This document shows, piece after piece, positions 1 to 64,000 of a stretch of 64,000 nt of DNA (its first letter is position 1; every line of letters starts with the position of its first letter). Position numbers and translations under genes: made by a program. This DNA comes from Hydrangea macrophylla. Its lineage: Eukaryota; Streptophyta; Magnoliopsida; Cornales; Hydrangeaceae. Below the pieces are notes generated by a model that ran no database searches, was not told where the DNA came from, and saw only the letters and a list, made by a program, of their open reading frames with translations. Location of the stretch: the NCBI GenBank assembly GCA_033977485.1, contig CM066994.1, forward strand, positions 86,056,871 through 86,120,870, given 5' to 3'.

Positions 1-216
1 CTTTCCCCAGTCGAATCTTCTCATCAAAGTCGTTCCCAACAGAGCTAGTTCATCTTCAGAAAAGTGTCCAGAACGAATATAGTGTGTCTCAGTCAAGACC
101 ACAGAAGAAACCACTTTCATCCCTAGCAGAGTCACTTCACCCCCCAGCAGATTCAATTTAATCCCCAGCAGGGATATCAATTCGTCAGTTCTTCTAATCA
201 AGGCTAGTCCAACCGG

Positions 217-600
217 CAGTTCAATCATGATAGTCACAGTAGTTCACTGTCGACTCGTCATTTTGATTCGTACATCGTCAGTTCAATCCGTGATAGTCAC
301 AGTAGTTCACTATCGACTCGTCATCTCGATTTGTACATCGTCAGTTCAATCCATGACAGTCATAGTAGTCCACTGTCGACTCGTCATCTTGATTAGTACA
401 TCATCAGTTCAATCCATGACAGTCACGGTAGTTCACTGTCGAATCGTCATCGCATTCATACATCGTCAGTTAAATCCATAATAGTCACAGTAGTTCACTG
501 TCGACTCGTCATCTCGATTCGTACATCATCATTTCTTTTGATCACGGTTAGTCCAACCGTTGGTCCAATCCATGGCAGTCACAGTAGTTCACTGTCGACT
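217..600. repeat. 63-bp tandem repeat, about 6 copies
   Basis: The motif CAGTTCAATCCATGACAGTC recurs at about 217, 279, 342, 405 and 467 (spacing 62-63 bp), each time followed by a GTAGTTCACTGTCGACTCGTCA-type segment and a TACATCGT spacer. A diverged sixth copy at 545-600 leads into the 33-bp array. The segment GGCTAGTCCAACCG before the first unit has a relative (GGTTAGTCCAACCG) near 547, which suggests a larger duplicated unit. Confidence 0.9.
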
Positions 601-611
601 CATCATCTCGA

Positions 612-2065
612 TCCTTCATCATCAGCCCTCTAGATTGAGGCAAATCCCTCATCATTAGCCCTCTAGATTGAGGCAAATCCATCATTGTCAGCCCTCTAGA
701 TTGAGGCAAGTCATTCATCATCAGCCCTCTAGATTGAGGCAAATCCTTCATCATCAGCCCTCTAGATTGAGGCAAATCCTTCATTATTAGCCCTCTAGAT
801 TGAGGCAAATCCTTCATCATCAGCCCTCTAGATTGAGGCAAATCCATCATTGTCAGCCCTCTAGATTGAGGCAAGTCATTCATCATCAGCCCTCTAGATT
901 GAGGCAAATCCTTCATCATCAGCCCTCTAGATTGAGGCAAGTCATTCATCATCAGCCCTCTAGATTGAGGCAAATCCTTCATCATTAGCCCTCTAGATTG
1001 AGGCAAATCCTTCATCGCTAGCCCTCTAGATTGAGGCAAATCCTTCATCATCATCCCTCTAGATTGAGGCAAATCCTTCATCACCAGCCCTCTAGATTGA
1101 GGCAAATCCATCATTGTCAGCCCTATAGATTAAGGCAAATCCTTCATCACCAGCCCTCTAGATTGAGGCAAATCCTTCATCATCAACCCTCTAGATTGAG
1201 GCAAATCCTTCATCGCCAGCCCTCTAGATTGAGGCAAATCCTTCATCATCAGCCCTCTAGATTGAGGCAAATCCTTCATCATCAGCCCTCTAGATTGAGG
1301 CAAATCCTTCATCGGTAGCCCTCTAGATTGAGGCAAATCCTTCATCACCAGCCATCTAGATTAAGGCAAATCCTTCATTGTCAGCCCTCTAGATTGAGGC
1401 AAGTCATTAATCATCAGCCCTCTAGATTGAGGCAAATTCTTCATCATCAACCCTCTAGATTGAGGCAAATCCTTCATCATCGGCCCTCTAGATTGAGGCA
1501 AATCCTTCATCGCTAGCCCTCTAGATTTAGGCAAATCCTTCATCATCAGCCCTCTAGATTAAGGCAAATCCTTCATCATCAGCCCTCTAGATTGAGGCAA
1601 ATTCATCATTGTCAGCCCTCTAGATTGAGGCAAGTCATTCATCATCAGCCCTCTAGATTGAGGCAAATCCTTCATCATCAGCCCTCTAGAATGAGGCAAG
1701 TCATTCATCATCAGCCCTCTAGATTTAGGTAAATCCTTCATCATCAGCTCTCTAGATTGAGGCAAATCATTCGTCATTAGCCCTCTAGATTGAGGCAAAT
1801 CCTTCATCACCAGCCCTCTAGATCGAGGCAAATCCTTCATCATCAGTCCTCTAGATTGAGGCAAATCCTTCATCATCAGCCCTCTAGATTGAGGCAAATC
1901 CTTCATTGTCAGCCCTCTAGATTGAGGAAAATCCTTCATCGTCAACCCACTAGATTAAGGCAAATCCTCCATTGTCAGCCCTCCAGATTAAGGCAAATCC
2001 TTCATTGCCAAATCCTTCATCACTAGCCCTCCAGATTTAGGTAAATCTTTCATTGTAAACCCTTT
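612..2065. repeat. 33-bp tandem repeat, about 44 copies
   Basis: The core CCCTCTAGATTGAGGCAAAT recurs every 33 bp, followed by a 13-bp variable part. Three common variants of the variable part are seen: CCTTCATCATCAG, a copy with AAGTCATTCATCATCAG, and a copy with CCATCATTGTCAG. The last two occur as neighbours at about 670-720, 840-890 and 1600-1650, which is a sign of higher-order duplication. Because 33 is a multiple of three, long reading frames appear on both strands (an 11-residue repeat); these are by-products of the repeat. The array decays after about 1930. Confidence 0.95.
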
Positions 2066-2439
2066 AGGTTAGGGTAGAACTTCCATATCTATCAATCATT
2101 TAAAAAAATTCTCAGAGAGTCCATTAGCTCCCGAAGGCCCTAATCGGTTCTTTTGGATTGAGCATTACAAAATTTGATCAACCACGAGAGAGTCAGAGAT
2201 GGATCCTAGTTCTCGGTCATTCCAATCAACCGTGAGGGGTTTGGAAACGAATCCTAGTTCTAGTGCCAAAGTTAAGAGAGATTCCCGAAGAATTCCCTAC
2301 TATGCCCAGTAGAATATAATGACAATCAGAACTAACTCTCCGGATTAGTCATCCTAAAACACCGCCTGTAGTAAAAATAACCCCAACTCCCAGGGCAATC
2401 ATTATCTATTCACAGTCAAAGGCTCTGTGTCTGCCGATA

Positions 2440-3125
2440 ATCGTGAGCTTCCTCACACCTTTGTCCAAAATCATGAGCTTTTTCACTTATCGTGAGCTTC
2501 CTTACTCTTTTGTCCAAAAATTGTGAGCTTTCTCACTTATTATGAGCTTCCTCACACCTTTATCCAAATCGTGAGCTTCCTCACTCCCTTATCCAAAATT
2601 ATGAGCTTCCTCACACCTTTGACCAAATCATGAGCCTTCTCACTTATTATGAGCTTCCTCACACCTTCATCCAAAATCGTGAGCTTTCTCACTTATCGTG
2701 AGCTTCCTCACTCCTTTGTTCGAATTCGTGAGCTTCTTCACTTTTTATGAGCTTCCTCACACCTTTAACCAAATCATGAGCTTTCTCACTTTTTATGAGC
2801 TTCCTCACACCTTCGTCCAAAATTGTGAGCTTTCTCACGTATCGTGAGCTTCCTCACTCCTTTGTCCGAATTCGTTAGCTTCTTTACTTTTCATGAGCTT
2901 CATCACTCCTTCGTCTAAAATTATGAGCTTTCTCACTTTTCGTGAGCTTCCTCACTCCTTCATCCAAAATCGTGAGCTTTCTCACTTATCGTGAGCTTCC
3001 TCACTCCTTTGTCCAAACTCGAGAGCTTTCTCACGAATCGTGAGCTTTCTCACTTATCATGAGCTTTTTCACTTATCACGAGCTTCCTCACTCCTCTGTC
3101 TAAAATTGTGAGCCCCCTCACCTAC
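2440..3125. repeat. Degenerate ~48-bp repeat made of small palindromes
   Basis: GTGAGCTTYCTCAC and close variants recur roughly 30 times, alternating with spacers such as TCCTTTGTCCAAAAT. GTGAG and CTCAC are complementary, so every copy can form a 5-bp stem with a 4-base loop. Two palindromes plus one spacer make up the larger repeat of about 48-50 bp. The copies are well diverged. Confidence 0.85.
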
Positions 3126-3758
3126 CCATCATCTATTTGAGCTTTCTCGCTTGACGGTTATCGCGAAGCCCTTCTCCGATTGGCTATTTGAACTTTCTCA
3201 TCCATCGTATGGTATCCAGGACTTCTGTGTCCGTCGATTATCTTTAATTATTGTCCTCTGGGACCCCACGTTCGATTACATTTGTTTGCAAAACACACTT
3301 CCCAAATTCCAGAAGTTTGCCCCTAGACCCAGAGTCTTCTAAACCTTGATATCATCTACCACATCATAGTCGCAAACACTAGCACAACACCAGTCCACTC
3401 GGGGTGGCACACACTCCACAGTACCAGCTCACGCTAGGATCAGAACACTAAACATGATAGGACTCAGGACACAATTCATATCACATCCATGCATTGCATA
3501 TCACTCATATAGCATAGCATCCGCCTGATTGTTGTGTATGTGCATGTGTGATTTATTCCTTTGTACCCTGAACTACGTCCTGGTCTGATTCCCCTTGGGA
3601 TACGTAAGCAGCTCACGCAAAGCGCGACCAGCACTAGCCTCAGCATCATTTGCATCTTTTGCAACGCTTTTTATCCTAAATCTATAGCCTCCAAAAGACT
3701 TGTCTCTTCATAGCTTTGGCAATCGCTTGCGACATGCGTTGCCTCGCAAGTTCAAGCC

Positions 3759-3772
3759 AAAGAGGGGCAAAT
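3759..3772 (+). promoter_or_regulatory. Polypurine tract of the LTR retrotransposon
   Basis: AAAGAGGGGCAAAT lies directly before TGTAGACACCCC, the usual arrangement of plus-strand primer and 3' LTR start. It sets the orientation of the element as plus. Confidence 0.65.
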
Positions 3773-4118
3773 TGTAGACACCCCATTTTGTCGGCTATCA
3801 GATTTAGGAGACTAAATGGGGAATCGAAACTGGAGTGACACATTTTTGATACTGCTACGGTGGGACAGAAAAGCAAGCGACAACCTAAGTATGAGTCAGA
3901 GACTTCGAGTCAGAGGTACAGAGGAGGTAAGGCTACAAGCCTAAAGGGCAAGGTGTATAAGGTTTTCAAGGAAAAGTGGCACTCGGTGAAAACTACCCTT
4001 GGACAACCCGTTTGGTTCAACTGTCCAATTGTACTGCTTGACCTAAAGAAAAAGCAAAACTTAAGGAAGAAGAAATCCCACTCCCGTGCGAGCCCTAGCG
4101 GATTCGTCCTCTCCAGCT
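3773..4118 (+). mobile_element. 3' LTR fragment, truncated
   Basis: Starts with TG after the polypurine tract. No matching 5' LTR and no clear CA end or TSD is visible. At 4119 a new motif TGTCACACCCCGATTTT begins, which resembles the start of another LTR, so this LTR is probably broken there. The right boundary is a guess. Confidence 0.45.
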
Positions 4119-4558
4119 GTCACACCCCGATTTTTGGACAACCAAATATTTAATCCAGAGCATGTATCTAGACTAATATTCAATTTCCAAAACACCGAGA
4201 GTGGCACCCTCACACAGACTAATAAATAATTATTGAAAACAGTATTTCATACTCATTAAATAAGTACATGTGATTTTGTGTTTTCATTTTGGGTAAAAAA
4301 TGAAAACACCAAAAGTAGTTTTGAGTTTCCTGTTCTTGTTTTTCTTTTTTCTTTTTTTTTTTAAAAAAATCAACAATGTTACCAAACCAAACAAGTTTTT
4401 GTTTTATCTTTTTTTTAAGAAAAAAAAATACAAAACTGGTTTTCGTTTTTAAAAAACTGAAAACTAAAGCAGGAAGCGTTACCATGCGAGTCCTAAGGTT
4501 TAATTACAAAATATGCCCTTGAAGTTTGGTCCCCATTTCATTAGGTGTCTATACAATA
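4119..4558. other. A/T-rich spacer before the Harbinger element
   Basis: Contains a possible LTR start (TGTCACACCCCG at 4119), long T and A runs around 4345-4435, and the presumed 5' flank of the PIF/Harbinger transposase. No gene is seen and no Harbinger TIR could be identified. Confidence 0.4.
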
Positions 4559-6218
4559 ATGGATCGACAAAATTTGGAGAGGAAGAAGCTATTTTTTAGG
4601 GTAAATATCACCTACCTCCCTTGAGGTTTGGCCTTAATACACATATCTCCCCTCACGTTTTAGAAATATCACTTACCTCCCTTATTTTTGAATTTTAGTG
4701 TTAGATTCCCTTAAATTTTCTAACGATTTGTTAAAGGGAGGGGGGAAACTGATACTAAAATCCAAAAATAAGGGAGGTAGATGAGATTCGTGGAATGTGA
4801 GGGGAGGTATGTGTAGTAAGATTAAACCTCAGGGGAGGTAGGTGATATTTAACCTATTTTTTATGATAATGAAGATGTCTATGGATCAACAAATGATGGA
4901 AGTGATCATATTCTACCTTGCATGTCTTATCATTGTACGACATTATCAAAAGCATTGCTTAAAGTCACAATACTTTAATAGGGATTACTATCGATCAGAA
5001 TATCTTGAGCGATTGGTATATTCAAGTGACAAAGCATGTTTTGAGCAGCTTCGTATGGATAGGTATACGTTTAGAATATTATGTGGGATGCTTAGTTCTA
5101 CTGGTAGATTAAATGACACAAAAAACGTGAAGGTTGATGAGCAAGTAGCTATGTTTCTGCATATACTTGCCCATCATGTGAAGAATCGCGTAATAAATTT
5201 CCGATTCATGAGGTCAGGTGAAACAATAAGTAGACATTTCAACAAAGTACTAAATGCAGTTATTCGCTTACAAAGACAGCTGTTTAAAGTACCCGAACCT
5301 GTGCCTGAGAACTCTACAGATGAGAAGTGGAAATGGTTCAAGGTTTGATATATAACTAATTCAAAGTTCATAGATAAAATATGCTATATCATAGCTCACT
5401 TAAACATTTTGATGTTGTAGAACTGCTTAGGAGCACTAGATGGAACTTACATTTGAATGAACGTACCAGAAGATGACAAACCTAGGTATAGGAGTAGAAA
5501 AGGAGAAATTGCTACAAATGTTTTGGGAGTATGTGCCCAAGACATGCAATTTATTTATGTGCTTCCGGGACGGGAAGGTTCAGCTGCTAATGGGAAGGTC
5601 CTTCGAGATGCTGTGAGTAGAAGAAATGGTTTAAGAGTTCCCAATGGTAAAAACTAATACAATTAAAAATTTTATATTTAAAACTTATAATATTGACTTT
5701 GGCTTATTTTACCCTTTCTTAAAATAACTTAAGGTATTATGTCTATATTCATTAGGATATTATTATCTTGCGGATGCCGGATATACAAATGGTAATGGAT
5801 TTCTAGCCTCATACAGAGGACAAAGATATCACCTCAACGATTGGAGGGAAGGACACCAACCGACTACCCCCGCAGAGTTTTTCAAGATGAAGCATTCTTC
5901 AGCTAGGAATGTCATAGAGAGGTGTTTTGGATTGCTAAAATTATGTTGGGCAATTCTTAGGAGTCCTTCTTGGTATCCAATTAAAGTGCAAGGTAGAATT
6001 ATAACAGGCTAACAGCATGTTGTCTTCTCCATAATCTTATAAGAAGATAAATGCCAGTTGATCCATTAGAAGCTGATAGAGAGGAAATAGCAGATGGCGC
6101 CACTGAGTTGCATGGTGAGCCAATTACTGTGATCGAAACATCAAATCAATGGACAACATGGAGAAATGATCTAGCTAATCAAATGTTCAATGAATGGATG
6201 GCAAGTAGGCAGGGATGA
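4559..6218 (+). pseudogene. PIF/Harbinger DDE transposase, broken
   Basis: Related to plant HARBI1/PIF nucleases (DDE_4 fold), which cut and paste the element in the nucleus. The probable start is ATG 4559; exon 1 is split by a MITE at 4599-4853 whose 10-bp TSD brings the frame back together. Exon 1 ends at about 5345 (AAG before GTTTGA). Exon 2 starts near 5420 with NCLGALDGTYI, holding the first catalytic Asp region, and runs through PRYRSRKGEIATNVLGVC and LPGREGSAANGKVLRD. Exon 3 begins near 5756 with YYYLADAGYTNGNGFL (second Asp region) and contains SARNVIERCFGLLK (Glu region). Breaks: TGA directly after GTYI, where family members have Arg (a CGA-to-TGA change), a frameshift near 6010 and a stop near 6050. 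It cannot make a full transposase. Confidence 0.85.
4599..4853. mobile_element. MULE-type MITE, copy 1 (in transposase exon)
   Basis: 255 bp with TIRs GGGTAAATATCACCTACCTC and, at the other end read in reverse, GTTAAATATCACCTACCTCC. It is flanked by an exact 10-bp direct repeat CTATTTTTTA (4589-4598 and 4854-4863). A TSD of 9-10 bp points to Mutator-like mobilisation. A second copy is at 18179-18395. The element has no coding capacity. Confidence 0.85.
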
Positions 6219-6302
6219 GAAACTTAAGATATTTTATGGATTAATTTTCTAGGTTGTGTTAAATAAGAAGATTATTACTTTATGTCATGACATTATCTGT
6301 TA

Positions 6303-6554
6303 CTCCCTCCGTCCCATTTTGAGAGTCCATTATTCCATTTTGGGATGTCCCAAAATGGTGTCCACTTTCCTTAAATTGATGTACAATTTTTACTTACTTT
6401 CCAAAATTATCCTTCCTTGAAATCTACACCAAGACAAAACAAAAAAAGTTGTTGTAATGATTAGGGGCAATTGTGGAAAGTAGGTGTAGATTCTTTTTGT
6501 CCCCTTAATAAGTTGAGTTCCCAAAGATGGACTCACAAAATGGGACGGAGGGAG
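6303..6554. mobile_element. Stowaway MITE, copy 1
   Basis: TIR CTCCCTCCGTCCCATTTT at both ends in inverted orientation, flanked by TA (6301-6302 and 6555-6556). This is the classic Stowaway (Tc1/Mariner) signature. It is inserted between the transposase and Myb/SANT genes of the Harbinger element. Confidence 0.92.
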
Positions 6555-6667
6555 TATTTGTTTTGGATGGTTATGTACTTTTTTTTTATAGAAGTTGTTC
6601 CTCTATTTGAGTTCCTCTGCATATTGTCATTACTTGTTATCTGTTTTGGATTGTTATTTTCCCAGTG

Positions 6668-7653
6668 ATGGCTTCCAATACTAATGAATCACAGAGAGAT
6701 ACTGGACTTGACAGAAGAAATAGGAAGAGATCTACACATGTTTGGACTCCAGAAGAAGATGAAAAATTAGTAGAAACTATGCTAGAATTAAAGGATAAAG
6801 GTACCTTTAACAACACAAAGGGAAAAGGATTTAAGAGTAGATATCAAAAAGAACTAGAGAAAATGTTAGAAGAAAAATTACCGGGTCGCGGTATTAAGGA
6901 AAAGCCACACATTGAATCCCATTGCAAAACACTAAAAAAACAATATCATTGTATATATGATGTGCGTCATTACGAATGGAGTGGATTTGGTTGGGATGAT
7001 GACAAGAAATGCGTAACGGCTGATGCAGATGTTTGGGATGAATATTTGAAGGTAAAAGAATATTTTTTTTACTTGAATTTAACTATGCTACTTGCATATG
7101 ATTATTATTATTATTGAAGAATCTTTTTATTTATTTTTATCAGAGTCATCCTGATGCCTCTTTTATGAGAGGTAGATCATTTCCTTATTGTGATGATCTA
7201 GCTATAATTTGGGGGAAAGATAGAGCTAATGGAAAAGCCGCCGAAGCACCGGGTGATATTCTTGAAGATTTAGACAGAGAAGAACATAGTCATAGAACGA
7301 ACATGAGAATGGGAGGTGGATTAGATGACATTGATGCTTCTATACATGGTACCCAACCTGTGGTTGACTCAGTTGGGGAGGGGAATTCTAAACAACCTCA
7401 TCGAAAAAGGTTTAGAGCTGTGGATAATTTAGTTTCAGGGTTGGAGCAAATTGGAGATGTTATGAAAAGTCACCTAAAAGATAATAGAGAACAAATGGCT
7501 CAAATTATTGAAACTTGGGCAGCTCCTGATCGTCATCAAATTGACAATAGGATCAAGCTTAATGATGAACTTAAGAAGATTGAAGGTTTGTCACGTGACG
7601 AGCGACATAGAGCCGATTTCATTCTTGTGCGTGACTCAAATTTATTAGATTAA
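6668..7653 (+). CDS. Myb/SANT-like protein of the PIF/Harbinger element
   Basis: Two exons, 6668-7051 and 7144-7653, with GT (AAG before GTAAAA) and AG (TTATCAG) junctions, give 293 residues without interruption. An in-frame ATG also lies at 6665. Residues about 20-105 form a trihelix/Myb-SANT-like DNA-binding domain (HVWTPEEDEKLVETML, KEKPHIESHCKTLKKQY, SGFGWDDDKKCVTADADVW). The second exon carries SFPYCDDLAIIWGKDRANGK and an acidic, then basic and Gln-rich tail. In this transposon class the protein binds the transposase and helps it reach DNA in the nucleus. It is intact while its partner transposase is broken, so it is either a recent loss of the partner or a candidate for retained use. 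Confidence 0.82.
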
Positions 7654-8604
7654 TTTTTCACAATTGGCGATGATGAGAAGGAATCATGGTGAAGCACTTA
7701 TTAATAACTAATTGATGGGTTGCAGAGCGCGCTACATGGTCATTTCCTTATTTCAGCAACATTTGTGTTCTGCATTTTTTAGTAGTTTTTTTTTTTAATT
7801 AGTAGTGTTGTTGCACTTTTTTTTTCAAGGATTTGCCAATTCTTTGTTTCTTTTTATTTATTTATTTTTTATGTTTTGTCTGTTTACCTATTCTTCAATT
7901 AAATAAATCGGTAATTTACTCATGTTTAAGTATATCTTTTTGGTTGGCAGCTCAAATGTTTAAGGAATAAATCAATATCTATGTGAGACCAAATAAAATA
8001 AGTTACATACATCATATCTAAGTAGGGGCCATTTTGACAAATTAAGTAAATATCAGATTCTATTCCCAGCCATTCCAATGTTAACCAAACACATGAATGG
8101 AAATGCAATCTGATTCGTGGATTGAATCCTTGTTTGCCCAAACAACATTACGGAAAGTGAAATGGCTTCCTTTCCTTGGAATCTGATTACTTGGTTTCAG
8201 TTTCCTTTCCCTTGCTCCTTTCCGTGCGAACCAAAAGTGGCCTTGGTGTTTTTGGTTATTTTTCGTATTAACTAACCAAACTGTTAATTATGAGTAGGAA
8301 ATGATGAAAAGTAGAAGAGTGAGGTCAGACTATTTATTCTCTTGAGATCAATTTATAGTGTGGTGTATTGAATGTCTAGCATTGAAGATTGGTCCTTCAA
8401 GTCTCGTTACATTTTTAGAGATTCATATGTATCCAAAATAAATACTGAATACTTTCAAATTCAGTAAATGAGAACAAATGAAATAAAATCGAACATAACT
8501 GTGGTTTTAAGGATTTTGGCAAATATGGCTCAGTCGAACACCCATTTTGGCATCTCTGTTCTAATTATTAGTGCAAACCCAAAAATTAAGTAAACATGAT
8601 GAAC

Positions 8605-8635
<31 letters not shown>

Positions 8636-9413
8636 CACCCAAATAGTAGACATGATGAACACATATATCTATGCACACCCAATCTATACAAAAAGTAGAA
8701 AGAAATACCACTGATCGAATTACCTTTTAAACCTGTGATACGAGTACCTTCATTTCCCAAGTTTCTGATTGTCATCACAATCTTGTCTTGGTTTGTGTTT
8801 AAAGTGGCAGTTTTTTGAGGGGGTTGGTGTAATGTGTTGGACTATGCAAACGATGGTACACGTGGATAAGTTGGTTAGATTGTGACAGTTGTGGTTTGAT
8901 ATGTGTAATGACCTTACAGACCCACCCTCTTCTATATAGATTTTAGGAGTTAACAATATGGATTGTAATGCAAATATGAGTGCTTGTAAAATGTAAATTG
9001 GTACCCCCTACCTCTACCTTTATAGAATAGTATAGATAGTATAGATAAATACATCCAAAATCCAAAAAGATATCTAGTGAACTAAATATGAATGATTTCC
9101 CCCTCCCATGCTCTTCCAGGTACTGGAAATAACATACGTTCACGACGACAGCAAGCTGATGTATTAACTCATAAACCACGCCCTATAATTGAGGAGTTAT
9201 CGTAATGACAACATAAACCAAAGCTAATTATATCCGAATACAATTTTAAAAGAGTACATCCATGGCAATGACAACAGAATAATGGGCCCTTAGTTGCTAC
9301 AGAACACAAAAACATTCCCCCACTATCGGCAGTCGGGCGATGACAGGCAGTAAAGAGACAGTGTATCCAAGTTGAACTATAAAGAGATTTACTTTCAGCT
9401 CAGTGGAGAAAGG
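7654..9413. other. Intergenic region between Harbinger element and PBC1 3' end
   Basis: Holds the likely 3' untranslated and terminal part of the Harbinger element (to about 8243), an (AT)n/(GTAT)n microsatellite at about 8606-8634, and A/T-rich sequence without a supported gene. Short frames on the minus strand (8530-9179) show no domain. Confidence 0.5.
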
Positions 9414-9466
9414 TCAATCCATCCTTCCTTTCAAGATCCTCTCTGTTACTTCAGTTGGTGTACTGC

Positions 9467-9520
<54 letters not shown>

Positions 9521-12500
9521 ACCAATGATCCGATCAAATCTTCGTCATAAAAGAGTAATGGAAAACCTATTAATGGAAAGTATTCCAGACTCTCAACTTG
9601 GGAAACAAGATGAAGCAAAAAAAAAAAAGGAAAAATATTTCATTCTTGAAAATTTGAAAAGTATAATGTATGTGATCTTGATTATCTCAATCTATCTAAA
9701 AAGAGTCTAAAACCTTTCAACTGAATAAATTTTCATCCTACTCTGTTGAATCACCAAAATTTTGTCAGAAATTAACGTTCAGGTTAGAGCCACAGTTGTG
9801 AAACTCCAAGTGTTCTTTTCTGTTTCTTCAACTCCGTACCTTGTCCCTTTGGATTATATATCATTATCACCAGATAAAAAATAATACTCCAGAATAAACT
9901 ACTGTATGTCAAGAAAGGAGTACAAAACTACTTACACGAGATAGACATGTCCTCCCCAACCACTTAAACAGTCACGGTCTACCGATGATAGCAGTGCTTG
10001 AGATATGGTCTCAAACAAATCTTCAGGTTCCTGGGACAGAGAGAAGAAGCAAAGAGTTACAGGCTCATAGCAACAACAAATAGCACAAATATTTGAGTTG
10101 ATCAGTAAGACATTTGACCACAGAGCCATTGATCTCTCTTAAATTTTTCTAGCAGCGGAATTTCCCAATATATGGTTAATCCAAATCATGATAAAAGAGT
10201 GAAAGCATGATCGTAATTTTTCAATCGAACCATTTCAGGCTTGAACATCGCCTCACAGGCACCATAGAGAGACTCTGAAGCAGTGCCAGCCACAACAAAA
10301 TCTTTTGCCAGCTCCCTGCATTTGTGGAACAAGTAAAACATAACAAGAAAAATAGTCAGTACCAGTACGACTGCCCTTATTTACCAGACAAGGATCCACT
10401 GAACAGAGTTGAATTTCTTGAATATACCCGAGTCACAGAATAGAATTGATCAATTGCCAAGCAAGTTTGTACATTGGTTCAATTAAGTTTTCATATGCTA
10501 ATTACATAAGGTCATAAGCGCATGGCCAGATAATGGGCAATGTTTTAAAGATTACAAGGCTATGATTAAATCATCAAAATAGACATATTCAAGGAGCCTG
10601 TGATGTTGCATAAAACAAGGGATCTATAAGGAATCTCAATTTTCTGACTAGTATCGCTGCTGATAGCGTTAGTAGACCATACACAATTGTTTGCACCTTC
10701 TCCCAACCCCACCTCCACCTCCCAACACCCAAAAAAAAAAAATTGGGGGCATAATACTGACTAATTTGTTGATCTCTTACTGCCTATTTGCGTGTCCATG
10801 AAATTAAATGGCCCCATTCACAGTTTGCAAAGCATTTCAATGAAAATCCATCATCTTGGACGAGGTCATTTGGAAAATTAGTTATGCGACAAAGTTATTC
10901 TCAAAATCATTGATTGAATCATTAGATCATATTAAGAAAACCTCAGAATGACCAAATGAAGAAACATGATGAAATTTTCCATTTTCTGAATGAAGTAATG
11001 GAAAAATTCAAAATGATGGATTTCTATTTTAAAATGTTATTATCTACTGTGGAGGGTCAGGTTCCAATTCAAATTGAGAATGGATGGGCCCTTTAATTTC
11101 GTTGGATGCAAAACAGGCCTTCATTGTTTTCCCTTTGTTCACTAATAACTTCTATAAAAACCTGATATCATATTTGCTTGCGAACCCAAGATTTATCTTA
11201 CGCATGAAACAAAAGGAAAAGATACCTTGATCAAAAGGAGAAAAGATGGTCTAAATATATCCACAAGATGAAAGTTATTAGGTATCAAGTCCATCATAAC
11301 CCGGTTATTAGATATATAAGCCTAGAAGAGCTGTTCCATAATGAAGGTGGAAGAAACAAGTACAAAGAGATACATTAGGTACTACTCTCTACAGCCAACA
11401 CCATGGTACAAGTGTACAACTTAAAGTATCCGTCACTTAGAGGAATAAAATAGCAATCAAATCAGGATCAATTTTTAGCACAGAACTACGACTCTAACTT
11501 AGGTTCTTGGTATAAAACCTTGTACTGGGTCCATAGCCTCTAACTTAAGGATTTCGCACCTGAAAAAGATTAGACATAATAACCTCCTATCATAGGTCTT
11601 CTAGCCTAGGCATCCGTGAAACATCCTTCAAGAGGAAGTTTCTTAAGTACAATAATCCTTATCATTAAAGTAAACACATTTGAAACTGGTAGTCTGGTTC
11701 TATATCTCTGTTCACAGCTTGTTCAAATTATGTGCTAGGGCACCAAAATCCACCAGGATTCAGTGTGTGATTGTCAGATTGTGAACAAATAATTCTTGGA
11801 ATTGTGAGTAGAATTAACTTTGAATAAAGCGATTGTGTACAGTAAGCAAGAATTATCTAATTGATCCTATTGTTTTTTAAATGGCGAATCCTCCGCACCC
11901 GCATCCCCGAGTACGTATCCCCACACCCGCACCAGTGCTTCCTAGCTATGTAGCATGGACACTTCACTTTGGGTGCCGTCTCCGTATCATGTCCGTGTCA
12001 GACACCAACACTCGTCGGACACGCTTTATCAAGTGTCAGACACAGTATAAAACGTGTCGGACACGCAGCCGACATGGCCGGACACACAAGTGAATGCAAC
12101 ATGGTGGCCTCTCATTAGAAATGCGTTATAAAACTTTGAGGCAATAATCTTAATATTGTAAAATAGCGGATAACCTATTGGTTTATTTGATAGTTATGGA
12201 AACATGAGTGGACATGGAACCACAAATTGAATATTTAATTCAAAGATATAATGATTTAATCGTTGTATCCTATTGTGTCTGTATCTTGTTAAATTGTTAT
12301 GTTTTGTAATCATTTTAGGAGTAAATGTTGTAAGTTGCTATTTGCTTAGTTTCTATGGGTGAATATAAGAATACATAATGTAATTTTCATATTTAATCCT
12401 CTTCTTCTTTTTTTACTTCAAACTAAATTACATTTTTTAGAAATATTTTTTTATTCGACGTATCCTAGCCGTCTTCGTATCCTACATTTTTGGAATTTGC

Positions 12501-15104
12501 CGTATCACCGTGTCTGTGTCATGTCGTCTCTGTGTCACATATCCGTATCCATGCTACATAGCTTCCTAGCCATAGGTTATTTTAAAGATCACAAAACTAA
12601 CAAGATAATAATCAAAGTGTATAAAATTAAGTAACATATACGTTAATGGGAAAGTTCGTGCATGTTCCCAATGTTGTCAAATCGTGAATCGAATTGTGAA
12701 TCGGTTTGCCAAAATTATGAATCGTGAATTCTCGAATCGAATCGTGAATCGTACGATTCACTTTTTTAGAAAATAGATTGTAATATATTTGTATATGCAT
12801 ATATAACACATGTATATAAATAATTGTATGTATATATCGATACTAATGTGTTGCTTTTGCAGGATGTGAAGCCCAGCACTTCACATACATACGTGAATGG
12901 CATCACTGGTGATTAATAAAAGGCTTGGCATGATCTGACTAGTCACCTATTTATCTACGCACAATCAGAAGCTTTATATGTAGAAATCGTATCACAACTT
13001 AACAACTTGTAAACTAATACAAGTGAAGAATAGAATGGCATGTAACAGCCTAACAGGAGCAAAAATTAAGACACTCCTTTTATTTTCCCAGTGAAACTCA
13101 AGATTTCTATGAATCGAACAGGGAACCGTCCATGAATCGCACGTTTCAAACCGATTCAATGCGATTTCCGATTCATAAGCACGGTTCGAATCGTTCGGTA
13201 CGAGAATCGAATCGTACGATTCTAACAACCATGCCCGTTCCATTACATTCTATCATAATAACGAACTGAAAATTCTATGTGTGCATCCTTCACAAGGGTA
13301 GCATACAAAAACTAAACGCTAAAAAAAAAATCTTAATTATCACACTGAAATAGAAGTCAAAAGCTGCAACAAGTATAGGTGAGTTGGTTATTACAAATTT
13401 ATACAAAAATATAACTGAGAAGAAACCAACGTACTTGGCTCCAATTGAATCCATTGTGCAAATGAAGGGCTTATCTTCGGCTCCCAAACCAGCAATCACA
13501 GGCTGGCAGAAATATGGACCAAACCTACACATAAACATTATATGGCATTGCACACATATGTGAAGAGGTCCAAATAATGTGATATTAGAATGCCGACTAT
13601 TTCTACGCACTAAAATATTGTAAAGAAAAAATGAAAAGAGAAGAATGACAAACAAATAGAAACGCAACCACATATGCAGGTTTCTTTCAGTGTTAACCCT
13701 CCAAAATTATTGTCAATTAGTCCCAGTCTTGAAATTATCTGGAAGGTATACACAAGTCATATGAATAAAATAAAACAATATGTATATATATAAATAAAAA
13801 GAAAAACAAAAACATATGAGCTCCTAACTTGTACGACACTAATGGGGTTTCACTAACTGCACACCTCAATGAGTATTAACAATGTGACACGGCACATTAT
13901 CTATATCTAAATACTATAGTGCAAGTGCTCCCTTCCCTGGTAACAATAGATAAGTACCAGTGGAACAATCAAAGGTAAATTTGCAAGGAAAATCATGTGC
14001 AAAATTAATTTTTGTTTGACTAAACCAATCCATGACCATCAATAAAGAGTTTAGCATTGTTTTTAAACTGTGTACTTGGGTTACACTCAAATCTTAGTAT
14101 GGAACAACCAATATAATTCAAAACACACTAACCCATCCAACAATTTCGAATCTATCCCTTCATCTAATAACCCCATCCCCACAGAATAAAAAAAAAAAAA
14201 ACGGGTTGGAAATTTGGAATTACCAACTCACCAAAATCAAAGTAGATGGTCAAATCTTACAAGCCTAGGTTGGTAATATAAATTATAGAATTATACATTA
14301 CACCCGAAACTCCATGAATTGAATAACAAATAAGCTATTGTAATTCCAATCAGAAATTACAATACGCGCGTGATCTAGAAGTTTGTTTTCCATAAGTAAC
14401 ATTACCCATTTCCAAAATTCTACAAATTTTGGGACCAACCTTTTCTCGTAAAGAATAGCAGAAACAAGGCTGGCAAAAGTCTCAGGTTTCATATCCCTCT
14501 CTTCTCGCAGCTGATACAGCTTGTGCCGAAACACAAGCCGTTGATACCTTCAAAACAATAGCAAAAATCAAATACAACTGTTGAAGAATATTTCATAATC
14601 TTCTCATAATTTGTGGATCATGAAAATATTTAGGATATATTTTATATTTGATTTTATTTCTTACTGATTTTAGGGTCGTAGATCATGCAATTCGTTAACT
14701 CTTATTCCCTATAAATACAACGCTTTACACAAATTCTCAATCTTTTTTTTTTTTTTTTACAACCACCAATTGAGGAAATGAGAAATTACAAAAAAAAAAT
14801 TTGACGAAACAATCCAGAAACAACTAACAGAGTCTGAGCATCAGTGGCGAGTCCGGAGAGGCCAATGAAGAGCTTATCGTGAATCTTGTAAATTTTCTGA
14901 AAATCGGTAGCAATAGTTTGAAGCTGAACACCAAGGCGGCGATCACTGGCTATGGCGAAACAGTTCTTGCCAACCATCGCTACTAGGGCACTTCCATTGT
15001 ACTCGAAAATCTGACAATTAATTAAACGCATTGATTAAAAACTAGGGTTTCCATCCCAAGCCAAATATATGCAAAACTGATTATCCAATTACAATTACAT
15101 ATAC

Positions 15105-15158
<54 letters not shown>

Positions 15159-15179
15159 GAAAAGATGTCATACCGACAT
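9414..15179 (-). CDS. PBC1: 20S proteasome subunit beta type-3 (PBC1)
   Basis: Non-catalytic beta-3 subunit of the 20S core particle, part of the beta ring of the cytosolic and nuclear proteasome. Seven coding exons in transcript order: 15174-15179 (codes only Met-Ser), 14829-15010, 14440-14547, 13435-13524, 10231-10315, 9936-10030 and 9414-9462. All introns have GT..AG ends. The lengths sum to 615 nt, giving 204 residues plus TGA, the same as the plant family. Landmarks are [20 protein letters not shown] at the N terminus, [55 protein letters not shown] and [20 protein letters not shown] near the end. The subunit lacks a catalytic Thr1, as in the family. Intron 4 is 3.1 kb and holds two non-autonomous elements. 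CT-rich tracts lie in the 5' UTR, in intron 1 and before the last exon. No frame breaks; judged functional. Confidence 0.96.
9471..9518. repeat. (GA)24 microsatellite acting as polypyrimidine tract of the last PBC1 intron
   Basis: Read on the PBC1 strand, this is an uninterrupted (CT)24 run that ends 8 bases before the acceptor TTGCAG of the last exon (exon starts at 9462). It therefore sits exactly where the polypyrimidine tract belongs. Confidence 0.9.
11947..12560. mobile_element. Non-autonomous DNA element with 10-bp TSD in PBC1 intron 4
   Basis: Termini TATGTAGCATGGA and TCCATGCTACATA are perfect inverted repeats. The 10-bp direct repeat GCTTCCTAGC flanks them at 11937-11946 and 12561-12570. 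Subterminal regions are rich in CGTGTC/GACACG motifs (for example GTGTCGGACACGC near 12054). TSD length favours a Mutator-like origin. No coding capacity. Confidence 0.75.
12667..13223. mobile_element. Inverted-repeat element rich in GAATCG motifs
   Basis: The left arm (12667-12765: GTTGTCAAATCGTGAATCG, ending in GTACGATTCAC) and the right arm (13140-13223: GAATCGAATCGTACGATTCT then AACAAC) are imperfect inverted copies. This looks like a non-autonomous DNA transposon, but no clear TSD was found. Confidence 0.5.
15104..15160. repeat. (AT)n-(GA)n compound microsatellite in PBC1 intron 1
   Basis: An (AT) run from about 15104 to 15125 is followed by a (GA) run to about 15160, just inside the donor of the 163-bp first intron. 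A second GA run lies in the 5' UTR at 15239-15258. Confidence 0.9.
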
Positions 15180-15238
15180 TGAAGAGATTAATAGTTGCTT
15201 GGATCAAGTTTTGGGGAGAGAGAAGTGAAAGCTTAGAC

Positions 15239-15258
15239 AGAGAGAGAGAGAGAGAGAG
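15239..15258. repeat. (GA)10 tract in the PBC1 5' leader
   Basis: About 60 bases upstream of the PBC1 ATG; it reads (CT)n on the gene strand. CT-rich tracts are common near plant transcription starts, so this may mark the promoter/leader, but no TSS can be read directly. Confidence 0.7.
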
Positions 15259-15649
15259 CAGGGAAGGTTTTTTTGCTGGGAGAGTGTTAGCTTAAGCGGC
15301 AAGAAGAACTTCGTTGACCGGGATCGGTTTATTTTTCTAAACTTGTCCGGTTTCATCTTGGTCTTTAACTTTAAGAACCGGTTTGTTTGATTGTATTTTT
15401 GTTTTTTTGTTTATTTTTTTTTTGCTTTTTCAGTAATGAATAATAAACTTCTCAAAATTTATTTCTCAAATGTCATTCTTCACACACATAGCAGGTTCAC
15501 TCATTTTTTGTTTGAGGGTGTTGAAATTGTCCCTCCATTAAAAGTGGTCCTAATGCACATGTTAGAAAGCATGGCTTTAAGAAGTCGTGTAAGGTCATAT
15601 CCAAATTAACTAGCATTAACTCCTTCACACTTTAAGCACATTTTTGAAT

Positions 15650-15667
15650 TACCTCCCCCATTGTGGT

Positions 15668-15698
<31 letters not shown>

Positions 15699-15882
15699 GT
15701 ACACACATAGCAGGTTCGGGGGGTGTGTGAGTGTTGCATTGATCTCACTTGAGGTATACTCAAAATGTTTTGCATAAGTACCTCCCCCATTGTGGGGGGG
15801 TGTACACACATAGCAGGTTCGGGGAGTGTGTGAGTGTTGCATTGATCTTACTTGAGGTATACTCAAAATGTTTTGCATAAGT
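15650..15882. repeat. Tandem duplication (~105-130 bp) with G30 homopolymer
   Basis: ACCTCCCCCATTGTGG starts copies at 15650 and 15780. Both continue through TGTACACACATAGCAGGTTC and end in CAAAATGTTTTGCATAAGTA. They differ mainly by G-run length: 30 uninterrupted Gs at 15668-15697 in copy 1, 7 in copy 2. Confidence 0.92.
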
Positions 15883-17463
15883 ACACTTAACCTCCCTAGA
15901 GGTTTGGAGTTGAGTAACACTTTCTATTTCTGTTAGTCGAAGTTAATTTGATAGTTAAACTTTTTAATAATGACCAATTAACCCTCACCAATCTGTTTTT
16001 TGATTACTAATATTTTAATCATGCTAAAACACGATTATGTGTTTGAGTAATCAAATTGGTAGTTATTGCATTAATTCCTAATATGATTATCTTATTGGAG
16101 ATGATCTAATGCTATGTTTTTCAAATTTGAATTCCAATTTGGTGCACAAATACTTTGTCAATTGTATCACATGTGGACTTGTAGTAGTGTCATCGAGGAT
16201 TGCCAGGTATAACTGTTAAGCCATTTAAGAACCAAATTTGAGAAGTAAAGCTTTATTCTTTTTGTAGTTGGTGCGGGTAGATTAGACAGCTATATTTACT
16301 TCATCTAAAAAGAAATTTAAAAGCATGTTAAGTCATCAATTGTTCAAAAAACTTAAAAAGTTTTAAGAGAAATGATCCAATAATGGATATCAAACTTTAC
16401 CACTCCCTCACGTTCCACCTAGTAAAGTGACAACAAAAACAGAACTCTCTCACAAGTCATAATAGAGAACCATGTGTAATCTGCAAGTTACTTTTTTATT
16501 TTCTCCATTGAGCGACTCAAAATTTTCAATTTCAAACAACTAATTTTTTTCCCATTGAAACCTCCTCTTTGTGAATGATGTGAGGTAGATAAGACAACCA
16601 AAAAGATATTGCATCTAACAGTCTGTTAAGTCACTATAGCTCCAAAACTTAAGCTGTTAGAGAACAATAGTCTATTAACTCATCACTAGCTCCAAAAACT
16701 TCAGGTGCTAGAGAACACCCTCCCTTACGTGCGACCCGTCTTGCACATGGAGAGGAAATGAATAGAACTCCACAGTATGGAGAACAAAGTGCAATTTAAA
16801 ATGGAGGATAGACTTGAACCCAAGCTGATACCACGTTAACTCACCAATTAGTCTAAAAAATTAAGCTGATAATGGCACAACAATGTGTATCAAATCCCAA
16901 CACAATCTAACAGAAGATCAACACAAGATCTAACAGAAGGTACCCCAATAGGCAATAACTAACCCTTAAGACAGCTATTTCAAATGGAGGACTAAACACC
17001 ACTTCTCTATTTGAAAAACACACATCAACCACATTCAAGCTGACATACATGGTTAAGCTCAAAGTTACATGTAAAGTGATCCGGTAATAATGCTACAACG
17101 GAACAATGAGATCGAAGTAAAACGTGTTAAAGAGGAACCACCTGCTTCCAAGTTGTACATCAATTGATCTGCAAGAGAACAGTAACATGGTTACTGCTCC
17201 TTCACTTTCAGGAATTTTGAAGAATAGCAAGTCTAATACATATTACAGGCGTGTATATATATATATATATATATATATGCATGCTCATACATACGTTTAT
17301 AAAACAAGCCGTCAGGCAAAGATATGACATCTTGTTAAATCTACAATCTTTGCATTTATCTTTATCCCCTCTCATGCAATTTTGTACTCTGCAATTTAAG
17401 CAAGCATCCTTGACATATTTTTGAAGTTATGATCACATAAAGCAAGGTGTTTTAGAACTCTTA

Positions 17464-17541
17464 GGCTTTGTTTTGTTTTACTTCGGATCTCGTCCTTTCC
17501 CCTCCCTTTTGCCACACGAAATCTATGAACCAAACAAAGCC
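17464..17541. mobile_element. 78-bp miniature Tourist-type element
   Basis: Ends GGCTTTGTTTTGTTTT and GAACCAAACAAAGCC are inverted repeats, flanked by TTA on both sides (17461-17463 and 17542-17544). The TIR and the 3-bp TWA-type TSD match PIF/Harbinger (Tourist) MITEs; the length is very short. Confidence 0.7.
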
Positions 17542-17681
17542 TTAGCAAAAGAATATTGAACCATTTGTTCAGAAAGCATTGATGATTAGCATGCATTTTT
17601 TCTAATTACAAATAATAAGAAAAGAAATTCACTCAAAGGGTGTAGCCAATCAATGAATCAACGGAGGAATGGGAACACCGA

Positions 17682-17998
17682 GGCTCTGCTTGGTTCGTGG
17701 ATTTCGTGATGAAAAGGAAAAAGGGAAAGGAAAACAAGAAGGAAAACTAGTTTCCTCGTGTGTTTTCCCTTGTATTTTTCTTCATTCTTCAATAACATTA
17801 AAAATTAAAATTTTTCTAAAATATACTTGTAATATATAAATAAAGGAAGGAAAATGACACAACATTCAAAATATTTAATTTCATTATCAACATATTTTCC
17901 TTTCTTTCCTCATCGTTTTCCTTATTATCCAAACAAAGGAAAAGGTTTTCCTCCGTGTTTTCCTTTTCCCTCACCAACTCCGAGAACCAAACAAAGCC
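17682..17998. mobile_element. Tourist-like MITE
   Basis: Begins GGCTCTGCTTGGTTCGTGG and ends GAACCAAACAAAGCC, with A- and T-rich subterminal sequence full of GGAAAA/TTTTCC. The TIRs resemble PIF/Harbinger ends. A matching 3-bp TSD is not clear. Confidence 0.55.
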
Positions 17999-18178
17999 TA
18001 AGAACTTATTTAGTTCATAGATATGTTAAGGGAAAGAAAAATCAGGATGCACGTCTTTGATAGGTAAATAAAACAATAATGAGAGAAATAAGAAGGAATA
18101 GAAAATAAGGTGAAAATAAACTAAAATTTAAAATTTTGTAACTCACTTCTGTTCCTCTTAGTTTAAACTTTTATCATT

Positions 18179-18395
18179 GGGTAAATGTCACCTACCTCCC
18201 CTGATGTTTGGCTTTAATACACATACCTCCCCTCGAGTTTCAGGAATCTCACTTACCTCCCTTACTTTTGAATTTTTGTATCATAGTTCGTTAAACTTTC
18301 TAACGCTTTGTTAAAGGGAGTAACATGAGATTCCTGAAACATGAGGGGAGGTATGTGTAAGACCAAATCTCAGGGGAGATAGGTGATATTTACCC
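18179..18395. mobile_element. MULE-type MITE, copy 2
   Basis: Same family as 4599-4853: begins GGGTAAATGTCACCTACCTC and ends GGTGATATTTACCC, with the same internal TTTCTAACG.TTTGTTAAAGGGAG segment. Flanked by TTTATCATT (18170-18178) and TTTACCATT (18396-18404), a 9-bp TSD with one mismatch. It lies about 450 bp beyond the OGG1 stop codon. Confidence 0.8.
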
Positions 18396-18839
18396 TTTAC
18401 CATTTTTGTAAACAATCAATATCAAATGTTAATTAAGCATGGAGGAAAGCAGTCTCCTTTTCTTTTCCTCAACCAAATCTGTAAACCCTATGGAGCCCTA
18501 ACTGATTGAAATAAGCTTTCGCAGTTATTATACATGAAAAGCCATAAAGCAAGAGAAGAGGTCAACAAAATAAAAGGAATAAAGAAAAAAGAATGAAGCA
18601 ACAAAACAAAAGGCCACACGATTGACAAATGCCTACCCGTATTGCCAATTCCACCAACAAATCATATTTCCGAACCCTTTTATGCAAGCAATTATAACTT
18701 CTGATGGACAACTTTCATTCTAACCTCCTGAAATGTTTTTCCACCTATAAACCATGCTCTTCAGCAAAAAATGCAAGCACAACAACTAGAATCAATAAAG
18801 GGAAAAATGGCAAAATGCCAAAGAATAACCATCAAAATT

Positions 18840-21800
18840 TCAGTTGAATGTCTTAATACCTTCTGTTTGGTCATTCTGATGAGGTGATTTTTTGTTCTCG
18901 CTAGACCAAAAACTTGAAGGGAGGAGTGCCTTTTGTGAAGGTAATTCCGCAATGAAAAGTAGAGTTTGGGCCCAACCAGCATATTTCCCATATTTGCTCA
19001 CAAATGCATCTGCCACACGACTGCTAACCTTAGGTGTCAGGCGTGTACCAGCAAGCTCGGGGATGAGATCTCTAGTTGCAATCTTCCTCAACCCCAGGAA
19101 CAAGAAAATTTTTATATCAGCCTTTAAAATTTATTGGATATTACATTCAGAGCAATAAAGATGCAACATTACAGAATAAACAAGAATCTATGCAAACACA
19201 ATGGTTCAACGTTGCAGTATTAGACACTGTCTCGGGAAGTTCCGAGACGATTCGCGTCAGGGCGTGATGTCAGACGATACCGAATGAGCGCAACATCATG
19301 TAAAATTGAGATTCAGAAGTCTAAAAAAAATTTAAAATTTTAAAAATAGAAGAACACTAAAATTAGTCCATCAAACAAACAAACTATACCATCAACCACG
19401 AAATAAAGTGTCTATTTCTTCAGTAAAGTCATTGCTGAACAATTTCATGACAGGGTTGCATGATGGTATTTTATGTTTGTAAAATAACCTAGATAGACAC
19501 GGTCTAATCAGTATCTTCCTACTTATCATAATATCACCATCTACATCCTGATACAAACGAGACAATTTTTTTTATGGCTGTCTTCGTGTAACAGGCCATA
19601 GACTTGTCTCAGTGGCCAATGATATGGAAACGACTCAGGCTAGACGTCTTGGTCACAGAAATACTTTTGAACCATGCAATTTCCTCTTGTCCAACCTCTT
19701 TGGACATATATTTCTATAATTACAAGTGCATCTCTGACAATTGTGATGCAGTAATTTGTAGTACTTTATATTTTAATAGTTGTGCTTAGCTTGTAATATT
19801 TCCTTTGGTTGTTATTTTGGTTTAGTCACAAGCATGTAAAGGTAGAATAGGTTAAATTGGGTATAAATAGTAGTCTAGAGCTAAGTGAGAAGTAGCTTTC
19901 GATAATATTGTATTTGGAATTGGTTTTATACCAAATTGAGCCCAAAGTTCTTGTTTTAGGGTTTTGGTCTTCCAAACCCTAGTTTGTTCTTAATCTCATC
20001 TCTTCAACTCTTGAATTGAGCATTCATATGCATTTGCATGCATCATTTTGGTATCAGAGCATTGAGTTGCACCGGGATTGAAGGAAAATTTGCTTAAATC
20101 TCAACCAAACAAGGCCTTAGAGGTCACAATGGCAATCAATATACTCCACCAACAAGTGCTGGGGAGTTGCAATTGAGAACCGACCTGAGTGCTTCACACA
20201 ATTTGACCCGATCAGACCTTGAACCAATTCGAACCCAGCAATTATCTTCGCAAAGTGAGTCGAACAAGCAGCAAGGATTGCGACGTCCATTCGATACTGT
20301 GTCTAAGGGAGACGAGCCAGAACTTAGCCGAATCTGAAGCAAACAGCACCAAATCATCTTCGCACCCAACCCAGGCCATCGCGACCCAAAACTGAGTCTC
20401 GGCTGGTGAGAACCCGAAGTGAAATCGAACCGTACACAGTTGCACAGCATGCGGTGGCTTCGAAACAGACCTTCCAGCCTTGAATCAGTTCGAACTTGGA
20501 CTGTGATTTGCAGAATCGCAAGCCGATTGCAACCGAAGGTGACGTTGCTGAAAATTGAACCAAACAGAGCCTTGAACCAATTTCCAAACCAGACGTGGAG
20601 TGCGACTGCAACTGTAGCAGCGATGGTGGCTTGCGAACCTGATTGGGATTCGCGAACTAGTTGAACCAATTTCTTTGGAGCTTGTGACCATTAAACCCTG
20701 GAATTGACCAACCAATTGGAGCTTGTTTGTTGAAATCTGACCAACCAAAGCCTTGATAGTCCGTCTTCGAACAAGTTGGACCCGCGCATGCATCTGTTTC
20801 GACCAATTGGCATCACAACTTTGGTGAGGGTTTGAATTCAAGCTCATGACCACCATCCAAGCACAGCGACTGTGCAACCAACTCGCGAACATCGAGAGAC
20901 AACCTGTTTGACTTCGCTGGTGGCTGGATTGACTTCCGGTGGTAATTTCAAATCTGCTATAGTACAATTTGGTGACTGAATGGAGATTTCAGCAAGGTAT
21001 ACCTGTTGTTTAGCAAGGAAGCATTGAGAGCACTATCGTGTCTCCCTCTCATTTTATTAAAGAGAAGAAATAAGATATAATTACAAGAGTACCCTTAATT
21101 AAGGGGAAAATGAAATACAACCAATACACAGAATAAAATAATAAACATCTCTCAAGCTGGGGCGAAAATATCTCTCACACCCAGCTTGCTAACAATGTAG
21201 TGAAAAGAACGACCCGGAAGACTTTTAGTCAGAATATCTGCTAATTGTTCTCCACATCTCACAAATGGTGTACAGATGCACCCACTATTCAACTTCTCTT
21301 CAATAAAATGCCTGTCAATTGGGTGGTAACCAGTGGTTGACCTTCTGTCGGTAATGGACTTAGCCCAATCTGCATCAGAATAGGCCTCAACTGAAGTGTG
21401 CCCATGTCTAGCAAAACATAATCCTTTTCTTGGTGTTGACTTCAAATATTTAATGATTCTAAATATAGCATTGAGATGAACTTGCTTCAGATCATTTAAA
21501 TTGGCTAACCACACTAACAGCAAATGCAATATCTGGTCTGGTGTGCGCCAAATTTAATTTTCCTACTAACCTTTGGTATCTTCACTTCTCAACTGGTTCT
21601 CCATTGGGATCATCTCCAAGTTTTAGATTCGAATCCATAGGCGTATCCACTGCTTTGCTTCCAAGCATACCTGTCTCCTTGAGCAGGTCTAGAACATACT
21701 TCCTCTGTGAAATAAATATGCCTTCCTTGGACCTTGCCACTGCAATCCCCAAGAAATATTTCAAATGTACCAAATCTTTAATTTCAAATTTCTTAGCAAG

Positions 21801-24800
21801 GTATGATTTCAAACACTTCATCTCATCAAAATCATTACCAGTAAGAACAATATCATCAACATAGAATATTAAAGCAATCCCCTTCCCCTGTGACGAATGC
21901 TTAATAAAAAGAGTATGATCACCTTGGCTCTGTTTGAAGCCATACTTGATCATGGCTTGAGAGAACCGATCAAACCAAGCTCTGGGAGATTGTTTTAAAC
22001 CGTATAAAGACTTCTTGAGGCGACACACCTTCCCTCTCATTTTATCATGCTCAAACCCAAGGGGAATGTCCATGTAGACCTCCTCCTCTAAGTCTCCATG
22101 GAGAAACGCATTCTTCACATCAAACTGATGTAAAGGCCACTCTAAGTTGGCTGCTAGAGATAACAATATTCTATAGAATTCATCCTTGCTACCAGTGCAA
22201 ACGTCTCCTGATAGTTTACCCCATAGGTTTGAGTAAAGCCTTTAGCCACCAATCTAGCCTTATATCTTTCAACTGCTCCATCTACCCTATGCTTCACGGT
22301 GAACACCCGCTTGCACCCAAATGTCTTTTTCCCACGAGGTAGATCTGCTAATTCCCATGTGCCATTTTTCTTAAGTGCTTTCATCTCTTCAACCATAGCC
22401 AATTTCCACTTAGTATCAACGAGAGCTTCTTGTACATGGTTACAAATAAAAACATAATCGAGTTTGGACACAAAGGCCCTATAAGACGGGGACAAACGGG
22501 TGTAGGAAACAATTTTTGAAATGGGGTGTTTAGTACATTCTCTAGTGCCCTTGCGAAGGGCAATAGGAATGTTAACTCATCCGGAGAGGGAGAAATAGAA
22601 ACAGTAGTAGCAATAGGAGAGGTAGAAGAAGCAGGAGAACTAGACATAGGGGAAGGTGAAATACCTGAATCTTCATCCATTGAAGAAGACAATTGTAGTG
22701 GGATTGGAGAAATGGTCCCCTATCTATTGTCCCAAAAATCTTCCTCCCCTTATTTTTTGAATTAGTCAACAGCTCATTCGTCTTATCTCTTTCACTTCCA
22801 TCTTTCCTCATTTTTATTTTTTTTCCATCTTCCTCATTTTTATTTTTTTTCCTCTTCTTTCCCATTTTTATTTTATTCTCCATCTTCCTCATTTTTATTT
22901 TGTCTTCCTCATTTTTTTCTTCCCTTTCCTCCACTCCTACTGTAAATGGAACTGTTGCTCCAGACTCTCTTCAAATGACTTGCTCTCCCCCTGAAGAGAT
23001 GGCTGGGAACTGTGGAAGTAGGACAAACCTTCATCAAAGGTAACATCCATAGACACAAACCACTTACGGGAGGGAGGATGATAACACTTGTACCACTTTT
23101 GTATCGGAGTAGCCGACGAACATTTAAGGGCACGGGGATCTAAGTTATTACGAGTGGGAGAGTGATTGTGAACAAAACAAACACAACCAAAGACGGAGGG
23201 ATAGGAAAAAGAGTAGATGGCTTAGTAAGAAGTTCAATTGGAGCTTTCTTACCAAGTACACGGGTGGGAAAACGATTGATAAGGTATGCAGCCGTTAGGA
23301 CTGCGTCACCCCAATATGACTTAAGAACTTGTATCGAGAACATCATTGACCTAGTTGACTTTAATAAGTGACGATCTTTTCTCTCAGCTACTCCATTCTG
23401 TTGAGGAGAATTGGTGCATGATGTTTGGTGAATCATACCATGTTCAGAGAAGTAATGTATAAGACCACCATAGATATATTCCCCCCTTTATCTGATCTAA
23501 CAATCTTCCCAATAATATTAAACTGAGTACAAACCATCTTGTGAAATGACTTCAAGATAGAAAAAACAGCACTTTTTTCTTTCATCAAATAAACCCACAT
23601 CGTGTGAGTGCAATAATCATCTATAAAAGTGACAAACCATTTATAACCATTCAGAGTAAGGATAGGGGAAGGACTCCAAACATCGGTATGAATAATAGAA
23701 AATGGAATTGTACTTATATTAATACTTGAGTTAAAATAGCACGATGATGTTTTCCTAGCTGACATGCCTCACAAGAAATTTCATAAACATTTTTATTAGG
23801 AACTAGAGTGGGAAATAAAATACGAAGCAAAGAAAAAGACGGATGTCCTAATCTCTGGTGCCACAGCCATGAGTCCTGGGGAAGAGTCTCTCTCTGTGTG
23901 GTGTGAGCAACTTCTGTCAACTTCCCATTTGTAACTCCATCAGGCAACAGAAATAAAGACAATTCTCCTCCCTACCACTGCCAATCGTCTTCTTCGTAGA
24001 GAGATCCTGAAAGACACAATAAGATGGGAAGAAAGTTACACAACAATTAAGATCCCGAGTAATTCGACTAATAAAAATCAAGTTAGTCGAAAAATTAGGA
24101 ACATGAGGGACAGAAGTCAAAGCTAGGGCACTAGACACATTAACATCATCTTTACCAGAAACAGTGGAAGGTGTACCATCTATGGTTCAAACCTTCTCTT
24201 TCCCTAGACACGGATTATATGTTGAGAAAACATTGGAAAGACCAGTCTTATGATCCGAAGCTCCCGAATCAACTATCCATGGTTGTTGAGAATTAATAAA
24301 TAAGGCACTAGACAAATTAGCTCAATTACCTTTATTGGCAAAAGAAGTCGAGGCACTGGTGGGAGGATCCAACTGAGCCATTATACGTCGTAGGGTCTCC
24401 AAATCCGTGTTGCTAATGGTGCTAGGTCCAAATAAAGTAGTTGGAGTAGATACCCCCTCTTGCTGAGAAGAATCTAATCCAGTAGATAAGTGCACACGCA
24501 GTCCACTACCTCGGCCACCACAACCACCACCACGGCCTACTGACATCGAAGGACGACTGTGGAGGCTCCAGCACTTAACCCGAGTATGTCTAGGACGATT
24601 GCAGTAGTCACACCATAACTTGTCTTTGTCATCACCCACTTCAATATTATGATCAGTACGAGAGACAGCGGTCTTACCACCACGATAATTAGAAGAAATT
24701 AAGGCAGATCTGTTAGCTGGGGACTGAGGAAGCATGGCTGAGTGGCGGCTCTCTGCATTCTGAACATAAGCAAAGGCCTCTCTCAGCGTCAGAGTGGCTC

Positions 24801-27800
24801 CATGCCAAGGATCATGCTCCGAACCGGGTCAAGCTCAGTATTAAGACCAGCTAGAGATTTAAATATCCTCACTCTCAATGTAAGTCTTGAAGATAGCAAC
24901 ATCAATTGGACACACTGGGTGATGGGTAGTTACATGATCAATGCGTTTAGGGTTCCCAATGCGGTGAAATACTATAAAGTGGAGTGATCTCTCTGTTTCT
25001 CTGCTTTAACTACTCTTCTTAACTCATAGATTTGCGCCACATTCCCTTTACAAGAATAAGTCTCAGCAAGGGTATCCCAGATATCCAGGCAGTCTCCATC
25101 CCAAAGAACCCATCAGCAATCTCTGGCACCATGGAATGGGTAAGCCAACTCATAACCAAAAAATTGTCAACTTCCCACATTGCATAAGTAGGATCTTCAA
25201 CGCTAGGAGCCTTGAGTGTGCCATTTTCATAACCAAATTTAGATCTGCGTTTGAGCCAAAACGTGGCTAATTGAGACCAGGATAAATAATTCTCACCATT
25301 CAGAAGCGCTGTGGTGATCTTGAACACAGGGTTGTCGGTAATGGGTATTCTCTCATTACCTACAGGAGAACTTGTAACTTCCGCAGTCTTTTGAGTCAAA
25401 TCGTCCTTCATCATATTAAGGAGGAACGGGCATGATCAACAATAACGAAATCAAGACACTCCTAGCATTCACATGGACCACTTTGGTGCTACCATCCAAT
25501 CTACGGACCGAAGAAGGGGTAAAACTTAAACAACGATCATAATAGCCCAATTGGGAGAGCAATCTGATCTAGGGTTTGAAAACTAAGAGAAAAGGGATGT
25601 ACAGATAGAAGAAATCAAGCTAGGATGTGCAGTGGTGTCTGGGTATGGTGTATAGGCCTCGACGAGATTGGGTAATTGAGTAAGGTGGTGAGGCGAGGCT
25701 GGTGGAGGTGTCTGGGAGGTGAGGCGAGGGGCTTAGGGTGTGTTGGGTTTGCAACGAGGGACCTGGGGTGTGCTAGAAGGTGCGACGATGACCTGAGAGC
25801 CTGCTAGGGTTTCGACAAAGGCCAGAGAGTGGAGGAGAGTGGCGGCGGGATGAGTTGTTGGTGGTGGTACATCGATTCCCTTCTTAGGGTGGCTTTGATA
25901 CCATGTTGTTTAGCAAGAAAGCATTGAGAGCACTATCGTGTCTCTCTCTCTCATTTTATAAAAGAGAAGAAATAAGATATAATTACAAGAGTACCCTTAA
26001 TCAAGGGAAAAAAGAAATAAAACCAATACACAGAATAAAATAATAAACATCTCTCAACAATACATATAATTTTGAGGTTGATTGGTTCACTTTTGGTTTG
26101 TGTTGTTTGTGATTGTTTTGGTATTGACTTGTGGTTAGAGATTCGACTTGATTTTTCCACAAATTTGGTGTCAATTTTCTTGTGATTTGCTTTGCTATGG
26201 CTCAAAGAGGAAGAGGTAGAATGGGTATAGCCGAACAGGGCAAGGAAATACCATGTATTTGTAGAAATAAATTAGGGCAAGATGAGGAGACAAATGATGT
26301 CTCCCATATTTTATTACATGTGGAGAAGAAGGAAGAATTACAATAGTATCCCTATGTCTGATACATAAGAGTAAGGGAAATAAAGTAAAAATAAAAAATA
26401 ATAAAACAAGTAAACTAACACTCCCCCTCAAGCTGGTACAAAAATATCTCTCATTCCCAGCTTGCTAAGAGCAAAATGAAATGGTCTACTTCCAACGCCC
26501 TTTGTAAGCATATCTGCAAGTTGATCCCCGGTCTTCACAAATGGAGTACAGATCACACCACTACTGACATTCTCCTTGATGAAGTGTCTGTCAATCTCCA
26601 CGTGGTTAGTTCAATCATGTTGCACTGGATTGTGGGCAATGTTGATTGCAGACTTGTTGTCACAATACAATCTCATAGAGTCACTAAAATCAAGACCTAA
26701 GTCTTTTAACAACAACTTAATCCACAGAAGCCCACATACACCTTGAGCCATGGCTCTGAACTCGGCCTGTGCACTAGACCTAGCCACTACATTCTGCTTT
26801 TTACTTCGCCACGTAACAAGATTACCCCCCACGAAGGTACAATAGCCCGAAGTGGACCTCCTGTTTGTCACAGAACCAGCCCAATCAGCATCTGTGTATG
26901 CTTCCACTCGAAGGTGGTCATGTCTAGTAAAAACTAAATCCTTTCCAGGAGCTGATTTCAAATACCTCAAAATCTTGTAGACGGCCTCCATATATCCACA
27001 GGGAGCGTGCATGAACTGACTAACAACACTCACAGCAAAGGCAATATCAGGTCGGGTATGAGAAAGATAAATGAGTTTTCCCACTAACCTCTGATATCTG
27101 CCTTTATCTACCTCTGCACCACCTGAATCATCACCAAGTTTCTGATTTGATTCAATCGGAGTGTCACACGCTCGACTTCCAAGCATTCCAGTCTCGTCCA
27201 ATAAGTCAAGTACGTATTTCCGCTGGGAAATGAAGATTCCATTCTTAGATCTAGCAACCTCAATTCCCAAAAAATATTTAAGAGTCCCCAAGTCTTTTAT
27301 TTCAAACTCCTTGGACAAATACTCTTTCAGCCTTTGCATTTCCTCCAGATCATCCCCAGTCAAGACAATGTCATCCACGTACACAATCAATGCAGTAGTC
27401 TTACCCCGTGATGAATGTTTAATGAACAAAGTGTGATCGGCTTGACTCTGTCTAAAACCATACCTGAGCATAGCTTGTGTGAACCTCTCGAACCATGCCC
27501 TAGGAGACTGTTTCAAGCCATACAATGATTTTCTGAGTCTACACACCCTGCCGTCTATCTTAGAATCCTCAAAGCCTGGAGGAACATCCATATACACCTC
27601 CTCATCTAGATCACCGTGAAGAAATGCATTCTTCACATCAAACTGGTGAAGCGGCCATCCAAAGTTAGCAGCTAGTGACAGAAGGACCCGAACAGAGTTC
27701 ATCTTTGCAACAGGAGCAAATGTCTCCTAATAATCAATTCCATAGGTCTGTGTGAAGCCCTTAGCAACTAGCCAAGCTTTGTACCTTTCAATGGAGCCAT

Positions 27801-30800
27801 CAGCCCTATGCTTCACAGTGTACACCCACTTGCCCACAGTTCTTTTGCCTTTAAGTAACCTCGTCAATTCCCAAGTGTCATTCTTATGAAGAGTTTTCAT
27901 CTCTTCAATCATAGCATGTTTCCACTTGGGATCCGCAAAAGTATCCTGGACATTATTAGGAACAAACACGGAAGCAATTTTGGAAAGAAAAGCTTTATAG
28001 GCGGGAGACAAGTGAGAATATGACACAAAATTTGAGATAGGATGTTGGGTACAAGCCCTAACACCCTTACGTACAGCAATAGGAGCATCAAGATCAGAAT
28101 CAAACTCCATAGGAACAGGTGTATAAGACTTACTAGGAATATCAGAATCAGAGTTACCTTGGTCCTCAACACTTGAAGGAGATGTCAGTGGAAGAGTAGA
28201 AGGAGCGAACTCTTTATTCTTGGACTTACTCCATGTGCCTCTAGAATAAACCATCCACTCCTTTTCTTTTAATGGAGTACAAGCGTCTTCTTTCTCCATA
28301 TCCTTCCCATCCTCATTTTCTCCCTCAATTTTTTCTTTTTCCTTTACTTTCTCAGTGGTAATATCCATAACTACTCCCCCTGGAGACAAAGGGACAGACA
28401 AAGGCACCTCTTCCTCATACCACTGCTCCCCCTGAAGAGGTGACTCAGAAGGAAGCGAGGACTGAAAGTACGATTGAGATTCATGGAATGTAACATCCAT
28501 GGAGACATACCATTTCCTAGGAGGAGGATGGTAATACTTATAACCTTTCTGGGTTGGAGAATAGCCCACAAAAACCCATTTAATCGCTCGGGGATCTAAC
28601 TTCCCACGAGTAGGGCAATGGTTGTGAACAAAGCACACGCAACCAAAAACACGCGGAGTTATAGGGAACAGAGGAGAAGTGTCGGACAGGACTTCAACGA
28701 GTGCTCTTTTGTTCAAAACTCGAGTTCGAAGACGATTAATAAGGTATGCCGCCGTTGAAACAGCATCACCCCAATAGGACTTCGGAGCATTAACAGAAAA
28801 CATTAACGATCTAGCAATATCAAGCAGATGATGATTCTTGCGCTCCGCCACACCATTTTGCTGGGGTGTATCGATGCAAGAAGTCTGATGAATAATCTCA
28901 TGGGAGCAAAAAAAACTCAGCAAGACCCGAATCAATGTACTCACCCCCTTGATCAGATCTTAAAATTTTTAATTGAGTTTCAAACTGACTGCCACCATTT
29001 TATGAAATGCTTTGAAAATGGAGAAAACTTCCCTTTTCTCTTTCATCATATAAACCCAAGTGGTACGAGAATAGTCATCAATAAATGTAACAAACCATCT
29101 ATGATTTTTCAAAGAATTAATACGAGAAGGACCCCAAACATCAGAATGACCTAAAGCAAACGGAACTGAATTTTTATTAAAACTAGGAGCAAAAGAAGCT
29201 CTATGATGTTTACCCAGTTCACAAGTTTCACAAAGGAGATCAGAAACATTTTTATTCAAGATTAATGAAGGAAATAAATGCTTTAGTAAATAAAAAGAAG
29301 GATGTCCTAAACCATGATGCCAGAGATGTATGTCTTTAGCTTTATTCTCAGAAAGCACTGTATGATGTACTAACGGCCCTCCAACATCCAGAATATAAAG
29401 ACCACTCTCCTCTCTACCACTGCCAATCATCCTCCTCGTGGTAAGGTCCTGAAAAACACAATGAGAAGGGAAAAATGTTACACTGCAGTGTAAATCCTGA
29501 GTGATACGTCTAATGGATAGCAAATTATGGGAGAAATTGGGAATATGTAGTACAGATGACAAAGACAAGGATGGAGTGGCATGGATAGTACCCTTCCCGG
29601 AAATAGAGGAAAAAGTACCATCAGCTACACAAACCTTATCTTTACCTGAACAAGGCTTATACACAGAGAAAATATCAGAACATTTAGACATATGATCGGA
29701 CGCACCAGAATCAATAATCCGGGGAGAAGAAGTATGAGACAAGTGTGCTCTTGCGGATGTGACTAAATTACCTGAATGAGCAAATGAAGAGGAGGCACCT
29801 ATAGATGCAGTAGAAGCAGACGTACGACGAGCCATCAAAGAACGAAGAGCTTCCTCCGCCTCTGAGGCAGTAAATAGTGCTGGGTCGGAAGTAGATGAGG
29901 TCTGCTCAACCGGAGTCGGTGCCATAGGATCTAAGGCTGTGGTATGATGAGCACGATAGTTACCTCCCTACGACTGTCCCCCAAGACCTGAACGACCCCC
30001 ACGACCTCCAGACTGTCCAGGTGGACGGCCGTGTAGTCTCCAACATGTGTCCCTGGTATGATAGGGCCGATTACAATAATCACAAAACTGCTTGGCTTTC
30101 TCAGATGAACCAGACTCATTAGAAGAAGTACGGCCTCGGGACTGTTTGGTCCCATCTCTCTGGGGAGCCGAAACGAGGGCAGATCTCTCGATAGAAGTGG
30201 GTGGAAGCATAGTAGAACGTCTACTCTCCTTGTTCTGTATATATGCAAAGGCCTACTCTCCTTGTTCTGTATATATGCAAAGGCCTCCTAGAGAGAAGAC
30301 AAAGGATCCATCCCGAGTACACGGCTGCAGACGAGATCATACTCAGCATTAAGTCCCTCCAAAAACTTAAAGATCATCTCTTCAGCAACAAGTTTATTAT
30401 AGGCAACGGAGTCGGTTGGACAAACCGGCTAGTAGTCCAAGAGGTGATCAAGTCGTTTCCAACTAGTGGTAAGAGATGTGAAATATTGGAGAACACTCAT
30501 CTCTCCCTGTTCTGAGCGACCAATCGTCCTCCTTTAACTCAAATATCTGTGCAGAATTGCCCTTTCGGGCATAGGTGTTGGCCATGGTCTCCCAAATGTC
30601 TTGTGCTGTCGCCATGTCCAAGAAACAAAGCCACGTCATGACCGTAGAGTTTTCCATCTCCCACTTGCCATACGTAGCATCCTCAGTGCTAGGTGCCTTG
30701 ATTCGTCCGTTGATATACACCATCTTTCCTATGCCCTTAAGAGATATGATCACAGACCCAGACCAAGCTAGGTAGTTTTGTCCATTGAAGAGAGAAGTAG

Positions 30801-32387
30801 TAAGCTTGATGTTCGGGCTATCAGAAGGAGCAACGACAATTCTCACTCCTAGGCTGTTGTGTATTCAAAGTGGATTTATCTCCATCCGACATCTTGACTC
30901 GACACGTAAAAAAAAAATACCCGCAAAAATCACAAAAAAGGGAATAGGAATCGGTACCAACGGTGATGGAGAGCTCAAGTATCTATCAAAGCTCCATGCA
31001 AAGACTTCGGATCAGCCAAAGCTGATCAAGGGTCCATATAAGGACCAAAACAACACAAAAATATTAACCATCGATCAAAACGAGATAGTCGTAATGTATC
31101 AGCAAAGAAGAAGAGAAGCTAGGAATGGCAGCGAGAAGGTTGGTTAGCCTATGATAGAATTAGGCCTGCGTGAGGCTGTCGGCTAGGGAAAGAGGTACTT
31201 TATGGCTGTCGGCTGGGTGAAGAAGGCTTGTATCAATGTAGGCTAAACCAGAAGAGTCGTGGATGGTGTCGCCGAGAGGGTGTAAGGAGGCTAGGAGGCT
31301 TGCGGAGGGGCTGGGCTAGGTCAGGGACTTGCGGCGCAGGTAAGGGTTAGGGTAAGGAGTGTCGCAATGTTGGTGGTGGTGGTTTAAGGTGGCCGATGGT
31401 GGTGGAGATGGTGGGTAGTGGTGGAGAACCCTCATAGGGTAGCTCTGATACCATGTAGAAATAAATTAGGGCATGAGGAGACAAATGATGTCTACCATAT
31501 TTTATTATATGTGGAGAAGAAGGAAGAATTACAACAGTATCCCTATGTCTAATACATAAGAGTAAGGGAAATAAAGTAAAAATAAAAAATAATAAAACAA
31601 GTAAACTAACAGTATTTTGAGGATAGAGCTGAATTTGATTTAGCACATCCTTTGGGACTCAAGAGTACCCAACACCATGAATTCGAGGAATTAAGAGGGC
31701 AAATTGCTACCTTAACACACTTAAGGTAAAGCGTTTGCAACCTTCTTATGCTAGAATTCAAATTCCGAAATTCCACGGTAATGAATCGGAGTTTGAGGAT
31801 TGGTTGAAGGAAGTTGAAGGTCTCTTCAATTTCTATGATGTAATTGAAGACAAGAAAGTTAAGTTAGTGGAGAAGTGTTTGAAGGGAAATGTTGCAAATT
31901 GGTCGCAACACATCAAATTTGTTCAGAAAAGAAGGGGAAAACCGAAAATTGTGGAGTGGTACACAAAGAGGAAGAAATTAGTAGGCAAGTTTTTATCCAT
32001 GGATTACATCCCAACCAAATGTCGGGAGTTGAGACACCTTTTTGATAAGTTGGACTTCGGTGATAAATTGAAGTTTGACGATTACTTGGACGAGGAACCA
32101 AGGTTTTATGAGTATTTGGATGAGGAATAGATAATCGATGATTGTTATAAAAGTGGGTTTGATGAACACCTAACCGGAGACGATGACACGGAATTGCGTG
32201 AGGAACCGATATTTGATTATTATTATTAATGGTGGGATTGGTCTCAGGTCTAGAGATGGTTGTTTTGGGGGTTAATGGTGGGATTGGGGTTTGAATTTAG
32301 ACTCCATTATTGTTGCTACTGCTTCCATTGCTGTTTGGGGAGTTTATGGAAGATGATTTCCATTGATGGGTCTCTCACCTTTCTGCC

Positions 32388-32432
<45 letters not shown>

Positions 32433-35400
32433 AGAAGAAGAAGAAGAAGAAGAAGAAGAAGAAGAAGAAATGGGTTTGGATCTTCATTTTGGTACATTTA
32501 ACAGGGGCATTTTTGACCATTCAACAAAAAGAAAATAAAGGTGCTTTGGCATTAGCCACTATTGCTTTGGCAACAGTGACAGCCTAGAAAATCTTTTGAA
32601 TCCCATGATCCATTCTCCATGTTTGTCAAACACAATCCGTCAATGTGGACGAAAATCTTGTTGGATGTCTCACACATTAGGATAGGCTGGCGATAAAGGC
32701 ACATTCACTTTTTAATTAGGGCACCTAATTTTAAGTTAAAATCAGTTTTTTACCTTTTACATTAATTAGTAAAGACACCTCACTTATTTTAATATATATT
32801 ATCACTCTATATCACTCTTCTTGTTTACTCCAAATCCTTGACTACTTCTAATTTCTAGCTTTGATATAACTCATGGTGGTTTGTCCTTAAATATTGCTAC
32901 CTTAACTCATGGTGGTTGTTGATGAGATTCTTCAAAAGCAGTACATCAGAAGCCTGCCAGGTACAGAACTTCGCTTACTTCGCCTTGCCATGTCTATCCA
33001 ATTGTAATACTTTCCAATATTAACTGATCGTAAGTTTTTAATCTTTTTTTATTTTTATTTTTTGGAGACAAGGCTTGGTTTGGTTTGGTTTGGTTTGGTT
33101 TGGTTTATTTTTTTGGAGAAACAAAGAGAAGTGGTTTGATGAAGAGTCAACATAGTTGTTTGAAAAGTAATTAATTTTTTGCATTTTGACACTACTACTC
33201 TGACTTCTCCACAAATACATTTGATATTAAAATTTTGTGTGGCCTAAATACATGTTGTTTAAGAGTGCAGTTTTGCTCATCCTAAAATTGCTCACCCTCC
33301 TCTCCCATTGGCCAATGCAGTGGAGCCCAGTATTAAATGAGAATTAATTAATTGTGTAAAGTATTGGGCCCCACTGCATTGGCCAATGGGAGAGGTGGGC
33401 TCCACTGCATTGGCCAATGGGAGAGGAGGGTGAGCAAAGGGTGAGCAATTTTGGGGTGAGCAAAAATGTATTCGCTCTTTAATTAGACACACTTTGCTTT
33501 GATATTTGTTGATTCTCATTACCATTGTAATTTTTTCATTAATACTGTCATTATGGGTTTTCATGAATTGAAATTATTTCAATGTTTTAGACCCCAAAAA
33601 TTCAATCTTGATCATCTTTTCACCATAAAGAACAGTAGATTCGATTCAAACACTCAGAGATCACCATGAGTTTTCCTGATCACCCACCACCACCTCCCTT
33701 TATGTGTTTGATAGCAAATTGTTGAATTGTTGCCATGGTTCTAATTATTCTATTTAAGTGTTGGAAAAAAAAAAAACAATAATTTATATTCTTATTCTTT
33801 GAATATCTTTTAATTTTATAATATTTATACAAATATATAATACCTATTTATGTGCTTTGTGCTTGTTAGTTTTCAGGACATGCCGATACAAAACTCTCGA
33901 ATAGAAGACGTTGACAATTATTTGGTACCTTTACCAAATATAATGGAAGACCTGTTAGAAATAGCATAGTTGTTTCCTTTTACTTATTTTTATGTTTAGC
34001 CTATGGGTCTCATTGTAATATTGCCTTCTTATTATTCTTAATAATATAAAAGGGTGGAACACATTGTTCAACCCTAAGTTTGACCAAATAGATTTGTCAA
34101 CATGGTATCAGAGCCTCCTCTCCTCTCCACCCTCTCACAGCAACCCTACCCATAACCATAGCTTGCGCCGGCCACTTCACCACCACCAGAACCTGCGCCG
34201 GCCACCACACCTCCACCCAGACCAGCCGCAGCCTCTAGCCCTACTCCTACCCTGCGCTGCAGCCTCTAGCCCTAACCCTACCCTGCGCCGCAGCCCCTAA
34301 CTCTACCCTACCTTGCGCCACCTGTTCCTACACCAGCCCAGCCCACCCCTCCTTATCCCTCCACCAGCCTGCGACACCACAATATACACCACCATACACT
34401 ACCCGACAGCCATTAATCCCTAGCCGAACCCCCCAGCACATTCTGGCATAGTTTTTCTCATATAAATCTCCTTCTCATCATCCAAATCTTTCCTTTCACC
34501 AACCACAATTGCTCCATCTGTGCGGGTTTGATTGAAGTTTAATTTCACCATCTATTTCAGGTCCCCGTATGGACCATTGATCATTCTCGGACTGATTCTT
34601 TGATATGTTTTGAGATCGTGCTTGTTCAGAGTCTGTTGTATCCTTCCTATTTTTTTGTGATTGTTGAGGGTGTCTGCTTTGTGTGTTGGAACTATGGCCG
34701 ACGATAAGAGTAAGAGTCCGTCATCTGGAAGTTCACAACAGCCACAACTTCTAAGCTCGTTTGTAGCTCCTTCAGACAACCCAAACCTAAAAATCACCAC
34801 ATCCCTGTTCACTGGTCAGAATTATTTGCCATGGTCACAGTTAATGCTGCTTTTCTTGAGGGGTAAAGGGAAGATGGGATACGTGGATGGGACGACACAG
34901 GCACCTGATCCTACTGATGTTAAATATGCATAGTGGGATATTGAGAATTCTATCATCATGACTTGGCTTATTCACTCGATGATTCCTGAAATTGGTGAAG
35001 GTTTTTTGGAAATGAAAACAGCTCGTGATATTTGGGAGACAGTTGCTTCGACTTATTATCGTAAAGGAAATTATGCTCAGGAATTCGAGTTGACGAGATT
35101 GATTGATCGCTTTGAGCAGGGTGATATGACAGTGATTCAGTACTTCACTTTTCTGACCACTCATTGGCAACGTGTGGATCATCTTCAAGATTATCACCCC
35201 ATCTGCCCGACCGATTCTACGGGGTATCAAAAACTTATTGGGAAGCAAAGGGTCTTCAAGTTCCTTCAGGGACTTAACTCCGAGTATGATGCTGTCCGCA
35301 GTCGAGTTCTTGGGATGGATAATCTTCCCACGCTTCAGGAGGCCTTTGCATATGTGCAGAATGAGGAGAGTCGCGGATCCGCTATGCTTCCGATTGCACC

Positions 35401-38400
35401 TACTGAGCATTCCGCTCTTGTTTCAACTCCCCTGAAAGGGGAGATTCCACAGCTACATGGAGCAAATTCTACGTGTGGAGCAGACTCTTCTGATAAGGCT
35501 AAGCAGTGGTGTGATCACAGCAATCACCCTAGACACACGAGGGCTACTTGTTGGAGACTCCATGGTCGTCCACCTGGGGGTCGTAGAGGTCGATCTGGAG
35601 GTCGTTTTGGGCCTCCTGGTGGTCGTGGAGGCAATTCTCTGGCACATCATACCAAGGTGATTGATGCTGCAGATTCAGGTTAAGGTGACCAGGCTACTTC
35701 ATCTTCTATGCCTCCTTCAGCACCATTGTCTACCACCGAGTATAAGGATGCATTGCGGGGTTTAGATGCTCTTCGTAATCTGATGACTCGTCGTGCCCCG
35801 TCTACTTGCAAAGGTGCCTCATCTTCATTTGCACAGATGGGTAATTTAGTCACTTCTATGAGAGCATGCTTATCCCACTCCTTATTTCCTTGGATTATTG
35901 ATTCGGGTGCATCCGATCATATGTCTAGCTCATCAGATTTATTCTCTATGTATACTCCCTATTCAGGTCAAGAGAAAATTTGTATTGCAGATGGTATTTT
36001 TTCCTCTGTTTCAGGGAAAGGTGTCATACATGCTACTCCATCTCTGTCTTTGTCCTCTGTTTTACATGTTCCAAGTTTCACCTCTAATCTTTTATCTATA
36101 ACTCGTATCACTCGTGATCTTAACTGTAGTGTAACTTTCTTCCCTTCACATTGTGTTTTCCAGGATCTTACCACATAGAGGACGATTGGCAGTGGTAGAG
36201 AGGAGTATGGCCTTTACTTATTGGATGTCGGAAGTAAGAAAGCTCATCACACTAAAGTTTCTGAGAATAAGTCTGAGGACATTTTACTTTGGCATAAGCG
36301 ATTAGGACACCCATCGTTTCATTTAATTAAGCATTTGTTTCCTTCTTTAGTTTTCAATAAAGCCGTTTCTGAATATTTATGTGAGTCGTGTGAACTTGGG
36401 AAACATCATCGGTCGACTTTTGCTCCGAGTTATAATAAAAGTTTAGTGCCTTTTTCTTTAGTGCATTCTGATGTATAGGGTCCATCGTGTGTGGTGTCCT
36501 TAAAAGGTCATCGTTGGTTTGTTACATTTATTGATGATTATTCACGGACCACGTGGCTTTATATAATGAAAGAAAAACAGAATGTTTTTTCTATTTTCAA
36601 AATTTTTTATCAAATGGCCTTGACTCAGTTTGGGACAGGTATTAGAGTGTTGCGATCTGACCAAGGGAGAGAATATATTGATTCTGGTCTAGGAGACTTT
36701 TTTTCCTCCAAAGGACTAGTTCATCAGAAGTCTTGCACTAACAGAGGTAGCAGAACGCAAGAATCGTCACTTGCTTAATGTTGCTCGTTCTTTGTTATTC
36801 TCAGCAAATGCTCCTAAAATCTATTGGGGTGATGCAGTTCTAACTGCTGCGTATCTCATCAATAGACTACCAACCCAAGTCCTCAATAAGCGGTCTCCCA
36901 TTGAACTCTTATCCCATCCTACTTCTCTTTTCCCTATTCCTCCTCGTGTCTTGGGGTGTGTCTGCTTTGTCCATAACCATTCTCCCACACGTGGAAAACT
37001 CGATCCTCGTGCCATTCGATGCGTCTTTGTTGGTTACTCCCCTACTCAAAAAGGGTACAAGTGCTATTACCTCAAACTAGGAAGTGGTATGTTTAGTCCA
37101 ATGAAGAGGTAATACTAGGAATACATTCCCGATGTTACTTCTAGAGAAAGAGAAAGTGGTCCTAGGGGGTGAGGAAGTCTTAGGGGGTGAGAAAGTTGTT
37201 GCGGAGGAGGAACAACCTACCACTCCCAAGCAGAGAGAATTATTGGAAGTGGAACAAGAAACACCAAAGCAGATAGAGTTGTTAGTTTACTCCAAGGGTA
37301 CATGGAGTAAGAGAAAGAGCAAAGAGGTTGAGACCATTACTCCTATTTTTCCACTGCCATCTACTCCAACTGATGAGGCCCCTTCGTCAGGTAACTCAAA
37401 TAAATCCTTACCTATAGAGTCTGATGATCTCAATATTCTTATTACGGTCCGTAAGGGTGTTAAATCTTGTACTCAACACCCTATTTCTAATTTTGTGTCA
37501 TATTCTCACCTGTCTTCTGCTTATCGTGCTTTCCTTTCAAATATTGCATCTGTTTCTGTCCCTAATCATGTTCAGGATGCTCTCAATGATCCCAAGTGGA
37601 AACATGTCATGAATGAGGAGATGAAATGTCACGACCCAAATCCACTAAGTATGGCACGAGGGTACGTGACATGCCACCGAGGCCTGACCCTATGTGATTA
37701 ACGTTCTAAACGGGTTTTTAAACTCATTTAAACTACATTTGCAAGTGATTAGCCCCAAGGGTATGATAGGAATTTGAGTTAGATTTATACCAAAAGATTG
37801 TTTTGAGTCTAGGTTCCAACGTTGAAAACGGTAAGTTATGTCTGTTTCCGTAAAAGTCGTCGTTTTGAAACAATTAAAATAGTGCGTATTTCGATCGATC
37901 GAAGCAGCTTCTATCCACAATTCTAGCCATGAGTATCTAAGCAATCAAACATGCTTGAATAGCAAAAACACTTGCCAAAACCTTTCATACACGAACATAG
38001 GAGTTTTATACATCAAGTTCTACACATGCTCACCTAACAACATAATTTACAAGTCCTTAGTCCCAAACTACAACAACTACGCCATATACAATATGCACAT
38101 TAAACACTTGCTCTCCTCTTTCGTCCTCTATTTCTCGTTCTCCTTCTCTTTCCTTTCACCTGAAATGGTTATTCAATAACCACATGAGCTGAAGCTCAAT
38201 GAATAACATTCTCTTTGACATAAATTTGTGTATATCATTTAAACACGTGATATGTAATTCAATGTAACATAATGAATCACAACCAAGTAAGTATTTATCT
38301 CCAAAGCTTCTTGTTCTTCTCACTACCCCGTGCCCGTAATGGCACCCTTTATCCTTGTTCCGAGCTATCCAATACCCTACACAAAGCGTATTGAACACTC

Positions 38401-41400
38401 AAGCCTTAGAAGGCTTTTCTACACTCCCTTTTGGAGCTTTCTCTTTATAGTGATAGAACAATTGCTTCTTCAACCACATAATCACATAAACATGTTTCCA
38501 ACACATAATCCTTTCTATCTCTTGCACATATAGTCAATCATGATATACACACGTGTTCATAATTCATGAATTGAAAGTAAATCATTTATATGCCACAATT
38601 TCATTACTTGAAAAGTTTCCTCAAAGATAGAGGTTACTCACCTTGCTCTAGATATAGAATTGACAAGATGTAATGCTCACTTTCAAACTCCTACACGTCA
38701 TATAAGATTTCATAGCAAATCAATATGAATTCTTCTAATTAATCCATCAAAACTCTATGGAAATGAAATTAAATCACATAGAAAGAATCCTCTTACCCTT
38801 AGCTTCTCAAGTATAGCTTCAATTTGAGATAGAAATCTCCCTAGCACCCTTTTCCCTTTGTTTTTCCTTCTTTTCTCTCTTGTTTTTCCCTTTCTTCTAT
38901 GCACCTACTTGCTTGTATAGAGACAAGCACCTCAAAAAGATGTACATCTTATTTAACTAGTTATTCTTCCATTTCTCTCTCTTGCCCACTTGAATACACA
39001 TGGACTTAGCCAAATATAGCCCAACACCTCCTACTTGCCCACCTACTAGGCCACCTACTAGGCCACCTACTAGCTTAGGTAATGTAAGCTAGCACCTTGA
39101 TTAGGCTAACTAGTCATCATTAAGCTAATTAATCTCAATTAGACTAATTAATCTTGATTAGGAAAATTCTACCAAATTTCCGAAATTACACTTTCACCTA
39201 CCATATTTCTTACTAATTACACAATAGCTCCTCTAGTTCTCGTGAATTGCTAATTCACCTACTAGTTAGGAAAATGTATTATTTTTACTCCTATCATTTA
39301 TGCCCTTGTCTAGCAATTCAACATTTTACATCAAATATATATCCAATACAAGGCATTAAATAATTCCATGTTTTTCAAAATATGCAAATGCCAAATAGAT
39401 TGCCATGTATAATAAGATTAGGTATGCAAATCTTATATATATTCATGTCATTACCGTATAATGCACATTAAGATAATAGTATCACATATCAAAATGTTGG
39501 GATATTACATGAAAGCTCTTCATAAAAATGGTACTTGGGAGTTGACTAACTTACCTATGTGCAAAAGAACTGTGGGGTGCAAGTGGGTGTATATGGTATG
39601 GTAAAGCACAGAGCCGATGGTACTGTAGAGAGATTTAAAGCCCGTCTTGTCGCCAAGGGTTTCACCCAGACTTATGGAGTGGACTATCAGGAGACTTTTG
39701 CTCCTGTAGCTAAGATAAACTCTGTTAGGATCTTTTTATCCCTTGTTGCTAACCGTGATTGGCCACTTCATCAATTCGACGTGAAAAATGCATTCCTACA
39801 TGGTGAATTGGAGGAAGAGGTTTACATGGACATTCCTCCTGGTTTTGAGAGTCCTAAGACCGAAGGGAAGGTGTGCAGGCTCAGAAAGTCCCTATATGGC
39901 CTTAAGCAGTCTCCACGAGCGTGATTTGAGTGGTTTACACTTGCTATGTGTAGATATGGATTCAAACAAAGTCAAGCTGATCATACCTTGTTCATTAAGC
40001 ATTCTTCAGAGGGTAAGATTACTGCTCTTATTGTATATGTGGATGATATTGTCCTCACAGGAGATGACGTTCAGGAAATGCAGCGACTTAAGGAGTATAT
40101 GGCAAAGAAGTTTGAAATAAAAGATCTGGGTGAACTAAAATATATTTTGGGGATTGAAGTTGCAAGATCCAAACATGGAGTCTTCATCTGTCAAAGGAAG
40201 TATGTTCTTGATCTCTTGAGTGAAACTGGAATGCTTGGAAGTAAGGCGTGTGATACGCCTATAGAGCCTAACCAAAAGTTGAGTGAGTGATGATAGTAGT
40301 GGAACAATGATAGACAGTGGGAGATATCAGAGACTGGTTGGGAAGCTTATCTACCTATCTCATACACGCCCTGATATTGCATTTGCTGTAAGCGTTGTAA
40401 GTCAGTTCATGCATGCTCCTCGGGAGTCACACATGGATGCTGTTTACAGAGTTCTGAGGTATCTGAAGTCTGCTCCTGGTAAGGGTTTATATTTTGGAAG
40501 GCATGGTCATCACAGAGTAGAGGCATACACTGATGCTGATTGGGCAGGGTCTGTGACAGATAGGAGATCTACTTCGAGTTATTGCATGTTTGTGGGAGGT
40601 AATCTCGTTACTTGGAGGAGTATGAAACAAAATGTTGTGGCGAGATCCAGTGCAGAGGCCGAATTCAGAGCCATGGCCCAAGGTATGTGTGAACTTTTAT
40701 GGATAAAGTTGTTATTAAGGGACTTGAGACTTGAGCAGGGTGACTCAATGAAGCTGTGATAATAAGTCTACAATTAATATTGCACATAATCCAGTGCAGC
40801 ATGACAGGACTAAGCACATAGAGATTGACAGGCATTTCATTAAAGAAAACCTCAATAATGGAATCATTTGCACTCCATTTGTGAAAAGTAGTGATCAACT
40901 TGCAGATGTTCTTACTAAAGGAGTCGGGGCTAGACAGTTTCATGATGTACTCCGCAAGCTGGGATTGAGAGATATATTTGTACCAACTTGAGGGGGAGTG
41001 TTAGAAATAGCATAGTTATTTCCTTTTATTTATTTTTATGTTTAGCCTAAGGGTCTCATTGTAATATTGCCTTCTTATTATTCTAAACAATATAAAAGGG
41101 TGGAACACATTGTTCAACCCCTAAGTTTGACCAAGTAGATTTGTCAACAAGACCAACGTGTAGATGTCAATGTAACACCATATTTATCCATTGATACGGT
41201 GAATATTTTACCCTTTTTAATACATTAATAATTAAATTTAAATTATTCTTACATTGTCTTACATATATATATACATATATTTACAGCCAGGCTCTAGAGT
41301 GAACAAGGTAGAGTGAACATACACAGTGAACAATTTTTTTTTTGCCTGAAAAAACCCGCGGGCTGCCCGCTGACCCGCACACGCCCCATTGACCCACGAG

Positions 41401-44400
41401 TTTTTTCAGGCAAAAAAAAATGTTCACTGCGTATGTTCACTCTTCCCTGTTCACTCTAGAGCCTGGCCTATATATATGTAGGCCTTTGACTCACGATCAC
41501 AGCTTATCCATTGGGCTCAAGATATTGGTATTAGATTGAATATGGTTGTCGTAATTACAAACTCTGATGTAGGGCTTATGTTAAAGAAACCAAAGTTAAT
41601 CTTGGGTTGTGAAAGGGGTGGTGTCTTCCGCAGTCACAGAAGAAAAAAAATATTACAAGGAAAAAGTGATGTCAATAAGGATATAAGCAGATGTAAAAGG
41701 TCATCGAGGACAAAAAAAAGTGCAATTGCCCTTTTAAGTTGAGAGGTGATATGTGGTTTGCACATGATAAGTGGAAGGTTGAGGTGATATGTGGTTTGCA
41801 CAACCATCCACTAGGGGATACAACGATTGGTCATTCTTATGCTGGCAAGTTGAAAGATGATGAGCAAAAAATTGTTGAACACTTGACAAAAAGCGGAGTA
41901 AAACCGAAAGAAGTTCTTACAACGCTAAAACAACGAAACAGAGAGAACAAGTCCACTATTTCTACCGTTTACAATGCACAGAGGAAATGTAGAAGTGCTA
42001 AAATAGAAGGAAGATATGCAATGCAACAAGTGATGAAGTTATTATTTGAAAATAATTATCTCGAATGGCATAATAGGGATAGCAAGACTGAGGGGAGGTA
42101 TTCGATTTATTTTGGGCAAATCCAAAGTCAGTAAAGATTGCAAAATGTTTCATTCTGTCATGATGTTGGATTGTACATACAAAACTAATCGATTCAAGCG
42201 CCCATTATTTGAGATTATCGAAGCCACCTCCACAGCTAGAACAATTTGCGTTGGGTTTGCATTTTTGATGGCTGAGAAAGAAGAGAAGTATAATTGGGCC
42301 CTTTACAAGTGAAAGGATGTGTTTGATTCGTCTTGACTACCATCAGTCTTTGTTACAGATAGGGAGCTCGCATTAATAGGTGCTATTCATGTAGTCTTCC
42401 CAGGTGCAGTTCATCTATTATGTACTTGGCACATAACAAAGAATGTTACGGCACATTGCAAAAAGTCATTTGAAACTAATGCGGACTGGATTATATTTGA
42501 GCGTGAGGGGACAGGAATAGTTTATTCAACTACCGAGAAAGAGTATGTTGACCAATGGATTGCATTTGAAAAGAAATGGATGACACATGTACCACATTGC
42601 CTCCAATACATTCGAGACACTTGGCTGCCGTGGAAGGAACAATTTGTTTGTGCTTGGACCAATAAAGTAAAGCACTTTGGAAACACAACAACATCTCGAG
42701 TAGAGAGTGCACATTCAAGACTTAAGAAGTGCATAGGTTCCTCTCAAGGGAACTTCACTTCTTTATGTTATGCACTCCATCGTATGATTGTCGGGGAGAT
42801 TACAGAAGTAGTGGAGTCACTTGAACATAGTTTGATTCGTGTTATGCATGCTAACCATTTGCTTGCTCTAAGGGACTTAAGAGGATACATCATCATGCGT
42901 TGGGCTTGATTTTGGAAGAAATTAAGAGGAGCAAAAGCATTGGCATTAGTGAGATAACTTGTGGGTGCATTCTTCGTATGACTCATGGTCCCCTATGTGC
43001 ACATGAAATTGTGGATTTTGGTAGTTTGGGTGGTGAGACTATCCCTTTATTGGCATGCCATTCTCATTAGGCAAAACTCTCTATTGTGCCAAAGTTCGAA
43101 AATTACAATGATTTGGATTACGACTTGGAGATTGAAAGGTCAAAGAAATGAGTCCAAGAATGCAACTACGATCAATGCAAAGTTCTATTAAGGAAAATAA
43201 AAACCCAGAGACGACATGGTTGAATGAACCATTTGCTTCAAATGTTTTAAAGGGGCGACCTCGAAAATTGACAAAGAAACAAACAACAGCAGCTCGTAGC
43301 ACTAAAAGACACCCTTCATGGTTGAGTATAGCAAGACCATCAAAGACCTACAATCGGTTAGTAAGCGAAAGAAGCTATCGTTGATAGATTTAACTGATGA
43401 GGACTTGATTGAACAAGTTATAGCTCTCTTCAATCCAAAAATTAAGGAGTATGTTGTCTGTTGGAATACATATTTATTATAGTAACTTATTCACGGACTG
43501 ATTAGGAATAGATTGATTGTAATTTATTATAGTTGTCTATTTCCTTTTCTTTTCTTTCCTTCTTTCTTTTATTTCCTTTTTCTGTGTTTCCTAGCTTGTA
43601 TATATACATACACATTGTGAATGAATAAAATAACAATTATTCTTCCATTTTTCTTCTTGGTATCGGAGCTACAACAACACACCAAACCCTTGCTTCCCAC
43701 CACCAGCCGCCGCCACCCACAGCCTCTCCTAGGCTCGCCGCACCACCTCCCACCTCCAACCCACCTCGGCGCTGCCCTCCCACCTCCAGTCGAGGGTCCC
43801 ACAAGCCCCCCAGGGCTCCAGCGCACCTCCCAGTTCACCACCGAGGCATTTATGCCTCTCCGACAGCCTCTGCGCTGTCCTCCGCCCCTCTGTGGGCCTT
43901 TTCTACATCCCTGTGATGCATTAGAGCCTTAGTGCTCCTTCTCATCTCACTTTCAGACCATTATTTGGTCACTGGTTGCCCCATCTGTGCTCCACTTGTT
44001 CTGGGCAGCCCTCCATCTTCTCGATTTTCCAAAATTGTGTTGGTTTTCTCTTGGGTCAGACACTCGGGTATGGCTCACGACGGAAAAAATATTGATCTTG
44101 TTCCAGCTATTCCTCCTGCTCGTCCAGACCTGTCTCTTTCTCAACACACCCCTGCTCAGCAGGTTACTAGTGTGTTGTTGAGTGGAAGGAACTTTGCCGC
44201 ATGGTCCTGTTCTTTCCATCTCTATCTTGGAGGCAAAGGCAAAGGCAAATCTGGATGGATTCAAGGCACTGTACCCAAACCAACACTCTCTGATCCTACA
44301 TTTGCTCAATGGGATATTGATAACTGCACCATTTTGGGGTGGTTATTTAACTCTATGGAAGATCGGATTAATCATATGTTCATGTTTGATGATACTGTTT

Positions 44401-47400
44401 CCAGCCTATTGACCTCTCTGACTCAAATGTATGCTCATGAGTGTAATGATTCTCGTATCTTTGAACTTTATCGGGATGTTGCAGAGGCTTCTCAGGCTAC
44501 ATTAGGTCTTTCAGTTGCTGATTATTTTGGCTACCTTTAGTCTCGTTAGGAGGAACTGGCTCAGTATGAGCCTCTTAGTGAATTTCCGCCCGAAGCAGCT
44601 ACTATTGCTCTCTGACGTATCAATCGTCATCACACCTACCAGTTCTTGATGGATCTAAAACCTGAGTTCGAATCTCTCCGGACTCAGATTTAAACCCATC
44701 CCCTATGCCCTCTTTATTTGAGGCTTTTGCTACTATTGATGGAGATGAGAGACGTCGTCACTTGCTTCAACCTCCGACTTTACTTGAGCCAACTCAAGTG
44801 CCTGATCAGATGGCTCTTGCTGCCCCGTCGGGCCCATTCACTCGTCCTCTTGGATATAGTAACCGCCCTTTCTACACTTATTGTGGTAATCTTGGTCACG
44901 TCAAGGATTGCTGCTTCAAACTCCATCCTGAATTTCGTGAGAAAGGTGCCCGAAATAAAGGAAAGGGTCCATCCCGCACTGCTGCTATGGTTGAGACTAC
45001 TCCTACTCTGGATCTTCTTTAACTCCCGACTCATATGGGCCACCTTCAATCTCAACTCGGGGCATTACTTCAGCAAGGTTCTCATTCTGGCACCACTCCC
45101 ACTGCTACTTCGGCTTCAGGTACTCCTTCTACTGCACTCCATGTTGGGTCTAGCAACCCCTCGTGGATTCTGGATTCTGGTGCCAGTGATCATATGACTG
45201 GTAAGTTGCCCTTGTTTTCATCGTCTTTGGTTCCCATCTCCCAATCTGTGCGCATTGCGGACGGGTCCACACTATATATGTCAAAATTAAAGGCAATGTT
45301 TGCCTCTCCTAATATCTCTTTATCTTCTGTTCTTCATGTCCCTAGTTTTCCTTATAATCTTCTTTCAATTAGTCGTCTTGCAAAATCTCTTAATTGTGAA
45401 ATTGTGTTCTTACCAGATTGTTGTCCTTTGCAGGACCGGATTTCGAAGAAGATTTTTGGCAAGGGATATGAGCGAGATAGCCTTTACTATTTTGGTGATC
45501 CTCCTAGCGGGAATTTAAGTTTGTCGTCTTCGGGTCTTCAGGCGTCTGTTTTGCCTGAATCTTCTAAGTCTTGTAGTTTTTCTTTAGAGTCAATAAAATT
45601 GTGGCACGCCCGCTTGGGCCATACAAACTTTTATTATCTTTGTCAACTTTTTCCATTATTAAATAAAGCCTAAAAGAAATTTAAATTCAATTGTGTGGTG
45701 TGTGAGTTATGTAAGCATACTCGTTCTCATTATATACCTCGCACGAATCGTGCACCATCTGCTTTTGATATTATCCATACTGATGTGTGGAGCCCTTCCC
45801 CAATTACTGTTATTTCTGGTTACCGTTATTATGTTACGTTCATTGATGATTACACTAGGTGTACATGGGTTTATTTGCTTAAAAAAAAATCATAAGTTTT
45901 CTCCTTGTTTTCTAACTTCTTACAAATGGTTAAGACCCAATTTAGTGCAGTTGTTTGTAATCTACGTTTTGATAATGGTCGTGAATACATTACTAATCTC
46001 CAGCAACTCACTTGTCCCTACACTCCAGAACAGAATGGTGCGGCGGAACGAAAAAACCGCTCCATCATGTCTATTGTTAGGTGTCTTTTGTGCGGAATGA
46101 ATGTACACAAATACTTTTGGCATCTAACCGTTCTTACTGCCACTTTTCTTCTTAACCAGACTCCAAGTCGTGTTTTACAAGGAAAGGCACCTTTGCAACT
46201 TCTTCACCCCAACAAAACCCTCTTTCCTATCCTACCTCGGGTCTTTGGTTGTACATGCTTTGTCCAAGATCGCAGTCCAACTCGAACAAAATTAGATAAC
46301 AAGGCTGTCCGCTGCATCTTCTTAGGTTATTCACCTATGTCAAAAGGTTACAGGTGTTATGATCCTACCACTCGTCATATGTATCATTCTTTGGATGTCA
46401 CTTTTTTGGAAGATACTCCGTTTTTTGCAAGTCCTCGGTCTGTTTCACATCCTCCTTCTACCGAAGTCTCCGAGGATTCAAACTCTCCTCCGCGTCCTAT
46501 TCCTCTGTTTGAGCAACCTCCGGAGACTTCTTCCAACCTTCCTCCGGTCATCACTACTACTCCTACTCAGGTGTACTTTCGTCGGCCTCCTGCTCAGACT
46601 CCACTTCCAATATCTTCACCGGAATCTGGTAATGTTTCTCCATCTTCACCTTCTGTTTCCTCTAGATATCCCTCTAGACTTTGTCATCCTCCTAATCGTT
46701 ATGGTTTTTCTGTTAGTACTAATCACCCCATTGATAGTATGTTTCTTATCAGGGACTTTCAGATTCCTAAAGCTCTTTTCTTATTCAGGTTGACTCCACA
46801 TCCATCCCTCGGTCTGTCTCTGAAACCCTCCAGGATCCACTGTGGGTGGCTGCCATGACCTTGGAAATGGAGGCCCTTCAACGTAATCAGACTTGGGAAC
46901 TTGTGCCTCTCCCCCGAGGTGAGAAAACTGTTGGGTGTAAGTGGGTCTTCACTATTAAGTATCAGGCTAATGGTACTATCGAGCGATATAACGCCCGTCT
47001 AGTGGCCAAGGGCTTTAAACAAATCCCGGGAAAGGATTTTAGTGCTACCTTTGCTCCTGTAGCCAAATTGACATATGTTCGGCTTATAATCTCTTTGGCT
47101 GCATTTCTCAACTGGCCCTTGCATTAACTGGATGTTAAAGATGCCTTTGGGGATTTGGATGAGACTATTTATATAGATCCTCCTCCGGGTTTTCGGGCTG
47201 AGGGGGAGTATTCAGGGAAGGTACGTCGTCTTCAAAAATCTTTATACGGACTTAAGCAATCTCCCCGAGCTTGGTTCAACCGCTTTAGAGAGGTTATTTT
47301 ATCTTTGGGCTTCACTCGATGCCACTTTGATCACACTTGTTTCACCCATCAGCGACCTGATGATCGGTCAGTTATTATTCTGGTATATGTTGATGATATC

Positions 47401-50400
47401 ATTATTACATGGGATGATGCTCCAGGCATTACCAAAGTCAAGAAGGCTCTTAGTCAATCTTTTGATGTTCAGGACTTGGGGCCTTTCGGTACTTTCGCGG
47501 GATAGAAGTTGCTCGTTCTCGTCAAGGGATATCACTGTCTCAACGAAAATATACTCTGGATCTTCTGCAAGATACAGGTATGATGGGATGTCGTCCTGCC
47601 TCCACTCCTATGGATCCCAATCATTAGCTGTCTAATGAGTCTGGGGAACTTCTTCCTGATGCTTCAGTATATCAACGCCTTGTTGGCTATCTTATTTACT
47701 TGAACAACACTCGACCCGACATTACATTTACAGTCAGTGTTGTGAGTCAATTTATGCATGCTCCACGATCATCTCATCTTGATGCTGTTCATCAAATACT
47801 CTGGTATCTCAAGACTTGTCCGGGTCTTGGAATATTTTATTCTGCAAACACACAGTCTGGGGTGCTCTGCTTCACTGATGCTGATTATGCTGGGTCTAAG
47901 AGTGATCGTCGGTCCACATCCGGATTCTGCACTTTCTATGGGAATCACCTTCTCTCATGGAAAAGCAAGAAACAAGTTGTAGTTTCTCGTTCTTCCACTA
48001 AGGCAGAATATTGGGCAATGGCACAGGGAACATGTGAGCTTCTATGGGTACATTCTATTCTGAAAGAGTTGGGTTATCCGGTTAATAGCTCATCTACGTT
48101 GTTCTGTGACAACAAGTCTGCCCTTATGCTTGCTTCTGACTCGGTTCTCCATGAGCGTACTAAGCATATTGAAGTGGATGTTCATTTCATTAGAGAGAGA
48201 GAGAGTTATGGAATCATTGTCCCAGAGTTTGTGCCCTCTTCCAGTCAAGCTGCTGACAAGGATCAAAATTTCGTTTCGGTGTAGTGTTTCGGTGTTCCCG
48301 GAAACGGAAACATGTGGAAACACCGGAAAAAATTGGAAACACAAAGAAACTTGTGGAAACATAACTTTAAACTAAACTGTATACACATATAAAGCTTATA
48401 ATTGATTAATTGAACCGTTAAGAGGTCTATACATGTAGTTATATCAATAATATATAGTTCAAATTGAAAATACATGATAATTTAGGCGTCAATCTACTGT
48501 CAAGCAGTTCATAGTATACAAAAAACATCATTCATAGAAAAGAAAAGTTACATATAAGCACATAAGAAGCTAATAAGATATCTCCAAAATACAAATAGTT
48601 GTTCATCCAACAATTTCACATCCAACCAATATCTCGTTGCCGTCTTTTTTTTTAATTGGTTGTGAAATGTCATCTTTATTTCTTTCTGCTACACAAAATA
48701 CATAATACATAATATTTAATTTAATTTTTTTAATTTATAAGAATATTTATAAATTGGAATTAGTATACCATTCATAAAAAAGTATGACTAATTTTTTATA
48801 TATTTATTTTGGGCTGAACAAAAATGCATTCATTTTAAAATTAATTTTTATATATTAATTTCGGGCTGAACAAAAATGCAATCATTTTAAAATTAATTTT
48901 GATCCTTGAATAGGACTAATAATATAAGTAATAATTACTAATAATATAACTTACAACTAATTTTTATATTTCTAAGAATATTTGCTAAATAACAAACTTA
49001 TATTATAATTCTTACATAACTTTATAACAACTAATTAAATTTATTATAACTAATTTTTATAATATAAGTAATAAATTACAAGAAATACAAGTTATAAACT
49101 TATATACTATAACTAATAATTAGTAAAGTATTATTTTGTGATATAGTATTAAATATAGATATTGATATATACCTTATTCTGATTTAGGGCTCAACTCGAT
49201 GAAAGGATTAGGCTCCAGCGGCTCTCTCCTCCAGAGGCGTAAGAAGAAGCAAAGAAGAAGAAGAAGATATCAACGAAGAAGAAGAAGAAGAAACCAGAAG
49301 AAGATGAAGATCGCAGAAGATAACAGCGAAGAAGAAGAAGAAGAAGAAAAAAAGAAAGAAGAGACCTGATAAAATTCTCGACCAAGTAAGTATTTGTACA
49401 CAGATCTTTCCCCCAAATTGGTCTTCTTCAATTATTTCCCCCAGAATTTCTCTTCTTCAATTATTTCCCCCACAATTTCTCCTATTTCATCATTTCTCTA
49501 CCTCACAGAGTCACAGTCAGTCATCACTGTTTCGTTCGAAACACTTGGAAACTTACAAATCTTGTCGAATCTCTGGAATTTCAAGATTCCCATGATGATT
49601 CGTGTCGGTGGGCCATGAAACCGAAAAGTTTCGGTCGTTTCGACCAAAAAGAAACGAAATTTAGTTCCTTGGCTGCTGATATGTTCACTAAGTCTGTTGG
49701 TCCCTCTCTCCTGAAGTCGTCTCTGATCAAGCTAGGTCTCATTGATATATTTGCTCCATCTCCAGCTTGAGGGGGAGTGTTGGAATATATATTTATTATA
49801 GTCAAACTTATTCACGGACTGATTAGGAATAGATTGATTGTAACTTATTATAGTTGTCTTTTTCCTTTTCTTTTATTTCCTTTTCTTTCTTTTATTTCCC
49901 TTTTCTGTGTCTCCTAGCTTGTATATATACATACACATTGTGAATAAATAAAATAACAATTATTCTTCCATCTTTCTTCTTTGTCCATGCATTAGAAAAT
50001 GTTGCGCAGGATGGTCATTGTGGTTTTAGAGCTTGCGCCGAACTGTTGGATATGAGTAAAAAGGATGGATGGAAGGACATTAGGAATGCTATGTTGCAAG
50101 AATTATTGAACTATACACTTATCAATTGGGTGCTGAAAAAAATTACATGGAATTGGAGGAAAGGCTAAATTTTTTTAAGGACTATGGATGTAAAACAAAG
50201 TATTGGATGCACCTGCCGGATATGGGACCATTATTTGCCACCACCTTCAATTGTGTGTTTTGTGTTCTTTCACCCTTACAGTCATGCACATATTTACCTT
50301 TGAGGAATGGACCAATAAGTGACTTTCAAATTGTCCCTATTGTTTTGTTTGATGAGGTTCACTTCATGGGTCTTTCTAAAACAAGATGCACTGATTCCAA

Positions 50401-53400
50401 ATGTTATGCCAGGGTGGGACGAAATTCGACATGGAGATGCAACAAGATGGGAACAATTGGTAAAACCCAAGATTGAAGACTGGAAAGCTCGTATTGGGTG
50501 TCCATAAGGTACATTTTTTTGTCCTCTCATAGAATGCATATGATGTCATTTGTCTTCCCTTGTAAATTTTAATATTAATTTATTCTTGTTGTTTTGTTTC
50601 CTAGTGCCATGTATCAGATCTATCTTATACTCTTCATAGTTGAGAGAAATGTTGAGAAAAGCAAATGGTGATGAGAAGGATCTGAATCTTTGCAAGCATG
50701 AAACGATCGCCACAATATTATTTGTTTTAGCTCTCTATAATTTATTTATTTTTATTTTATATTTTTATTCTATGTTCTAGTCAGTCCTGACTTTTAAGTT
50801 AATTCAAGTTATTAGAATACAATAACATTCAGTCTTCGTGCAGGTTCCAAGAGCTGGTGGTGTATTTTTGAATATCATACTATTGTTCAAGTTCTTTAGT
50901 GACGAATAATTGTCACTGAAAGTAAAAAAAAAAAATTGTCACAAAAAGTGTTTGAGGGACTAAAATGCCACACTTATGAAACTACAAGGACTAGAATGAC
51001 ACTTTCTTAACTACAGGGACCAAATTGACATATAGGGCAAACTAAGAGGGTGTAAAATACAGTCTAAGCCTATAATATATAGTAAAATAAGTGAGGTGCC
51101 TTTACTAATTAAAGTAAAAAGGTAAAAACTGATTTTTTTTACTTAAAACTAGGTGCCCTAATTAAAAATTGAATGTGCCTTTATCGCCAACCACTAGGAT
51201 AATGTGAATGTTCTTCTTCAAGTCACCAAGTCATATTGGTGACATTTATCAAATATCACAGTTACCATCAACAATAAAACTCTAAAAGCTCACCTTCCAC
51301 ACATGAGTATCAATTGGAATCGAATGATGTTGATCTAGGGAGAAGAGAGCAATGCATGCTGCCACCTTGGGGCCCACACCAGGTAGAGTACAAAGAGCAT
51401 CAACAACAACCGGAAGATCTAATTCCCGAAGAGAAACGAGCCACTCGATCCCTCCAAAGGGTTTTGATTGTAAAGCATCGACAGTGCGAACTATGTATTT
51501 GGCCCTGCCATTTTGTCAAGATGCGATCAAAATCTAGCGCACCGAAATTGAACCTGAATCTATACAGTTTAAAGTATCCAGTAGAAAGTGGAAAAGAATT
51601 ACAAAGCCGGCTTGAACTAAAAAATAAAGCTAATAGTTTGACCTCTCTCTCGCAATCAACCTTTCATAAAAATAGATCTTTATTTACAGTGTGAGGGGGA
51701 AGAATTCAGTTGATATGGGGTTGTCGACACCCTGACAATGGTAACTGTGCTATGAAAGCAAAGAAAAACTTGCAACATTGGAATGTGTTATGGTTCGTTT
51801 GGATTGACATTTGCTGAAAGCATTCTCACCAATTATAAGTACATTGTCATCTTCATTTTCAACTTATTTAGAAGACGCATTCTAATACAGTCTTTGCTTT
51901 TTCAAAAAAGCAAGTCTTACTTACTTGCTTCAACTTTTAAGTACTTGCTTCTGCTTAACCTTTACAACAAAGAACTCTCACTCTATCATGTTGCCAACTT
52001 CATCTTACCCTTCTTTCATCTTTTTTTTTTCTCTCTCTCTCTCTATATATCCAAAGTACATAAGAAATGATACATGTGCTGCGGGGAAAAAAAGTTACTC
52101 AATTACCAAACACAACATTAGTTAGGTTGGGTAGTGTATACTTGCTAGTTGCCCCTAAGCCATCCAAATGCTACGTTTGGTATGATGAATGAAGGAAAGG
52201 GGGGAGGGGGAGAAAATCCCTGGTTCAGTTGTTTGGTAGAGTGGAAGATAGGAGGGAAGAGGCATCCTGCAGAGCACCATTTCTCATCTGTCAAAAATGA
52301 ACGGGTTGGAAGAAGTAAGAGACTTCTTCACTTTTTTGACTGTTTTTTGTCCTAAGATTACTATCTTTTTGTTATGGGAGGGAAAATACATAATATTCCG
52401 CAGTTTCCTTCGTCTTTTCTTTCTTATATCAAACAAATTGACAAGAGACCCCCTTCGTTACCCTAGGGTACCTCTTTCCTCCCTTCTTCATTTCCTTCCA
52501 CTATTTCGTCCCTCCTACCAAACATATTATAAATGTTAAGCCAGTGTAGATGCACAGAAATGATGTTGTATATATACAATACCATGTTCCGAAAGAAAAG
52601 AAGGGATATATCATGGTCATAAACTTACATGGTGGTATAAAAAAATAAAATAAACCAGTAACTAGGAGTCTCATAAGTACACCACATACAGCGAACGTCT
52701 CTGAATAAAGAGCAACCTACTCACCCAGAAATGGGTAATAACTACTTGCATAATTCACAGTTATGGAAACCACCTCTCTGTAGTTGTCAATGGGCAGCAA
52801 GCTATGCAGAAAAGATGAAGATTTCCAGAAAAGAAGGCAGTAAATTAGAGACGACACACAGTCTGGATTCTCTGGAAAGAGGCAAGACTTTTGAGAGAAG
52901 TTTGGAGATAACAAAACATTGAAGCAAAAACTGCAGATAAGTTCTCTGATTCTGGTATCACGATTAGGCTTCCATGGATTTAGTGAAGGAAAGGAAACGC
53001 AAACACGAAGCAAAAAACTTTTCTTTATTTGGTTAACAAGGAAAATATGAGAAAAACAGGAATAACACAAAAATGGGGTGAGAAAAAAAAAATAAGATTT
53101 TGAATTTTGTGAATCTCACTCTCCTTTGTCTTTTTCTTGAGTTCCTAATGTTTTAAAAGTTTTTAATTTCTAACGATACTTAAACATGGAGAAAAGCACT
53201 AAGAGAAAACACTAGGGTCTTGTGAATCACTTTCCTTAAAGTTCTCTATTTCCATTTACTTTTTTCTCTCAAACTCACTACGGAACTCTCAAAACTATCA
53301 AGCCATGAAAAAACACTAGTTCTTAATTTATGTCCACAAGGAAGCACAGGTCGGCAATCAAGCTAAAACTGCTACAGTTTGTTGTTCATGGAGAGTTACT

Positions 53401-54756
53401 CCCTCCGTCCCATTTTATGTGTCCCTCTTGGGGAATCCAACTATTTAAGGGGACAAAAAGAATCTACACATACTTTCCACAATTGCCCATAATCATTGCA
53501 CTTTCTTTTTTGTTTTGTTTTGGTGTTGATTGCAAGGAAGGGTAGTTTGGGAAACTAAGTAAAATTTGCATACTAATTTAGGAAAGTGGACAACAATTTC
53601 GGGAGATCCCAAAAAGGAAAGGGTGATACATAAAATGGGACGGAGGGAGGACTAATCTATAGTATGAATAGATAATAAAGAGTGAATTTAACTCTTTCTT
53701 GGAAAAACAACCTGGTATTTCTGCAACAAGAGTTTCCTACTAACGAAAAAATTCATTTTGAGTCTTTCACTAATGATCTAGTTTTTGACTCGAGCCATGG
53801 TCTCGTCTAGAACAAAATAAACTATAAACATATCGAGTGTTCTATCTCTTTTCGCAAACCAGGCTTGAAGCGTTTGAGACATTTAAAGCAAAATTATTGA
53901 ATTCTGTACTCACAGTTTGGAGTTTCTCACTCCTTCCGATTTGCTTCAGTAATTTAAAAAAACAAAACTCTAATCTTATGAATTCTCGTCGGGATAGCTG
54001 GATTTTAAAAAATAAAGCAAAGAAAATCAACAACTACAGATCAATAGCTATAAGGTGAGTCTTCTTCTACACTTGAAATACATACAACAGCTTCTCCAAA
54101 GCATTCACAACCTAAAGAATTTTTTATTTAAAGCATTCCAAGCCCAAAACAGGACCACACATGCTTCAAAGTGAATAAAATTCCAGTTGATGCAAATTAC
54201 CCAATGCTTTCCCTTGCTAGTCTCGCCTGTTATGTGAGCTAACGGATAATCATCCAAGTAACTTCATTTCCACTAGGGGAGTTCAAAAAAACCACCAAAC
54301 CGAACCGGCTGGCCGAAGCCGACAAAATTTGGTGGTTGTGGTCGCCTGGTCGGTTTATATCTGCCACAGTCGCTGTTCGGTGTTGAATTTTAGAGAATTT
54401 TAGTTTTCAGTTCGAAGCCGGCTTTTGTTCATTGAAAATCGAAAATAGCCAAACTGACCGAATATAAACACAGATAAAGTATTTGTATTTAATGTTCGAC
54501 TCTTACATGTAAATTGTAATGAAGTTCTGATGACCCTACTTTTTGACAGCACGGTAAATCACTTTCCAAGATTGTCTTTTACATACATCTCATTATTTTA
54601 TTCTCTCTCTTTCAGAAGACTCACAAAGGCAATACTTTCATCATGACCGTAGCTACAAACACTACCTGACAGGCTGACAGACTAGTGACTACTTCTTGGA
54701 GTATGCTGATCAACTTTCTATCTATTAATCTCTTCCTTTTCCTCCTTTTTTTTATT

Positions 54757-54809
<53 letters not shown>

Positions 54810-56844
54810 ACACAAGCCTATTCTCTCTCTCCTCCGCAACTACACACATACACAGCTTCTCTCTCTTTTTTTGCTAAAATACACAGCTTTTCTCAATAAC
54901 TGACTCATTTTCTCTCTCTCCCTCAAACCATGAAGGTTTTCATGGGAAAACTTGAACTCACAGGCTCCGTTCTAATGATCTCCGGCATGGTCTTCGGTCT
55001 CCGATCACAATCTCCGGTCATTATCTCAGTTTGTACTTTTTTCTTTACCCCCTCATCCCTTTTTCTCTTTCCTTGAATGTCACATTCATCACCCGCTAAA
55101 ACAATAATTGTAAGTACCCTGAAAAATGTATAACTTCCCAAGTATAAATAGTAAGCTTCCATAACTTTCCATTTAGATCTTACACTCCCCTTTTTACTTT
55201 GACAAAAAATCTCTCAAAAGGTATTGTGATTTTGTAAAACCGATGCTACTGACCGAAACCGATTGAATCTGCAATGGTCGGTTTCACTATGTTCCGATGT
55301 CACTACAGTCGGAATCGGTTTTGACTTCTGTAAAACCGAATTGATCAGTTCCGTGGTAACATTGACGAAAAAGCCGACCGAAGCCTACCAAGAACAGGCC
55401 TAATTTCCACCGTGAGAAAATTCGCGCGGTGCTAGAGCATTTTGTGCCACTCAAAACAACAATGTCTGGCAAGAAATGAAGAAAATGTTACAGTAATCAA
55501 CCGTCCACATTCTCATTATGTCATACGAACGGACTAACCTCATTCCTTTAGGCCTGTTTATGCGCGATTCAATGCAACAAAATCTAGCAGTTTCACTATA
55601 AAGACGATGATTGTGAATGGGTCCATTTAAAAATTATGCTCATTCAAAATAATGAGTAAAATCGTGTATTTTTCAATTTGAAAAAAAATTTGTGAGATAC
55701 ACATACAAAAGAAATATGATGAACTCTCCTACTAATCGAAATAAAATCATTCATGATGATGGATTTTACTATAAGATACGGTATGAATTATTCAATTAAT
55801 TCATAAGGCTATCCAAACTCAAGTGACGACCTCACATGCGATTCAGCACTCATATGACATGACTACCTAGCTTGAAAAGAACGAATTGGGAAAAAAAAAA
55901 TTGGTAGCATATTAAGTGGAAAAACAAATTCTCTATGTTTGTCCCTTGTTTTCAAATAAGATATCACTGTACAAACAATTATAAATCTGCAACATTAACT
56001 GTAGAAACATACACTTACCAATAGGAAAAATACAATAACTAAAGAAGAATTCAATAGAAAATAACCTGTAACCGAAACCCGCCTTTCTAAGTTCTTCCTC
56101 AGAAACTTGTGACAACCGATCCAAAGATGGGAATTCATAAAAATCAATATCTTCAACAGTCCCCAAACAATTCCCTAATGATGATAGATAATCAACCATT
56201 CCGGTAATTCTCCGAATATTATTGTTCGACGAACAAATGAACTGAAGGAGGCACTCGAGTGGGTCTTGCCTGAGCACTCTGGCACCACCCAAATGCCTCG
56301 CCAATTCAGCAAACCTCGAATCAGAATGTGAAAATGTCTTCCACAAATCACTCAAACAAACACCCACATTGAGAAAATCCAATAAGGCCAATCTAGCAGT
56401 AGTCTCACATGTGGGTTTATGAAAAGAATAAGCAACATCACCATTATCAAGCTGTTTGAGAGAAACTAAATGAGACCCAACAACACCTGAGTACTGATTA
56501 GGGCCTGTTTGTTTCCACCTGAACGTTTGGCCTGTGGGGAATGTGAGGGGCAAAAAGAGCTCGGATTTGCCAAGATTGAGGGGTACCCATTTGAGGGTTT
56601 GGTGATCTGGTGAGATTGGAGTAGTGGGTGGTGAAGATTTGATGGGTTTTGTGATCTGGGAGAGAATATTTTTGGATTTTTTGGAGGAGTATGAGATGGG
56701 TTTTAGGGTTTTTTTGGAATGGAGGGTTCTGTGGATGGTTTGTGGAGTTGGAGGAGTTGAAGGAGTGGTTGGAATGTTGGTAGATAGTGATGGAGTTGTG
56801 GGTCTCTGTCTCTTCATGGTTGATAGTGTTCGCAGAGATTGCAT
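18840..56844 (-). CDS. OGG1: 8-oxoguanine DNA glycosylase/AP lyase (OGG1), gene spanning 38 kb
   Basis: Base-excision-repair enzyme that removes 8-oxoguanine opposite C and nicks the abasic site; nuclear (possibly also organellar). Exon 1: 56066-56817 from the family-like MKR start (an in-frame ATG at 56844 adds nine residues). Exon 2: 51294-51504. Exon 3: 18840-19082. All junctions are GT..AG (TACAG before GTTATT; GGCAG before exon 2; AAG before GTGAGC; GGAAG before exon 3). Coding total 1,206 nt, 401 residues plus TGA, no interruption. The N-terminal OGG domain has [13 protein letters not shown] and [20 protein letters not shown]; HhH-GPD is in exon 2 ([12 protein letters not shown] with the catalytic Lys at residue 297, IPIDTHVW with Asp 316); exon 3 holds the C-terminal helices ([20 protein letters not shown]). 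Exons 2 and 3 are 32.2 kb apart. Introns are packed with transposons, yet every exon is intact, so the gene is judged functional, though splicing across intron 2 is inferred. Confidence 0.9.
20049..20060 (+). promoter_or_regulatory. Primer-binding site, initiator-Met tRNA
   Basis: TGGTATCAGAGC, complementary to the 3' end of plant initiator Met tRNA, follows a likely LTR end CATCA by three bases. Confidence 0.75.
21152..24300 (-). pseudogene. Copia A pol (protease, integrase, RT, RNase H), broken
   Basis: In order: protease active site [11 protein letters not shown] at about 24290-24262, gag-pre-integrase [12 protein letters not shown] (about 23870), integrase core HTDVWSPSP and [14 protein letters not shown] (23765-23433) and [13 protein letters not shown] (23436-23140), RT start [21 protein letters not shown] (22495-22154), and RT with [32 protein letters not shown] and [12 protein letters not shown] (22166-21582). 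RNase H (21529-21152) has [11 protein letters not shown] but jumps from RRSTTGY straight to DRHFIEE, so a central block including catalytic residues has been deleted. At least five frame breaks. Confidence 0.85.
24322..25414 (-). pseudogene. Copia A gag, broken
   Basis: The N-terminal gag segment (25414-25019; [33 protein letters not shown]) goes out of frame near 25090. A second segment (24735-24322) carries the CCHC zinc knuckle [14 protein letters not shown] with all four ligands, followed by a Gly/Arg-rich stretch. The intervening part is scrambled by frameshift. Gag would form the cytoplasmic particle. Confidence 0.8.
26197..26259 (+). pseudogene. 5' end of gypsy-like gag, cut by copia B
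   Basis: Starts ATGGCTCAAAGAGGAAGAGG ([19 protein letters not shown]) and runs into copia B at 26260. It belongs with 31612-32229. The frames of the two parts do not join cleanly, so other damage exists. Confidence 0.5.
26436..29925 (-). pseudogene. Copia B pol, near-complete with few breaks
   Basis: 29925-28969: protease [12 protein letters not shown], gag-pre-integrase [15 protein letters not shown], zinc-binding [10 protein letters not shown], integrase [10 protein letters not shown] and [15 protein letters not shown]. 28944-27727: integrase [15 protein letters not shown] and [16 protein letters not shown], a GKG-rich linker and the RT start [17 protein letters not shown], ending at TAG in place of a Gln codon after GIDY. 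27702-26611: RT with [45 protein letters not shown], then RNase [35 protein letters not shown]. The tail ([14 protein letters not shown]) follows another break near 26610. Only three or four lesions. Confidence 0.88.
29968..30846 (-). pseudogene. Copia B gag, broken
   Basis: The N-terminal part (30846-30463) has [20 protein letters not shown] and STVMTWL; its frame is lost near 30500. The C-terminal part (30248-29968) has the zinc knuckle [14 protein letters not shown] and a Gly-rich RGG-like tail. A short duplication near 30243-30285 (AGGCCTACTCTCCTTGTTCT repeat) adds to the damage. Confidence 0.8.
31612..32229 (+). pseudogene. Gypsy-like gag remnant
   Basis: The frame from 31735 reads [20 protein letters not shown] (start of a retrotransposon gag domain), [20 protein letters not shown] and a long charged C-terminal part, ending at a stop near 32128. 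A related acidic frame continues to 32229. The upstream part (31620-31732) has [13 protein letters not shown] and [15 protein letters not shown] and ends in a stop. Gag of this type builds the particle; no zinc knuckle or pol remains. Confidence 0.65.
32389..32468. repeat. (GA)n(GAA)n microsatellite
   Basis: About 40 bp of AG repeats directly followed by about 40 bp of AAG/GAA repeats. Confidence 0.95.
32685..32815 (+). repeat. Left terminal inverted repeat of the MULE
   Basis: Pairs with 51062-51192 on the other strand. Small differences and a few indels (for example AAGTTAAAATC against AAGTAAAAAAAATC). Confidence 0.88.
33066..33108. repeat. (TTTGG)n microsatellite
   Basis: About seven pentamer units, GGTTTGGTTTGG. 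Confidence 0.9.
33259..33480. mobile_element. MITE-like foldback in the MULE 5' region
   Basis: Left arm TTTTGCTCATCCTAAAATTG...TCTCCCATTGGCCAATGCAG is repeated inverted on the right; the right arm has an extra GGTGAGCAAAG and a second GGGCTCCACTGCATTGG block. TSD not resolved. Confidence 0.6.
34694..35683 (+). pseudogene. Copia C gag, broken
   Basis: Starts [18 protein letters not shown]. Motifs [44 protein letters not shown], and a damaged zinc knuckle [14 protein letters not shown] in which the second Cys is Ser. One TAG replaces a Gln codon near 34931, and a TAA follows ADSG at about 35681. The tail is rich in Gly and Arg. Confidence 0.85.
35684..40991 (+). pseudogene. Copia C pol, broken and interrupted
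   Basis: Protease [13 protein letters not shown] (about 35890), gag-pre-integrase [13 protein letters not shown], integrase HSDV-stop-GPS and [15 protein letters not shown], then a frameshift near 36740 before [30 protein letters not shown] and [15 protein letters not shown]. The linker (37130-37620) is cut by the solo LTR in the RT start (MNEEMK). RT resumes at 39510 ([36 protein letters not shown], a TGA in place of Trp in [18 protein letters not shown]). RNase H (40283-40759) has [12 protein letters not shown]; the tail with [14 protein letters not shown] ends at 40991. Several stops fit single G-to-A or C-to-T changes. Confidence 0.88.
37627..39509. mobile_element. 1,883-bp solo LTR in copia C pol
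   Basis: Begins TGTCACGACCCAAATCCAC and ends GTTGGGATATTACA, flanked by an exact 5-bp direct repeat TGAAA (37622-37626 and 39510-39514). Taking it out restores the copia RT frame across the point. It has no primer site, coding region or second LTR, so it reads as a solo LTR left by LTR-LTR recombination. The TGTCACGACCC start is common among plant gypsy LTRs, but the lineage is not proven. It includes three copies of AGGCCACCTACT at 39050-39085. Confidence 0.9.
41287..41469. mobile_element. 183-bp foldback MITE inside the MULE
   Basis: Ends CCAGGCTCTAGAGTGAACA and, inverted, TGTTCACTCTAGAGCCTGG. A second inverted pair is TTTTTTTTGCCTGAAAAAAC and its complement. It lies just after TTTACAG, which may be the acceptor of the first MULE intron. 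TSD unclear in the surrounding AT repeats. Confidence 0.8.
44070..45022 (+). pseudogene. Copia D gag, broken
   Basis: Starts [19 protein letters not shown]. Motifs [20 protein letters not shown] and [15 protein letters not shown]. Stops TAG at about 44538 and 44547, TGA near 44614 and TAA near 44692 break the middle. The zinc knuckle segment reads [20 protein letters not shown]; the first Cys ligand is Tyr (TGC-to-TAC type change). Confidence 0.82.
45035..49767 (+). pseudogene. Copia D pol, broken and interrupted
   Basis: 45035-45673: protease [14 protein letters not shown] and [14 protein letters not shown]. 45695-45895: integrase [11 protein letters not shown] and [15 protein letters not shown]. 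45905-46858: [36 protein letters not shown], a Pro/Ser-rich linker. 46846-47127: RT start [17 protein letters not shown], with TAA before LDVKDAF. 47155-47505: [25 protein letters not shown]. 47700-48256: RNase [48 protein letters not shown]. The last codons (49680-49767, [16 protein letters not shown]) lie past the hAT-like element. About six lesions. Confidence 0.86.
48257..49671. mobile_element. 1,415-bp non-autonomous hAT-like element
   Basis: Ends CAAGGATCAAAATTTCGTTT and, read inverted, CAAGGAACTAAATTTCGTTT. Exact 8-bp TSD GCTGCTGA at 48249-48256 and 49672-49679; 8 bp is the hAT length. Subterminal GGAAACA/TTTCGG motifs are dense at both ends. A (GAA)n-rich block (49240-49355) and very A/T-rich DNA fill the middle; no transposase is seen. 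Confidence 0.88.
51062..51192 (-). repeat. Right terminal inverted repeat of the MULE
   Basis: Inverted partner of 32685-32815; ends in GCCTTTATCGCCAACC. Confidence 0.88.
51202..51293 (-). other. Remaining original intron 2 sequence at the OGG1 donor
   Basis: Just 92 bp between the MULE TSD and the exon 2 donor. It should be continuous with 32230-32675 before the MULE arrived. Confidence 0.7.
53399..53649. mobile_element. Stowaway MITE, copy 2
   Basis: Starts CTCCCTCCGTCCCATTTTAT after TA and ends AAAATGGGACGGAGGGAG; the right TA is altered. Shares internal sequence with 6303-6554, so both belong to one family. In OGG1 intron 1. Confidence 0.9.
54759..54807. repeat. (CT)24 microsatellite
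   Basis: Uninterrupted TC run inside OGG1 intron 1. Confidence 0.95.
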
Positions 56845-56980
56845 ATGTTCGGTAGCAAGAATTTATTTAGAATTCTGATCTTCACCAGAGGCAGACACAA
56901 CACAACGGTAAACTGAAAATCGGGTCGGATCGGGTCGGGGTCGATGCGAGTGCGGGGTGAAAATTGGAAGGGTAAATTGC

Positions 56981-57265
56981 ACTTTTTACCCCCAAAAGTT
57001 TCGGTGGTTTGGCATTTTAGACCCTAAAGTTTTAAATGTGGCATTTTGCTCTCTAAAGTTTGGGATTAGTCACAATTTAAGTCCCTCGAAGACTTTTTGC
57101 AACGAAATTTTTACTTTGAATCAAGACATTATTCATCACTAAAGGGCTAATTAAACGACGAAATTATTCATCACTAAAGGATTTGTAGTTATGAAACTTT
57201 AGAGACTAAAATATCACATTTGAAACTTTAAGGTCTAAAGTGTCAAATCACCCAAACTTCAAGAC
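56981..57265. mobile_element. MITE-like inverted repeat upstream of OGG1
   Basis: Left GTTTCGGTGGTTTGGCATTTTAGACCCTAAAG-type arm and right CTTTAAGGTCTAAAGTGTCAAATCACCCAAAC-type arm are inverted copies. It begins about 140 bp before the upstream OGG1 ATG, so it sits in the promoter or leader region. TSD not found. Confidence 0.55.
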
Positions 57266-57337
57266 AAGGGCGGAGCCAGGATTTTCTATTAGTGGGGACT
57301 GGGATTGGAGGGGTGTATATAGAGTGATGAAACTATG

Positions 57338-57606
57338 AGTAATTCTTTAGTGAGAACTTTTTTTTTTTTTTTTTTTTTTTTTGGTAATCGGGGGTGTCCG
57401 GGCCAGCTTGCGCGCACTTCGACTAATCCCCCGAGGCCTGGAGGCGCCGGGTTCTTTGGTGACAACTTTCATATAACTTTTCTAAAAAGATGTGTCTATC
57501 TCTCTTGTGAAGTCACTGGGCCCACAGTGACATAGGAAAGAGATAGACACATCTTTTAGGAGGTTGTATGAAAGTTATATTAAAGTTGTCCCCAAAGAAT
57601 TACCCG
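57338..57606. mobile_element. MITE carrying a SINE fragment
   Basis: Termini GAGTAATTCTTTAGTGAGAAC and, inverted, CGGGTAATTCTTTGGGGACAAC. Internal arms GTGTCTATCTCT and AGAGATAGACAC flank a CACTGGGCCCACAGTG palindrome. Related to 58010-58245. Confidence 0.65.
57360..57451 (-). mobile_element. Au-SINE-like 3' fragment with poly(A)
   Basis: On the minus strand it reads CGGGGGATTAGTCGAAGTGC, GCGCAAGCTGGCCCGGACAC and then about 23 As. This matches my memory of the 3' end of the plant Au SINE family; it cannot be checked here. Flanked by TTCTTTAGTGAGAACTT and TTCTTTGGTGACAACTT, a 17-bp TSD with two mismatches, typical of SINE insertion. The tRNA-like head is missing. Confidence 0.7.
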
Positions 57607-57895
57607 AATATATACAGAGTTCGGGGGCAATGCCCCTAATGCTATTTTTTGGGGGTCTATTTGTGAGTAGAATTGGTTTTATATTATCCTTTTTGATAAT
57701 TGAGATTCGTAGCTTGTTATAATTTGTTAAGTTTGACTGATAGTAAAATAATTTGGGTTAAACTAAATTGAAAAGTGATACGAAAAGGTAATTGAACAAA
57801 TATACTAGGAGTGCTAAACTACATTTGGGACAAAAAATGCATATAATTTTTTTTTTTTCAAAATTTAGGGTGGAGAGCTAATTACATACATTACA

Positions 57896-57921
57896 AATAT
57901 ATATATATATATATATATATA
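57896..57921. repeat. (AT)13 microsatellite
   Basis: Uninterrupted AT run. Confidence 0.9.
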
Positions 57922-58009
57922 TTAACATGTAAAAATAATTTCTCCCAAAAAATGGCCCCACCTATTCTCCACTTCTGCTTCAAAGGTAAAAGTTATAATT
58001 TAATGAAAA

Positions 58010-58245
58010 GAGTAATTTCATAAATAGCAATAATTGGGACACACCTAAATACACAACTTTTGGGACACAATTCACGAGATTTGTCTATCTCTCTCCTATG
58101 TCACTGTGGGATCCAGTGACATCACAGTGTGTTTATATCTCTCCTGTGATATCACTGGATCCCACGATGACACAGGAGAGATAGATACATCTCTTGAGTT
58201 GTATCCCAAACGTTGTGTCTTTAGGTGTGTCTCAAGTATTACCCT
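58010..58245. mobile_element. Foldback MITE related to 57338-57606
   Basis: Arms GGGACACACCTAAATACACAAC and GTTGTGTCTTTAGGTGTGTCTC are inverted, and the middle TATCTCTCTCCTATGTCACT, GATCCAGTGACATCAC is palindromic. The same TCTATCTCT and CAGTGACAT words occur in the neighbouring MITE. Confidence 0.65.
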
Positions 58246-58794
58246 TTCATAAACTCCAAGGACAATAACGAATTGGTTCTTTTACAAGAGTTTGTGCCTA
58301 CATAGGGGTATAAATATAATCCATTCGTTTTGGTCGGTTTACACCCCCCAAGACAAACCAAACCGATAAAGTTGATTTTACATTTGGGACAAGTGTTCCC
58401 AAACAACCGAACCAAAAAGACAATTTCCACCTGTTCGGATCCATTCAAATTATGGTATGTTTGGGCTAGAGAGAGAGAGAGAGAGAGGCAAAGAGTTTGC
58501 TTCAAACAAAGATAAAAATAGGGGGCTTCAGCCATAAACCCCCTCAAATAAAATCCTTCCAAGCTAAAACTCATGCTACTTTTCTTTTAACTCATTGGGT
58601 ACTTTTTATGTCTAAATAACTTCGAATTGCTATAATTTTTATTCTAAAAGTTCGTTTTTCATAAAATTTTATGTTTTAGAATCAACAAAATGAGATCTAT
58701 CAACCAAGATCAACATTGACCATGAAATATTGGGAAAAAAAACATATAAAACTAAACAAATATGAAAATTTGTATTTTTTTTTTTTGCATAAAT

Positions 58795-58888
58795 ATAACA
58801 AAAGCATATTCTTTTTATAAAATTGGCACCATATATGCAAATATAACAAAAACATATTCTTTTTATAAAATTGGCACCATATATGCAT
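58795..58888. repeat. Tandem duplication of ~52 bp
   Basis: TATAACAAAAGCATATTCTT and TATAACAAAAACATATTCTT each start a copy, and each ends GGCACCATATATGCA. Confidence 0.9.
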
Positions 58889-58889
58889 A

Positions 58890-60034
58890 GATCTAAAAAA
58901 AAATACAAGGAATTAAAAAAAACCACTAAAAAATGCTTTAAAAAAATGAGTGAGTTATTGTGGTTTAAAGTTGACAGATAATATTACGTCAGAATTGATA
59001 ATATCATATATTTTGATGGATAAAATCAAAAAATGAGGTTCTAAATTGTTAGAAAATCGTGTTCCCAGAATTCTTTGATAACGCTTATAAATTGGTACTG
59101 TAAAAATTCATGTGAAAGCTACAATAACCCTACAAGGGCGGAACTAGGGTTACCTTCAACTGCAAAAACATATTGATGTAGTAGACAAATCGAGAACACA
59201 GGCTCGATAACAGCTCACGATCTTCTACCGTATTCCTCCGTTGCTAGAATCTCGAACTGAGTGTGGGCTCGTTCGCAATCCCTTCCATTTTCTACTCTCT
59301 TATTCTACACTCTCTTTTCTATTCCAAGTTATAATACTCTATATGAAAAACGTACCTGAGAGGAGAGCCAATGGAGCATATTATAGGCTACGATAGGAAC
59401 CATAAGATGTCAATAAGGAATAGGCTTCCTCTGGATTTAGGAAATCTTAACTCGAACTAAATCATATTCCTATTTTTATTAATTATAATTCATACCACTA
59501 AAGAGTTGTAATTGCACTCCCACCCTTATCTCAAAAATATATTTCGAGTTCCATGTTATTAAATGTTTATTGTCTCCTCATGTTAAGATTACAGATATCC
59601 ATTAATTTAATAGAATTACTGATAATCATATTTAATTAATCGATAAATATTTTCTTGAGATACTTTGCTTAACTTATTTGATATGTCGGATACAAAATCC
59701 ACCTGCAGGGTTTGATATAATCAAAACTTATAAGTTTCCTCAAAGAGCTATCATTAATCCCAAAAACTGAGAAGTTAATTAATATCCACCACACAATTAA
59801 TATTGTGTCACAATCCAATAAAATATTGACTCATTTAAGGATCTTACCCTTTTAGGGATCAAAGTATAAATATCAAATGTACGTGTTTATAATAAATTAC
59901 TTAGGATTTAGAGCATAACCATTCATAATAATCATGTGGCGTTAATATCTTATAAGTTAGTATAAAGATAATTACCCCAAATTGATCCCATTTTAATACA
60001 CAAAGTGTATCAGCAAAGTGAGTTAAAACTATTG
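58890..60034. other. Intergenic, A/T-rich
   Basis: No gene is seen. The block 59140-60030 has LTR-like composition and ends at the copia E LTR; it may be part of another element. Confidence 0.4.
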
Positions 60035-61029
60035 TTGGGATTGTGCCTTCAAACCATTACTTTATGTATGAGACATTAGCATTTTAATGTATGGATATCA
60101 GTTTTACATATGTTTCTTTCATGAGATGATTGTTAATCCTTATGTTTCATAGTAAGTAATTCGTGTATGTATGAGATGCATACAATGAGATACGAATTAC
60201 TATTCTTTGATATTTAGAGCTTGTCACAGTGGATTATGAAACTAGATATCTCATCAGGTATACACTATAGCATGATTAACTACCATTGGATGGATTGATG
60301 AATCTCAATCACTAGAGTGTAACTCTTAGTTAATATGCTAGTGCTTGTAGTGCATTGACAGACCTGAGCTTTCCTATTGACACTCAAGACTGTCAAACAG
60401 TCGATAGGAACTCATAACTTGTATAAGGTACGTGTTCTCAATCTTGAGATGATTATGAACACAAACTGTGGATATGGATGCTTTGACTTACCAATTAGTG
60501 AGGTCTATAGAAGATCAGCACTTGGGTATCTTGGGTATGTCATGTTCATAGGGTTGTGAACATATATTGTCATGATAGAATCTACCCTCTGATTCAGAGT
60601 AAGCATTCCTTTGAGAATGTCACCAAGTTGATTACTGAGAACTTCAGTCTTGTTGATAAGTAGTTATCAACATGTTTGGTAATCATGAGAGGTGAATGAG
60701 ACTCAAGGAATACAAGAAGTAATCATGATTCAAGTTGACAGTAACATTTATCCGACTACCTGAATATGATTATGAATGCTGAAGGTAGAGGGACATTAGT
60801 ATACCATACAAGTCTAGTTATCGCTTCGGATAGGTTCTTTTGCGTTGGAGTTCAGTTATCGTTTTATAGTGGAGTAAACGTTAACTGATCAGTTGGTTAG
60901 TTTGCTGCTCAAAAAGTTTGGTCATGGGAATTAACAACTGGTCTGAACCAACAATAAAGAGCCTAGGAGGTCCCACTCTTAGCTCCGCCAAGATACTTGG
61001 AAAGGCACATGAGGATGATGCCAAGACAG

Positions 61030-61800
61030 GTTCGATTGATCGAAGTTGTCTCGATCGATTGAAGTCTGGATAGGTTTGATTGCTCGAAGGTGGTTCGATC
61101 AATCGAAGCCACTTCGATCGCTTAAACATTAGGTCAGTTCTGGGAATCTATAAATAGGCCAGCTACGTCCAAAAATTAGAGTTCGTCGTTTTTATACATC
61201 AAAAGCTGTAGAAACTGTTTTTAGAGCTCCCAAACCTCCTCCTTCCTCTCTATCAGGGTTCCCACCAACCCTAGTCCTTTCGGAAGGAATCCGTAGGAGT
61301 CATAAGAGTGAAGACCATCTAGTGGAGGATGCTAGAAGTTAGAGATTTTAGAATTGGGTTCAAGACACTAAGGTATAATTATTGTCCCCTCTCTTGTACG
61401 CATCTATAGAGTTAACTAGTAGTAGATCTGGGCTACCAATAAGTTTTTGAAACCTAATATTTCCACCGCGCGTTTAAAATTATTTTTAAACCATTTTTCC
61501 TTCAATTGGTATCAGAGCCTCGCTTGTTTGGATCTATAAATGCATTTTTAGAACACTAGTTTTGATTTACATGTTGATTTCAGAGCTGTTTTTGAAACTG
61601 CATCATCACAGATTTGTTTCTTAAGTGATTACGCAGCTGAATACAAATTTGTGATTGCATTGGATGCATGATGGATTCGATCGATCGAAGTAGTCTCGAT
61701 CGATTGAACTTCATCTATTCTCAAGCGATCGAAAGGGTTTCGATCAATCGAGTTTTATTTTTGTTCGATCGATTGAATGGTTTTCGATCGATCGAGACTG
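61030..61800. repeat. CGATCGATCGA palindrome clusters in copia E LTR and leader
   Basis: About six imperfect copies of TCGATYGATYGAAG lie at 61030-61130 in the LTR (several as TTCGATTGATCGAAG) and six or seven more at 61675-61800 in the leader, where GATTCGATCGATCGAAG is the clearest. Confidence 0.8.
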
Positions 61801-63155
61801 CTTCTCTGTCCAAGTGTTCAGTTTACAGTTTTAAAGATTTTAAAATATTTACTTTAATTTTTTATTGTTCTGTAATATTTTCAAAACATTCTGTGAAACT
61901 GAAAGTTCAAGCAATTTTTTGATTGATCGAAGTGTGATAGAGAACTATGATGCTGTTTTAAGTTCTAATTCAGTATGTAAAGAGTTTATATACTGTGCGA
62001 ATCAATTAGGGGTTCCAATAGTTACATATATTTGTTATATATGCGTGATTGTGCGTACAACTAACCCTTTGCAGCAAGATTAGTCCACTATCTCCCATGG
62101 CACCAAGAAGTTTGAATTCTGTATTTAAAAATGTTTGAGATTGGCGTATGTTGTATTCATTTTGGTTTGGTTTTAAGGCATGTGTAAAGGGCGCTACGAC
62201 TTCAATCCAGCGCCTTCAATCCTAAGAAAAAGAAAGTCGCATCGGTTTTCCTAGCCTTTTTACTCTATTGTTGCTATTTCTTTTTCTAGATAAATTGTAA
62301 GCTTCAAAAGAAGCATAGGACCAATGTAATAGAATTAGAAAGTCCATGAAGATAGAGTTGGAGGCGATCAAACCAAAAAAGAAGTTCTATGGAGATAGAG
62401 CCATGGGAGATAGAGGCATATGAATGCCTTTATTTTCAATTTTAGTTTTGTGTTTTATGTGCTTGGTTTGTGATTGACATTTGATTATATTGTTACTACT
62501 TGCATGCATGTAAAACAAGTTTTCTAAAATAAAATTCAAAATCCATTTTCAACGCATTAGTAACCATTGTATGTTTATGGGTAATGTGTAGAAGCAATTT
62601 TCTAAAAAGCAAAATCCTTATTTATTAAAAATCTAGTGGGAGAGGGTCTTACTATAACACCCACGATCTTCCATTAATGGTTCACTGCAAGTTGCGTGGT
62701 GCATTATGTGTCACCTTGCCAGGGGTGATCATTCCATACAGAGGGTACACTACGCATTGGTTACTAGACGTGAACTTCCTTTGGATAGGATCAATCAGAC
62801 ATGTTAGAGGGTGACCACCACACGAACACACTACTTGAGGCGGTTGTAATTGGATCCTAGTTAATGGTATACACTAGCTAAGCTATGGATAAGGGATCCC
62901 ACATGGGGCATTATTCAGAAACTTGGAGATCAAATAGGTTCGGGAGTTATGACTTATTTTTGCAAGAGTTTCATAGCAGATAAGTCATGATAAATTGAAA
63001 GATCGAACATTGACCACCACACGGAGGCTTTGTTCTTTCATTTCGATATTCCGACGACTTTATTTTTAAAATAAGAGTTTTAAGGATTCTTTTATTTCAA
63101 ACTATCAAATTCTGATATCCATATTTATTTTGTCTTTTTGATTTTTCAGTAAATC

Positions 63156-63984
63156 ATAGTGTCTGGATCTGCATTTAGTCCAATTGCCACTATACTCACT
63201 CAGAACAAGTTAACTGGAAATAACTACACAGAATAGAAACGAAACCTTGACATCGTATTAACTGCGGAGAATCACATATATGCCCTCACCACCCCATGCC
63301 CTGAAGAACCGGCGGTAAATGCTTCGGCAGCTGCCAGACGCGAGTTCGATAAATGGAAGAAGTGGAATGGGATGGCCCGTTGCTATATTCTGGCCTCAAT
63401 GGCTGGTGTGTTGCAACACCAATTCCAATCGAATGATTCTGCCAGTGACATTATCACATCCCTGAAAAAGATGTTTGGGGAGCATGGTAGGCTTGCCCGA
63501 CAGGTAGCTATGCAGAAGATAATGAGTGCAAAGATATCGGAAGAGGCTCTAGTCAAAGAGTATGTTTCAAAAACGATTGGTTATTTAAACGAACTGGAGA
63601 CCTTGGGAGCCAATATTGATGCACAGACCCAAGTTGATAGGATCCTCAACTCGCTGTCACTTTTATTCACTCAATTTAAACTTAACTATAACATGAATCA
63701 AATGAATTTTTCAATGAGCGAATTGATGAGTTCTCTTTTGGCAGTAGAAGGGGTGATCAAGCTTGGGGTCAACGTTTTGAACATTGAGAAAAGCTCTTCC
63801 TCTTCCCGATCTACACCGAAAGGAAAAAAAGGGAAGATGAAGGCTGGCACTGGTGGTCCAAGTGTTGGACCGGTCCCAAAGATTGCAAAATCTAAGGGAT
63901 AAGGTAAGGGAAAAGAGAAGGTGGGTGGCCAAGGTAAAGGAAAGTGTTTCCAATACAGTGAGAAGGGCCATTGGAAGAAGAACT
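63156..63984 (+). pseudogene. Copia E gag (runs toward the window end), broken
   Basis: N-terminal motif TILTQNKLTGNNYTE followed by TAG in place of Trp, then RNLDIVLTAENHIYAL. The open part (63372-63900) has the UBN2-type gag domain: ASDIITSLKKMFGEHGRLAR, SEEALVKEYVSKTIGYLNEL and SLLFTQFKLNYNMNQMNFS. A TAA follows KSKG; past it the knuckle CFQYSEKGHWKKNC has Tyr where the second Cys is expected. The likely initiator ATG is changed (ATA at 63156). Confidence 0.82.
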
Positions 63985-64000
63985 GTCCAAAATTCTTAGC

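Follow-up and report, generated by a model that had tools for sequence, protein, structure and literature searches.

Three minus-strand exons spread over a coding span of 38 kb in Hydrangea macrophylla very probably form the plant's ordinary OGG1 gene, which lies in tandem with a PBC1-like gene and is most likely still working with an intron 2 swollen by serial nested insertion of transposons. The stretch analysed (the window) comprises 64,000 bp, C13:86056871-86120870 of a 2.22-Gb assembly in 19 contigs, and all feature positions below are numbered within it. Events of this kind are well known in large plant genomes, and the locus is a new example with an attractive nested architecture.

Structure, product and copy number of OGG1

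All coding segments lie on the minus strand. The coding part of exon 1 (56066..56844, 779 nt) ends at GTTACAG/GTTATT, where the slash marks the exon edge, and is followed by intron 1 (51505..56065, 4,561 bp), exon 2 (51294..51504, 211 nt), intron 2 (19083..51293, 32,211 bp) and exon 3 (18840..19082, 243 nt including the stop codon). Joined in this order, segments 56844-56066, 51504-51294 and 19082-18840 make one continuous reading frame; both donors are GT and both acceptors AG. The product predicted from the first ATG at 56844 has 410 amino acids. This product scores above the Pfam cut-offs for both OGG_N (85.3 bits, cut-off 23) and HhH-GPD (33.2 bits, cut-off 26.2). Human OGG1 structures match it with 218 bits over residues 85-380, and the OGG1 proteins of Davidia and Nyssa share 76% and 75% identity with it, respectively, over 97-99% of its length. 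An earlier note on this DNA had proposed that the three segments are one OGG1, and these results bear that out. Judged by its sequence, the gene is the plant's ordinary OGG1 and is predicted to encode an 8-oxoguanine glycosylase/AP lyase. The score against NCBIfam TIGR00588 was below the cut-off (233 bits against 397.85); all five other plant OGG1 proteins tested also fell below it, at 228-240 bits, which indicates that the cut-off is unsuited to plant members.

Exon 2 bears the catalytic residues, Lys306 and Asp325 when numbered from the first ATG. K306 lies in G-P-K-V-A and D325 in D-x-H-V-W, the motifs that mark the catalytic site, and we take their human counterparts to be K249 and D268. 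Both residues are invariant across 44 aligned sequences, that is the query and 43 homologues picked for spread out of the 120 listed of 2,340. A second ATG (MKRQRP) occurs nine residues after the first. The earlier note had named the catalytic pair Lys297 and Asp316; the residues are indeed present, and that numbering holds only from the second ATG. The same note had called the order and phases of the segments exact. The phase of exon 3 is right, yet its acceptor is ambiguous, because AGs are found at both −6 and −2 (window 19083-19090), and the one four bases farther upstream, if used, would shift the frame. At the other end of this exon a donor-like GAAG/GTATTAAG is located at about 18859, just ahead of the stop codon (18840). 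An additional 3′ exon beyond this GT is possible; when the read-through past it was inspected, the C-terminal tails of the homologues were too variable to settle the point.

A search of the whole 2.22-Gb assembly with the OGG_N profile returned a single place, the OGG1 locus, and a search with the whole protein gave strong matches to the three exons only, plus three weak N-terminal matches. Neither query found a second intact OGG1 in the assembly. At C12:47,723,266-47,723,400 there is a stretch with 79% DNA identity to exon 1 over 129 bp and a broken frame, which we read as the decayed exon-1 relic of a second copy. A further part of this relic may survive 2.3 kb downstream as a short CLIQFLC-like match, at E-values of only 0.02-0.24. 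Weak N-terminal matches on C15 and C13 contain stops, have 34-38% identity and look like chance; they were discarded. The previous statement that there is no second copy of any segment therefore stands for intact genes and fails for the C12 relic.

Directly downstream of OGG1 and on the same strand is a PBC1-like proteasome beta subunit gene (9417..15010, minus strand); it has six matches to coding exons, of which the last has an E-value of 0.009. The bait for this gene was a Quillaja gene model, P0012, in which OGG1 and a proteasome beta subunit are fused, so the OGG1-PBC1 order is seemingly common to Quillaja. Arabidopsis presumably has the same order (AT1G21710/AT1G21720). Other parts of the window hold two tandem arrays. 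One (611-2005) has about 42 copies of a 33-bp unit with 89% matches, and a reading frame through it gave a single Pfam match, under the cut-off; the other (2440-3121) has about 12 copies of a 49-bp unit. On the plus strand, 5728-6009 holds part of a DDE_Tnp_4 transposase and 6611-7114 part of a Myb/SANT-like domain, a pairing known from PIF/Harbinger-type elements. Upstream of OGG1, a Copia gag piece (Retrotran_gag_2) is present at 63237-63899 on the plus strand.

Growth of intron 2 by nested insertion

About 90% of intron 2 consists of identified transposon insertions, each large one flanked by its own target-site duplication, exact or one base off. The earlier description of a transposon-filled 32-kb intron is thus right in substance and incomplete in content: the filling is not copia alone, since two of the four copia elements are nested in a Mutator-like element (MULE) that had gone unreported. 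This MULE (32685..51192, strand unassigned) measures 18,508 bp with its nested inserts and 4,779 bp net of copias C and D. It has terminal inverted repeats of about 120 bp that are 89% alike (left, 32685..32802, plus strand; right, 51072..51192, minus strand), transposase pieces at 41697..42906 on the plus strand (PF10551 and a weak Transposase_mut match), and the target-site duplication ATTAGGATA/ACTAGGATA (8 of 9). Long terminal inverted repeats, a duplication of about 9 bp, here with one mismatch in nine, and a MULE transposase are the features that define Mutator-like elements. An internal 182-bp hairpin-like repeat (41286-41467) with 56-nt arms that are 93% complementary is perhaps a small MITE.

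The right end of the MULE is separated from the exon 2 donor by 92 bp and the target-site duplication. We searched the genome with the right terminal repeat and the adjacent intron as query; 40 of 1,462 first-look candidates were scored and listed, one being the window and the rest 39 further places. At 35 of these 39 the match ended at query bases 114-122, around the predicted edge at 121, and this recurrence fixes the right edge of the MULE independently. The remaining four matches extended to 125, 125, 131 and 148. A pair of the MULE's inverted repeats in opposite orientation, 3.35 kb apart, was seen at C1:79,354,553-79,357,905 and is likely another member of the family.

Copias A and B stand in series near exon 3, on the minus strand and hence sense to OGG1, both with both long terminal repeats (LTRs). 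Copia A (21004..26059) has the target-site duplication ATACC/ATACA (4 of 5) and an LTR divergence (K2P) of 0.039; copia B (26260..31611) has GTATT/GTATT, a divergence of 0.026 and interrupted reading frames. Copias C (33953..41149; AGACC/AGACC; 0.041) and D (43459..49980; TTGTC/TTGTC; 0.046) lie within the MULE on the plus strand, antisense to OGG1. The edges of D were placed by hand from its primer-binding site and duplication, as the automatic TG..CA scan gave other edges, and its terminus is CT, not CA. All four elements have the paired LTRs, 5-bp duplications, TGGTATC primer-binding site and copia-type reverse transcriptase and gag of Ty1-copia elements; reverse transcriptase, integrase and gag domains of copia type turned up in the scan, which covered 46 of 106 frames.

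The MULE is older than copias C and D, because they sit within it. Illustrative substitution rates range from 1.3e-8 down to 4e-9 per site and year. At these rates the LTR divergences of 0.026-0.046, calculated from only 150-203 aligned sites each, correspond to copia insertion ages of about 1-6 million years. Removal of all identified insertions leaves approximately 3,276 bp of older intron. The position of the intron is probably old and conserved, to judge from protein models: four of the 120 homologues listed of 2,340 (P0017 Cornus, P0083 Xanthoceras, P0092 Corchorus and P0097 Dillenia) break exactly at HVWQ/IATR, as would be expected for a misjudged intron edge.

These data suggest a course of events in which intron 2 would initially have measured about 3.3 kb or less and then grown to 32 kb through serial insertion. 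The MULE would have inserted some 0.1 kb away from the exon 2 donor and later received copias C and D, and copias A and B would have inserted closer to exon 3. Splice sites and exons would have been left untouched throughout, and the intron would be spliced out whole, a single long GT-AG intron like those of many genes in large plant genomes; for this reason we consider that the gene most likely still works. Transcription, splicing and enzymatic activity of OGG1, like silencing of the elements, are what we infer from its sequence.

Comparison with other large plant introns

For a measure of intron size in the same assembly, we collected 97 gaps between adjacent exons of myosin and kinesin genes. 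Their median was 135 bp; 14 were at least 1 kb, five at least 5 kb, one at least 10 kb and none at least 30 kb, the largest being a gap of 21.9 kb in a kinesin gene on C4. For myosin the sample drew on 93 of 93 matches, with 65 of the 121 first-look candidates scored; for kinesin it drew on 150 listed of 164 matches, with 122 of the 370 candidates scored. Some of the genes look like near-duplicate pairs, so that part of the gaps are not independent of one another. We excluded 28 and 37 gaps in which the profile ends failed to meet, among them one of 20.8 kb with missed exons. The 32-kb intron is in the extreme tail in this genome, though other very large introns occur.

Grape and rice offer precedents for big introns packed with transposons, for an excess of Copia and for genes divided in annotation. 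In Vitis vinifera, 2,697 introns of 3-100 kb are described in 2,563 genes, more than 80% repetitive and with Copia about 6.5 times as abundant as Gypsy (PMC3058033). OGG1 intron 2 resembles these in being large and transposon-filled, with the difference that more than half of it is one MULE carrying nested copias and that the grape introns have EST support whereas this one is known as genomic sequence. Grape genes were wrongly split in annotation at such introns: 188 EST clusters had matches to more than one annotated gene, and for 99 of the clusters these genes were consecutive (PMC3058033). The earlier warning that automatic annotation would probably break OGG1 into pieces is sound in light of this precedent. 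Introns larger than 5 kb in Arabidopsis, classed there as extremely large, are likewise reported to be made mainly by transposable elements, some with RT-PCR confirmation (PMC5575664), but OGG1 intron 2 exceeds them in length about threefold or more. Numerous introns of more than 20 kb are reported for gymnosperms (PMC9364684), and the IBM1 orthologue of Theobroma cacao is described with a methylated intron of 27.2 kb (PMC11265718), so that a very long intron in a flowering-plant gene is a trait that OGG1 shares with IBM1. More than 10% of rice genes are stated to have intronic heterochromatin (PMC7145194). Among the matches listed in literature searches on OGG1 introns or transposons in plants, OGG1 in Hydrangea, and AtOGG1 structure, the titles and abstract openings did not mention the arrangement described here.

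Integrity of the gene and the question of read-through

The conservation of the three exons was compared with that of the 43 homologues. Where at least 90% of these agree, exon 1 departs at two of 96 columns, exon 2 at three of 44 and exon 3 at none of 38. Raising the threshold to at least 95% leaves two of 87 departures in exon 1 and none of 30 in exon 3, both inside the range of the 43 others, and three of 42 (7.1%) in exon 2, against a maximum of 4.9% in the others. The exon 2 departures are G266R, A321S and V324I, the last adjoining the catalytic Asp; as substitutions of G to R, A to S and V to I they appear mild. The earlier conclusion that the gene stays intact agrees with the open, in-frame exons and with the retention of all 38 conserved columns in exon 3. 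The insertions are young: since the oldest of them, neutral evolution would have brought no more than about 5-6 changes to exon 3, and intact exons are therefore no proof of function after the expansion. No homologue above 77% identity was present among the 120 listed of 2,340, from which it follows that the species' own transcript or gene model is absent from the listed homologues.

These limits give some room to an improbable reading in which OGG1 is in early decay, most of its transcripts end in intron 2 or take the frame-shifting acceptor, and an FPG/MMH-type glycosylase mainly repairs 8-oxoguanine. AATAAA motifs occur on the gene strand along intron 2, and together with the competing AG at −6 they could lead to truncated messages. 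The excess of departures in exon 2 and the low LTR divergences would fit such a decay, and a slow loss of constraint is conceivable, given that V324I adjoins the catalytic Asp. Loss of OGG1 might also be tolerated: the genome has a Fapy-glycosylase family gene (one match, C5:81,345,176), and in Arabidopsis MMH-1 and OGG1 are reported to do most 8-oxoguanine repair jointly (PMC10573277). Decay is nevertheless hard to reconcile with three exons that are all open and in frame, with the unbroken conservation of exon 3 and the two departures in 96 columns of exon 1, and with the mildness of the exon 2 changes. It is still harder to credit that the gene is an artefact of assembly joining unrelated pieces. 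Repeats are the usual source of misjoins, and nothing more specific speaks for one here, whereas the window is free of N, each large insertion is bounded by a separate target-site duplication, a mark that misjoining would not leave, and OGG1 is followed by PBC1, its fusion partner in the Quillaja model. We thus favor an ordinary OGG1 that still works with an enlarged intron.

How a working OGG1 copes with this intron is a separate matter. IBM2, EDM2 and AIPP1 form a complex (PMC11265718). The genes that require it have long transposon sequence inside an intron, CHG methylation or H3K9me2 over that intron, and a drop in downstream-exon transcript in ibm2/edm2 mutants; OGG1 has the first of these, and its transcription is presumed. 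Intron 2 might then be heterochromatic and full-length OGG1 might need the general IBM2/ASI1-EDM2-AIPP1 read-through, whose loss would bring early polyadenylation within the intron. We regard this as possible and rather less likely than simple constitutive splicing, with which it competes; it does not compete with the OGG1 gene structure. Long methylated intronic transposons were most often tied to loss of downstream transcript in Arabidopsis mutants (PMC4417168), loss of OsIBM2 in rice is reported to cause early polyadenylation within heterochromatic introns (PMC7145194), and OGG1 intron 2 has sense copias A and B with both LTRs as well as gene-strand AATAAA motifs. Reported responses are limited, however, to a minority of the genes that have introns of this type. 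In osibm2, 93 of 454 changed genes bear a heterochromatic intron, which is an enrichment and yet few against the 6,086 heterochromatic introns counted (PMC7145194), and of 705 Arabidopsis genes with introns larger than 1 kb, 109 have non-CG methylation, with IBM1 and PPD7 as notable named cases (PMC11265718). Nor did a sequence proxy for heterochromatin, consisting of CpG/CWG depletion and LTR transition contexts, give an intron-specific signal, with CpG observed/expected ratios of 0.44-0.62 in pieces of intron 2 and 0.37-0.60 in the exons; we dropped this proxy as evidence either way. The genes regulated by OsIBM2 likewise have long transposon-bearing introns, vary in function and are called common, and they come with methylation and mutant data (PMC7145194), whereas OGG1, viewed as sequence, gives no sign of dependence. 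Intron methylation is similarly reported to regulate IBM1 expression in Arabidopsis (PMC11265718), a level of evidence beyond the sequence by which OGG1 is known. The earlier note had singled out OGG1 as a natural candidate for this control, which would tie a repair enzyme to transposon silencing; such special candidacy is not supported, because introns of this type are common and only some of the genes respond (PMC7145194, PMC11265718).

A more far-reaching idea is that OGG1 dosage is gated by the chromatin of intron 2. Weakened silencing would allow copias A and B to end transcripts early, full-length OGG1 and oxidative repair would decrease, and OGG1 would act as a downstream sensor of silencing. 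We think this quite unlikely. If OGG1 output did require the intron to be silenced, oxidative DNA repair and transposon control would be linked. With or without such coupling, the locus is a clean, datable example of one plant intron that has grown about tenfold by nested insertion with its exons and splice sites surviving, and it cautions that genes with introns of this kind may be split or missed by gene finders.
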